A stretch of 64,000 bases of DNA from Coriolopsis trogii. Taxonomy: Eukaryota; Basidiomycota; Agaricomycetes; Polyporales; Polyporaceae. Below the pieces are notes generated by a model, which was given only the letters and a program-made list of their open reading frames with translations, did not search any database and was not told the DNA's origin. Position 1 is the first letter of the stretch. The number at the start of each line of letters is the position of its first letter. Below, one piece after another: positions 1 through 64,000 of this stretch. Position numbers and translations under genes: made by a program. The stretch lies in NCBI GenBank assembly GCA_020543525.1, contig JAHYIO010000004.1, forward strand, positions 868,001 to 932,000, given 5' to 3'.

Positions 1-1247
1 ATCTCTTGATCGCATAGGATGATCACACAGGATGGCCCAGGTGCACGTCTCTCTCGTATGTCGAGAACATAGTTGCACTGTTTCTCCCCATACTGTCATC
101 GTGTAAGTCCGTTCTAGCATCATCATGCTCATCGCTATGTATTTAGAATGCCTTCATACCAGTTTTCTTGAGTTTCCGCACGTATGCCCTGTCAGGAAGG
201 AGTGCGATAACCGGCGTTCTGGTCTTTGCGCTGAGCATATTTGCGGGGGCCCCCACTTTTGTGAGAGGCTCGTTTGAGAAAGTCTCTATGCACCTGTCTG
301 ACGTCCACGAAGTACAACTTCCAAGATGTTCGAGCGGAGAATTTCCCATCACCGGGCAATTGCACACAAACGACGGTGCCACGGAACCCAACTCTCTTCT
401 ACATTTGGTATGTGCTACTCTACTGGCTGAGGCCTTAGACTTACACTAGCTTCGCTATCCAGTGAGTGATTAGACGTTACACTGAGGGTATGCTGGTTGG
501 TCATTACAACGTCAATTCGCAGTGCTATACAGCTCTTTCGCGACCTTCATAGCAGCAGAGTGTTTCGCTATAATCCTAACGTGGTATAAGACTCGTCAGT
601 CATTGTCTACTTGGACAATCAGCGCCGAGTGTCGTAGAAGCATTGCCAACATCCTCATGGAAGACGGTAAGCCATTGCTCAGGTACGTTACATGATACTG
701 ACACACGGCGGTGCAGGGATGATATGCTTTATGTCAGTCACGATGCGTTCCATCATGCTGACGCGGCACTGAGTTGTGTTGCAGCATACCATTGTTGATC
801 AGCGTGGTCGCATTTGCGTTGCAACTGCAGGTATGTGAGCTGGGGACGGCGGGCACTAAAGGCTGACCTAAGACCGTGTCCATGGCAGGACTCACATTCC
901 ATCTCCATGGCCGGGCACTATTTGGCATACACCAGGGATCCGTACGTGCGATGTTCGTTTCTGGCGGCAAACGCTTCACGTTTCTCCATATCAGTATCAC
1001 AACGGTCATTATATCGCGTTTTCTCCTCAACCTCGGGAGGTTGGGAGTAGCCAGGGATATGACTGCCGACTCCGACTCTATTCCCCTCACTACCAGGATT
1101 TCCGCCGGCATGGGACCATCCGACGTTCCGCTCACCCTCGGATCCTCGCAGGCAAACTCGGAAACGCAGCCACAGGCCCGCGAAGCCACCCCTATCCCGC
1201 CAAGTCATCGTCATACCGTACCCAATATGGCTCCTATGCTTCACTAA
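1..1247 (+). CDS. DUF6533-like multi-pass membrane protein, 5'-partial
   Basis: The fragment can be read as several exons with good splice sites: about 182-415 (RTYALSGRSAITG...), 523-666 (...ILTWYKTRQS...), 717-732, 785-830 (PLLISVVAFALQLQ), about 889 onward, and a last exon of about 992-1247 containing VIISRFLLNLGRLG, ending TAA. The order hydrophobic helix - RxYAL - TWYKT - a short DG(M/T)I segment - SRFLLNL is typical of the DUF6533 membrane proteins that are abundant in Agaricomycetes; their function is unknown. The 5' end is off the window or not resolved. Exon joins at 717-942 are the least certain. It is transcribed toward the mating cluster. The family call is from remembered motif order, not from a search. 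Confidence 0.55.
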
Positions 1248-3427
1248 ATGCTGCACGATCCGCTCACAAAGGATGTCGTAGGCGAAGGACTGCTTCTGCT
1301 TGTGCAAATGGCGTAGCTAGCACAGCCTTTATATCCCTCATCCGACTTGGACTCAGGTCGCAAAATCTTGGATATCGACTCTATACAGGCATCACTGCGC
1401 CAGGAGTATGCCTCATATAACCTTTACAATTGGCTCTCGGAAGAATACATAAGACACCGTGTTTTTGTTTCCCTGGGAGGGCAGCGGGACGCCCTTATGC
1501 CTAGGCCAACGTTTGGCGTACAACGGTCTGCACGCGTGACTGAAGAGGCTGTCCTCGCCAGTTTCGACGATGCTGACTTGGCCTGACAATCCGTTGAACT
1601 TCTGAAGCTTGCTGCTGCAGACCGTGGACTTGCATCTCACCATGCCTTCCGATGGAATCTCCCCGCCACCGATCATAGTCGACGACCAACGCGTGCCAGA
1701 TGGGCATTGAGCATGAATGGTGACGAGCAAAATCAAGCAATAACGCGGACGTACCATCTCACTCAACCACGTTTCTCACTTGGTATCCCCCATGTGAAGC
1801 CTATGGGATTCTGAAGACTCGTGCAAGGCGCTTGGCGTCACTGACGTATGTGGGTTGGTGAGTAGCGCGCTCATGGTACCATGGGCTGGTTAGAGAAACT
1901 AAGTCGGTCGAGGAGTGTCGCACGGCGTCAGTCTTGCGACCCTTCTCAGTCGTCGAGAAATACGTCGAACTTTGATTGCATTGAGTGAATGGTAACGTCG
2001 AGGAGGGGGATTACAGTCGAGACGTCGGGAGGACGACATGGTGGTTAGGATCATGTCCATTTGACGCCCGACGCCTTTGTTGACGTTCGCCCGACGCTCC
2101 TCTCCCGGAGCGGCGGGCTATTGTGCGCTCAATGGGGCCTTTCTCCTCACAATTGATTCTTTTGTGCTCGTTGTACGAGAAAGAAGCCGTTCAACGGTCA
2201 GCCCAATAATGATGATGGCTCGCAACACGATGCATTCTATTACATTCCCCCTTGCTGCTTATAAGTAGGGCAGGTATGCGAGTCGACCTCTCTCTACTCT
2301 CCCTTCCTCATTGCCAAAACGACGCTTGACGCCTCCTCCTTCGACCGCCACGAAATCTATCCCAATTCATCCAAGAACAGACACGGGATCCCGCCGACGG
2401 CTCGCCAGCTTGGACCAACTCTCCGCCAAGTCCCTATGATCGGAATCATTGTCCTTTCTATACTCCGCTCCGCAGATTGGCTGGTTGTTCTAACCAATTC
2501 GAGGTACGTCGAGAGTTGAGGTGAGCACCCCCATTCCGAATCGAAGCCCTGCGCACTGGTCTGAACTGGCACTGCGTTGTTGTGGCCTGTGCCAGTCGCT
2601 GAATGGCATGGGTAACAGCGATCGAGGCTGGATTCTCTTTTGTGCACTCTGGTCTCGCCCACATGTGTGACTGAACCTGATCTCCAAATTGTGGCTCAAC
2701 GTCAGGCACTGGACGCTGGTTAGAGTTGACGGTAGCACCAAATGCCGCTGGTTCGGTTCGAATGGATGCTGGTTATACTGGACGCTGGTTGCTCTGACTA
2801 TGTCACTTTGTCTAACCGGCCCCCATAAACTTGTCTACTAGGCTGCTATGACGTTGTTCGTATGGCTTCTCTGACTCTACGTGCCGGATGGGGCGCAGTC
2901 TACTCGGCCCGCTCTGCCCGCATAGCTCGCGGATGCAATGAGGCGGTGCGTCGTCAAGTCGAGTAAGCGGTTTCACTGTACAGTCTGACCAATCGACAGG
3001 TGGCCCTCACAAGCTTACTTCAGACAGACTCGATAAGGTGGAACATAAATTCAGGTCGTGAAGAGATGACCGAACCACTATGGATACAAGAGGCACTTCT
3101 AATCGATTCCAACATACAATGGAGCGCGATGGAAGCCCGGACTTACAATAACAATAATTACAAAGTGGCAAGGAACGTGAAGTCGACGGGGCTAGCCCGA
3201 TAAATACCGAAGCAAACAAGGACGGAACGAATGGATGCGGAAGCGGTTGTGAAGGCGGAGACGGATGAATCAGCATGCTACATGCGCGTACTCGCCTAGA
3301 GGAACGGTTGGTCAGCAGGTGAGCATGCACCACAATCATCATAGACGGACTCACCCTGTAGTATCGGACGAGACGGCGAACAGGAAAACGAGGGTGCGAG
3401 CAACGTGAATTGCCAGTGCGTGCGCAC
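1248..3427. other. No convincing gene (2.2 kb)
   Basis: Only short overlapping open frames on both strands, with no recognisable domain. A TATA-like CTTATAAGTAG near 2259 is followed by a CT-rich stretch and a roughly 200-base open frame (about 2320-2516) that lacks an ATG and ends at a GTACGT donor-like site. I do not call it a gene. Confidence 0.4.
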
Positions 3428-3631
3428 TTAGGCGATGATGCAGTACGCTGCGAAGCCGCTGCTGCGATGGTCGAAGTCCGACGGCGGATCCTCGAGCGAG
3501 AATTCCGACACGTCTGACGTGTCGGCCAGGACGGGCGCAATGGGCGACGTCAATGGGCATTGCTCGGGAGACTGCGGTACCGTGGGCAGGAGGTCCACGT
3601 CGAATGTAGGGAGGGTGTCGAATTCGTCCAT
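3428..3631 (-). CDS. Mating pheromone precursor 1 (CaaX = CIIA)
   Basis: A 67-residue single-exon ORF starting MDEFDTLPTFDVDL and ending SSGFAAYCIIA. The acidic N-terminal pro-region and C-terminal CaaX box (Cys-Ile-Ile-Ala) are the hallmarks of basidiomycete lipopeptide pheromone precursors: the Cys is farnesylated, IIA removed, the end carboxymethylated, and the peptide cut from its pro-region. The DFDHRSS stretch, about 12 residues before the Cys, is the likely processing area, matching the position of the E-R/E-H motif in related precursors. It is in the receptor core, about 2.8 kb upstream of receptor 1. The AYCIIA end is shared with precursor 4. The upstream region has no clear TATA box. 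Confidence 0.88.
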   Translation of the reverse strand: MDEFDTLPTFDVDLLPTVPQSPEQCPLTSPIAPVLADTSDVSEFSLEDPPSDFDHRSSGFAAYCIIA

Positions 3632-4896
3632 GGCAGATGTGAAGGTGCGTGAGGTCGCAGGCCGTGATGTATGATTCGAGGTGGTGTAGAGGGGGGGATT
3701 GTGGTATCGCCGGTTGTCAGAGAGGTGCGTGCGCGGAGGTGAAGGGTGTTCCTAACGAACTGCGTTTCAGTCGATGACTGGGAGGACTGAGAGAACAAAA
3801 CGAATGGAATGTCAAGGGGACACTCACTGAAGGCTTTTAATCAAGTCGTCTGGACTTTGGGGACTAGATTTGTGCTCCAGCGCAGAGTGGCCGGCGAAGA
3901 GGAGAACAATTGTCGAGGATACGCGCGTGTGTAAGTTCTCAGTTGTGGCCAATTGTCCGCATTCTCTTATACTAATCCGACCGCCTAGATTCCCTTGCCA
4001 AGGCATCCTGCATGTTTCTCTCGTGTGCTTGCCCCCCTGGATACGAAATCAGGGGAGGTCGAGAGAAAAATGTCGTATCCGCCGGCCCGTCCTGGCATAG
4101 GCAGAGACCGGTACTTTCAGCGCCAGACTTCCTTCAAAGCTTCAAGAAATAAGAGTCAAGACAGGTATCAGTACGAGGGGTTCTATCTGAAGAATCAGTA
4201 TTTCAAGGTGGCTCAAGGAACCGACAGGAACCAGCGAACGCGCGGGACCAACACGCAGTACTAGTAGGACAATGGACCCCTACATCCATTGTCCAAGCCA
4301 ACGACCCAATATGGCTTATATAAGCCGCTTAACGATTCGAGCGCCGAGGTTCTCCGACTCTCCTCGCCGGACCTGACCACGGTCCACTGCGGGCTCTGGC
4401 AATCGCTCACGAAAGCGCCCCCTTGGTTGAACCAGAGAAGAAGCAGCAGATGTCTACTGGTCATTCAAGTCATTCCTGCAACACATACAAGTACATTGGT
4501 TACAGCTTCGCCGGTAATCGTACAACATGGATCTATTCTCTATAAGATGCCAAGAGTGGGGGACGAACTGAAGGATCGTGCGATGGGGATCCGGAATGTG
4601 ATCAATGAGTGACGTGGTGCAGCACAATTGTGATGCATAATATTTACGAAGCTTTGAAGAGCAAGGTGTTGTATCAGTAAGCCGATGCGTACATACGGAT
4701 AGACGGAAATCACGAACCTATGCGCGCCAGTAGAAGCGGAAGAGTGTCGAACGAATTGAATAAATATATGTCAATGTCACAGATACGAGAGTGGGGGACA
4801 TGACCACACGGTCGCCACTTAACCAGAGCATTTTGCGATTAGTATTCGAGTCGATAGCTTATAGCATCGTACTCACAGAGAAAAAAGCTGACTGCG

Positions 4897-5052
4897 TCAG
4901 GCTATCGTGCAGAGAAAGTGCCCGGTGGCTCCGTGATGCTCGGAGTCAAAGGGAACTCCAAGCTGGTCGCGGGGATGCGACGCTAGTAGGGACGGACCCC
5001 TGGCGCTAGGAGTCTCGAGCAAAGAAACTTCGTCGAAGTCGAAAGAGTCCAT
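4897..5052 (-). CDS. Mating pheromone precursor 2 (CaaX = CTIA)
   Basis: The true gene is the 51-residue frame beginning MDSFDFDEVSLLETP and ending HGATGHFLCTIA; a longer open frame continues upstream to 5340 but its extension has no pheromone character. The start is chosen because MD-x-F is shared by the other precursors here. CTIA is a less usual CaaX box (Thr in the first a position) but the Cys and terminal Ala fit farnesylation. EHHGATGHFLC closely resembles EHSSGASGHFYC of precursor 3, including the E-H pair used as the maturation site in related precursors, so the two look like duplicates. A TATATAA lies about 110 bases upstream. Confidence 0.85.
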   Translation of the reverse strand: MDSFDFDEVSLLETPSARGPSLLASHPRDQLGVPFDSEHHGATGHFLCTIA

Positions 5053-5159
5053 GAAGGCAAGGAGAACGAAACCTTCCGGGAAATTGGAGGTAGAAGAGCT
5101 CGAGATGATTGGTAGGAAGTGATAGGTGTGAAGCAGGACACTTCGCTTTGAGACTTCAA

Positions 5160-5167
5160 TTATATAT
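5160..5167 (-). promoter_or_regulatory. TATA-like box of pheromone precursor 2
   Basis: The minus strand reads ATATATAA about 110 bases upstream of the ATG at 5052. Position is similar to TATA-like boxes of the other pheromone genes in the window. Confidence 0.45.
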
Positions 5168-5789
5168 GCTGTTGGCGGTCCAATTCGAGTCACTAAATGG
5201 GCAAATGTCGCAAATCTCATGTTCGTTAGTACCAATATAGGTAGGGGCACGCCGGCCACAATTGGCAAGGCCAAGCGCGTCGGCTCCCGAGATTCCTTTG
5301 TCCTCTGTCTTAGCGCCAGCAGTTGGGCAGAGATTTCCATATAGGGCGAGTTTTGGGGAAAAGATTAGGTCAGCACGGCGGAGGCCCGTTCCGTTGGTGC
5401 CGGACCAGCCAAGCTCAGGAGGCCCAAGTTTAAGCTCAAGGCTGGAGCCTGACAATGATACAGCACTGTTGGAGGATTGCGAGTTGGTTGGGTTCTCTAA
5501 TGCAGCAGGGTATACGTTCATAACGTCGCTCTATGATACATCTCGTTGTAGCAGCACAAGAAGCCAGCCCGATGATAGAATAGCGATAAATAGTCAGCAA
5601 CGGCAAGATGCATGTCGGCCTGACCGGCATGACCGACACCCATCCTTCTCCTCCTCCCTCCCATGTCAATGCAGGAACACCATAAAGGGCTTTGAATACA
5701 TTTGTAGTCTGCGAGTTAGGTCTAGGTCAGCGGCCGTACTACAATGCAGTTGAACTGACATACCGGAAATGTACGAGTGTATTCACGGT

Positions 5790-5948
5790 TTATGCGATGA
5801 TACAGTAGAAGTGTCCCGACGCGCCGGAAGAGTGCTCGTATGCAACAGGTACGGCGGGAGCGTCGAGTGGATCGGACGAAGGATCGACGACGTGTTCGTC
5901 TGTGTCTCCAGTCGGAGACAGTGAGTCGAAGGATGAGAAGAGGTCCAT
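5790..5948 (-). CDS. Mating pheromone precursor 3 (CaaX = CIIA)
   Basis: A 52-residue single-exon gene on the minus strand starting MDLFSSFDSLSPTGDT and ending EHSSGASGHFYCIIA, then TAA. It is short enough to be missed by a 60-residue ORF cut-off. All pheromone-precursor hallmarks are present: MDxF start, acidic Ser/Pro-rich pro-region, E-H dipeptide 12 residues before the Cys, and a CIIA box. It lies 500 bases upstream of receptor 1 and is transcribed away from it. TATAAAG is present about 165 bases upstream. The mature part closely resembles that of precursor 2. Confidence 0.88.
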   Translation of the reverse strand: MDLFSSFDSLSPTGDTDEHVVDPSSDPLDAPAVPVAYEHSSGASGHFYCIIA

Positions 5949-6109
5949 GTGGGACGTGTGGTGAGATGGCGGGCGCTATAGTGGACTAGTGGTGACTGTT
6001 CTCCTCGGGGAGATGTGGAGAGGAGTGCCCGAGGACGTCTCTGCGAGTGAAGGAGCGGGATGTCGACTGCAGCAACGATGCGTGAATTGGAGAGAACAAT
6101 CTCTAGTAG

Positions 6110-6116
6110 CTTTATA
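6110..6116 (-). promoter_or_regulatory. TATA box of pheromone precursor 3
   Basis: TATAAAG on the minus strand, about 165 bases upstream of the ATG at 5948. Confidence 0.45.
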
Positions 6117-6448
6117 GACACTACCGAACAGATCATTCTCAGAGTCGAGCGCGTCCTGATTGTTCTGAGGTACACACATATACCTCGCCGCAGCGTTATA
6201 CAAGCATACCTGCCAGTTGTACGACGAGGTAGACGAGTCTGTCAGTCTGAGAGGCATCCGATTGGAGGTCACGAGCGCTCACCCCCGGAGACAAACATGT
6301 GCAAACAACCCCCGTTCCCGCAGATGGATGGGCACAATGGATGTTTATTGTAGACTGCTCTCGCGTCGCTCATTCTCTCTTTTCGATATAGCTATGGCAT
6401 CTCTGGAACGCCTCTTCCCACTGCCCCCTTATCCCCCGTCTCCTCCTC

Positions 6449-7965
6449 ATGATGCTCAATCCTGAATATCCCGCCTTTCCTGTGGTCGCACTCATTGCTG
6501 CCGTCCTTGTCATCGTTCCCCTCCCATGGCACCTTCAAGCTTGGAACTCGGGAACATGTTTGTTCATGGTGTGGACCTCTGTGGCATGCGTCAACCTTGC
6601 TGTCAACGCAATCGTCTGGAACGACAACGTCGTCGATCGCGCGCCCGTCTGGTGTGATATTTGTACGTCAGTCTCCAGTTCAGGTCCTTACCTCCTTGCA
6701 GTCGTCTCATTGACTGCCTTTCCAGCATCACGTATCATTGTCGCAGTAGCCGTTGCGATTCCCGCGTCGTCGCTTTGCATCAATCGCCGCCTCTACAAAA
6801 TTGCATCGTGCCGTTCCGTGTCTATTTCTCAGGCAGAGGTCAGAGCACGTCTCTTCTTCCGTCACTAGTAATTAAACTCACGATGCCCACAGCGACGTCG
6901 TGCCGTTGTTGTCGACTTCGCTATAGGACTCGGCATACCTTTACTGCAGCTCGTAGCTTGTAAGTCGTCTGAATGTCCCCTCGCTGTGGTACCATGTCTG
7001 ACACGTCACCGTTCCTCCTCTAGCCTATATCGTCTCTGGTAGGCATCTATAGATGGCGATGTACTTGCCACGTATTCACGGCTTCTGCGTTCTGCTAGGT
7101 CACCGCTACGACATCTACGAACAGATTGGATGCTACCCGTTCATTTACAACACTGCTCTTGCGTTTCCTCTCGTTTACGCGTGGCCTATCGCCATTGGCT
7201 TGTGCTCTGCCATTTACTGTGGTACGTCTTCTCTCTGCTTGTTTGAAGTGAACTTTCCTCTGACTCTCAGCCGTGCATGTCTTTCTAGTACTCTCATTGC
7301 GAGCGTTTGCTATCCGCAGGGCGCAATTCAGCGAGTTCCTTGCCGCTTCTTCCTCCCTCACTATCGGACGTTATTTCCGTTTGATGGCGCTCGCCACGGT
7401 TGAGCTCATGTGCACGATCCCCATTGCAACATATGGGCTTACTCTGAATGCCAAGTCGGAGATTTATCCATGGATCAGCTTCGCTGACACCCATTTTGGT
7501 TTCTCGCGCGTCGACCAGTGGCCCGCGATCCTCTGGAGGACCAGTTCCAATGCTATAATCACGTTTGCGCTGACCCGCTGGTCCACGGTCTTCTGCGCCT
7601 TTGTGTTCTTTGCTTTCTTCGGCTTTGCGGATGAGGCGCGCCGACACTACAGGAAGGTTGTCGCACCCATCATTGACCTCTACCGTCAGAGGTTCCCTGC
7701 AAAAGACTCAAAACGTCCTATAGTGTAAGTTGTCGCCTCCGTCTGTGACTTCTGATCCTGATGTCCTTGTTGCAGTATGTCAGGCAAAGGTTTCAAGCTC
7801 CCATCCATTGGCTCACCTCCGCCATATGCTCCCCGGAGCCCCAGAGAGGAAGACATCAAGCGCCATCCATCTTTCGAGTTTGAAGGCGACGATCTCTCCC
7901 CTCCGCCGACCGCCGTCTCGGACTCGTACCCCTCCATGGCCTCTGACTGTGGTCATGCCGTTTGA
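6449..7965 (+). CDS. STE3: STE3-type pheromone receptor 1
   Basis: Class D GPCR that senses a farnesylated mating peptide and signals through a heterotrimeric G protein at the plasma membrane. Exons 6449-6662, 6726-6838, 6893-6959, 7024-7038, 7099-7221, 7289-7724 and 7776-7965 give an unbroken 385-residue frame. The second ATG (6452) aligns better with the other receptors. Seven hydrophobic segments are at about residues 8-28, 36-55, 72-90, 113-132, 157-177, 205-228 and 274-292. The STE3 signatures PLPWHLQAWN, APVWCDI and FGFADEARRHY are present. Exon 4 is only 15 nt. The cytoplasmic tail after TM7 is short (about 93 residues) compared with receptors 2-4. It converges with receptor 2 and has the same intron pattern as receptor 3. 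Confidence 0.93.
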
Positions 7966-9001
7966 CGACGTACTATCTCCTCCCTGTATCGCACATGAAC
8001 GTTCTCTAGCATTACACGTTTACCACGACGCATTACTCTCTAACCCACATTCTCCTCTGTTTTTCCTTCTATCGATCCTTTCGCTTGTGTAGCACTACTT
8101 CTCTATCTGCTGTATCCATACCCCTAGTACTCAGGCGACCGCCGTAATCGTATTCTCATCAGGATTCCTTGACTTGGATCTCCGACATTGTGCTTTGCCG
8201 CGAGGACTTGGCTGTGCACCGCTCAGCAGCGCCGTTGTATGAGAAGGACGAGGCCTAGGAGAGAAAGAGGTCTGTGCTGTTGAGGCAGCTGACGGCGAGA
8301 TCAACGGGCTTGGACTATTGTGAGATGGACCGGAAGAAGCGTTTGGAGGTCGAGGGCTGGCGGTATGCGTGGTGTGCTCAGAGTTGTCTGTAGTCACACA
8401 GCGAGCAGTAGAAGAGGCAGCGTCGAACCTGTCTGAACGCTTGGAAGCGAAGACCGCGTTGATCCAACCTACATAGCTATAGAGCGGATCCGGATGTAGC
8501 CGTAGTCGAACGGACGTATTGCAAGCGGCACGTTGGCGTTCTAGCCTGGCCATTCTCAGGCTCATGATGGAAATGGATGGAGAGGGCACACAGGGCAGGC
8601 ATCGGACGCGCCTGATCATTGGTCAAGAATGGTGCCGATGGACGTCCAGTCTCCGGTGTATACCAGTATGCGGACGTTGCCCAGAACGAGCGCGCTGGAG
8701 GGCAGCGGTGCAGGGAAGCCGGGACCCTAGGCCTGTACTACGTTGCAGAGCGAAGTCCTTCGGGCGACAAGGATTGAATATAAGTGTCGGAGCAGTCAAG
8801 ATGGCTGCTGGGTGAATATTGAAAGGCGCACACGGCGTTGTCAAGATACAGAAGGAGATTTATTGAAGAGCAGATTGACTAACACTACATAACAGAATCA
8901 AAACAGTTTACAACGTCCCCCAGCTAGTGAGGACGCACAACATAAGATAGTGACTAGCAATACAAAACAAACAGCGCAATTTGCGCATACCAGGCCAGGA
9001 C
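7966..9001. other. Convergent intergenic region between receptors 1 and 2
   Basis: Holds the 3' ends of both receptor genes. A Ser/Pro-rich minus-strand open frame at 8131-8619 has no recognisable domain and no CaaX end (it ends ITAVA). I leave it uncalled. Confidence 0.4.
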
Positions 9002-10816
9002 TCACATGGCGTGATGGAACGCAGACGGCGTCGGAGGCGCCGACGACTGCTCGACCTCGAGCGACACAAACGACGGCACGCGCGCCCCATACGCAGCCTC
9101 GATGTCCGTGAACGAGAGCGACACGGGTGACTGCTCCGAGTCGTGGCTGAACACCGAGTCCATCGGTGAGCGCGCGGCCTCGCTCGGCGAGAGCGGCGAC
9201 ACTGGCGACATCGGCGTCCTAGGCGCGAAGGGGAAGGGGGGAAGAGGCGGCACGGGCGGGATGCACTCGGACTCGCTGACGGACACCGGCCCATCAAAGG
9301 ACCGGCGCGTGAAGTGGTCGTAGATCGGCGTGGGCGAGCTGGGGGTGGAGGGGCCGCCTGCGAGCGAGGGTGCGCTTGCGAGTCCTTCATACGAGCTGAA
9401 AGGAAGATTATTGATGGTAGGAGCGGGGGAGATTGATGTCGTCAATGATTCGGTAGGGGTCATGCGAGGCGCCTTGGGGTATTCATATGGAGGTAGAGGC
9501 TCGGAGGGCGACACAAACTTCGCTTCGGAGAAGATCTTGTTTGAGCCACGCAAGAAGGCAGGCATACCGCTGTGATCGTGAGTGAGCACGACTTTGGATT
9601 ACATTTTTTGAACGAGACATACCCGAGACGTTGCAGCCCAGCTTTCTGACTTTGCGACTTGGGCTTGTAGCCAAATTTGCCAGAAACGAACCAAAAGGCA
9701 GTACGATAGTTGCGGCGCGCTTCGCTAGCGACGCCAAAGTAGATGAAGAAGATGAGGGCGCACACCGGCGAGAGCCACCGATTGAGCTCATGCACGGTGA
9801 TGGAAGTCTGACTAGACCGCCAGATGATAGCAGGAACCTGCTCTATACGTCCGAAATCGAAGTGCGTGTCTTCCCAGCTGCGCCACGGGCCAAGCGGCTG
9901 CGTCGTGACGTTCAGGTAGATTCCGTAACTGGATATCGGGATAAGGAGAAGGAGCGAGGTTGTGGAGAGCGCCATGAGTCGGAAATATCGGCTGAGCGTA
10001 AGAGAGGACTTTCTGGAGGACAAGAACTCATTGAACTGTGCTCGGCGTCTATTGAAGGCCACCAGAGAGAGCGCTGTTATCAGAGAATGAGAAATAGTGC
10101 AGAATGTCTTGCAAGCGTGAATGCATACCGCAATATATCGAGGCGATAAACCCAAACACAAGAGGCCACCAGTTGACAAGGAAATACGTCAGGAGCGTGT
10201 TGTACAGAGCGGGGAAGCATCCAAGTTCTTCGAAGATGTTGTAACGATGTCCTTGTACAACATACGCTATGTACGGCGTGAGCGAAGATATGAAGGGAAT
10301 GGTATATGCTGCTTACATAGCGCGACCACGACCGCTGGAATGAGCACACAGATGAGTGTGTCTATCAGAACAGCACGACGTTTCTGAAAGCAATGTTGAG
10401 GTCTCCCGAAGCCCGGCATCTCAATCGTAGCGCAACTCACCTCTGCCCTAGTAATCATGACCGCCTGCACGCGTGCAATGTTATATAGTCGCTGGTTGAT
10501 GCACATTGCGGCAGCGGGAATGCCGACCGAGGCAGCAATAGTGAGACGAGTAGCTTCGAAGCAGATTGAGACAACATACAAAAGACGACTACTAGAGGGA
10601 CTCACATATGTCGCACCATACAGGTGCATGGTCGATGGCATCTCTCGCCCACACGACGGTGTTTACGAATTGATTGAAACATGATAAGGAAGCCCACATC
10701 ATGTAGTAGCATGTTGCAGTATTCCAAGCCTCCAAATGCCATGGCAATGGGACCAGGGAGAGAACGAAGCCGAGGAAAGCAAAGATGGGGAACAGAGGGT
10801 ATGTTGGATCGACCAT
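9002..10816 (-). CDS. STE3: STE3-type pheromone receptor 2
   Basis: Exons, 5' to 3' on the minus strand: 10816-10606, 10553-10441, 10383-10317, 10266-10129, 10073-9623 and 9569-9002, giving 515 residues with no stop. The start MVDPTYPLFPIFAF matches receptor 4 and excludes the upstream in-frame Met. STE3 landmarks: PLPWHLEAWN, APVWCDIC, GHRYNIFEELGC, and FGVASEARRNY after TM7. The last exon is a long Pro/Ser-rich cytoplasmic tail with conserved pieces DIEAAYGARVPSFVSLEVE and PPTP near the end, shared with receptor 4. The 15-nt micro-exon of receptors 1 and 3 is fused here to the next exon (138 nt). Receptor 4 is its closest relative in the window. Likely mating specificity is unknown. Confidence 0.93.
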
Positions 10817-11807
10817 GGTAGACGTGGCGAAGGGGAGTTGAAGCAGAGGCTGAAGTTGAGCGAATGAGGCGCCATATTCGATATATCCTGTTGTGAGCCC
10901 TTTGTTCGAGGAGATTGTGCCCGCATACGCAGGCGAGCAGATGGAGGCCGACACATCGAACAAAGGACAGAACCAGACCAGCTGAGAGTCTCCTTACGAG
11001 CGCTTGATGGAACATCCACGTGAACACGACGGGCAACGGCGTATGTCACCCCCCAGAACAGGCCGGGATTATGGACGGAATTAGTCTCCTGTTCCGGGCC
11101 AGAATACTTTGGTAAAATCACCAGAGCGCCAAATACAACAAGTTGAAACTCCGAAAGGGACATTAGTATTGTCTACTTATTCACCTTACCCAGATTCCGG
11201 CACGATCTCCGAAGGTATTCTGGACCAGAATAGGAGACCAATATTGGCAATTTCCCCGGCCTGTTCAGGAGGGCGGATTTGGCCATTGCCCGTCGTGGAA
11301 GTTCTTGTTTGGCTCCTGGACCACGCGCAAACGAATCTTCTCCGGCCCGGTCTGTTCAATAGGCGCTTATAGACAATCCTTTGTCTCTTCTCTCTATCCA
11401 TAACAGTTCGTTTGGCATGGCGGCCATTGGGTGGCCAGACCTCATGATCAGTCACTAGCTCCATGGCTGGAACCTCGCGGTATGCCATCGCCCTCTCGCC
11501 AGGATTATGTAATGGCGTGCATGGGCTCCGTGTGATTTCCACTTCTAAGTCATGTTAGTAAGTACTCGTCGGTCAGATTTGCATAAGAGTATTGAGCCAA
11601 GGGCTGACGAGACTCTATCTCACATTGGTTCCCTGACCGATTGTCCCTACATCCTCGTCCGCGCTCGGCGTACTCACGTACAGTATAGTGCGCAATTGTT
11701 CCTCTACCTCTTAACCGGTATCGAGTGGCCACAAACTAGACACCGTCATCACATCGCACGTTTCTCCCGCGTCAACATCTTTTCGCGCATCATCGTCACC
11801 TCCCTCA
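10817..11807. other. Intergenic region between receptor 2 and precursor 4
   Basis: Divergent promoter region. No gene is supported; only overlapping short frames are present. Confidence 0.4.
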
Positions 11808-12017
11808 ATGGATCAATTCTCCCTTCTATCTACGACTCTCTCAGAGTCCCTTGAATCGTCGTTACAGTCCACTTCCTGCGAGTCACCATGCGCGTCCCGG
11901 TCATTCATAAACCTTTCCCCTCAAGAACGCGCCGCTCTACTCGCACGCATTGCGTCCTCTACACCAGTAAACGAAGATAGCAATGATGTCTATCAGGCTT
12001 ATTGCATTATCGCATAA
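11808..12017 (+). CDS. Mating pheromone precursor 4 (CaaX = CIIA)
   Basis: A 69-residue single-exon ORF starting MDQFSLLSTTLSESLESS and ending VYQAYCIIA, then TAA. It is the longest precursor in the window and has a Ser/Leu-rich rather than acidic first half; NEDSND near the end is the probable processing area. It sits between receptors 2 and 3, the usual position for a pheromone gene next to its receptor. The AYCIIA end is shared with precursor 1. A good 68-nt intron (GTGAGT at 12020, TTTACAG at 12087) begins three bases after the stop, so the transcript probably has a spliced 3' UTR. Confidence 0.87.
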   Translation: MDQFSLLSTTLSESLESSLQSTSCESPCASRSFINLSPQERAALLARIASSTPVNEDSNDVYQAYCIIA

Positions 12018-13471
12018 CTGTGAGTTCTCGAAACTTAGAGTTTGCAATCATCGGCGACTTACTTCGACCCTTGGACTCCCTTTACAGACCAAGACAGGGG
12101 TTACTCAAGTTGCTGCTCCTACTGGCCTTCCTCGCTTCCTCTACCAGGGAGCTTTCGCAATCGAATCCACACTCCTTCACTATTTATTACGTCAGATGGC
12201 CTCGACGTCTTGACGAACCTCCTCACCTCCAACCCCCAACCACATGGTCTTCTGCTCGTAGAATAGTATTTATATTTAATCTTATGCTTCGGGATGATCT
12301 GCGTTGGGACGGCTGCGGTGTATAGAATGTATGTAGCAAGACTGTTGTATCAAGTGTACCTTTCCGTTTCTCTATCCGACGAGACTCGCCTCCACTGAAG
12401 AGTACTTAGTCTTTTGAATTACCCCTAGCCCGCGACGAGAAATCTGTCAAGGAGTCACATTTGTCTCGAGACGCGATAGCCTGGTCAACGTTCTCGAGCT
12501 CGTCGATGTCCGAACAGTGCTGTTAGATGGTAACACCGTCATTCTGGCATACACAGATCAGCAGAGATCGACTGCCTCTCCCGCCGGACTCGCAAAATTC
12601 GCACCACCGATGAGCTTGGGCACTACCGCTGCAGGCGGCGACAGAAATGCGAGGAGGTCTGCCAGTGGTCGCTTCCATGATGTGTACAGTCGTACGACAT
12701 GCCAGTAAGCGTCGGCGATGATGTACAGTCTACGACATAATAAATTCTTCCTTCGTCTGCCCAAGGGAGACAATTCTGTTGGCGTCAGGAACGAAGGCAT
12801 TCACGCGGGTACATTCGGTGGACCAAGCCTCTCCCAGCTAGCTGAGTTGGCAGGTATGTGCTTCCCTGCATATGTTCGTCGTTCGTGCCTTGCAGGAGGA
12901 CAATTGGATCACGAAACATGCTGAGAAAGTCACGCTGGCACGCGGGTCACTGTACTTATCCTGGCTCACATTGACGGCATGTTGTGAATAATTGCGATTA
13001 GATAGCCCCCGATCCCGAGGCCGACACTCAAGATGTTTGAATTCGAGCTCGGAGCGGAGGACTCGTACTACGTAGAGTCGTAGCGGAAGTCACGTGATTC
13101 AAACCAACTTCCGTTCTTCATCACCAGATTACTAGATTAGAGAAGCCATTTCATTTGAAGTCCGAGAGGTAATAACCGGGGACTCCGATATAACGTGTGG
13201 AACTTGTACAATGGGAGTGCAAGAGCGGAGCCCTGTCACAGTCCGGGTCATCATGAACGCCAAGGAGGAGGAAGATGGTGTTTGGTGTTATTTGCAGGTC
13301 GCTAACGCTCAAAAATACAATGGGCGTCTAAGAAGAACTCATCAGCGTTGATCATTTCCGGCTCCCATTGTCCTCCAAAGACGATTGTCCGTTAGCAATA
13401 GAGACGTTATAAGTTTTCAACATGCTCGATGCTCCCCGTACACGCTCTCCAGCTGGATCCCTGTGTTCACG
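12018..13471. other. Intergenic region upstream of receptor 3
   Basis: Contains the 3' UTR of precursor 4 and the promoter of receptor 3. A short imperfect direct repeat (ATGTGTACAGTCGTACGACA around 12679, and ATGATGTACAGTCTACGACA around 12718) is seen. No gene is supported. Confidence 0.4.
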
Positions 13472-15274
13472 ATGCAGTCCATGGACACAACTTATCCCCT
13501 CTTTCCCCTAGTCGCCTTCCTCGGCTTTGTTCTTGCGCTTGTCCCTTTGCCATGGCACTTCCAAGCCTGGAACGCCGGAACGTGCATATATATGATCTGG
13601 GCCTCTCTTGCAAGTCTTGTGCAGTTCGTTGACTCGATCATTTGGCACGGTAACGTCATCAACAGCGCACCCGTTTGGTGCGATATCTGTGAGTACCGGA
13701 ATACTCAGATGCTCCCTATTGCTAAAGTCAATCCCTCTCTAGCGACGAAAATCCTCATTGGTGCGGGTGTTGGCATACCTGCTGCGTCTGCATGTATAAG
13801 TAGGCGATTGTACAAGATTGCTTCTACGAGTTATGTGACGGTGTCCGTTCGTGAGGTCAGTACGAGCATCCGCGCATACATAGCGTCCTCCCGACTGACG
13901 GTGACGTAGCGGCGCAAAGCAATTTGGATTGATATTGCGATTGGTGTCGGTATTCCAGTGATCGTCATGGCATTGCGTACGTCCGTCTTGTCTATCTAAC
14001 ACCGTCCAACTCTCATCTTTCGTGCCGTATAGATTACATAGTACAAGGTATTTTTCTACGCTGTCCCAGGTTGTTGGGCTATCTAAGCCCGAAGTCGTAG
14101 GTCATCGCTTCAACATCCTCGAGGACATCGGCTGCGTACCAACGATCTACAATACCCCTCCTGCCTATCCCCTTGTCTACATATGGCCGGCCGTGCTTGC
14201 GCTCGTTTCATTTGTTTTCTCAGGTAAATGAGCTCCCGAAAACTGAACCTCACATCGTCTCACCAATTTAAATAGGCCTCACCTTACGAGCTTTCTGGGT
14301 CCGGCGTATGCAGTTCCGAGACATCATATCCACATCGAAGTCCATGACGCTCAGCCGCTACTTCCGCCTCCTCCTCCTGGCTTGCATTGATATGGCTTGC
14401 AACGTTCCCCTCACGGTGTTGAATATGTGGATAAACAACGATGGCGTCAGCATGAGCCCGTGGGTTTCATGGGCTGACACTCACTACAACTTCTCGCACG
14501 TCGAGCAAATTCCCGCTTTCATCTGGCGTTCGAACCTTCCGTTTACCGTCTCGGCCGAACTTGGCCGCTGGATCTTTCCCTGCTGCGCTCTCATTTTCTT
14601 CGCTCTCTTCGGCTTTGCGGAGGAGGCCCGTAAGCACTACAGCGCGCTGTTTTGGGCTATTGCGGGGCGATTTGGCTACTCCAAGCCAGATCCTCACTCT
14701 GTCAAGCAGAGTATTCCTAGGTATGTGCCATGAATTCACAAGTCAGTTATACCCTCCTGAGCGTTTGTGTAGCTTTGTTCAATCTCATACCACGAAGTTC
14801 GTGGAACAAGAGCCGCTCCCACCTTACACGCTTCCCGTTTACTTCAACAGGCCGCGCTCCAAGACGTCCTCTATGCTCCAGGATGTTCTTGACATAAATC
14901 TCGACAAGGTTGCTATGTCGCCGACGACAACAAACACGACGCTGAGCTACTACAATGCGGACCCAACGCCTGTAGAGCATGCGTTCTCCTTTGACCCAGA
15001 AAGGGGAATGAAGTTGCCGTCAGTCCCTGCCACTCCATCGACACCATCGTCTTCGTTTTCGGCCACTTCCGACGACGACGCAGCGCGCATCGTCATTTCC
15101 GATGAGCATCCGGCAAGCCGGCCCCCAACGCCGTCCCCAGCGGGCGACAACGTCCCTCGCCCAGTACCCGCATATCACCGCCCATTCTCTCCACCAACAA
15201 TCCTTCCAGTGTCCGCGACACCTCAGGACAGTCGTCTGCAGGGCTCGATCACCGTCACGGTCCGCACCGAGTGA
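13472..15274 (+). CDS. STE3: STE3-type pheromone receptor 3
   Basis: Exons 13472-13688, 13743-13855, 13910-13976, 14033-14047, 14101-14223, 14276-14720 and 14773-15274 give 493 residues with no stop. The second in-frame Met (13481, MDTTYPLFP) aligns better with the other receptors. STE3 landmarks: PLPWHFQAWNAGTC, APVWCDI, YIVQGHRFNILEDIGC, FGFAEEARKHY. The tail is long, Pro/Ser/Thr-rich (about 200 residues) and different from that of receptors 2 and 4. The exon-3 segment RRKAIWIDIAIGVGIP matches RRRAVVVDFAIGLGIP of receptor 1, and both have a 15-nt micro-exon, so 1 and 3 appear paralogous. It is convergent with receptor 4, with precursor 5 between them. Confidence 0.93.
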
Positions 15275-17479
15275 CTCCGCTCTTATACGCCGCCCTAGAC
15301 TACACATCTTCAGGTTACGTTTCCCACGCATCATCGACGTCTCCGTTCCTCCTTCTCTTTCTGCCTGTGATCCGGTTCCATTCTCTCCTCATTCTCTCCT
15401 CATGCTGCACTTTGTATCCCTAAACCCCACGCTTACGACAAGTCTCTCTATCTGCCCGGCTCGCTGAGGTGGCGCCCGATACCGGCATATGTATCCTTAT
15501 ATCTTTGACCTGCGGTGCTCATCATAGTAGCCTCCCGTTTGCGATCTCGATTCTGTTCAATGTACCTAATCCGCCCAATGGGCGTAGTCAATCATATTGT
15601 CGCTCTCTCTACGCTGTACTGTCTGTGTCGCTGTTGGCGGAAACATCAGAGGCCGCCATGGGCAGCTCGTCGATGGGTATATGCGCTTCCAAATGTAGAA
15701 ACGACGAATGCAAAGGCGGGAATGAACGTGTAATTAAGTTGTTTTACAAGGCAACCACGCCCAACTAGTCTACATGGCGAGCAGGGTGAGCGAACTTGAC
15801 CATATGACCCACCTTTCGCAGCAAGCTCGTTTTCCTCCCAAGCCCACCTCGGATCGCACCATACCATGCGCCGTTGAAGTAGCCGTCCTTTCGCCCAGAG
15901 GGGTGCCGTCCTAAGGTAGGGTCAGAAGGGACATGATCGGCATACTGTCCATGCGAATGAAGTCATCTGAGGGCACGCTCGCTGCGTTGTGGTAGCACCC
16001 TCGTATCTTCTGATGTCTGGTCCCACTGAAGACAGGCATTGTGAATCCTGAGGTCGGTCGGCCAGCCAGCCAACGACATATCGACCATGGCCTGTTTTCA
16101 TTTTTGATTTCGACGGCCTGGACCTTCGCCGGATAGCGACCATCATCGCCGACCAGTGGCAGGGGAAGTGAATTTGTCCATCCGAATCGGATTAGAGGCC
16201 TATAACTGACATTCGCGACCGATCACTCTTGACCTCCACCTCCGTCTAGCACGCCTTCAACGCCTTCCGGTCGGTTTCCAGCGCGACCACGAAATAATCG
16301 GTGCAGATGACAATGGTGCGGTTCACGCCAGCCTCAGCCGCCTTCTTGCAAAGCTCCATCTCGCGCGCAGAGCCCTCTCCGCATAGTTCAACTGCTTGTA
16401 TAAAAGCGACGCGTCATGGGACGCAATCCGGCCACCTCAAGAACAACCCTGGAGTTGCGAGATCGATGGCCTTCTCCCAGGAAATCCGACATCTGTGCTT
16501 GCTGACGACGATCACAACCGCCGCTGGTACCGATAGCGCCGAGAATCCAGTAACGACGAGGAAAACCATGTGCTGATATCGTAGTAGTTTGCTTGTTACC
16601 CGTAACATGAGGATGAGAGGCGAATGGTAAAATTTTGAAACTTGGACACCCGAGTGCGGAGCGCCCTGGTTTCGGACGGCCAGCGATCCCCGCAGCGGCG
16701 TTGCGGACATCGTGTTTGAGGATGAAAGCATCGGAGTCGTAATTTGTAACGTTCGGGTCCCCCAAAGGTCCGGAGGATGTGGGGGGTCTTGCTGGAAAGG
16801 GAGGGTCGCCTGGGTCGCACCGCTGTGGCCTTGGCGCGCAAATTTAGCCTTATTAGGTCAATCAGTCGCCGCGGTCCGAGAGACGCACGTGAAGACGGCT
16901 ACATAAACTTCATAAAGATCATACAGAGAACGATTGCAAGCAATGAACCCACCTCCCTAATCGTTTTGAGCAGTCTGTGAGTAATATCTTCTTGATCAAA
17001 AGTCCAAGCTTGGAGTGATTGGTAGCTTCATGATGTTGGGCGCTAGATGCAAATTGCCATATATGGAAACAATTAGTTTCACAACGGTGTCGAGCACACA
17101 ATGGCTTCCTATTTCCTAATGGTTCTCGCCGGATTTCCTATTGACGGCCTCTTTAGTACACTTTCGTGTACAAGCCTATGTCCAAGGGTTATGCTCGGGC
17201 TGGTGTTTGGTAAACACAGGACGCTGTAGGGAATGCCGGTCATTTTGCCTGACAGTCGTGCGGCCGACGAGCTGGACAATAATGCTACTCACCGAGCTAA
17301 ATGGCACTCGTATGGATGGCGAGTGGTGTCTCATAGTCACTTCCCAATCCTTGAGATTCTTCGTGGATAAGCCATCGCGCTATCTCGCTTCCGCCCCGAT
17401 TTTGCGTGCAGACACAACCGTTTGCTCACCACCCTGCACCAGTCCACACGCACCTACGCGAACCACATCGCGGCCAGCA
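15275..17479. other. Intergenic region with possible gene relic
   Basis: Holds the receptor 3 3' UTR and 2 kb without a clear gene. On the minus strand, 16246-16359 reads as a protein-like stretch (MELCKKAAEAGVNRTIV..., ending KALKAC), and 16388-16770 has open frames with a hydrophobic stretch (HMVFLVVTGFSALSVPAAVV). They do not join into one frame and I recognise no family; this may be a decayed gene. Confidence 0.3.
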
Positions 17480-17620
17480 ATGGACGATTTTGATGACCTC
17501 TTCGCTTCACTCGACGATGTCGAAGTCGCCGACACTGCGCCGGACGAGTCCCTACCGGGAGGGATCCCGGTAGACGAGGACTCACGATCCAGAGCGGGTA
17601 TATACTGTGTGATTGCATGA
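17480..17620 (+). CDS. Mating pheromone precursor 5 (CaaX = CVIA)
   Basis: A 46-residue precursor starting MDDFDDLFASLDDVEVAD and ending SRSRAGIYCVIA, then TGA. A longer in-frame ORF extends upstream to 17141, but MDDF is taken as the start because all precursors here begin MD-x-F or MD-x-x-F. The pro-region is strongly acidic and the probable processing area is the VDEDSRS stretch before GIYCVIA. It lies between receptors 3 and 4 and is assigned to the receptor-core group by the Tyr before the Cys. A splice-donor-like TTAGTGAGTCCC lies just after the stop, with CTGTAG downstream, suggesting a 3' UTR intron. Confidence 0.87.
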   Translation: MDDFDDLFASLDDVEVADTAPDESLPGGIPVDEDSRSRAGIYCVIA

Positions 17621-18916
17621 TAACTTAGTGAGTCCCCCTTGCAGTTCAGTCGCGCGGAGAAGTACTCACCTTATCTGTAGAGTCCCTGCCTTAACTTATT
17701 GTCGATATCTATTCGCCAATGGACTCTGGGACAACGAACCTTGAGAGAATGTTAGAAGTAGGGTCCTCTCCGCATACCGTATGCGCTCTATTCGCTAACA
17801 TACCTTCCGTTTTCATAGATGTAGCTTCCTCGACCTGTACCTGCGCTTCGCCTTCCCTTGTATATAGTGAGCCCCTGGGGACAACCGTGGACTTGTAGTG
17901 AGTCTGCCCGTTTGTTAGCGTATCGTGAGGAGTATTGAACACCAGAGCCCAGACTTTACCTGTAACACTATCAGACCAAGACGTACCGTCAACACACACC
18001 TCAGATCCCTGACTCACCTTCTCCTGCTTCTGTCCTGTACAACCTTCCACCCTTCGCCTTGATGGCGAATCTCACGCGAGCACACGCTCCTTCCATCCTT
18101 ACCTCGCGTCTTTCTTGCTACGTACCTTGACTATCTCCAAAAGACTCTCTTTCCCAACGCGTCCTTACCTTGTGCTGAGCAAAGGGTAGTAGATTGTACG
18201 TCGTGGCCATCCAATGCATCCCAATATTTATCATACCTGGTTAGCGCGGCGGCCCGGGGACGATGTCTAGAACCGAGTGTTCACGTGAAAAGGTCATGGT
18301 TTCAGGTTTCGAGCGACTCACCTGAGGCCAAAAGTCGCGAAAAGCGTACGCCAAACGCACAGACGGCAAGCGATGGGTCTCCGTAGACTTGTTTATAGTC
18401 GCGAAGTCGAAGTCCATATCAATGATGAAGGCGGCGCCGGCGGTCTAACCAGCCGCCCTGGAACAAGTTCTGACTTGCACTTCAAGGTCATGTCCGAACA
18501 TTTCCCAAGTCTTTGAGGAGAGAGCAGTACTTGCCTGGCTTCAGGAGACCCGAACAGTTGAGGAGGAGAAGGTGGTCTCGATACAAGCAGTGAACTGGTG
18601 ATGGAACGGAATACGTACGCGAAACTAGCGCCATGTCACAATCCAGGGGTGACAAAGGGCAGGTCACCTTATGACGTCACGCGTCAGCTATATGCGCGCC
18701 AATCGGGGAACAGCTCTTTGTCTGCAAACATTGCAACTTGGTTTCATTACAAGTACATAGTCTAGATTACAGCTTTAGTGCGCGGGCACTTGGAGCATAC
18801 GGAGGTACACTAAGCCAAGGCTAACGATACATTGAGGACGGACGCGCGGCGTACCATCGGAGTCCGCAAATCAAACGCACGTACTCTGAACAACAATTCA
18901 AACATTGCTTCCATCC
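17621..18916 (-). other. Possible unrecognised multi-exon gene or relic
   Basis: Several minus-strand segments look coding. About 18448-18327 reads FIIDMDFDFATINKSTE... and ends FRDFWPQ at a GTGAGT donor. About 18229-18164 reads YDKYWDALDGHDV and ends at a GTAAGG donor. About 18028-17709 is open (SDSVTGKVWALVFNTP...). I could not connect them in one phase. The FIIDMDFDFA piece recalls the Asp-containing loop of kinase-like proteins, but that is weak. It lies downstream of receptor 4 on the same strand. Confidence 0.22.
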
Positions 18917-20754
18917 TTAGGACGCAACATGATGCTCGTTGAGCGGCGTAGGCGGTTCAGAAGACCGCTCCACCTCGACCTCGAGCGAGACAAAAGACGG
19001 CATGCGCGAGCCGTACGTGGCCTCGATGTCCGTATACGAGAGCGACACCGCGGACTGGGCCGATTCGCGGCTGAACATCGAGTCCGTCGGCGACGTAGAC
19101 CCGATGAGCGAGACGGGTGAGACGGGAATCGTGAAGGACGTGGGTGACGTGGGCGTTCGAAGCGAAGGGAGATGAGAGAGCGGGGAGAGCGGTGGGAGTA
19201 GAGGGAGTGGGGGCATAGGTGCGGCGTATTGATGGTGGGCAGGAGGGCTGCGCGCGAAGCGGTCGTAGATGGGCGTCGGATGCGTGAATGTCGAGGACAC
19301 GGCGGGTAGGGAGTACGCACGTGCATGATGCGTCGGATACGGGATGGGAGAGGGGAGTTTGTTAGGGCCAGATGTGGAACTTGTGGACGAGGCAGATGTG
19401 TGCTCGGGAGGATTCAAGCGCAGAGGTCTGGGATAGTCGTATGGAGGGAGAGGCTCAGGGTGGCATGCGATCTTGAATTGCGAAGGGGTACCGGTGAGAT
19501 CGCATACAAACACAGGAAGGACTCTGTACCAGGTAGCACGTTAATACATGCAAAGCAGAACGAACTACGATGATGACGTACCCGAACGGCTGTAGGCCCC
19601 CTTTCGCGACCTTGGGCTTCGGCCTAAGACCGAACTTGCCAAGAACGAACCAGGCGGCCGAAAAATAGTTCTGACGTGCCTCACGGGCAAGGCCGCAGAA
19701 GAGGAACAGCAGTATCGCAGAGGCGGGGGATTGCCACCGGTTCAGTTCGTTTACAGCGACGAAGAGCGAGTCGGAACGCCAGGCAGCAGCAGAGCTCTGC
19801 TCTGCCGAACTGCGAAGGGTTTCATTCGTCGCATTCAGATAGCTATTGTAGCTCGCAACAACGACCAGAAGGGAGGTGGTTGTGATCGAGAGAGCCATGA
19901 GCCGGAGATACCGGCTAAAAGAGATATCCGAGGCTCTGAGTGAGAAGAATTCGGTGATTTGTGCTCTCTGTTTATGACAGGTGACGATGATGAGCGCTGT
20001 AAGGAGGAAATCAGAGACTGGAATGGCAGTAGAGCTGTTGGAACGACGACATACCGCAGTACATGAACGCTAGGGACCCGAAGACAAATGTCCACGAATT
20101 GATGAGGAAGGAGGTCAAGGGCGTGCGACGTAGAGCGGGAACACATCCGAGCCCTTCGAGTATATCATAGCGATGCTCCTGTACCGCGTACGCTATGATG
20201 ACATGTCAGTTCGAGGTCGGTACGATCAGAGGCGCACACTCACATAAAGCAACAACGGCGATGGGAACACAGATACATATGAGGGTGTCAATCAATAGCG
20301 CGGCGCGTTTCTGCCAGTGGGGAGAACTCTTTGAGTTCTCGGGTTCTCGAGTAAAGCGAACATTTGCTGACCTCTGATTTCGCACAGATGACTGTCTGCG
20401 TGCGTGCAATGTTATACAATCGTCGGGTGACGCACATGGATGCCGCAGGCAGTCCAATAGACGCAGCAATGGCCACACGGGTAGCTTGGCGCAAATGATG
20501 TCGGTAAGGGAGGTTTTGGACGATATTGGGAGGGAAGACTCACATATGTCGCACCAAATAGGTGCACGGTCGATGCTATCGCTAGCCCACACCACGGCGT
20601 TGATAAATCCATTCAAGGACGACGAAGCTGCCCATAGTATGTAAAGGCAAACTGCAGAAGACCAGGCCTCCAAATGCCAGGGAAGCGGAATGAGAACCAG
20701 AAGAAAGCCTAGGAAGGCGAAGACCGGGAATAGCGGGTATGTAGGATCGACCAT
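18917..20754 (-). CDS. STE3: STE3-type pheromone receptor 4
   Basis: Minus-strand exons 20754-20544, 20484-20372, 20310-20244, 20192-20055, 19996-19582 and 19523-18917 give 516 residues with no stop. Start MVDPTYPLFPVFAF as in receptor 2. STE3 landmarks: PLPWHLEAW, APIWCDIC, EHRYDILEGLGC, CGLAREARQNYFSAAWF. Exon sizes of the membrane part (211, 113, 67, 138) are identical to receptor 2. The exon-3 segment KRAALLIDTLICICVP parallels KRRAVLIDTLICVLIP of receptor 2, and the tail carries DIEATYGSRMPSFVSLEVE and PPTP near the end, again like receptor 2. It differs from receptor 2 in the TM6 region and middle tail. Intact and apparently functional. Confidence 0.93.
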
Positions 20755-21505
20755 AGCGTCCTAGTCGGGAATACTGGAAGACAGAAGAAGGGAACAGAGG
20801 GTATCTTGCAAGCAGCATTGTAGCGCCATGTCGCTATATGTCGTAACCGGAGTATTTGTTCGTAGACAGCGGCGGTCGCAGGGTCAGGAGAACAACAGCA
20901 CGTCGGTGAACAAAAGACAACTAGCGCCCAACAGCCGGCAGATGGAGCTCGGACGCCCATGAAGACGTGTTTTGCCTTGTTTGTCTACCACCACATCCCT
21001 CGGCTAGATCTTTGGTGTCACTGTCAGTAAGAGATTTGTGGACACCGACATCTCCTGAGTCTCATCTGCTGGTTCCCTGACAAGGATAAGACTCAGGAGA
21101 CTGTGCAACATCCGCAGCTCTCAATGTGATACGGCAACTGAATTACCTGTCTTCAAGTTCGCGAGGACATTGCTTATAGTTCTTCTTAGCATTCATTCAA
21201 ATGACCTTTCATTGACCAATTGCTGCTCTCTATGCAATTCACCGATGGGCCCCGCACCAGTGGACATAGTGTATGGTCTTTTCCTTCCTGATATCAAGCC
21301 TTTGCGTCAGTGCTTCCTTTGCACCTATCAGGGTGCGATCATTTTTAGGTACAGAAACTTCGATGAATATGAGCCTTCTCTCAATGAGTTGCCTCCTCCG
21401 TGGAGAACGGCCCAGACGAGACTGACGGTGAGTGCAGTACCATGGCTTCATGCGTTTCCCTCCTTGCTCACAGTAACGTGAAGGTGATAGCATCGTCGCA
21501 CCCCA
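20755..21505. other. Intergenic region, no gene seen
   Basis: Divergent promoters of receptor 4 and the following F-box-like gene. Only shadow frames are present. Confidence 0.4.
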
Positions 21506-22975
21506 GTGGCGATGGCGCAGACGAGCCCGATGAGCCTCATATACGATGTGCTTGTCGTCGTTATGGAACATCAAGCATGCGCCGGTAGCATGCGCGACCT
21601 CCGTACTCTCATGCAAACGTGCCGAATTCTCCGCCATGAGGGCGTGAAGCACCTCCTCCGTGGCAGTGTTGTCCTGCGGAACGACGAGAGCATCCGCTCT
21701 TTCGCTCGCTACGTGCTCTCCTACGATCATGCCGATTTTCGTTCGCTGAACCACCACCTGGTCCTCTGCACCGGTCCCATATTGGAACCGACCGCCCGAG
21801 TGCTCACCCATGTCGTTCGCAACATCACCCACTTGCGATCTCTGGAAATTCGGGATGCGGACATTGTCCTGGCCTCGGATGATCTTCTCTTCACAGCCCT
21901 GACCCACCTTACATGTCTCCGCCACCTCACACTCACCGCAACAAACGGCATCGACGCGTATCCGATTTGCGAAGAGTTTCTAACATGGCTGGATGCTCGG
22001 CTCCAAAGTGCAGCCATCCGTCTGCCAAGCGTCCGTCAGCTCGCAGGCGACCGTGAATATGGCTGCAGACCCATTCGCATCCTTGTGAACTCGTTGTCCA
22101 CGCTGCACGAGCTGGAGATCGCGAATCTGGACTGGCTCCTTTTCGACCGTCGCTTCTTCAACTCCTTTCCTGCGGTCCGTCGCCTGGTGCTGCATTGCGG
22201 GCGGTACCCTCCTGTCTCCGACTTCTCTGTCATTTTCCCCAACGTCGAATTCCTCACCTTGCGATGCACACCCCCAGTCGACTACATACGGCGTCTCCGA
22301 AACATCCCGCGGACGTGCGCTTCAGTCAAAGGCTGGCGAGCCTTGAAGACCTTGCAAGGCTCCGCGCGAGATCTCTGCTGGGCCCGGTTAGGCTTACAAA
22401 TACAGGCGTTGCATGTTACTAGCATCGACGACGGGGACGATATCGCGTACCTTGCTCACGTCCTCTCTTGGGCAATGCCATCCCACCTGGTCTTGGAAGC
22501 TGATGCACAGATCTTCGCGACAGACTTGCGTGTACAGTTCGTCGGGATGCTCAACCGCCTGGAGGCTGTTGACGCTGTCTCGCATTTGGAGCTCGTGGTT
22601 TTTGTCACGGACGAAGGGTTCAACAGCGACGTTGACTATTTCTTTGTGAGTGCTACCTAGTGCTACATCACGTCCTGACTTACGTCCTCCCAGATGCGTA
22701 TAGTGTGGACCTTCAAGCGAATGGCTCTCACATCCTTGGAGGTGAAGTTCGTCATGAGCTGTGCAGCATCTACATTCGATAATGCCCATCCGCGGGAAGG
22801 TGCAGCCGCAGCCGTCAAGCCCGGATTCCACCCCGTCATCGCCAAAGCGTTCGCCTCCTTCGCGCGCACTTGTGCTGGATACTTTCAGGACTACGTCAGG
22901 GGGTTGTTGCCGACCATCACTTTCATGCACGTCCAGAGCATACCTTGTGGTTGCCCAGTGGCCAAAGTGGCCTGA
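21506..22975 (+). CDS. F-box/LRR-like protein A
   Basis: Exons 21506-22645 and 22694-22975 give 473 residues. In-frame Met codons also lie at 21512 and 21530; MSLIYDVLVVVM at 21530 aligns with the starts of the paralogues at 24.3-25.6 and 45.2-46.7 kb, so the true start may be 21530. The N-terminal pattern (LI/LY-D-V-M ... LMQTCRILRHEGVKHLL) followed by Leu-rich repeats with no catalytic residues resembles the large basidiomycete F-box-like families, which probably act as substrate adaptors of SCF ubiquitin ligases. The intron position before the last exon is the same as in the 45.2-46.7 kb paralogue. No specific substrate can be given. It adjoins the receptor core. Confidence 0.7.
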
Positions 22976-23067
22976 AGATGTCAGAAGTCGGGCCGACCTG
23001 CAGCCGTGGGCGTTCACGATGGTGGTGGGCTCGAGCCTGGCTCGAGCTTTGGGCTAGTATAGCGAAC

Positions 23068-23238
23068 TTACGGTATCTACCTACAATTTTCACTACTGCA
23101 CACTTGCAACACACATACACTCTCGAGGAACTACTGCGATTGTTGACGGGTGATGGCGAGGTCATGGAGGCGTGTATCGAGAGCATGCGCGAGGCGTGTC
23201 CCGCCTTGAAGCAGCTGGATGTATATGCGCTCGTATAG
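23068..23238 (+). pseudogene. Possible C-terminal F-box-like fragment
   Basis: The frame reads ...TLEELLRLLTGDGEV and ends CPALKQLDVYALV, then TAG. This Leu-rich end with a CPALKQLDV motif resembles the C-terminus of fungal F-box/LRR proteins, but it has no start of its own and follows F-box protein A after a stop. It may be an alternative 3' exon of that gene or a leftover of another copy. Confidence 0.3.
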
Positions 23239-23410
23239 GGCGTTTGCTCTCCATCGAATGACAAGGAGGAAGAGCCGCATCGATCTTGTCCGTACGCTTC
23301 GACGGAGCCAACACATGCTAGTAACAACGCCAATGAAAGTAGTAGTGTGTTTGATTCGGGCTGCAAGACTGTGCGTGTATGTAACTACCAAGTTTGTCCC
23401 GATACCCATG

Positions 23411-24221
23411 AATACATACTACCACAATGAGTTGCCAAGTTGGCCGAATCGGATGTCGGAAGAAGTGGAGTGGACCAGGATAGGGACGAGTTATGGTATC
23501 TCGCCCAGTTTGAATGTTACAGCGGTGAGTTTCATACCCTGTTCACCGACTCTCTGTGGCTATATATATAGTCGTGGTCCGAGGAAGACTACAAGTCCGA
23601 GCAAAATCCACGATCAGGCACAAAGTCGCGCAAGCATAGTACTGTCGCAGTACCTCGAGTAAGTCGTATGAGACTCGACGACTGATGCGTAGCGATCTGT
23701 GATTGCAGAAGTAGGATTGAAGAGACTGATCAAACCTCTCTGTTTTCTTAGGCTCCTACCAACGGAAATTGGCCGTCTAGACCCTACGACCGTGTTCATC
23801 TCACTTGCCACTACCGGTCTCCTCCTGCTCACCAATCTCCTACGGTACGTGTATGGCCGTCATGCTCCCATGCTACACACACCCTACCGCGCCCCGCCCA
23901 CCCTTCCCCGACGTCCTACTGTCCACCGCCTTCTATAGCTTGATTCACGCACTGTGCTCACCGCCATGCGATCACCATTCTCTTCTGGTCCGGCTCGCGT
24001 TCGACAGCACGTATGCGGTGCTCAACCAGATCCTGCAATTGGCCGCTCCCGCGCTGCTCCGCGTGCAGCACGGGACGCTCTACGGACTCCCAACATGGCA
24101 TGACCCCGCGTTCGCCATGGCGGGGTGGCTCGTGCTCGACTGGGCGGTCGCAGACGTGGGAACGTGCGTGGCGCAGAGGCAGCTCACGCCGTACAGTAAC
24201 GTCATGATGCCCCGTGCGTGA
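23411..24221 (+). CDS. Hypothetical multi-exon gene
   Basis: Possible exons: 23411-23523 (MNTYYHNELPSWPNRM...) ending at a GTGAGT donor; 23572-23660 (SWSEEDYKSEQNPRSG...) with a GTAAGT donor; then about 23751 onward after TTTTCTTAG. The last part has a long open frame to 24221 (LVRLAFDSTYAVLNQILQL..., ending MMPRA). I cannot fix the phase of the last join and recognise no domain. It converges on the F-box pseudogene at 24255. It could also be only open by chance in GC-rich DNA. Confidence 0.3.
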
Positions 24222-24254
24222 AGTTCCCGCCGTGTGGAGGACTGGTATAATGAG

Positions 24255-25628
24255 CTAGCGGCGGATGTGCTCGACGTGGCGCGTTGCGTCCCAGTTGTGC
24301 AGCATCTGCTCGAGCGCATATCGCGCTTCGTCCTTGGCGGTGTCGAGTTCGGCTACAGTCTCCGCGTCGACCTGCAGTTCGGGGAAGGCGCTGCTCGCTT
24401 CGGCGTACGTCTCTGCGTCTCCGCACTTGTGGTCAATTTCAACCTTGAAGGACGTGAGTGGGAGGAGCTCGATGGTTTCAATTACGCAGCTCTGTAACCG
24501 CAGCATAATCAGTAAGTCTGGCAAAGACAGAGAAGGTAGAAGACGCACGAATAGTTCGTCCAAGTTTGCCTGACGGTCTTTCCCTTGCAAGACAATTCGG
24601 AGGTCCAGCGTCCGGACATACAAAGCAGCCCCCGAAGCATGTAGAACAGTAGCGAGAGTTTCCTCAGCGTTCGTCGGGTGAAAAGCAGCTGTATCGACCT
24701 CCAAGCGCAGATCTGTAGGACGGGCGCGGGACATAACATCCGTGAGATGAGACAGCACCCCGTGCTTCCTCGTTGCACGAACGTGGAGACTCGTGACCTG
24801 CGAGGCCAGAGAGAGGATGTAGAGATCGGTGAGCCTGCCTGTCAACTCTTCTAGCACAGGCCAGCATCCCACGCGCTGCTGAGCCTCCTCGTTCATCATC
24901 CGGAACGAGGGCAAGGTAGAGGGGTCGAACGACGCCCCGCACGTTACGTCGAAAGCCGTGATGTTGGGGAAGGACTGGATGTAAGGAGTGAGCTCCGAGA
25001 TGAGGCCGAATTGGATCTTGAGGCGCTTGACCTGCGGGTAGACAATGATATGCCGTCTCGCTTCGAAGTTCGTCCCGGACACTTCGACGAGCGTGCTCGC
25101 CGAGCCTCGAAGGAGGCCAATGGGATCGATGAGCTCGCAGTTTACGTGTCCGTTCACGTAGCGTCGGATCGCCGTAGGGAGGTGAAGCAAAGCAGTGAGG
25201 AGCCGCGATCGCAGCTTCCGGATCATGTACACGCAGTCAGAGTTGTCGGAGTCCTCGGCGGCTGAGAACTCGAGGTGCTTGAGGCACGTGAGGGCCGCGA
25301 GCGCATGGGGGAGTCGTGGATCGGACGCGAGGATATGGTCCGCAGGCGTTCCAGGTGGGAGATCTTGCTAACGAGGTCGACGAGGGCACTAGCTGCATAG
25401 GCACCGCTGGAGCATCGGGAGTCGACGTTCCTCGTCTGACAAGATGAAGAGGCTGAACGAGCTAGTGTCTCTGTCGCTCCGCAAAGTGATCTTGCGATCG
25501 AGCAGATGCTTCAAGCCCATGTTGCGAAGGATGATGCATGTTCGTGTCATGGATGAGAGGCCGCCGAGATCGTCCTCGAAGTTTTGCGCCTCCATAACAG
25601 CGTAGAGTGCATCGTATGTCAGTTTCAT
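24255..25628 (-). pseudogene. F-box/LRR-like gene B, two frameshifts
   Basis: The N-terminus MKLTYDALYAVMEAQNFEDD is the same type as protein A and the 45.2-46.7 kb gene, and 25232-24255 (325 residues) matches their LRR part (LLRGSASTLVEVSGTNFE versus LLRNSASTLTELSGTGFH). Between them the frame breaks twice. At about 25400 the reading moves from the MLQR frame to the frame giving AYAASALVDLVSKISHLERL. At about 25340 it moves again to the frame giving DHILASDPRLPHALAALTCL. Protein homology continues through both points, so this is a broken gene or contains assembly indels. Otherwise it would be an SCF-type adaptor of unknown target. Confidence 0.65.
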
Positions 25629-26732
25629 CTACAATGATGAAGTCAGCGAAGGGTTCTGTTGGTGCATATAACATGCTAAAGTACTCACCTTGACCTGCCC
25701 GCTAACGATCAGTCCACTGATGAACGTGACAATATCCTCTTGGACTAGGGATGTCCGAGATGTACTAAGCAATCGCTATGGGTTGGAGAAAGACAGAGAG
25801 AACACGCCGCTACAAACCCTGTCCATGAAGACTGTGCTGCGTGTGGGATGCGTGAGGCTTTCCGAGTGGTCGCGGCGAGGACAAGAGATGCTTTCCGACT
25901 GGCTCGGCCCGGCTCTTGTTTCCCTCGCTTTCGGCACTTGCCGGCTCGCTGCCTTCCCGTTCGACTTCAACCTTCTCCTACCATGGCGTGGACTTGTACT
26001 TAGTCTTGATTCTCGTTCGAAAGCCACGTACAAACTCGAGGCATAGAGTCTTGCGCATTACTGCACTATGCCTCCCAAGCCCGAACGGCGAAATGTGATC
26101 AAGTCAGCCTCAGAAAGGCTGCATCAAGACAGACTCCAAAGTCAGTAAGTCCACTGACCACGGTTCTCCTGCTGGAGTTATAGGTCCAAGAACCTCGTGC
26201 CGAGGGATGCATGCTCAAATTGGCTCTGATGCGCATGCCACACGCACTCTATCATGTCACATACGTACAGTAAGTCGTCATCTGCTCTCGCCGCATCATA
26301 ACACTTACCGGACGACTAAGGAAGATATGTCGTACACGCATGGGTATTCAATGTGTTACAGTAACACTTGCCCAAAAGCTGAGAATGGAGACTTTAGGGC
26401 AGAGAAAGCAAAGAAGCCGTTGTAGCCATGATACAGTCGCATCGCAGAGATACAATAGCAGCGTCAAATATCAATACAAATCAACAATCTCGGTACGTGC
26501 CCTAGTCCGTGAGACATATTACGATCAATACTAAACTACGTGACTACCAGACTACCAGAAAGATCACAACTGCGGACAACAAGCAATGAGGATAAGGAAC
26601 GCATGCATGGATCTGCGGCGGCAGGGTGAGCGCCCGCGCTCGTGTCCCGCCGGGTTTGACGTTGAGCACTGTTCAGCTGATCTGTGGACTCGCGTCAGCC
26701 AGACATGCGAGCTGTAGTATGCTTGGGACATA
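25629..26732. other. Intergenic region, no gene seen
   Basis: Contains the promoter of the F-box pseudogene and the 3' side of precursor 6. No supported ORF. Confidence 0.4.
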
Positions 26733-26864
26733 CTAAGCAATGACGCAACCACTATGACTGCCATACGACCCCGTACGCTCGCTGTCGATCAAAATGGTTT
26801 CGTCCGCGCTCTCGGTGGATACGTCGTCGGGGACGGCAGGCGCGATGGTGAAGAACGCATCCAT
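26733..26864 (-). CDS. Pheromone precursor 6 (GSHSG-CVIA type)
   Basis: A 43-residue single-exon gene starting MDAFFTIAPAVPDDVS and ending DSERTGSYGSHSGCVIA, then TAG; too short for a 60-residue ORF cut-off. It belongs to a second precursor subfamily whose seven members end GSHS(G/S)CVIA. E-R, 11 residues before the Cys, is the classical maturation site in agaricomycete precursors, so the mature peptide is probably TGSYGSHSGC-farnesyl or slightly longer. It lies 6 kb outside the receptor core, divergent from precursor 7, with TATATAA 130 bases upstream. Confidence 0.87.
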   Translation of the reverse strand: MDAFFTIAPAVPDDVSTESADETILIDSERTGSYGSHSGCVIA

Positions 26865-26991
26865 CGCGTGTGATAGGTGAGTTTGTTTAGCTGATGTATG
26901 AGCTTATGGTGGTGCTAGTGGCGTGTTCGGGATGTCAGGGACAGACAAGATCGTAGGGTGGATGAGGTCACCCGCAGGTCCAAGACAAGAC

Positions 26992-26998
26992 TTATATA
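26992..26998 (-). promoter_or_regulatory. TATA box of pheromone precursor 6
   Basis: TATATAA on the minus strand, about 130 bases upstream of the ATG at 26864. Confidence 0.5.
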
Positions 26999-28708
26999 CC
27001 TCTACATGCCTCGGAACATACAGCTATGAGCTCAAACGCATGCACCTAGAGGAGCACCGGCACTGCCTCCCATCACAATACCACTCTCTCAGACTATAAG
27101 AAGAGATGTGTGGCTCCTTCCCGAGCTGGCCGCTCCCGACCCCCGGATCTGCTGCGCAATCCGTCCTGCAGGCATCCAGTCATCTTAGAACTGTGCATAC
27201 GAATATTAGCCTTAGGCGGCAAACAGCAGAAGATCCAGAGATGGTACAGGATATCGTCTCCTACCACATTTGGAACAGTCAAGCAGCCTCGAGGCATCAG
27301 GCGTGAGTTCAGAATAGTATGCTCTCATCTGGCCACGCAACGCAGTCCATATCAGCGCTGATGAATGGGTATGCTGCCTTCTCCAGAGACTCAATCTGCC
27401 CACAGTGCGTGCAATTGTGCAAGATCTGGGTGATGACTGCGGTTTTGCCCAGCCTCAGCCATCCCACATCTTGCCAATGTCCGATACATGGGCGATGCGC
27501 GAGGCCCCTCTATGCATCTGTTGCTTCAAGTTCTCAAACAGTTTAGCGGTGGTATGTCGATGTTGCATGTGAATTGAGTATAACTTACCGAGCCACAGTG
27601 TCTGCAAGATCCTTGACATGAGTCGGATTGCCACCCGAAAAGCCGGTCATGCCCTCTCTGTCACTCGGTGATTCGTACCGGCTTGACGAGGCTTCATATT
27701 TGCGCTGTACCTTTTATCCAGAGGTTGTGGTACAGTCAAATATAGCTCAGAGGTTTCCGCGGTGAGTACTTTACAATAAGAGGTCCTTGGCGCTAAGCTG
27801 CCATGCCCCGAGATGTCGGTACCATATATGGCAGGAGTAGTGTTCGCGCCTTCCACTCGAGCGCCCGTCTTTTGTCTTGCGGAGTCTCTTGACAGACCGG
27901 CATGGACGGCTCTCTCAGCACTCTCGCTAAGCGAGCCTTCCAAGTACATAACCTCAAGACCAGGAAGACTCTCGTACGAGATTCGATCGCCTGCGATATG
28001 GGTGAAAACTGATACGCGGCGGCCTCGTTGCGTATCTGCATTGAATCTGCAAATTGGGCGACCAGGAATGACACGTCGAGCCTCTTGGATTCTCCGTGAC
28101 CAGGAGTCGTGCTCGGATATGAGGTCCGTTACGCTCAAAGACAATAGTTCACGTCACTCGGCATCCCGCCTCTGCCGCGCGATGATAATAAGGTGGGACG
28201 GCAAGACGTGCTCGGGGCGCAGGGAGGGAAGGGTCGGAAGGCGAATCGTGCAGGTGCGTACCTTTGATATCTCAGGGCGCGGACGGATATGGCGACGGGC
28301 AATGCATGCGTGACGCATGGTGCGCTGAAGACAACCTTTTCCTCCCCGCTAGCACGGATCTTCCAGACAATGTAGCGCGTGTCTATGCAGCGTGCAGCTG
28401 CGCCGTCGGGATGCGCACGGCCCCTACGCGCACACACAATTGCCTGGAATTAGGCAACTCTGCAGGCGACGAGCGCAGGCAACGCCTCCATCTACACGTT
28501 GTTCGCGCGCAGAAGGTGACGGGGCCTGAACGTGACTTCCGAGACTGTCGAGACTCGGGCGCTGCGGGAAGAGGATACTGTCCAGGGAAACGGGCGGCCC
28601 ACGGCTATTGTCCCGCGTCGTCATCGTGTGTGCCTGTGCACCCGTGCACCCGTGCACATTGACAGCTCACGCCGAAGCGGACAATTCGGTTGCCAGCGTC
28701 GACAGACG
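26999..28708. other. Spacer between divergent precursors 6 and 7
   Basis: A minus-strand frame at 27647-28140 reads protein-like for about 165 residues (VTDLISEHDSWSRRI...) but has no ATG and an equally long frame overlaps it on the plus strand (27813-28313). I recognise no domain and call neither. Confidence 0.3.
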
Positions 28709-28714
28709 TATAAG
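28709..28714 (+). promoter_or_regulatory. TATA-like box of pheromone precursor 7
   Basis: TATAAG, about 135 bases upstream of the ATG at 28845. Confidence 0.45.
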
Positions 28715-28844
28715 AAGACGGGTCCGCGCACTGGGGGAGAGGGCAGCGAACTCACCGTCCAGACACTACTGAAGCACTTGAGCCGCAGAGCTCAAAGAAT
28801 CCACTCCGCTTCTTCGCATTCGCCGAGACAACCCGCACTCTGCA

Positions 28845-28970
28845 ATGGACGCTTTCTTCACTATCGCTTCTCCCGTCCCCGCTGAGGACCCCGCGTCGAG
28901 CACGGAGATCTTCGTGGACGAGGAGAGGCTCAACACTGCTGGCTCGCACAGCGGCTGTGTCATTGCCTGA
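28845..28970 (+). CDS. Pheromone precursor 7 (GSHSG-CVIA type)
   Basis: A 41-residue single-exon gene starting MDAFFTIASPVPAEDPAS and ending NTAGSHSGCVIA, then TGA. The EER stretch about 10 residues before the Cys is the likely maturation site. The N-terminus is almost identical to that of precursor 9 (MDAFFTIASPVP). A 57-nt intron-like sequence (GTAAGT at 29018, TTTATAG at 29074) lies just after the stop, so the 3' UTR is probably spliced. Divergent from precursor 6. The cognate receptor is not known. Confidence 0.88.
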   Translation: MDAFFTIASPVPAEDPASSTEIFVDEERLNTAGSHSGCVIA

Positions 28971-30083
28971 AGGTTCGGGCTTGGCGAACTACCACAACAA
29001 CAAGTAGCGCTATCGGGGTAAGTGACAACGCTCTTGACTCGGAGTAAGAGTACCGACTGATATCCTCTTTATAGCGCGACCACTACTGTATCAATACTAC
29101 TCTCACCTCAACCTACCGCGACCTTCCCATAATCGCGCAACCTCCATCCTCTCGTCCGCGACATCCACATACATCTCGAGCATTATCATCCCTATCATCC
29201 GCAACCGTCTCCGCTTTCTGACCACCTTCGAATCCTGCGCGCCGCGCACCTTCGTTCACCGCACGGCCCCTCTTCACGACTGCCCGCGTTTGCTCCGCAC
29301 AAACGGGGAACGCACCATCTTACCACGCTCCTTCTTCGCGCCCCGTTCCCAATCCATGAATGCCTCCAGGCTTTTTCGATTCACGACATGCAGCATATAC
29401 ACACACGCTACCCTTCACGCCTCTTGTCGATGTTTCTCATGTGCTATGCTCTAACACGTCTTCCAACGTCCAACGTTCCAACATCCGCGTTCACGTTCCA
29501 TAACGTGCTTGTAACTTATCCACTTCCCTTTCCCCCCCATCCTCTTCCCCGCGTCGCCCCCGCCCCCATTCCCGTCCGCGCTTCACGGGCACCTTCACGC
29601 CTCTCTTCGCTACGCCTCCATCGTGCAATACGCACACATTGCTATCCCTGGTCTTTCTGTGTATCAACCCGAGCTCGTTTTGTTGTATACGTACTGTTCG
29701 TTACGTTTTGGACTCCCTCTGCTTCCCCCTTCTTTCTGTAGAACGGTCCTGCGCTATCTGGGTAGAGAAGGGCTTTTGTATCGTTATCGAGTGTAGGCTA
29801 CTTACTTCCGAATCGCGATTATGTTCGGAAATCGACATATCTCGAGATTAACTGACTTGGACTCTGAGCTTTTGTTATGCACCATATGGTCTACAGATTT
29901 GTACCGGCAGCTGGCTGTTGAATAGATGTCGTTCACCGGTAGCTGCGTGCTCTCACTTGTAAGCAGATGCTCAATCTCATGTGTGTATGCTTCAATGAAT
30001 ATCGAGCAGTCTCGTTATGATACAATAACGTCCGTCATGCGGGGTGCTATGGATACATGTATGGTACAATAGGCACGGAGCAT
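28971..30083. other. Pheromone 7 3' region, no gene
   Basis: C/T-rich, low-complexity DNA with the probable 3' UTR intron of precursor 7 at 29018-29074. No coding sequence seen. Confidence 0.45.
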
Positions 30084-30549
30084 CTACGGGTTGTTCACGC
30101 TCTGCTGCCACTGACCCTTATCGCGGCGAACGTTCCCTGCACACCGGCCAACGCATCAGTCCAGACTGCGTCCCACCACACTCATAGTGAGCGAGCTGGG
30201 GCGAGATAGGTACGCACCAGTAGCCTCCTGCTCGCGATCGCCCGTGACAGCGCCAACGACGGCGTCCTTGCGGCCGCCCACGCGGTCCTTGGTGCCCTGG
30301 ACGTACCCCTTGGCCTGCGCGGCGTTGTACTCGGCCTCGCCCACGTTGTGCTCCTGCTTGCCGGACTGCGCCCAGTTCTGGCTGCCGGTCAGGTTTCCGA
30401 GGCCCTCGACGGCGGCGCCCTTAGCCGAGTGGAACCGGCCTGTGTTCTTACTGTGGGTCGAAGAGTGGTCAGAGCGCTGTTCGTAGATGTGATGGAGGAA
30501 GGTGGGTGGTAGAGACGTACTTGGGGCCCTGCTCGTTGTTGAAAGACAT
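30084..30549 (-). CDS. CsbD/Hmp1-like stress protein
   Basis: Minus-strand exons 30549-30521, 30450-30218 and 30136-30084 give 104 residues. After MSFNNEQGP come NTGRFHSAKGAAVEGLGNLTG, GKQEHNVGEAEYNAAQAKGY and KDAVVGAVTGDREQEATGN, then a C-terminal KGQWQQSVNNP. The repeated charged, Gly/Ala-rich AKG...GxxGxxTG pattern is that of the CsbD-like family. In basidiomycetes, relatives are annotated as mismatched-base-pair and cruciform-DNA recognition protein (Hmp1, first known from Ustilago). The protein is small, hydrophilic and predicted helical, probably stress-induced. Unrelated to mating; a passenger in the locus. Confidence 0.8.
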
Positions 30550-31218
30550 GATGGTGGTGTGTGGGTGTGTGTGGTTGATTAGTTGGGTGTAGGTGGTTGT
30601 TGAGATCGTTCGGGTGTGGTTTGGATTGGTGAATTGGTGTGCAGTTGCTCTTATACCCTGTAGCAAGTTCAATGACGTCGATGCTTGACAGAGCACGCCA
30701 ACGTTGTGTTGGAACTGAGTTGGTGCAACTTGGAGTACTTCCCCACTGGGGCTATAGGCGTTGTGGCGCAGGAGCGTCAGTGGCAAAGAGAAATATCAGA
30801 TGCGTACCGTCTGGACTACACTGCGTTGCCATCCTACCGCAATCAAGTGCTCACGATGTGCTGAACGTGACAGGCACTCAGACTGATGCAGGACCACACC
30901 CAGGTCCCAGGCGCATTGAGGCAAGCCCGAGATGGCCGCGAGTATCCAAGGCTCTGTACGCCGCACGTAGAGGTCAGAAATGACGTCATCGCCAAGCAGT
31001 ACGACTGCAGTGTCCGCGACGGTGCATATGCAAGAAAGCAAAGCGACATGGGGGTAAGTAAGATACAGCGAGTGTGCACAGATGTACGTTAGCTCGTAAC
31101 AAACAAAGCGTCCGGTCCCATAGGTGGTAGCGCATAAGAATCTGAGAGGCACAACGGCATCCTCGGCCAGCGTGACGAGAGCGTGCCGATACTGGGAGCA
31201 ACGATGCCATACTGTGAT
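30550..31218. other. Intergenic region, no gene seen
   Basis: Promoter of the CsbD-like gene and 3' end of the membrane-protein gene. Only shadow frames. Confidence 0.4.
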
Positions 31219-32291
31219 TCAGTGCGAATTTTCCTGCCGGAGATGCTCGTCGTTGTCGTGCCCATGCGAGTCGGTAGAGGCAGGCGCATTCCCATCTTGC
31301 AGCGTCGTGCTGCTCGGCAACTCCATCCTCGTCACCAGCGGGCTCGTGTCGCTCGTTCCCCCCGCCCCATTGGGCGACCTCGCTCCCGTTCTCGACTCGG
31401 GTTGAGCTGTTCCCGTTTCCGTCCCCGTCACTGTCCCCGTCACTGCTCCTGCCCCGCTCGGGCGCCCGTGCTGGACGTCCTGGTATCTGGGAAGCATGTC
31501 CTTGTCGTCGTATTCGGGCAGGAACTCTTCTGGATCATCGGGGTGCGCGATCGTCCCCCGCCGGCCGCCAGTGTCGATGTCACCTGCGCGGGTGCGGCGC
31601 CCACCGCGCCGGCGGCGGTCGGTGTGAAGGAGTGGTACGGGCGCAAGAAGAGGGTCGAAGACGATAGCTCCCTGCGATCCCGACACAGAAGGGAGCCCCG
31701 TGGTACGGGGGACCGCGCGGGGACGTGGAGGCACGGAAGGTGTGGGGTGAGCTCGGAAGAAGTGACGGACGGGATGATGATTACGCCGGAGTCGTATAAC
31801 CCTGGATCGAGTGAGCACTCATGCTGAGGTCGCATATGTGGACGTACACGCACCTCCATAGGAAGATGGCGAGGAAGAGAGCGACGGCAGTAACGATGAG
31901 AGCGCCTTCTACAGCGGTCTGTTTACGATTTGGAGGCCGAACCGCGTCAGCGCGATGCAGATCACTCTGTGGGCGGACGTAGACGCACCTTTACGAGCCG
32001 TTCATGCTCATTACTGCCCTCCGAGGGCCTGCGTGATGGACTTGGGAAGAATGGTTTGTCGATGGTGCTGGACGCACTCGCGGTCGTGGACTCTGGCAAC
32101 ACTACGCTTGTCGAGCTCGTGTCTCCCGTTCCAGTCAGGGAGATGGTGGGGTTTGCAGAAGATGTAGGCCCGGCACCGGTGTTTGTCGTCCGCTGGACGG
32201 ACGTCGAGGCTGATGGCGATACGGGCGATGTAGGGTCCGAGACCTGCCTTGCGGCGTAAGGTGGCGCAAGCCGAGGCTGAGCAACAGGCAT
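31219..32291 (-). CDS. Single-pass membrane protein with Ser/Thr-rich N-terminal domain
   Basis: Minus-strand exons 32291-31989, 31918-31854 and 31801-31219 give 316 residues. An N-terminal Ser/Thr/Pro-rich stretch of about 100 residues (TSPVSPSASTSVQRTTN...) is followed by one strong helix (AVEGALIVTAVALFLAIFLW, residues about 103-122), a basic stop-transfer segment (RVIRLRRNHH), and a cytoplasmic tail with PEEFLPEYDDKDMLPRY and many Gly/Thr repeats. There is no clear signal peptide, so topology is inferred from the positive-inside rule. It resembles mucin-like single-TM proteins; I do not recognise a named family. It lies between the CsbD-like gene and uS19m. Confidence 0.7.
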
Positions 32292-32577
32292 CCCGATGAA
32301 GTTAGTTGATGCGCGTAGAGAGGATTAGCGAGATATCGACGCTGGAGGCATGAAGGACGAAGGCTGGCACGTCGTGCAGGACGACGAGCGGCGGAGTTGA
32401 AGAGGCCAAGGCACGGTCTGCGCACGCTTGGGCAGCTGCTGCTCTCAGCCCCGCACTTCTCGAGAATCCTTGGCGGTCGTCCGCAGTGTGTCACAGTGAC
32501 CTCATCCTGGTCACACAGTCACACGTCCCCAGAAGGAAGGCCGGAGAGGAACAGACGCCCATAGCTTGTTTTCGACG

Positions 32578-33030
32578 ATGTGGCCAACGGCGGTCGTCCA
32601 GGGCGGGCGGTCAGCGTGTAAGGGTGCGTTCTCTTCCTCCCAGGTTGCTCTCGACCCGTCTAAGCATGATGTTCATAGGGCCGTTCTTTGTAACTTTCCC
32701 CAATCTCAAACACGCTCTCGAGAACAACATTGCCATCAGGACTCAGGCCCGGTCTTGCACCATCCTCCCGAACTTCATAGGGTGCGTTCTCGACGTAGTG
32801 CGCATACTGCACGAGTCCGTACCAACGCGGCCATATATACTGCAGGATCCGGTTCTTGGTCCATAACGGAAAAGACTATGTCCCGGTGACGGTGACGCAG
32901 GACATGGTCGGGCACAAGCTGGGGGAGTTTGCTATCACGCGGAAGCGGTTCACATACAAGTGCGTCACAGCCATCTCCCGCCCATGTCATTCCGCTAACG
33001 GCGTCTTACAGGCAAACGAAGAACAAATAG
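32578..33030 (+). CDS. RSM19: Mitochondrial small-subunit ribosomal protein uS19m
   Basis: Exons 32578-32623, 32679-32781, 32846-32959 and 33012-33030 give 93 residues, the usual length for mitochondrial uS19. Order of motifs: SACKGPFF (usually SAWKGPFF), [50 protein letters not shown] and the terminal KQTKNK. It binds 16S-like rRNA in the head of the mitochondrial small subunit. The last exon is only 19 nt including the stop. Start ATG at 32578 gives [13 protein letters not shown], suitable as a short mitochondrial presequence. None of these exons stands out as a long ORF, so the gene is easily missed. The Trp-to-Cys change is unusual if the splice site is right. Confidence 0.88.
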
Positions 33031-33562
33031 ATTCTTACACTATCTTACCACGTATACGCTACTACTATCGCTGTTGTCCTACTCCCGCTATCATCGCTCG
33101 AGCCCTGCAATCTCACCGAGCGAATCTCCATCTGTGACAAGCCCCGGCGCCGTGACTTGCCTTACGGTTGCCCACTTCACACTAAGAATGCATCCGTCCG
33201 CGAAGAGATGAGGAGGCAGGGTACGGTCTGCCGATTCCCCCGAGTTCCGCAGGGTTATGACACACGACATGTGAGTGCGGGCTTGCGCAGCCTGTCTCGC
33301 GTGCGGTCTCCTGTCCGCGATGAGAATGGGTGCATTGAGTTCGGGCCAGGCGTAAAGTGAGTTTGTTCTCTGACTGTATGCAATCTCGCGGGAGCTATCT
33401 TCTCTTGGCCGGTTGCATTTCCACTCCACCTCGAATACATCAATGTCGCTATCGAATCGCTCGCTCGCCGTTACAGCCATCAACCAGGACTAGACAATCA
33501 CGAACACTGTCATGCGTCATTAAGCTGTAAGTGCTACTGTCACATCATACACGTTACGGCTT
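33031..33562. other. Convergent 3' region, no gene
   Basis: Between uS19m and the F-box gene C. No supported coding sequence. Confidence 0.45.
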
Positions 33563-35304
33563 TCAATGTCCTTTCAATGTGCTCAGATGAATGAAGACCG
33601 TATGCCACCCCACGGACTCCTTATAGGCGGGATCAGAGTATTCATCAACCGGGGGATCCAGTGCAGGAAACAGCCGGTGGATGTAACACGCCAACGCGCG
33701 CATCTCATCCGCATCTGCCTTCTTCAGACCCATCTTCTCGTTCCAGTCGTTGTCTCCCCACGGACTAGGTCCCGAGACAATCTCCAAACAGGACAGGGGA
33801 TGGGTCGAAGGCCCCTCGCCCTCCGGAACCGGAAGGTCCTTGACGAGCACCGTTCTGGGATCCAAAAAGGGCAGAATGAGGGTCTCCAGATTCGGACAGT
33901 GCCGCCAGAAGGCGTGGAGGACCGCAGGCGAGGGCAGCTCGCTCTCCTCCGCGTCCGCGTCCTCCTCGTCGAACCAGCTGAAGCCCATCGCGCTCATGTC
34001 GAACCGCTCGAGCTCGGGCCACCCGCTTGCGATCTGCTCAAAGTCGTCGAGCGCGAGCGCCCACTCGAGAAGCTCCGCGCAGAGCGAGAAGGAGCGCACG
34101 TGGTGGAGATCGAGGAGCGGGCCGAGGACCTCGGCGAGGGAGAGGAGCTCGTCCGCCGGGGCGTACTCGCGCCGCACGAGGTAGAGGGCGAGGGAGAGCG
34201 GCCGGTTTGGGGGCAGCATGTGGGCGACGGCCTCGGAGAAGGCGATGAAGTCCGGTTCGACGACTCGGTCGGCGTCCAGCAGGTCGATAGAGAGCGTGTC
34301 CAGGATCGGCGCATGGAGTCGGTCGAGTGCTTGCGTGATCGAGGAGCATGCGCCCTCGATGTGTACGGTACGCAAGCGGTGTGCGGATACGGGAGGAGGA
34401 ATGAAAGGCGGAAGATGGTACCCCAACACGGTGCCGATGCATAGGCGTTCTAGGCAAGGCAAGGCGAACAGCCGCCTGAAGGACGCGGGGGGCATGCAGT
34501 AGGAGGTGGTGACTTCTCGGAGGTGGGTGAAGGAACTCAGGAGATCGAGACTTCCAGGTCTGCAGGGACATGGCGGGCTATGTAAGTTTGCATCATTCCT
34601 CCCGCCATGAGTGGAGATGTTGATTTCCTGGATGTTTCGCGCCGATTCCGGCAGACCATTCAACCAATGCCACATGGGCGATGTCGGCAGCCTAGCGTAA
34701 TGCGTGTATTCAAAGTGGACAATACGTAGGAATGGGGTATCACATAGAGAGGACAGGAGGTTGACGGAATGGAGTGTCGGAGACCAGTGAAGGAGTCGTA
34801 GTTGAGGGAATATCGTGCGACCGCCGTTTTGCACGAGAGCGAAGCGCAACAGATCGTCGTTCTTCCAGTCGCAACCCAAGTGACCGAACACCATCGACAA
34901 TTCCCAGACGTGCGAGCAATAGTCCAGGAATCGCGTCCAAGTCGCTTCATCCCTGCGTTGTTGGGCATGGCTGACCTATGACTCGGAGTAAACATCGCAC
35001 CGCGCATATATGCGGAGATGTATCTTACCGAACTCAAGTGCGCCTCAAGTACGGCGTGATTGGTCACCGGTAGAAGCGTAGGCAGATCATACTCTGCCAG
35101 CACATTCCACAACACAAGAGAGGATGGTATTACCCTCCATAGGATCCTCGTAGCGGGCACCTCAAATTGACGGCTCACTAGAGCACTGTTTCGTAAGTCG
35201 AGACGCGTAAACGAGTGGCCCTCGTCAAAGATTACGAGGAGTAAGTCGATGTTTGAGAGTACTCGGTGCACTGCCGATTGGCCAGTACTATGTTGAAGCG
35301 ACAT
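33563..35304 (-). CDS. F-box protein C
   Basis: Minus-strand exons 35304-35029 and 34975-33563 give 562 residues. The N-terminus has an F-box-like region (VHRVLSNIDLLLVIF ... LVSRQFEVPATRILWRVI), followed by a helical linker and a long Leu-rich region (LPQLRLLHW, PFLRIVHFEY, LPCLERLCIGTVLGY, CPNLETLILPFLDP). The same layout, with the intron at the same place, occurs in F-box protein D at 43.4 kb (LLIIFSDN..., FPSLRSLNW..., CPDLLKLTLPHLD). Probably an SCF ubiquitin-ligase adaptor, target unknown. A basidiomycete-expanded family. C and D share few residues, so they are old paralogues. Confidence 0.8.
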
Positions 35305-35550
35305 CGCTCTCTAATAGCTACATGCACGCCATTGTGTCAGCAATCTTCCGATGAGAGGCAAGGTTCACTCACTCACAAGGTATCGCCTCAAGAAGGGCAC
35401 AATGTGATGAGGATGCACCAAAGTGTTATAATAGTCCATGGGCTCCTCATGTCCTTTTATGAGCGACAGGAGCCAGGTGAGAGGCCGGTCCGAAGAAAAT
35501 ATAATCGCTGTATAGCTACCGATACAAAGCATGCCACAATGACTGTGAGC

Positions 35551-36454
35551 CTACGCAAGCAAATCGTCAAGGAAGTCTTGCATATCTTCTTTCTCACTCT
35601 TTGGTGGTATGGGTGCATCGAGTGGTAGTGGCGGGGCTTCAACAAAGGACCGCTCTGCATGAAATTGTCAGTCAGCCTTGTTGCATCCCGTCGTCTCAGG
35701 AGGCTCACCTTGATGCCTACCACGACCTGCGGTGCCAGTGGCACCTCGGATTGCGGCACGACCGCGCTGTTTGGCGGTCTGTGCTCTGAAACGGCTTTTC
35801 AGGTCTATGAAAGCGTTGAAGGGGCATGTTGCGCGTGATCATTCGACCACTTACCCCGAGTGGCTTCAGCTGCCGCCTTCTCGCGGCTCATCTCTTCCAG
35901 TTCGGCGTCCCATTCGATCTGTTGTACGCGCCCTTTCTTTGACTTCAGTTCTGGGTTTGCCTCGTTGCCGATGTGCGCGAGGCTATGATCGACGTCATCG
36001 TCATCGTCTCGTGGCGGAGGAGCAGACGATGGCCCTGGCGACAGTCGCTGTCGCTCCAAGAATGCGGACAAGTCAACCTCGGGCTCGACCACTTCTTCGC
36101 CTTTGCATCCATTGTCGCGGCATAAGCGCAAAGCTCTGATACGCTTACATTGTCTCGTACACGTGGCTACGTACCTTCAGAGTCGAGTTCTGGCTCTGGC
36201 TCGACATACCGGTCCGCATTCGTGCCCAACTGCCTACGAGCGTACTTCTGCTCAAACTCTTTCTGCTCTTCCTCGTCCAGCTCAGCTTGTTCCTCGTCTT
36301 CTAACACCAACCGTCTGCCCCATTCTGCCGGGCGACCCCGACCCCGCCCACGTCCTCGCGCTCGGAGGTACTTGCCTAGTCCCCCGCGCGACTTGCCTCT
36401 ACCTCTTCCTCTCGTGGTTGGGCCGGTCCCAGCAGAATTTTGCGTTTCAGACAT
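35551..36454 (-). CDS. Conserved disordered protein, function unknown
   Basis: Minus-strand exons 36454-36175, 36100-35855, 35804-35709 and 35654-35551 give 241 residues from MSETQNSAG. An RG-rich N-terminus (GRGRGKSRGG, GRGRGRGRPAEWG), an acidic helical stretch (LVLEDEEQAELDEEEQKEFE), EVDLSAFLERQ, QQIEWDAELEEMSREKAAAE, and a C-terminus QDFLDDLLA. The ordered spacing of these motifs looks like a conserved eukaryotic protein rather than random DNA, but I do not recognise it. The RG segments suggest RNA binding. It is divergent from CNOT11 over 182 bp and they may share a promoter. An earlier in-frame Met lies at 36463. Confidence 0.75.
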
Positions 36455-36636
36455 AGTAAACAATCAGAGAAAGGACAAGGTCGCGGTGTGAGATGTGGAA
36501 ACAAGGATTGCAGACCTATCGGAGCGCTGACTATCGGTGAATGCCTACGAGCGCTTAGCGTCCACCCAGGTTTGCCTTATATCCTCACGATCACCGTCTG
36601 CGACGACGACAACGACATCGTTCACGACCTGGAGCC
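36455..36636. promoter_or_regulatory. Bidirectional promoter
   Basis: The 182 bp between the divergent start codons of the disordered protein and CNOT11 must hold both promoters. No motif is recognised. Confidence 0.4.
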
Positions 36637-38108
36637 ATGATGCAGACAGCCTCATACTACCAGCCGCCTTTGGCCACCAAGCAGGCGGTCCAGATGGGTG
36701 ACACCACTCGGGCATCTGTGAACCACCTCCTCGCGGGGGCATTCACTACGCCGTGCTCGAACGCCGCGCACGCCTTTGTCCAAATCGTGCCCCCACTCTC
36801 GCGTTTCCAACTCGCGCTGGACGTGCTGATGCCGATGCTTGATGGTCCGGTTGAAGTGAGTTTTGTGCTTGCGCCCATGCAAACACAGAGCACGGCGGTC
36901 TGATAGCGCTCGCTCCTCCTACAGCTCGCCCAGCGCATCCTTGTGTCATATATATTGTACTCACTATACGCGCCTCATCCGATATCTCTGAATCCGTTCA
37001 AGTCCGTATTGTATGCCACTTTCATCAAGGAGCGCGACTCCGCCGTGCGGGTCGCCAACGCAGGAGGAGTCAGCGAGAACGAACAGCTGGTCTGGGTGCT
37101 CTGGAAGATACTGAGAGGTGACGGGGGTGATGTAAGTTCATTTCATACGTCAGACGTCTCTCATTTGTTGAGCTCATCGGTTATAAGATCGGTCCGTATT
37201 CACCGAACTCGTTGGCGAGATCGCCCCTGCCGCCCAAACTGAGGGCTGCGAGCCTGTCCCTGGAGGAGGAAATACCCGTCAAGCCGCCCTTCGAGTCTGC
37301 TCGTAACGATGGCACGGGCAGGGCCAGAGATGCAGAAGTATCACTCGAACGCGATCAAGAGATGGAGACATACTCGCGCGCAGCTACGCTCTTGCTCGCT
37401 GCGCGAGAGCGTGTCCTGTCTCTCGCTGAGCAGCGGGTGAGTTGCGGTCCGTGTTTTCTGACATGCTTGGAACGCTGACCACAATCAGACCCTGCTTCCC
37501 ATGATCCCCAAGCTCACGTCTCCCCCGGTGATTACCTCGATCGATCTGCAGTCCATCCTGACCGCAAACCCCGCCCTCGGCCATCCGCTTGTCGCGTCTC
37601 TGCTGACAGGGGACATTGAGACGGGTCCTGAGCCTTATCTTGACGTGCTGAGGCACCTGCCTCCCACTTTGCCTTCGTTCGACCTCATCGGCCTTCTCCT
37701 GCGTGATTCTACTGCCGTCACTGACGTCACAACCGGTGGACGCACTACGATCGCAGACCTCGTACGGACGGAAGTCCTTGGGTGGTTCATCCACGAGTGC
37801 GTCGTGTGGCTTGACCGCGCCGAGAAGGACGAACGGGAGGGGAACATCAGCGATGACCGGTTCGCCAAGGGTGTCCAGAATGTACGTCTCCCTTTCCCTT
37901 CCCTCTCTCCACGACTCCGTCGCGCATCAAGGACTCATGCGCGGTTGGCCTGCAGCTCTGCCGTTTTTATAACTCACTTATCAAGCTTTCCATCGTCGAC
38001 CCCGCCTCGGACGCGGACTCCGCGGAGATGACGCACTTCACCTTGCGCAACTCGCGCTTCGAGGAGGCCAACGCGCTCTACCGCGTCCTCGCCATGGGCA
38101 AGTTCTAG
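36637..38108 (+). CDS. CNOT11: CCR4-NOT complex subunit 11 homologue
   Basis: Exons 36637-36855, 36925-37131, 37188-37436, 37489-37881 and 37956-38108 give 406 residues. The C-terminal half carries the CNOT11 (PF10155) layout: a first-helix block containing NPALGHPLVASLL, then PPTLPSFDLIGLLL, then a helical block around VLGWFIHECVVWLDRAEKDE, then KGVQNLCRFYNSLIKLSIV and FEEANALYRVLAMGKF. In animals CNOT11 binds CNOT10 and the NOT1 N-terminus in the mRNA deadenylase complex; the same role is expected here. Housekeeping gene between mating-type elements. Second Met at 36640. Convergent with CLA4. Confidence 0.82.
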
Positions 38109-39119
38109 GTCCACGCTCACGCCCTTTGGGACTCTCGGATCTCATTCACCTCTGTATGTGCCATGTTCGAATCCAAACTCAGTCTGTATCATGTAGGTGT
38201 CGCTGTCGTCGTGTCGTGATGTGTGGATGTATCGGTCTCGTCGTCGTCGTCTCGCTGCTCTTGTCGTGTTGATCCGTCTGTCCCCCTCCGTTCGTCTGTC
38301 TGGCTGTTGCCACCGTTACCCCCTACTACCGTGTACGCTCATCCAGGCCTAATCCCGCTGCTGACCCTACTCATTAGTCACCTCTACTATCGCACGGACC
38401 ACTCGTACACATATACTAAATAACCTTGATCGGCACTCTCGCGTGTCTTTTGTATCGCTGTCCTTGAGCTTGAGTCCTGACCATGCAGTATGATACACCA
38501 TTATGGCCATGTTCCGGTGCCCGCATGTACATCGTCGATGTCCGCAGACTCTTTCTATGCTATCCATATCTCATCCTCGGTCGTAAGATCCAGAGAGCAA
38601 AGGACCGCGTGTTCCCAGTTCGACAGCGTACACACCACAATGTATATGTATGCGTACCACCACCAACCTATGCATGTACATGACATATATGACCCGACCC
38701 TACGCCTTCTCCATGCGATTGCCGCTTTCCAACCGTTGTCGTCGTATTATACACTACTTAGCGGAGGTACGGGATTCTCTTCCTCTTCCTCCATCGGCCA
38801 GAAGAGAAACGCCGAACACAGATCACAGAACACAAGCACGAGAGGAAAGGAAAGGTAGGAGAAAGAAACAGGGAAACAGAACGGAATGGGTAGGAGGCGG
38901 CAGATACAGTAAAGAGGCGACGAGGTCAGGCTGGAATGGCGTACGCATTGAGGAGGCAACAGGGCATGCGGTGGGGGGAACGCGGATAGATATATAGATC
39001 GGGAAAGGGAGAGAGAAGAAGAGGACGTAACCAGGGATATGCAGGTGCGGCGCCGACCACCAAGGGAGACCAACCAGTGTCAGGGAGGGAACAGGAAGGA
39101 AACAGAGATCAGGGGTAAC
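38109..39119. other. Convergent 3' region, no gene
   Basis: 3' UTRs of CNOT11 and CLA4. T/C- and A/G-rich stretches; no coding sequence supported. Confidence 0.5.
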
Positions 39120-42054
<2,935 letters not shown>

Positions 42055-43383
42055 GGTGCGTGGGCGGCGGTTCCGACTGCGAGATCAGATGAAGGATGGG
42101 GGTGAATGGCAGAGGGGAAGATGCGGACAGGCTACAGCACGAAGGAGGGAAACGCGAGTTGGCTGCTAAGAGTCTGACTCCGGATAAGAGATGCGCGCGT
42201 CGGGCGAGCGATGAGACGTCGGATGGCGAGCGTACTGTACAGAGACGGCGGAGAGGGTCGTCAGGGTCGTGCGTCGTCGGCCTTCGTCGTCTCTGCCTCG
42301 TCGTCGTCGGGGGCGTCGAGGAGAGCGGAGAGGAAGGGAGATGGTGCTGGCTTTGTTTGAGCTTGCAGTGGCCGTGCAAATGTTCCCAGCCGGATCCGGA
42401 TTGGTTGACCAATCCCCCTCGGATCTAGCCGACGACCACCTATTGTCACGGCAACCAATCATCGCTCTCTCTCTCTCCTTTCCTCCTCTTCAGCCCAACA
42501 TCTCCTACTGCATTGCGGAACAGAACTCTTTACAAGCTACATCGAGCATGTCACACAATATGAGGAGACAACGTCGCGGAAATACGAGCTCTTGAGCATG
42601 CTCGATCCCGTAACGATTCTGCAACCACTAGCCGGCGAGCAAGAAGGTTGATGGATCATCACTTTCCGGTGCGGAAGACATGCAGGAACAAGATGCGCAT
42701 CGAAAGGGGCAGTCCTGTTATACCATTGGTAGTACCAGTACTACTGATCATAACGGCTGCTATAGCCAGCAGACTTCAGAGTCGGCACGATCACCAACTG
42801 GTCCCCTATGACTTATAATTTAATGCTCTTTCACCGCATGTTGTTGCCGCGGCCCTCATCTCATTAGACAGCTTAACACTAGCGCAACATTGCCAACAGT
42901 CGTGCCCGCACGCTCTCCCAGACGTGAGCTCTCTCTTAAAGGTGGAACAGAAGAATATGGCTCCGGACTTGAGTTGATCGTGAAGATGTGCTTGTATTCT
43001 AGGCTCTACTGTATCTTCCGGAAGATATGTTTAAACAATAGTCGTATCTACCCAAGCGCCTGCCATATGCACATATATCAAGGGGACGTGCGCAATTATC
43101 TCCTGTCCACGTCCTCCGTTCACTTTCCTTTAGGTCCATACGAATTCGCGGGTGTTCCGCACCTGGCAGGTAGACAATCTCTCTTCTCTAGCTATTTGAG
43201 AAGATGGCTCATGCGGACACTTTGCTCCGGCGTGACAATTTTAGGTTGTAGAAGCAGCACTGTGTACGCTCATCCATCTTGTCACAATCAGAGTCCTTTG
43301 GGCGTACACTGCGATCGTAGCTGTAAGCATATTGGAGCTCCCGCGGTCATTGTCACGCAAGATTGATGTGTTGTTCATCCTAG
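42055..43383. other. Intergenic region, no gene seen
   Basis: CLA4 upstream region and promoter of F-box D. No supported ORF. Confidence 0.45.
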
Positions 43384-45048
43384 ATGTCTCACCGAATGAC
43401 GGCGGCTCATAGAGTACTGAGCTGCTTTGACATTCTCCTCATCATATTTTCCGACAACCTGCCACAAGACAAGTATGCTTCCCTGTCAAGAGGAAATCTC
43501 GCAGCTTGCGCGCGTGTTTGCCGTACATGGCGGGAACCTGCTCTTCGGAGCGTATGGAGAAGCCTGCCTAGCGTCCAGCCTGTATGGCATCTCCTCGCTC
43601 CCGAAGGTGCCTCATACCCTCGTCGGTTCACACTCAGTGACCAGTATTGTCACTTGGTAAGCTGAAGTGCTCATTCGCATTGATGTATTTGCCCATTACG
43701 TCTGATGCAGGTTCTCGCTGCTGAGCTATGGCATAAAGAGCCTGCGCGTTGGCACAGGGTCGTCTGGTACTGCGGTTTCGTCCATGAACTGGTGTCCAAC
43801 CAAACTCAGGACGATCACCTCTTTCGGGCCCTCCTAGCGCGAAACGGCGGTGCCACCATTTTCCCGTCGTTGCGAAGCCTGAATTGGCGGTCACACCGTG
43901 CCTCAGACTTGTCCCTGCTGTCCCTGTTCGTCCCCACACTCCGCACATTAACCCTCGGCTTCGATGACCGGCGCGGGCTCGGGCCAAAACCAAGCTCATC
44001 TACTATGACCACTATCCTGTCGCAGCTTCGGGCATCTGCGCCAAAACTGGAGTACCTGCAAATTGATGGCTACTTCGCGCCAGTTACAGACATCTCCGCC
44101 CACATGGCAGCCTTCGAACACCTAAGCTCCGTCGATATCTCTGCTTCCATGGACTTGCAGTCCTTCTGTCAACTCGTGAGGAAACCGACTTTGACCAGTA
44201 TCGTGATAGGACATGTTCTCGACGATGACTATCAAACCCCCATCAAGCCCGGATCTATGTTCTGCCCTCTCCTGGAACACCTGGCCCTCATTGGCGGGTG
44301 CGGCTGCCTTACCCAATTATTCAAGGCGCTGCGAGCCCCGTCGTTGGTGTCGGCCGATTTCGAGGTCGATGATGGCCGCATATCGGTTCTTCCGGACTAT
44401 GCGTCCTGCATCATCGCGTTGGGGAACATGGTCTCCCCCGACGCCTTCGAGTACCTCCACATGTCGGTGGGGAACCACAACACAGCCGGTGCCGGGTTCA
44501 TTACCACCGCATTCGTGGACTTCGTTAGCCCTCTCCTCAAGTGCCGCAATCTGACCGATCTTGAGCTGAACACGAGCGTCATCGAGTTCACCGCGGACGA
44601 CGACGCCATCAGGACGATTACCACCGCATGGCCAGCGCTCGAAAGCTTCGAGCTCAACCTTGTTGAGTGGACGCCAGGCCCGAACGATGCGCTCCCCACG
44701 GCCGCGGCGCTCTACCACTTCTGGAGGAACTGCCCCGACCTGCTCAAGCTCACGCTTCCTCATCTCGACCTGGGACCGGAGGGAGAGCGCCTTCAGCTTC
44801 CCGAGCTCGACCCGGATGCGCCTTCGACTCACCCACTCATCGAGCTGCAGATTGACCCGTTCCAGATTACGGAACAGGGGGAAGTTGAGCTCGAAGAGGA
44901 CGAGACGGCGGCGATCGCGGAATACGTCCTAGGCCTCTTTCCTGGATTGAACCTCCAGCGATGCGCGAGTCGCTATGGGAGTAGGGAACCACTCGGTTGG
45001 GCCGCGGTCTTCCAGCACATTGGTTCACTCGACCCTATGTCTGCTTGA
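43384..45048 (+). CDS. F-box protein D
   Basis: Exons 43384-43656 and 43711-45048 give 536 residues. F-box region: AHRVLSCFDILLIIFSD ... LAACARVCRTWREPALRSVW, a textbook F-box pattern ending in a short W-R-x-L step (SLPSVQPVWHLL). Leu-rich repeats follow (LLALLARNGGATIFPSLRSLNW..., CPDLLKLTLPHLD). Probable SCF adaptor of unknown target. Same intron position and layout as F-box protein C on the other side of CLA4. Downstream is the unrelated-type F-box gene E, convergent, 170 bases away. Confidence 0.82.
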
Positions 45049-45221
45049 TAATCTACGAAGCCTGGACAATTGATATTCGAACGCGTCACCATGATGGCTG
45101 TCGTACGTATCATTGTTATACTTGCCACAGATGATAGCCAGCGCATGGGAAAAGGCCGAAATGGATGTAATGGTACGAGCTTGATCTACACAAGTTCAAA
45201 TTGCGATGTATACTGCTACAC

Positions 45222-46696
45222 TCAAGCATCCTTCGACGCCTCACATATCTCGGCGGCCGCACGTTTGACAGACTGAGGAAGCTCAATAGGTGAGAAGTGC
45301 GCTACTGCCCCATCCTGAGCGCTCTCCCAATGACGGCGCCACTTGACGTTCCACTTCGTGCTAGGGCCTTCGACAGGTGCGATCACAAGACCTCCAAGAG
45401 ATGAGACATTTCTCCAGTGCGTTACCTCGAAGACGACATGAAGATTCTCGAGGCTTTCCAGCGGCCGCACAGAAGGAAGCACCCTTTCCTTCAGACGTCG
45501 TCAGTTTGCATCTGCGCCAAACAACACAGAGTGTGAATACGTACAAGCAGGCTTTCTGGACTCAATTTGCATTCCTCGCCTTGGATGAAGATCCGGAGTT
45601 CGAGTACCCGGATGCCTCGCGACGCTTCGGTGCGCCCAAAGGCCCATCCCACGCGCAGCGCGTCCTCCGCCTCGGTGCCAAACGCAGCCAGTTCCGCCTC
45701 CAGGTGGAGTACCGTAGGCGTCGTCCGCGTCAGCAAGTCCGGAAGGTACTGCAAGTGCTCCCCCAGGTGCTTCACGCGGGAATGCAAGTGGAGGCGCTTG
45801 ACCTTGCACCGGACGTGGGCGACGAAGACGTGCGCCAGCTCGCCCGTCACGTCCTCCAGGACGGTCCAGAGCGGGTGGCTCGTCTCGAGCTCGGCAAGCC
45901 ACATCGCGCTCTCGTTGCTGTAGTAGTGGAGCGTGATGGGCGCGTCAAGGACGGACATGCCGATGAGCTCGAGGGAGGTGACGTTCGGGAAGGCGACCAT
46001 GTACGGACCGAGCATGGGCAGCATCGCCACCCCGATCGCGAGACGCTTGACGTGCGGGTATATCGTGGACGGCTGCTTTTCTCGAATGTGGAAGCCCGTG
46101 CCGCTGAGCTCGGTGAGCGTGCTCGCCGAGTTGCGCAGGAGTGTGGTGGGGTCCGTGATGTCCGAGCCTACGCGGCTGACGAAGATGCCGCGCGCAGGAC
46201 CAGGGAGGCGAAGACAGGCCGTGAGCAGTCCGCCATGGAGGCGTTCGAAGAATACGGCACAGTGCTTGCTGGCGAAGTCGGAGGAGGCGGTGTACTCCAG
46301 ATGTCTCAGAGCCGGCAGGGATGCGAGCGCGTCGACGAGATTGAAACTGGAGTGGAGGACTTTGTCAGCCCCGAGCAGGATCAACCGCTCCAACTGTGTG
46401 CATTTCCGGACTACCGCGGCAAGCGCGTCAGCCCCGAGAGGAGATAGCGTTCCGGTCGCGATGAAGAGATAGCTTCGGAAGAGGGCGAAACGGTGGCCGT
46501 CGTCGCCAGACATGTAGATTGCGAACGACTCGACGGCCTTCTCGTCTTCCAGTTTGACCCCTCGCTTCAACAGGTTCTTAGCTCCTTCCCGGTACAGCGT
46601 TCCGCAAGTTTGCATGAGTGACAGGAGATCACGGTTTTTTGGATCGTCCTCCTGCAATATCATGACATCGTAGAGGATGTCATAGTCAAGCTTCAT
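45222..46696 (-). CDS. F-box/LRR-like protein E
   Basis: Minus-strand exons 46696-45545 and 45488-45222 (56-nt intron) give 472 residues. Starts MKLDYDILYDVMILQEDD (an upstream in-frame Met, 46729, is not conserved), then LLSLMQTCGTLYREGAKNLL. It matches proteins A (21.5 kb) and B (24.3 kb) in order: LxYDxLYxVM, LMQTC, LRNSASTLTELSGTGF, YPHVKRLAIG, FPNVTSLEL, and a final exon of similar size. It is the only undamaged member on this side of the window. An SCF-type adaptor is the likely role but no F-box consensus is strong. Confidence 0.75.
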
Positions 46697-47402
46697 TCTG
46701 GCATAGTGTCTGTGAGTAACAAATCGCAATGTCGAAGAGTCATACTGACCTGCTTGGACCTCGCTGATTCAGGTTGATCTCTGTAGTGAGGCGTGTTAGT
46801 TCTATTCTATTCATGAGTTGTACAGTCGCAACTTTGTCACCTCTCGCTCACCTGAGTGTACATGCATGGTGGTTCTTTCGTGAGTACATACGTTGGGATT
46901 GTTCTCTATATACCTACAATGCTGACGGAGGTTGGCACCTTCGGTCGCGATCAAAATCTCCTGGGTCCGCCGCGCGAAGCGAAGTTCGCAGAGGCAATAC
47001 ACAGGACGTGACAGTATCATTGGAGGCTATCTTTGAACAAGTCCAGGAAGGAAGACTACGGATAATGTTAGGCCGTATACTCTCTGTCGCACATCCTCCA
47101 GAGGCAGACCGCTCCACCTCCGAATCGATCAACATAGGCAACCCATCCAAGATTGAAGGTCGAAGTAGGAAGGGTTTCAAAAGAGGCGAGTATAGAAGAG
47201 ATGATAGGGTCGGGAAATCGAAGGAAAGGGGCGCAACGAAGGCCGACTGTCGTACTCAAAGACGACGTAGCAGACCGTCGTCTTCGGGCTAAGGCGCAAC
47301 TGAAGCCATTCGGTGAGTCTCTGTCTATTTGTTAGGCCACGCAGAAGAACATCGTGGCTTACCATAAAGAACTTGTGAGGTCGCAAGTCGCTGGATGCCC
47401 GC
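46697..47402. other. Intergenic region, no gene seen
   Basis: Only low-quality frames on both strands between F-box E and pheromone precursor 8. Confidence 0.4.
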
Positions 47403-47516
47403 TTAGGCGATCACGCATCCGCTGTGGCTCCCACCGGTGCCGGGGTCGTCGCGGTCCACGAGGACCTCCTCAGGCTGGTCAATAGGGAGAGGATCTGCAA
47501 TAAGGAATGTATCCAT
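47403..47516 (-). CDS. Pheromone precursor 8 (GSHSG-CVIA type)
   Basis: A 37-residue single-exon gene: MDTFLIADPLPIDQPEE ... VDRDDPGTGGSHSGCVIA, then TAA. The open frame extends further upstream, but MDTF matches precursor 11 and the other MDxF starts. It lacks the E-R pair; a VDRDD stretch occupies the processing area, as in precursor 12. GATATAAG is about 115 bases upstream. The only member of the second subfamily not in a divergent pair. Confidence 0.86.
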   Translation of the reverse strand: MDTFLIADPLPIDQPEEVLVDRDDPGTGGSHSGCVIA

Positions 47517-47628
47517 AGTGATGTTAGGAATTGAGAAGGGTGAAGGGGTGGTTTGCGGTGATGATGAAGGGGTGGTGTGGGGCGAGTCCGAGCGACAACG
47601 CTGGAGACTGTGGTGTTGTCGTGAGCTA

Positions 47629-47636
47629 CTTATATC
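47629..47636 (-). promoter_or_regulatory. TATA-like box of pheromone precursor 8
   Basis: GATATAAG on the minus strand, about 115 bases upstream of the ATG at 47516. Confidence 0.45.
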
Positions 47637-47657
47637 GCCGTTGCCTGCACCTCCCAT

Positions 47658-49074
47658 AATCTCGGTGCCAGTGACTCTTGCACATTCAGGAGAAGTTCCG
47701 AATAATCACAAGGTACTCCCGTCGAGATCTTCCTGGGTAGGTAACGATCAAGAGACAAGACGACCTGATAAGCTTTGTAAGACCTCTATGCCGAGATCGT
47801 GCTCAATTCAATTGTGATGAGCTAGCATTTATGAGGGAAAGTGATTGAGTGATTTCAATGACGGACAGCTATTTCTGTCCGTGTCCGATGACGCAAGACG
47901 ATACTGTGGCTAGGGGGTGAATCTGAGGCGCACTCCAGTCAGAACAAGGTAGTGTCAGTTCTCGCTCTGAATTATGTCTAGCCATCAGAAAAATGGCTGG
48001 TAATATGCCACTTTAAGATAGATTAAGGAATGTAGGACTGTAAGTTGTGAATGACTCCATTCAGGAGAAGTACTACACCTGGAAGACTGAAGTTCGCGGT
48101 GAGTCATTATGGTCTTGTCGACGTCCGCCCGGAGAATGACGAGTATCCGTGAGGTGTAAGATGTGTAAACTTCTCCGAAGTTGGCGTCATGAATTGGTCT
48201 CAGTTCGAGCCTACTACAAGACTAAATGAAGAGTAGGTTTGAGAACGGCGAACTGAAGCTCCGGGCGTTCAAGAGGAGACCTTCCAAATGCGGTATTGGG
48301 CAGCGGCAGTCGGTCCGGTAACAGGCGCCCTATCCTACGCGCCAGCCTCCGGCGCCCTCCATGTCGTCCCGAACGATGACGGCGAATCCCACTCGACGGC
48401 AGCCACCATTGACCTATCCAGCCTCGCTAGGTATTTGCCTACCACATCCCGCGTGACTACGTGTTGTCGCCCCTGCTATGATCGCTACGCATGGTATGTT
48501 ACTGTTCCAGCGTATTATGGGCGAAAGGCCCAAGTTTGGTAACGTCGTCTCATATGATGTTGCCTTGGCAAGAGATGCTAATGATGCGTCAAGATAGTAT
48601 ACTTTCGAGAATATAGCCCGTGTTACTTGACCATAGTCGCCTTTACGCGAAGACAGAGCAGAGAGCGCGCAAAACAATGCCATTATTACAATACGATGCG
48701 AGTGTCGCGGTGAGTCGTTGCTATGTATCAGTACAAAGAGGGTGCGTGGTCTCTAGACGGATCTAGGACGAATTCAGAACGAAAGTCAGCCTCAACTCGT
48801 CGATCACGACCTCACCCTGCCCTCCTCTCCCATGCCCTACGAAACCTTGGCCAAAAGTGATAACTTATCACAAACGGAAGCAAATCGAATAAAAATATGC
48901 AGGCAAAGCGCCGTGAACGAAGATTGCGGTGATGCCGTGACGGACGTGGAGCGAAACGCTCGTGAATCGTGAATGTGATGGTGGGGACAGCCCCGGTCTG
49001 CGTTCGCGCGGATATCAGAGGCGGCCGACGACGGCGGGTGGATGTATGCGCGACGTACCAGGTGAGTGGGCTTG
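47658..49074. other. No convincing gene (1.4 kb)
   Basis: Short overlapping frames only, including 48288-48542 on the plus strand (84 residues), which shows no known motif. Confidence 0.4.
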
Positions 49075-49197
49075 TCATGCGATTACGCAGCCGCTGTGGC
49101 TTCCGGAGGAGCCGGTCTGCTCGGTGTCGACGAGGATATCCTCGACGGTGGGCTCGTCAACGGGGACGGGCGAAGCGATGGTGAAGAACGCGTCCAT
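49075..49197 (-). CDS. Pheromone precursor 9 (GSHSG-CVIA type)
   Basis: A 40-residue single-exon gene starting MDAFFTIASPVPVDEPTV and ending DTEQTGSSGSHSGCVIA, then TGA. Too short for a 60-residue ORF cut-off. Shares MDAFFTIASPVP with precursor 7 and TEQTGSSGSHSGC resembles precursor 11 (QEKVGSSGSHSGC). Divergent from precursor 10 over 3.3 kb. ATAAATA lies about 138 bases upstream. Confidence 0.87.
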   Translation of the reverse strand: MDAFFTIASPVPVDEPTVEDILVDTEQTGSSGSHSGCVIA

Positions 49198-49331
49198 TGC
49201 GGAGTGTATGGTAGTGATGACGGCGCTGCGCGAAGAGCGAAGAGCAGAGAGCTGTCAAGCACGGGGACTTGTCTTGTCAGGAGCGCAGAGGAGTCGTAGG
49301 ACGTCGTCGTCCTCCTGCAAGGGTCTTCGTG

Positions 49332-49338
49332 TATTTAT
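49332..49338 (-). promoter_or_regulatory. TATA-like box of pheromone precursor 9
   Basis: ATAAATA on the minus strand, about 138 bases upstream of the ATG at 49197. Confidence 0.42.
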
Positions 49339-52300
49339 GCATGTTCCGATGAAGGCAGGATGCCTCCAGAACGGCCACGCCGGTCCACGACTTCAGGAAC
49401 GTACAACTCATCTTGACAATAAGATGCCTACCTTGGCAATAGGGCCGCGGATGAGGCAATTGCTGCCCAGGCGCGAGGCTGATTACCGGATAATCGCCGT
49501 ACCCGTGAATTCGTTGTGAGCGAAGTCGGTCGCGTTCGTGTTTTGCAACGTCGACGATGCGGGTCTGTACGAGTGCCCGCCTCAAGGTCTTCATCCTTCG
49601 CGAGACACTGACCTGTGTATCCTACTCCACCTCAGACTGCTACTAGCGCACCTCTTGAAGTTCGTCGGGGTCGACGTGCGCACATGCGCTAGGATTACTT
49701 TGGCAAGAGTCATCTGAGACATCGTTATTGTGAGTCGGATCCCTTCAACCGGAGCGTGTCGTACCTCTCTCTCCTTCGAGAAGATCCGTGCACGATTCGG
49801 ATCGCGATATATCGGTGATGACGGTCAGTGGCGTGCCCGTGCGGATGTCGAGGCCGGCCACTGGTCGAATGACTTGTCGAAAACTCGACATTCCAAGTGA
49901 GCGGACTATAGGCGCTGGGACTCTATCTCAGTCTGATTCTCAGAGTCTCCACCTTCTCTTCTCGTCGGCCGTGTATGTTTTCCCATCACAACTCATTACA
50001 GCTCGCAGCTCCTCAGAGAATCTTTACGAAGAGTCTGCGTGCTCTATGCATGTACGTCTGCAAGCAGACGTCACGTAGTCGGTCCGCTGAGCCGAGCCAC
50101 AATCGCAGTCAAAACACGACACCTCATAAATATCGAGCCGCCACACCGCCCTGACGTGAACAAGACAATGTATCGGCAAGTGATCAGTCATACCCACCAT
50201 CAACCTTTCCGAAAACGCGCGCGGCAACAAGCACATGCGTCCTCCCGACACAAGACAATAAGCTCGAAGCGCCCATAGCCCTCAGGCGCGCATCTCATCA
50301 GTGCGTTCGGGATTTCGATGCCTTTAAAAGGAAGGCCTACTCTTCGCCCTGTACCCCGTCCTTTTTGTTTTGCGGAGCTCAGATGAAGTGCATGGGGATC
50401 GCTTTATCGGTCTCGTCCATCGTGATGGGACCACATGCAGTCAGATATGCGCGTTTTGTGGGCGTACAGGATACCGGGTGGCTCGGCTGTGGCCTGTCGA
50501 GCCTCGAGGTTCGTCTTGCCTAATGCGAGATGCGAGTGACACATTGATGTGGCGGTGTCGCAGCAGGTCTCGTTGTTTTCGCCCTGCGCTCGGGGAGCGA
50601 GTGTACCTGACGCTGTAGCTTTGTCAGGTCCAGCCTGAGCGTTCGGCGTCAGACTTGGAGGAACGCTGGTATGCACTCGGTGCCGACCAGTGGTCGTTCG
50701 AAGCCTGATGGTGGTGCTTGAGCGCGAGTTCTATTCTATCAATACTCAGCAGCCACCCTCTCCCCGGGGTACGGTGCGTAAGCGCGGTGACGTTCTGGCC
50801 TTCAATGGCATGGACTCGGTCTATCTCCTTCGGCTCCCGGGTCTGGACTTGAGACTGTCTACTCCCAGACCGTTACTCAGGTTAGACTCAGGAATCGTCG
50901 GACGTTTTGCGCAGACGCCGCGTGTTAGGGTGTGTCATCCTTCGTATTGTCTATGAGGCTCATAGCTGGGGAAACACGTTTCATGTTCGTGAGCATGCAA
51001 CACGCGGCCAGTCTGCTGGTACATGGTGACCAATATGAACCTTGTACGTCGAGTCATATCCCGAGGGCTTCCACAACCCTGCGTGCTCAACGCTGCGTCG
51101 TGGCAACCCACGTCCACGGGTGAAGACCCGACAGCTATTGATGAGGTGACAGACGGACCTCCCGGATCCTGGATAACTCCATGGAAGGCGAGGATGCTCG
51201 TCCCTGATATTCTCCGATGTGTAACTACTTCTGCCTGCAGGCCCGAGGGGCACGCAGCTACCGAAATCAAATCGGGCCCTCGGGCGTCCGGACTTACTCA
51301 CATTGTGTGCGTACAGCGCGACATTCGTCGGCTTCTTTCCCGAGAGTGGAAGCTGTGCGCTCTATTCGTGCGCTACGTCGCGGCGGAAGCGTGGCAGGGT
51401 ACTTCCTTCACGCCAACAATAAGCCTGGGACGAAGAGTCCGTGAGATGAGAACGAAGACCGCTCTTGCCGCCCGCTGCGGCCGTCGAGCTGTCGAGCCTC
51501 CAATTTCTATCAACGTGTGAAGCACATGAAGCGTCACACTTTGGTAGAATTCCTGGCTGGACGATTGTTTGTGGCCATGGTTGGATTTCGCGCAACGGCA
51601 TGCATACATGGCACTTTGGACCGGTACACTTCCCTGCGCTCGAATGATGATCTCCTTTTATTGTAGGAGATTTGGTCTCAGTAATCAGATCATGCAGATC
51701 CGACCGACGCTGAAGAAGAGACGAAAGCCTCGTATTTAGACCGGATAGGCGCTCCTGCCACGAGGCTATTCAACGCCTGAGGGCGTCTAATAATCAGTAA
51801 GGGCCAGAAGCCTTGCCTCCTTCGACTATAATTGAATCCATAGTGAGTGACATCGTGCTTGTAATAGCAGTCTCCTTGAGTATTATCTCACTTAATATCA
51901 CGCTGCCATGGTATGATTAATTCCAGGAGTACTCACAGCTAGAGAGGCAAGTCTAGAATTTACGTCCACTACTATCTGAGCCATTGATGAACCTTCCAGC
52001 AACCTAAATTCGTCCTTCTGGTGACATGCTCCGGAAACCCCTGACTCCAATGCATACTAGTACGCCACTGCACAAGTCCATTGCCAGCCACAACACCCGC
52101 CACCCGTCCGACACATTATCTGGTGTCTTGTCTGGCCGGGCTTTCGGACGGTGCGGACAGACACATCGACTCGTGCATGGATCTCCTGTACGTCGAGCAT
52201 CGGCAGTCCCGGCCACTCTGGAACTCCTTTTGGCCGCCGGGCGCCGTTGACATTGGCAGCTTCAGGCCTATGCAACGTCGGAGCGGACACCCGCCTCGGG
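49339..52300. other. Spacer between divergent precursors 9 and 10
   Basis: About 3 kb without a recognised gene. A TTTAAAAG element near 50324 precedes a 46-codon frame (MKCMGIALSVSSIVM... at 50383) that has no CaaX end and is not called. Confidence 0.4.
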
Positions 52301-52323
52301 CCAATCCTTGCTTGGACTATAAG
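52301..52323 (+). promoter_or_regulatory. CCAAT and TATA-like boxes of pheromone precursor 10
   Basis: CCAAT at 52301 and TATAAG at 52318, about 140-165 bases upstream of the ATG at 52464. Confidence 0.45.
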
Positions 52324-52463
52324 AGCACTCCCCCTGGAGAATGAACGATCCTCAGCGGTCTTCGATCTTCGTCTTCTCGCTACCCACCTCACCCCTGCCC
52401 CTCTCCCATCACACCCGAAACCTCCTCCCCCTTTCCACTACACCCGTACGACTACTCACCGCA

Positions 52464-52592
52464 ATGGACGCCTTCACGATCACCCCCGCCGTCCCCGAGC
52501 CCCTCCCCGTCGATGCGCCTTCGGAGCCCACGCTCGTCGACAACGATGGCTATGGCACCGGCGGCTCGCACAGCGGCTGCGTCATTGCCTAA
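52464..52592 (+). CDS. Pheromone precursor 10 (GSHSG-CVIA type)
   Basis: A 42-residue gene starting MDAFTITPAVPEPLPVDA and ending NDGYGTGGSHSGCVIA, then TAA. The open frame extends upstream to 52341; MDAF is chosen by comparison with the other precursors and the distance to the TATA-like box. No E-R pair; NDGYG occupies the processing area. A GTACGC donor-like site follows the stop within about 40 bases. Divergent from precursor 9. Confidence 0.87.
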   Translation: MDAFTITPAVPEPLPVDAPSEPTLVDNDGYGTGGSHSGCVIA

Positions 52593-53223
52593 ACCCCCCG
52601 TTTTTCTTCGCCTAACGTTCTTCACGACCAAGGTACGCCCTTCTTCCCCTGCCGTCTCTCGAGTTCGAGTAGATCGCTCACCCAGGGCAGATGACAATCG
52701 TCATACACGCGCAGAGCATCCACTTTGCGCGCACACGTACCCCAACGTGTTGCGGCACGACGACCAATGACCCCACCCCCCACCCGGCCCTTCGGTTTTC
52801 GAATTCGACTTTCTCATTGCCCCAGAGCTTCAGCTCTGTAGACCTTGTTCCCTGGTTCGACACAGATGTGTTTTTGACGAGAGGCGCCATGGACTTTTGT
52901 CGATTGTATCAATAGCTTGTATCTTCGTTCGCCGAATGCCTCTCTTGTCGTTTGTATACGTACCTGTACCAACCAGTGTTTCATCCTTCTTCCCCTTTCC
53001 CCCACAACGGACAGACTTGTAGAAGTATATGATCAGCGTGACATGTATTATACAGCTGGGTCAAAGTACATCGTAAAGCTATACGGGAATCGTTCATCTA
53101 TGACGAAACAAGACAGTGATAAACAATTGCTGGCACTAGGTATACATTTTGATTCTTTGAAGTTTGCTTCTCCCGTCTTACACCTCCGTCCGTTGAGCAA
53201 CTTCTCCATATGCCGCATGGGGA

Positions 53224-56200
53224 TTACTTGCCCTCGGCGATCCGCCACAACGAAGGAACGACCTGGGCGGGCTCAAGCTTCCACTTCGCGTCCGTGCCCC
53301 TCCCGCTCGTCGAGCACGTCTCCGCGTTATCGAGCTCGTTCAGCCGCCGCATCAGCTTCTCGTCCTTCCCGATCGCGAGCACAAAGTCAAACTCGGTCGT
53401 GTTCTCCGTCTCCGTCGCCTCCGTCGACATCCACGCCGTGCGCGTGTTCAGCTGGCTCCGCGCCGGGCCGCCCGGGTGCAGGATCGCGCCCACCGCCGTC
53501 GAGCGCGAGATGTTGTTCGGGAGGACGAGGAAGGAGGTCGAGCCGGGGATGATGCGCAGCCCGTAGCGTTCCCCGATGCTGTCGAAGATGTGATTCTGGG
53601 CTTCGGCCGCTTGGCGGTGGGCCCATTGCCAGTCGGAGGCGTGCTCGTCGATCGCATTGTCTGTCCAGAAGCGCCAGACGACAGATGCCTCGCGCTCCTC
53701 GATAAACGACCCGGGAGTACGCTCGGTGAACTGTGGACGCAAGTGAGTACTGTGCCACTTGAGGCACCAGAATGAGCACGTACGTATTGGAGGATTTCCA
53801 TGCAGGCTGCCTTCCAGGTGAGGTTGAAGTTCGCGACCATGCTAATCCACGACGACTTGGCGTCACGATCTGAGCGTGACTTAATGAAGCAACCGTTCTC
53901 TGCACTATACAGGGTGTCAGAAAAAACCATGGCCCAGAGCAAGATGTGACTTACACAATGCCGATTGAAGGCACCCTCTCGGCAACGACATCGAGAATAC
54001 CCGTCGTGGGGAGGCCGCTGAGGAGCCAGACTTCGTTCTTCGGGTCCTCCGCCAGACGGTTCAAGAGACGCAGCGCCTCCTCCGGTGGTTCGAAGTCAGG
54101 TTTGCCCCCGAGACCCACGCCGGCGTTGCGCGCAATAGTGCGGAAGTCACGTTGCCATATGGTGCCCTCGAAGTCAACGAGAATCAAGCGCTTCTGAGAG
54201 TGGCGGTAGGACGGGAGGATCCGGCTGACGTCGAGAGTGGCGATCGATGTCGTGTCCGAGCTCTGCATATGCTCGATGTTCGAGCGCAGACAACGGACGA
54301 GGAACGAAGTTACGAACGCTTGTGCGCTCTGCGTAACAACGTGATTGTGGAGGTCCTGTCGCATGCGCTGTGAGCCACGGTTCGAGCCGGCAACAGTAAT
54401 CCTTACCTCCCAGCGAGAATGAGCCTCGTCGTCGCTCATGGTGAGCGCCTGATGGATAGCCTTCGCCGTCATACGCTTGTCCCAAGGATTGATGGGGATG
54501 CAGGAGCGGAAGCCACTGAAGCTGTACGATCCAGTGAATTCGCTCAAGATGAGGGGTCGGTGACGTTGCTCCTGGCACTCAACGAATTCGTGGGCACGAA
54601 GAGCCATACCCTCCCGAAGGCTCGTGACCATGAAAGCATCTGCGACGGTGAGGAGGGCAAGGTACTGGCTGAACGTCAAGTCCTGAGTGTGCAAGAAGAC
54701 CACGGGCTGGTAGGTCAGGGTCGAGAATCGAGAGTTCAGGTGCGATACGACATCCGCAACACCGCCCTGCGCCTCGTTCTCCTCTGTGGTTTGCAATGCA
54801 ACTTGGATAAGAACGACCTTGCCCTGATACTCGGGATACTTGTCTAGGAACGCCTCGAAAGCCTGAATCTTGTTACGGACACCCTGGATAACATCCAGCT
54901 TGTCGCGGCCGACTATAATCTTCATTCCAGCGTAGCGCTGCCTGAGCGACTTGACCCATTCGTGCACCTCGTTCTCTTGCCTGCATATATGCGTGATCAA
55001 CAGACGGCAGGTATAGGCATCAAACGAACTTACTTCTTCGCTGTGATGCTACCAACGTCAATGCCCATCGGGAAGACGCCGACGTCGATGGAACGGTCGT
55101 CGTGCTGGATACCCTTGGGTAGAGCTTCTGCTGCCAGAATCCGGCTGACTGTTTGCCTGAAGTGACGAGCATAGTTGGCCGTCTGGAAGCCAATGAGGTC
55201 GGCGCCGAGAACACCCTTCAACAGGTCTTCTCGGACGCTAAGGCAGCGGAAGATCTCCGACGAGGGGAACGCGACGTGCATGAAGAACCCGATGGAAGCT
55301 CCGGGAAGACGTTCGCGCAACATCGAAGGAAGGAGCATCAGGTGGTAGTCGTTCACCCAAATGATATCGCCCTCGTTGTATGCGGAGGCGATGGCATCAG
55401 CAAAGCGCTGGTTGACCGCGACGTACTGCTTGAACGAAGCGCTCTCGTAGAAGGACTTCGTCTTCGGTGCATCCGGCACGGCATAATGCAAACACGGCCA
55501 GAGGACCTGATGGCAGAACTCGTCATAGCAGCTGGCAAACTCCGAGTCTGGAATCCAGACGGGCAGGCTGTCGCGCTCCTCTCGTAAGCGCCATTCCATG
55601 TTACGCCGCAGGCTCTCGCGGAAACCGTCAGTGTTCGTTCCGAGCGTGCCGACCCAGAGCTTGCGTCTGAGTCTGTCCCCGACACTCTCGATAGCGTTCT
55701 TCAAGCCGCCATTGCACTGCAAAATGTCTCAGCACTTTGGCATATAAGGAGTTTCAGACGACAAATTCACATGAGGGTTACTCTCGAAGTGCCATTTGAT
55801 GCCGGAATGAACCGAAGGGTCCTGCCGGGAGGATGAGAGAGAACGAGACGCATTGCGATGAGCCGAGGAGCGAGAGGCGCGACGTTGCACGCGCGGGGCG
55901 CCGTGAGCCCCATGGTGAGTGGTCTGATAGTGACGCGCGCCATTCGCCGTCGGGCTGGGAGAACCGCTTGCTGCTGGAGACTTGGAGGCATTGAGTTTGT
56001 TCGCGAGAGCGTCGAGGAGGGACTCCGTAGGGGGTGCGAGCCTTGCAAAGGGGTTCGATGCCTCTGCGCGAGGAGTGACAGTGGGTGTCGGATGACGCGA
56101 CTAGGACACATGATCAGCATATATTCGTAAAGAGGAGAAGTTGGGCAGGCTTCCAAAGGCTGGTATGCGGGACGGGTCGAGCATGCGACACACACCTTGT

Positions 56201-56420
56201 CCTTGAGGTCTTCAACTATGCTCCTCAGGGGTCCAGTAGCTCTTGACAGAATTGGGGGACGTCCTGGTGTCCCGGCCTGCGAACCAAAGGCAGGTGTGGG
56301 GGCAAGCGAGTGGAGGGCAGACTCCTGGGTGGGCGAGGGAGGGGCGGACTCGCCGATGACGGTGGTGTTGGGGAGGAAGAGGGAGGCGATGATGACTCTG
56401 TGATGTCTGAGCGAGCTCAT
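53224..56420 (-). CDS. Trehalose-6-phosphate synthase complex regulatory subunit (Tps3/Tsl1-like)
   Basis: Minus-strand exons 56420-56196, 56100-55771, 55716-55034, 54980-54407, 54355-53955, 53904-53784 and 53730-53224 give 946 residues. N-terminus RVIIASLFLPNT, then a disordered region, then a GT20 domain (IIWVNDYHLMLLPSMLRERL, GFFMHVAFPSSEIFR, ADLIGFQTANYARHF, VTSLREGMALRAHEFV). The C-terminal HAD-type phosphatase domain has DFEGT (about residue 665) in place of DxDGT, and GKDEK (about residue 899) in place of GDD/GDxxTD. It therefore probably lacks trehalose-6-phosphatase activity and acts as the regulatory subunit of the trehalose synthase complex. Metabolic passenger in the locus. Confidence 0.82.
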
Positions 56421-57408
56421 CGTGGCCGACGTCGTGGTCGATGGACAAGCAGTAGTGCAGCGTGCGCGGGGCCCAAAAACCGAAGGCGATGGACTTTTGA
56501 GGAGACGATCTGCCTTCATCGGTGACGTCACGTGTAGCGCCGGCCCAGTGGCCCGGCCGCATCCGGAAGACTGAGTGCAGCACTCAGCGATGTGTTCCTG
56601 CAGCAGAAGGCCGAAGACGCGACCGACGTTCTGCCGTTCCACCAACGTTCGTCTCTCTTCGCACAACTCTCGCCCATCGATTGCCTCCTGTGGTCGATAT
56701 GGCCATGCAGATCGTCCCAGACGAAGCCTTTTCAGCGGTGATCACTCGATAGGCGTCTGCCTCGGTCTCGGTCCTCTCACTGGCAAGCGTCAAGCAAGCG
56801 TAATCATCAGGTAACTAACTCGGACTCAATACTCCATGTTGCGTTCGCGTATGGTATATAGGAAATGTGCGCTCGACTTGTAGTGGACAGCATGTTGCTC
56901 GCCATTCCATCTCGCGAGTTCGAAACAATCCACCCATCGCTGGTCCGACTGAAGGAATTCACGCACCCAAAGTCAATCTAGAGTTACAGGTCCACGAACG
57001 CGTCGATAGAGTCAAAAGCCTACGCTGAGTATGGATCTAGTGATCATCGTCCCAGAATACAGCGTCCAATCGGGTATCCGCTCATCGTCCAGCACACTAT
57101 CCACTATCAACATTCCTTCCAAACTTCTGTCCTATGATCTACGCAGTCACATATGTCAATCAAGCATTCCAGCCTTGCTTTCGAGACGGGAGTGGCTCAC
57201 CTCTTCTCAGTCCTTACGGTATCCCGAATCCTCGCATTCATACAATAATCGAAAATAATAAAGTTAAGCGGGCAACACCCGGAACGAAGGGAGGACGGTG
57301 CCGCCCAGACCGGTGGCATTCTACACTCTGCAGAACGCACGCACGTCAGTACACTGCACAGGACCAGGTGAACTCCGAGGACGTACCGAACAGCGCTGAA
57401 GGGGTCAT
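56421..57408. other. Intergenic region, no gene seen
   Basis: Tps promoter and 3' side of precursor 11; no supported coding sequence. Confidence 0.4.
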
Positions 57409-57528
57409 TCATGCGATAACACATCCGCTGTGCGAGCCACTACTGCCGACCTTTTCCTGGTCGGCAAACACGCTCTCGACGTCGTCGGTATCGTCAGGGA
57501 AGACGGGTGCAATGGTGAAGGTGTCCAT
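57409..57528 (-). CDS. Pheromone precursor 11 (GSHSG-CVIA type)
   Basis: A 39-residue single-exon gene starting MDTFTIAPVFPDDTDD and ending FADQEKVGSSGSHSGCVIA, then TGA. It is hidden inside a larger wrong-frame open frame and too short for a 60-residue cut-off. E-K occupies the processing area usually E-R. Divergent from precursor 12 over 2.1 kb. ATAAATAT is about 135 bases upstream. Confidence 0.87.
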   Translation of the reverse strand: MDTFTIAPVFPDDTDDVESVFADQEKVGSSGSHSGCVIA

Positions 57529-57660
57529 TTCTGCTCCGTAAAGCCAATGCTGGAAGGCAAGCTTGTGCTGGCAGAGCGGAAACCGGGTCTGCGAGCAAGC
57601 TCTGGAGGGCGCAAAGGAGGGCGAGGACTAGGACGAGGAATATCACTGCATCTCCCCGGG

Positions 57661-57668
57661 ATATTTAT
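57661..57668 (-). promoter_or_regulatory. TATA-like box of pheromone precursor 11
   Basis: ATAAATAT on the minus strand, about 135 bases upstream of the ATG at 57528. Confidence 0.45.
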
Positions 57669-59509
57669 GCGGATATCGAGACGTCGGGCCCATGCGACGG
57701 CGTTGACTGGCCTTGCGTCCGCGCTGTTGCAAACAATAGGATGAGAAGCTGAGAGCGCATTCTTGCAGATAGCACTCGCCGTTCCTGAGCGGGCCCCGTT
57801 AGGACAGGAATTCATCAAGCAGAGACAAGATGTAGGCCTGAGCGTGAGGCGTTGAGTAGCGGGTGCCTCGGCATCCGAAGCGATTGGGGATGTTGTGCGT
57901 GGGCGAGAGAAAGCTTGATGTCTTGTTAGATATCGCGCTCGGTACGTCATTATCATAAAGGTCGAGGTGTCGAAGCGGCCAGAGAATAGAGCTGGGCAGT
58001 CCATCAGAAACCCGCCGAGAGTCATCCCAGCACGGAAAGATACGCCCAGTTCGTAACATGCAGCGTACAACAGATATGTTGTATACATTCTGTTATAGAG
58101 AGCAAAGAAAGTCAGAAGAGATTTCGGACTGCAGCTGCCAGGACTCGGATATCAACGATACCTCCTCTTAAAATCAGACGGTGGTATCCAACTTGCTGAA
58201 TCAACGTTCCCCAATACCTCCGACCAGTTCTGTGCGCGCATGTGAACTACGCACTGTACATGTCATGGTAAACTTGAACATATACTTGAGACGAGACACG
58301 AGGCTGGCGGCTGTCCGTGCGGCTGTGGTCGCCACCTGGAGTCTACATGTTGCTTTCTTCAGAACCTGAGGGCAGGCTGAAAAGCCACGTGCCTGAAGGC
58401 GCCGCAACCGCGACTTTCCTGGTTTACTCTCAAATCTCCTCTGCAGATGTTCACGGACAACGTCAACGTTTGGCAGCCACTCGTAAGGTCTTGCTACGAA
58501 AACTGTTATCATGGCATAACAATTGTATGAGCTCTGTCATACGTTATATAACGCAGTCATACTGATCACCCTTGCCGGCCCGCAGTGGGCATGCAGGATC
58601 TTGCATCGACATCATTATGCCCACGCAGGCTGCTGAGCATTTTCTGCGTGCATTATCGCGCGTGTACAGCCCAATCGACGCTACGAAGAGAATTGAACCA
58701 GCTCTTATGGCATAGTCGCCGCTGTAGCCCTTCGTCCAGCCTCACCTCCTTTTGTTTCTGCGCATTCCATGCACGCACTCGCTCCACTAGCGTGTACACC
58801 GTTACCGCTCATGAAACGCCTTCGAACCGTCCCACCGAGGGAATCGAGGACTACTACGTCCGTATCCCCATTGGCTTCGACCGGCTTCCTGAGTTCCCGG
58901 TCCTGCCATACGCGGGTAAGCGCTCGACTTGACAATAAGAAGTGCGTCCCATGTTCATCACGCGTTGCGCCTCCGTCCGCGGTATCATCTCAAAAACTTC
59001 CTCAAACCGACGTTCAGGATAGGTTGGGTATTATGTGAGCTTGCGCGCGAGGGCAATTCGGTCAACCTCGAGCATGGTAGCGGGCGCGGAGGTGAACCGT
59101 GGCGGCTGGTTCCACAGGGCAAGCGAAACCCACTCAGGCTTAGGCCAATGTCGTGGTTCCTCGGTATTGTTTTTCTTTCATTTGGGACCACCACCGAAAG
59201 TTGATGTGAAGATAGCGCATGACCGTCCCGAGTTTGGCCTTCATCAGGGTTGAAGTTCGTTCGCTCCTTGCAGCTGCATGTCGTGAGTCAATGTTCTTCG
59301 ATCACTCGTGGAGAATGCCCTCCTCCTCCTTCCCGTCTACTAGCGCTCGCGTCTTATTGTCTTTCGCTCCTCCAGCCGCGCAGCGATGACGGTAGCCAGA
59401 TCCGGCTTTTGCGAATATCGGAAGCATCGCATCGCACACCCTGCACGCCTGCAGGATCCACTGACCACCTGTGCATTTCCGTCGGTGGAGCTGCGCGTGT
59501 CCAGAGGGC
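57669..59509. other. Spacer between divergent precursors 11 and 12
   Basis: Coding-like scraps on the plus strand (about 58825-58925, GIEDYYVRIPIGFDRL, then about 59015-59200) lack a start and do not join. I recognise no family. Confidence 0.35.
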
Positions 59510-59516
59510 ATATATA
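59510..59516 (+). promoter_or_regulatory. TATA box of pheromone precursor 12
   Basis: CATATATA, about 135 bases upstream of the ATG at 59647. Confidence 0.48.
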
Positions 59517-59646
59517 CCCAGACAGACAGGGCCCAGTCTGCCTTCAGCGAAAGTCTACTGTCTACCAGACTCCTCCGCCTCTCCGCACTGGAGCCATTCT
59601 GGGCCGTAGGCGACCTCGACGCTCCTCATTGTCACACATTTTCATC

Positions 59647-59766
59647 ATGGACGCGTTCTTCACCATCTCTTCTCCGCTCCCTGTCGACGAACCGGCGAGC
59701 GAGGTCTTCGTCGATCGTGACGATACGGGCACCAGCGGCAGCCACAGCAGCTGTGTTATCGCCTGA
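59647..59766 (+). CDS. Pheromone precursor 12 (GSHSS-CVIA type)
   Basis: A 39-residue precursor starting MDAFFTISSPLPVDEPAS and ending VDRDDTGTSGSHSSCVIA, then TGA. The open frame runs on upstream to 59386 but MDAF is the shared start. It is the one subfamily member with Ser instead of Gly before the Cys. The VDRDD stretch is shared with precursor 8. A 64-nt intron-like sequence (GTACGT at 59809, TTGCAG at 59872) follows the stop, as in precursors 4 and 7. Divergent from precursor 11. Confidence 0.87.
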   Translation: MDAFFTISSPLPVDEPASEVFVDRDDTGTSGSHSSCVIA

Positions 59767-59872
59767 AGCCTGCACTATCATCCAAACATGTTCACCGCTG
59801 ATGTCGTGGTACGTGGGCTTGTTTCCCAGCTTTGCGCTGTATACTTTGGCTGATGCGTGTCCTTAATTGCAG

Positions 59873-60415
59873 ACAGTCAACCCGGTTCACCTTGTACCCG
59901 TCACGCTCTAACACCGCATCTCTCTCCCGCTTGACGCCTTGGAACCACGCCATTCATCCGCCATTACGATACGACCCTCACGAACACACCTATCCATCAT
60001 AGCGACGCCGCCTCCTTTCGTTCCTCGCCGTCGCTCATATCACTTCACACTTCACTTCACATCCTATCACCACGCCTTCTGGTGTACTATTACGACTAAC
60101 TTATCGCATTTCGTTATAGGGCTGCCTCAGTGTTTAGAGATAAGATGAAAAGCGGACGGGAGGAGTAGCAGGGCGACTAGGCAGCTTTCTTTGTACTTTG
60201 TCCTGGATTGGTTCAGAGACACACAGCCCTCAGATGTATCGTAACAGCAATGCTTCAACTGTATGAGTGTACCTGCTAGGCCTTTCGACGGGCAGTCTCT
60301 TGACCAGCAACCGGATGGCGTCCGCTTTCAGAACATAACAGATGTGAGTGAACGATACCGAGAAGTCGACATACAATTGTGACAATCGTGAATATGGCAC
60401 AGATACCACAGAGAA
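59873..60415. other. Convergent 3' region, no gene
   Basis: No supported coding sequence between precursor 12 and F-box F. Confidence 0.4.
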
Positions 60416-61868
60416 TCATCCACACCACCACAAAGCGCTATCTCTTCGCCGACCTCTCTTCGTCGTCCAACCACGGAGACCAGTCATTATCTGCCACATC
60501 GCAAACCACCCAACACGAACACAATCAGCGAGCTGTGTCGACGCGGAACAAGTCAGAGGCAGCGCGTACGCACAAGTTACGTTCTGGATCGCGAACGTGC
60601 CTCCTTTGGCGGGGTCCGCGCGTGCGAACAGTCTCGGGAGGATAGGCTTCAGCTGCTCCCACCACCAGGATTCGCTGTCGTGGAAGCCCTGGAACTGGAA
60701 GACGACGTGAGTGCGCGAGAAGCGGTCGTCCGATCCCGTGTCCGTCGTCGTCAAGGAGTCCTGAATGAGATCGGCGTTCTCTCGGATGGCGTCGATCAGC
60801 GTCTTCTTCGGGACGACGTGTGCGCGGTAGTCGCCGAAGAGGTAGTGCGAGATGGTGATGGTGCGGATGTTGGGGTGGACGAGGGACAGGGCTGTGGCGA
60901 CGTCGATGTACTGCGCTCCATCGTCCGAGACGGGCACGAAGTAGGTGAAGGAGTCGAGGGCGGTGAAGGCAAGAAGTCCTCCGAACATGTCTGTCGTAGT
61001 GTGGTCACACCGTCAGTCTGAGTACGTTGTGTAGAGCGGTATAGTGACGGACCTACGATGTCTTCTTTTGTGTACCATGAATTCGGGGAGTAAGAGAGCT
61101 CTTGGAGAGACTGGGGCGAGGTGAGGCGGAGCAAGCCTTTGACGGCCAATCGCGGAAAGTATGCGACCTGTAGAAGAGGTATAAGGTGAGTGAGCGCAAG
61201 ATTCAACACGAGACCTATGGAAGATGTACATCGATAATCCTCAACTTCATGGGTCGATTCACATAGGAGTCTTCGATGCGTGTGTTGTCGCGTATTGGTT
61301 GCTTGAACCACACTTGCATGCATTGCAACATGTTGAGATTCGGCAGGGAGTGTATCAGTCGCAGGAAGTCGCTGTACTCGATGAAACATAGGCCAAAAAG
61401 TTGAAGATGGGTGACGCTTTCGAAACGGGTTAGGGAAGCGATTACTGCGGGGTGAAAGGAAATCGTGGGGCGTTGATCGAGGTCCTCCACCTGTTCGTGT
61501 TCCGTGCGGATGCGGAGCTTCCATACGCTCGGGAGCTTTCCAGCGAGGATGGGGGCAAAGCTCTCCCCAGGCGAGGGCTTCTTCATCGTAGACAGGATGG
61601 TGAGCTCTTTCACCAGTGGCGCGTTCTCTGGGACTGTGGCGAGCATGGTGGCAAAGGAGTCCAGGTGAGACATTGTGAGTAACGACACGTTGTTCAGCAA
61701 ATTGATGCGGCTTCGGTGAAGGAGACTCTTGCAAGTCATCGCCAGCGCACATAGCGTTCTGTATTCGAGAGTGTACTCTGAGTATAGCTCGAAGTCGTCC
61801 GGCTCGTCCCAGACTCTGTCGATGATATTCTCGACAATCTCGCATGGTAGTTTCTCGGCAGCTGACAT
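60416..61868 (-). CDS. F-box protein F
   Basis: Minus-strand exons 61868-61230, 61167-61053 and 60990-60416 give 442 residues. The F-box is at the very N-terminus (KLPCEIVENIIDRVWDEP ... LCALAMTCKSLLHRSRINLL), a cleaner match than genes A-E. Then Leu-rich repeats (LPSVWKLRIRTE, FESVTHLQLFGL, LPNLNMLQCM, ALSLVHPNIRTITISHYLFG). The donor of the second intron (GTCCGT) is non-consensus and chosen to keep the frame; the C-terminus after about residue 390 may be wrong. Probable SCF adaptor of unknown target; at the edge of the pheromone-rich region. Confidence 0.75.
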
Positions 61869-64000
61869 GCATTTAGATATCTATAACCCAAGAGATCAGT
61901 AAAGTGATCAAGCGTAAGATAACAATATAGCAATGCAAGATGCGGCTTATGCAGCCGATGCGAGGACCATGTAGTGGAGTGTGGAGGAAAAACAATATGT
62001 CTACTCCATTGTGATATCAACAAGGCAAGCCGTGCGGGTCAGTAAGAGAGGCTTGCACTGGGGTCCAGTGGCGCAATAGCAGCGAGCGTACGCACCTGAA
62101 CGTCAAACTCTCGATGCCCGTACGTGTGCGCGTGAGAATACGGCCTTTGTCCTCTTGTAAATCAGCCGGCGGAGGAAAGAGAAAGTAATGGCAGCGGACC
62201 AGACTGTGGCGCAAGTGCAACAGAAATCTTCAACAGCCTGGGGATGCCGTATGAACCAAAACCACCCACTGGCAACTGCATTCTCGGCAGCCTGAATACT
62301 CGGGTAGAGCGGCGATTTCTCCTTGTACTCCGGTGCAACTTGACAAGCCAAAGGATCATGATGTCACTCGCCTTGTATTGTGACCTTGACCTCAAGGGAG
62401 TTGGGATCCGCAGTAGAGTATGGATATGAGGAGATCATCAAGAGGTAGACAAAAAGTCGTTGGTGATGGTGGTGGTGGTGTGGTGTTCGACGGGCGCTTG
62501 ACTCGTGTCTGGCGTCACGACTGGAGGCGGACTCCCACTTAGACATCAGCTCCGACAGATCCAACCCTCGCTTTTTGCTGGCTATGGCCACTCGAGCGCC
62601 CCCTGCCCCTCAACAAAGGACAGCAGGGAACTCCCGAGAGCCGTAACCGGACCTGAGCCTGTTTGAGATCGAAGTAATCATGGGGAGTACCATGGCGTGT
62701 ACTTACGAGTAAATCGATCCAAGCGAGCGCCGAGAACTATTAGAGGAAGTTGGCGCTTGCTCCACTGCTCCGCGTTTTGGAGGTTCAACTTGAACATCGT
62801 CTATCCATCCACCACTACATGGTCTCGGCGTAGTTGCCAGCCTGGCTACCCATCGAGGACTTCACGGACACTGCTCACATTCTCCGTTGTGTCTGATTCC
62901 GAATCGGAGGTCTATATCTGCCAGTGGTGACTCGACGGCCGGCGTTACGTCTGTGCCACAATTGATCTCGTTGGGAGGGCTGAAAGCTGATGAGTGCGGG
63001 TGTGGTCTGGAAATGTCAGGAAGGAGAGAGCTAGGAGAGAAAAAAATGCAGTCATTGAAACCCTTTTTGTAGGTTTGGCTGACGGAACGCCATGCTTGTC
63101 ACGCCATTCAGGCTGGCGCGCAAATGAAAAATCGTCACCGGGTGAAGTGTTCAAGGTATGGCAGCTCAGCAGATTGAGTTATTTTAGTGAAGCTACGCAG
63201 GGCCGAATGTACCAGGTCTGGTATCCTTCTTCAACAAAACCAAAACCAAAGTTGGCAGCAGTGCTGGATCGGTCCGGTGGTTTCGTTTCACCTGACTGTG
63301 CCGTGCCGGCCGGTGGATTGTAGTCTCATGGGTTGCTCGCTGCTCAATCATAGACTGCGGCTCATCGATTTCCTATTGAATTGTATCCGTCAGCCGTAAA
63401 GCTCAATGTGGTCTGCACATTGCTCAGGGTCCTCTGCAAAGATCGATATCGTTCTTGCGTAGATATTTGTTCTGATGACTACTTCTCCGGCACAAGCATC
63501 CCCTGAGCTGATGATATGGCACCTGTATTTGCACGATACAGCAACTGTCTCGAGTCCCATTAGTGGTATTCGAAACAGTTTCTTTATTAGAAGATAACTA
63601 ATGATGCACTTTTTAACCACCACCTAACCTATCATACGCAATTTGTTCTTGCTTAACACATCCTCTCATTTGCCTGAAGGATGCCCTATATAGCTATATG
63701 CAAGTCCCTATTAAAGTAATATGACAGAACTCGCGCCCTTTCCGGGCTACTGATAGAGATAGAATAGTAGTGCCGACACGACCGGACCGACTCACAGTGC
63801 CCGGCCTATCCAGAACGTTTGATAACTTAGATTGCCTCCTCCGACGTTGAGGTTCGGGACTGAATGTGACAGATATGATATGGCTCTATAATCATACGGT
63901 ACTCCCATATCAACCAGGTCATAGCTAATAGCTCTTCACTGTCCTTCCAGTCACTACACATAGAAAACAACGCCGTGGTCAACATCCCCTACCATATCCA
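61869..64000. other. No convincing gene (2.1 kb)
   Basis: Only short frames. On the minus strand, 62103-62351 reads LACQVAPEYKEKSPLYPSI... with a hydrophobic end; I recognise no family and do not call it. Confidence 0.4.

Follow-up and report, generated by a model that had tools for sequence, protein, structure and literature searches.

A second family of pheromone-like precursors beside the B mating-type receptors of Coriolopsis trogii, probably without mating specificity

Pheromone-like precursors of the non-mating type are an already known kind in the Agaricomycetes. For the polypore Pycnoporus (Trametes) cinnabarinus, the accessible text of PMC4101180 describes four similar precursors, which are termed non-mating-type-like. 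For Agaricus, the available part of PMC8305134 reports pheromone-like genes that have copies on more than one chromosome and 3'-UTR introns in their transcripts. Most non-mating STE3 receptors beside B loci are orphans, and the same part calls their function unknown. In the accessible part of a review their function is called obscure, Cryptococcus Cpr2 excepted, and a longer C-terminal tail is given as the mark of non-mating receptors (PMC13308352). The family described here probably belongs to these 'non-mating-type pheromone-like' precursors of Agaricomycetes. It was found in a window of 64 kb (the whole stretch of DNA that was initially annotated) on contig C4. A literature search that covered the running text of the available papers returned no match for the string GSHSGC.

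The initial annotation had proposed a second pheromone subfamily of seven members, set apart from five core precursors with different ends and with no receptor among the seven. The subfamily is correct, and all seven ORFs are present. They start with MD[AT]F, end with GSHS[GS]CVIA (GSHSGCVIA in six, GSHSSCVIA in one), and are 37-43 aa long:

26733..26864, minus strand: precursor 6, 43 aa, ending ...IDSERTGSYGSHSGCVIA; no predicted 3'-UTR intron
28845..28970, plus strand: precursor 7, 41 aa, ending ...VDEERLNTAGSHSGCVIA; predicted 3'-UTR intron 47 nt past the stop, 57 nt long
47403..47516, minus strand: precursor 8, 37 aa, ending ...VDRDDPGTGGSHSGCVIA; predicted 3'-UTR intron 40 nt past the stop
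49075..49197, minus strand: precursor 9, 40 aa, ending ...VDTEQTGSSGSHSGCVIA; reciprocal best partner P0001; predicted 3'-UTR intron 16 nt past the stop
52464..52592, plus strand: precursor 10, 42 aa, ending ...VDNDGYGTGGSHSGCVIA; reciprocal best partner P0010; 3'-UTR intron predicted by the looser rule only
57409..57528, minus strand: precursor 11, 39 aa, ending ...ADQEKVGSSGSHSGCVIA; reciprocal best partner P0012; predicted 3'-UTR intron 22 nt past the stop
59647..59766, plus strand: precursor 12, 39 aa, ending ...VDRDDTGTSGSHSSCVIA; reciprocal best partner P0003; predicted 3'-UTR intron 42 nt past the stop

The five core precursors carry the different ends that had been claimed for them:

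3428..3631, minus strand: core precursor ending AAYCIIA, the only one over the PF08015 cut-off among the genome matches listed
4897..5052, minus strand: core precursor ending GHFLCTIA
5790..5948, minus strand: core precursor ending GHFYCIIA
11808..12017, plus strand: core precursor ending QAYCIIA
17480..17620, plus strand: core precursor ending GIYCVIA

The number of seven holds for the window, but the family is not confined to this region, as a genome search revealed an eighth member on contig C34, which ends with GDHSGCVIA. The genome searches score the best candidates only, and their counts are lower bounds. A six-frame scan of C4:768001-1032000, i.e., the window and 100 kb on each side, found nine GSHxxC strings in 264 kb, seven of which are precursors 6-12. 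The CaaX rule was passed by 16 ORFs, including precursors 6-12 and the five core precursors (12 ORFs), and no further precursor emerged from the CaaX scan of this region. Among the matches listed by the genome search with Pfam PF08015, none of the seven exceeded the cut-off, a weak test that also misses four of the five core precursors. All eight family members have the terminal CVIA of the CaaX test. Six of them (26733, 28845, 47403, 57409, 59647, and the C34 copy) contain a charged dipeptide, ER, EK, or DR, which would leave a mature part of 10 or 12 residues. At the expected place, 49075 and 52464 have just EQ and DN, and no clear charged dipeptide. The neighbourhood had been described as F-box and housekeeping genes. 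A PAK-type kinase and a trehalose-phosphate synthase are confirmed as neighbours of the precursors, but Pfam did not confirm any of the seven supposed F-box single ORFs as F-box genes at E<=0.01. A weak LRR match, which is below its cut-off, was obtained for one of these ORFs.

An origin of the C34 copy from haplotype duplication in the assembly is not supported. A 1095-base housekeeping probe gave a single match, STE3 receptors were found on one contig only, and the assembled genome looks haploid. The C34 copy scores higher against the foreign proteins P0005 and P0007 than against any copy on C4. It should segregate from MAT-B, which places it outside the self/non-self code unless no resident mating receptor is activated by it. 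The question of how self-activation is avoided, which had been raised in the initial annotation, is thus sharpened by the C34 copy, not solved.

The genome-wide search with PF02076 yielded at least 18 exon matches, which were grouped into six STE3 receptors. All six lie on C4, and none of them extends to the right of window position 20754. Among the best candidates scored, no receptor lies amid the seven precursors or on C34. Four of the receptors form the core:

6452..7965, plus strand: core STE3 receptor W6, modelled with 398 aa and 6 exons
9002..10816, minus strand: core STE3 receptor W9, modelled with 515 aa and 6 exons
13481..15274, plus strand: core STE3 receptor W13, modelled with 509 aa and 6 exons
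18917..20754, minus strand: core STE3 receptor W19, modelled with 516 aa and 6 exons

Precursors 6-12 are 6-39 kb away from the nearest receptor, and the family is not limited to the receptor core. W19 lacks 14 aligned positions that carry DTHxxF in the other core receptors. The two remaining receptors precede the window, at a distance of 18.6-27.0 kb from its left edge. The one at C4:847828-849412 has 454 aa, compared to 398-516 aa for the core receptors, and lacks the longer tail; the one at C4:841013-842928 has 599 aa and possesses a longer C-terminal tail. No pheromone gene accompanies them: in the CaaX scan, the interval from C4:768001 to 871427 was free of precursors, and the nearest precursor is 22 kb from C4:849412. 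Solved structures yielded no match for the receptors at E<=0.001.

In the membrane region, the receptor C4:847828-849412 shares 74-88% of its residues with relatives in 10 species. It belongs to a 20-member clade with a support of 1.0 and a species-tree-like order, in a tree of 45 chosen of 120 listed matches and the six own receptors. C4:841013-842928 is 52-76% identical to its relatives over the membrane region, and 22 of 29 of these relatives are in the tree. For the core receptors, the best identity among 149 fetched receptor relatives is at most 65% for W6 and W9 and 49% for W19, and the two best relatives of W13 are at 84% (Cubamyces lactineus) and at 60%. The low identities of the core receptors to their relatives fit balanced mating alleles; the comparison comprises the best 120 of 326 matches, drawn from sequences that had been clustered at 90% identity, and therefore closer core-receptor relatives may be missing.

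Across the eight copies, the last nine codons have a pS of 0.71 and a pN of 0.09, compared to 0.57 and 0.40 for the preceding nine codons, and the C-terminal block is, judged by these codons, held by purifying selection. Precursor 52464 entered this count from its second codon onward, with no effect on either nine-codon value. Recent duplication or gene conversion as the origin of the near-identical ends was rejected, because synonymous sites are far diverged. The serine codons alternate between TCG and AGC/AGT among the copies, and all three stop codons are used. At E<=1 there are 29 related proteins, and the five with a named source are all from Polyporales, namely Cubamyces, two Trametes species, and, twice, Ganoderma boninense. 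For five of the eight copies, a foreign partner outscores any own paralogue and has that copy as its reciprocal best match, judged against the eight own copies only. The copies are therefore old paralogues. The precursor tree was built without P0018, a gene model without CaaX, and an internal MDAF was taken as the start of P0009 and P0025.

Additional information comes from the flanking regions. Under a strict rule, a 3'-UTR intron is predicted for six of the eight copies versus 3.1% of the background (binomial, 2.6e-8), and under a loose rule for seven of eight versus 7.6% (1.1e-7); in seven of the eight copies the predicted intron starts at most 80 nt past the stop. The core precursors have a predicted 3' intron in four of five cases under the loose rule and in one of five under the strict rule. 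The predicted introns argue for transcription of the precursors. The word TTGTCT occurs within 500 nt upstream of all eight copies versus 24% of background windows, a result that becomes marginal once the roughly 2080 possible six-letter words are taken into account. The word was, moreover, picked post hoc. It is also found in the 500 nt upstream of three of the four core receptors (W6, W9, W19) and of two of the five core precursors, and it is absent within 500 nt upstream of both left receptors. Its presence at core receptors and not at the left ones gives no support for a pairing with the left receptors. Ustilago-type elements, which we take to be ACAAAGGG, were found at none of 13 genes.

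Three options had been offered for the function of the seven genes: redundant ligands of one receptor type, non-mating pheromones, or ligands of a receptor elsewhere. Non-mating pheromones are the best supported, by the near-invariant end, purifying selection, the C34 copy, and the relatives. Redundancy agrees with the ends common to the copies, but not with the separate old orthologue lines of five of the eight. A receptor elsewhere is plausible, but it would be located about 45-85 kb leftward on the same contig, as no additional STE3 gene emerged from the genome search. We consider it probable that the eight genes form a polypore family of the non-mating-type pheromone-like kind, the shared signals of which are read by a conserved left STE3 receptor. 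The genes, their near-invariant end with its purifying selection, the old orthologue lines, and the C34 copy can be read from the sequence itself; for processing and secretion we infer the steps from knowledge of the named pathway. The precursors would be translated at 37-43 aa, farnesylated on the CaaX cysteine, and trimmed at the charged dipeptide within a D-x-[ED]-x stretch, and the secreted product would be a lipopeptide of about 10-12 residues ending with G[SD]HS[GS]C. With less certainty, every haplotype should carry the genes, so they would have no B-mating specificity, and the lipopeptides may have a shared function in self or growth signalling. The reader would be a conserved non-mating STE3 receptor, with C4:847828-849412 as the best candidate and C4:841013-842928 as the second, and the core receptors would not recognise the HS[GS]C end and thereby escape self-activation. 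It is shared conservation that suggests this pairing with the left receptors, which perhaps applies. In related genomes, relatives of the precursors were found in Trametes, Cubamyces, and Ganoderma. Against the reading as a whole, the HSGC-type relative P0016 of Trametes punicea lies on a contig that differs in length from those of both left-receptor relatives (C4:841013-842928 was used in its shorter 503 aa form in this comparison). The short tail of C4:847828-849412, the two precursors with no clear charged dipeptide, and the distribution of TTGTCT also speak against it.

Alternatively, the outlying genes might encode true B-mating pheromones, which are silent on the resident receptors and active on receptors of other haplotypes. 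They are physically linked to the receptor core, they have the MDxF start, the CaaX end, and predicted 3' introns in common with the core genes, TTGTCT is present upstream of three of the four core receptors, and in Cubamyces sp. BRFM 1775 the GNHGSC-type relative P0009 and the W6-clade receptor P0131 are on contigs of equal length, which are probably one and the same. However, eight near-identical ends in one haploid-looking genome, one of them on another contig, carry no mating-type information, and neither do ends that are conserved across genera, which makes this explanation unlikely. It is also rather improbable that the peptides serve redundantly as ligands for a single core receptor whose mating role has been lost, or that they act without any STE3 receptor. 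W19 would be suited for such a role, being a diverged W9 paralogue (57% identity) without the 14 aligned positions and only 6.0 kb from precursor 6, yet its best relative among the 149 fetched is only 49% identical, whereas the ligands have conserved relatives in several genera. That the genes are leftover duplicates without present function is very hard to reconcile with the intact frames of all eight copies, a mature end in which pN is far under pS, 3' introns that are predicted for six to seven of the eight, and orthologue lines retained across species, even if the copies are scattered on both strands amid unrelated genes and the 26733 copy has no predicted 3' intron.

A non-mating family that is read by a left receptor agrees with several features of the systems introduced above. 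The P. cinnabarinus set is also from Polyporales, has a CaaX end and an MDA/DF start, and lies beside three distinct B-mating-like precursors; however, it comprises four precursors versus eight here, and the likeness is one of description in the available text, which leaves the HSGC end out of the comparison (PMC4101180). The peptides of Coprinopsis cinerea, Laccaria bicolor, and Agaricus bisporus are likewise multi-copy, have similar G-rich mature ends, and are untied to mating type, as far as described in the accessible part of PMC8305134. The Agaricales consensus GGGSGNGAYC or GGGSGNNAYC given there differs from GSHSGC, GSHSSC, and GDHSGC. This mismatch, with a consensus derived from Agaricales, would separate a polypore branch rather than exclude the kind. 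The AYC end of the Agaricales non-mating peptides in that part of PMC8305134 is nearer to two of the core precursors than to HSGC, which counts against the non-mating reading. With the core precursors of the same locus, which we read as B-mating pheromones, the family shares the CaaX end, the MDxF start, and the small size; the core precursors, in contrast, differ strongly from one another in their ends and adjoin or interleave the receptors, which the seven outlying ones do not. A CaaX precursor near a B locus should thus not be equated with mating specificity, as seven of the 12 here probably lack it.

On the receptor side, the closest parallel is Brl of Schizophyllum commune. Like the left receptors, it is STE3-like and flanks the B locus without adjoining pheromone genes (accessible part of PMC8161036). 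Brl has no named ligand in this part of PMC8161036, in contrast to the candidate ligand family here, and the likeness noted here is one of position. The locus supplies candidate ligands for orphan non-mating receptors together with two candidate receptors at a distance of no more than about 85 kb, and its ligand-receptor question could be addressed directly in yeast or with peptides. More speculatively, the B region might harbor two lipopeptide systems, namely, the non-self mating code of the core and an autocrine or kin-sensing channel of eight GSHSGC peptides and a conserved orphan STE3 receptor, with the different paralogues tuning it by stage or tissue and retaining a single end for receptor binding.

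All seven small open reading frames that the initial annotation had described as pheromone precursors outside the receptor core were found as described, including their start codons and the N-terminal MD[AT]F; six of the seven end in GSHSGCVIA and one in GSHSSCVIA. The last receptor is to their left, at a distance of 6.0 to 39.0 kb. The CaaX rule, applied in six frames to 264 kb (the window plus 100 kb on either side), was passed by 16 open reading frames, namely 12 pheromone-like ones (the seven and the five precursors of the core), all of them inside the window, and four other reading frames. A protein search of the genome (one assembly, 38.8 Mb, 39 contigs) with precursor 49075 as query retrieved the seven and an eighth copy on contig C34, and genome searches with the C34 copy or with a foreign relative as query revealed no further copies.

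Precursors of the GSHSGC family (named by window start; position of the start codon in the window, or contig coordinates)
26864, minus strand, precursor 26733
28845, plus strand, precursor 28845
47516, minus strand, precursor 47403
49197, minus strand, precursor 49075
52464, plus strand, precursor 52464
57528, minus strand, precursor 57409
59647, plus strand, precursor 59647
C34:651920-652036, minus strand, eighth precursor, MDAFTIASPVPIDEPGVEVFVDREDTGTSGDHSGCVIA

The eighth copy is located 652 kb from the start of the 2.38 Mb contig C34; at that distance, MAT-B would be remote even on the assumption that C34 and C4, the contig of the window, are arms of one chromosome. The surrounding 40 kb contain fragments of a protein kinase (judged by eye as STE20/GCK-like) and of an RFX-BCD domain, and the genome search with the STE3 family found no receptor nearby. 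As Pfam family PF08015 lists one of the 13 precursors in the genome over its cut-off, family-based annotation would overlook most of them. A PAK-type kinase with PH, PBD and kinase domains is located among the precursors of the window (39230-42084, minus strand); PAK has been reported to flank MATB in Trichaptum (PMC8970355). Further to the right, an identical 74-residue reading frame is present at C4:1012238 (plus strand) and C4:1014153 (minus strand), about 2 kb apart, an arrangement resembling that of an inverted repeat or transposon.

The residues of the predicted mature end are kept despite high synonymous change: across the eight copies, the last nine codons give pS 0.71 and pN 0.09, and the preceding nine 0.57 and 0.40, respectively. 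When 5.8 billion proteins were searched with a profile, 29 relatives were obtained (E<=1), five of them with a species name, from Cubamyces sp. BRFM 1775, Trametes punicea, T. cubensis and Ganoderma boninense (two, both annotated "pheromone precursor"). HSGC is present at the mature end of 23 relatives, HSGCVIA is C-terminal in 17, and the position preceding HSGC is variable. For five of the eight copies (49075, 52464, 57409, 59647 and C34) a foreign partner outscores every own paralogue and in turn has that copy as its best own match; no such partner was found for 26733, 28845 and 47403. The precursor tree of these short sequences is weakly supported (listed supports 0.62-0.98), its clearest groups being 52464 with the foreign relative P0010 (0.98) and C34, 59647 and 47403 with five foreign proteins (0.96). 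The closer foreign partners, together with these groups, indicate that the eight copies are old paralogues, several of which are maintained separately.

The STE3 family search of the genome gave 18 exon matches, which represent at least six receptors, all on C4, four within the window and two left of it. Neither the sequence to the right of window position 20754 nor any other contig yielded one, in agreement with the earlier statement that no receptor lies among the seven.

STE3 receptors left of the window (STE3 genome search)
C4:847828-849412, R848, 454 aa
C4:841013-842928, R842, 599 aa

These two receptors have no pheromone genes nearby, and among the matches listed they are nearest to Cerioporus and Lentinus receptors. 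In a tree combining the six receptors of the genome with 45 chosen foreign ones, R848 belongs to a clade of 20 (support 1.0) in which each named species is represented once, in the order Lentinus/Cerioporus/Polyporus, Trametes/Cubamyces, Grifola, and then Obba and Gelatoporia; the pattern of R842 is similar. Membrane-region identities with ten species are 74-88% for R848 and 52-76% for R842. We infer that their relatives are linked as a pair, because, among the matches listed, they are on equal-sized contigs in nine of 11 species showing both (Cerioporus squamosus, T. versicolor, T. polyzona, T. meyenii, T. gibbosa, T. cingulata, T. sanguinea, T. punicea and Cubamyces menziesii), the contigs being unequal in Lentinus brumalis and L. 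tigrinus (two strains). Among 149 relatives (the best 120 of 326 from a database clustered at 90%, and 29 more), 15 have at least 70% identity to R848 and four to R842. In the same set, which may omit nearer relatives of the core receptors, the top identity is 65% for W6 and W9 and 49% for W19, and W13 has a single 84% match (Cubamyces lactineus), followed by 60%; by these values the core receptors appear to behave like mating alleles. W19 (window 18917-20754, minus strand) is the sister of W9 (57% identity) and lacks 14 aligned positions that hold DTHxxF in the other core receptors; it is perhaps a degenerating or re-purposed copy.

The strict intron rule (donor, branch site and acceptor, start at most 60 nt from the stop) predicts a 3' intron in six of the eight copies and one of five core precursors, and a looser rule (at most 80 nt) in seven and four, respectively; the backgrounds, 3.1% of 20,000 and 7.6%, refer to random places instead of true 3' UTRs. 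Of four pheromone-like genes in Agaricus, the three represented by ESTs each carry an intron in the 3' UTR (PMC8305134). Taken together, these findings suggest that genes of the GSHSGC family are transcribed and spliced. TTGTCT occurs on either strand within 500 nt upstream of all eight, versus 24% of background windows, an enrichment that is marginal once corrected, and also upstream of three of four core receptors and two of five core precursors.

The precursors would be farnesylated at CVIA, would lose the last three residues and would be carboxymethylated; cleavage at a charged dipeptide, which fits in six of the eight, would release peptides of about 10-12 residues, e.g., TGSYGSHSGC or DDTGTSGSHSSC. 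These steps are adopted from the processing pathway reported for Agaricus (PMC8305134). A function as mating-type signals is unlikely, because copies on two contigs should be present in every haplotype. The natural role would be a shared self or growth signal. Overexpression of brl3 and brl4 in Schizophyllum commune leads to self-avoidance, which its authors read as enhanced self-signal detection (PMC8161036); it provides a precedent that concerns the receptors alone. As ligand end and receptor are both conserved in the same family, R848 is our best guess for the receptor of such a signal, followed by R842, a putative pairing based on shared conservation. Against it count that R848 is devoid of a longer tail, that TTGTCT was not found near R848 or R842, yet near three core receptors, and that in T. 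punicea the HSGC-type relative P0016 and both left-receptor relatives are on contigs of unequal length (321,766 for P0016, 1,303,428 for the receptors).

The kind of precursor family is already known from other fungi: Coprinopsis, Laccaria and Agaricus also have such families, but with an end different from GSHSGC (PMC8305134), precursors are 10.8 and 12.5 kb away from the receptor cluster in Grifola frondosa (PMC10607315), and 10 precursors within 60-100 kb have been reported for four Ganoderma genomes (PMC8869222). To this the present analysis adds a count over the whole genome, a copy on a second contig, selection at the mature end, the old age of the paralogues, 3' intron predictions and two candidate receptors.
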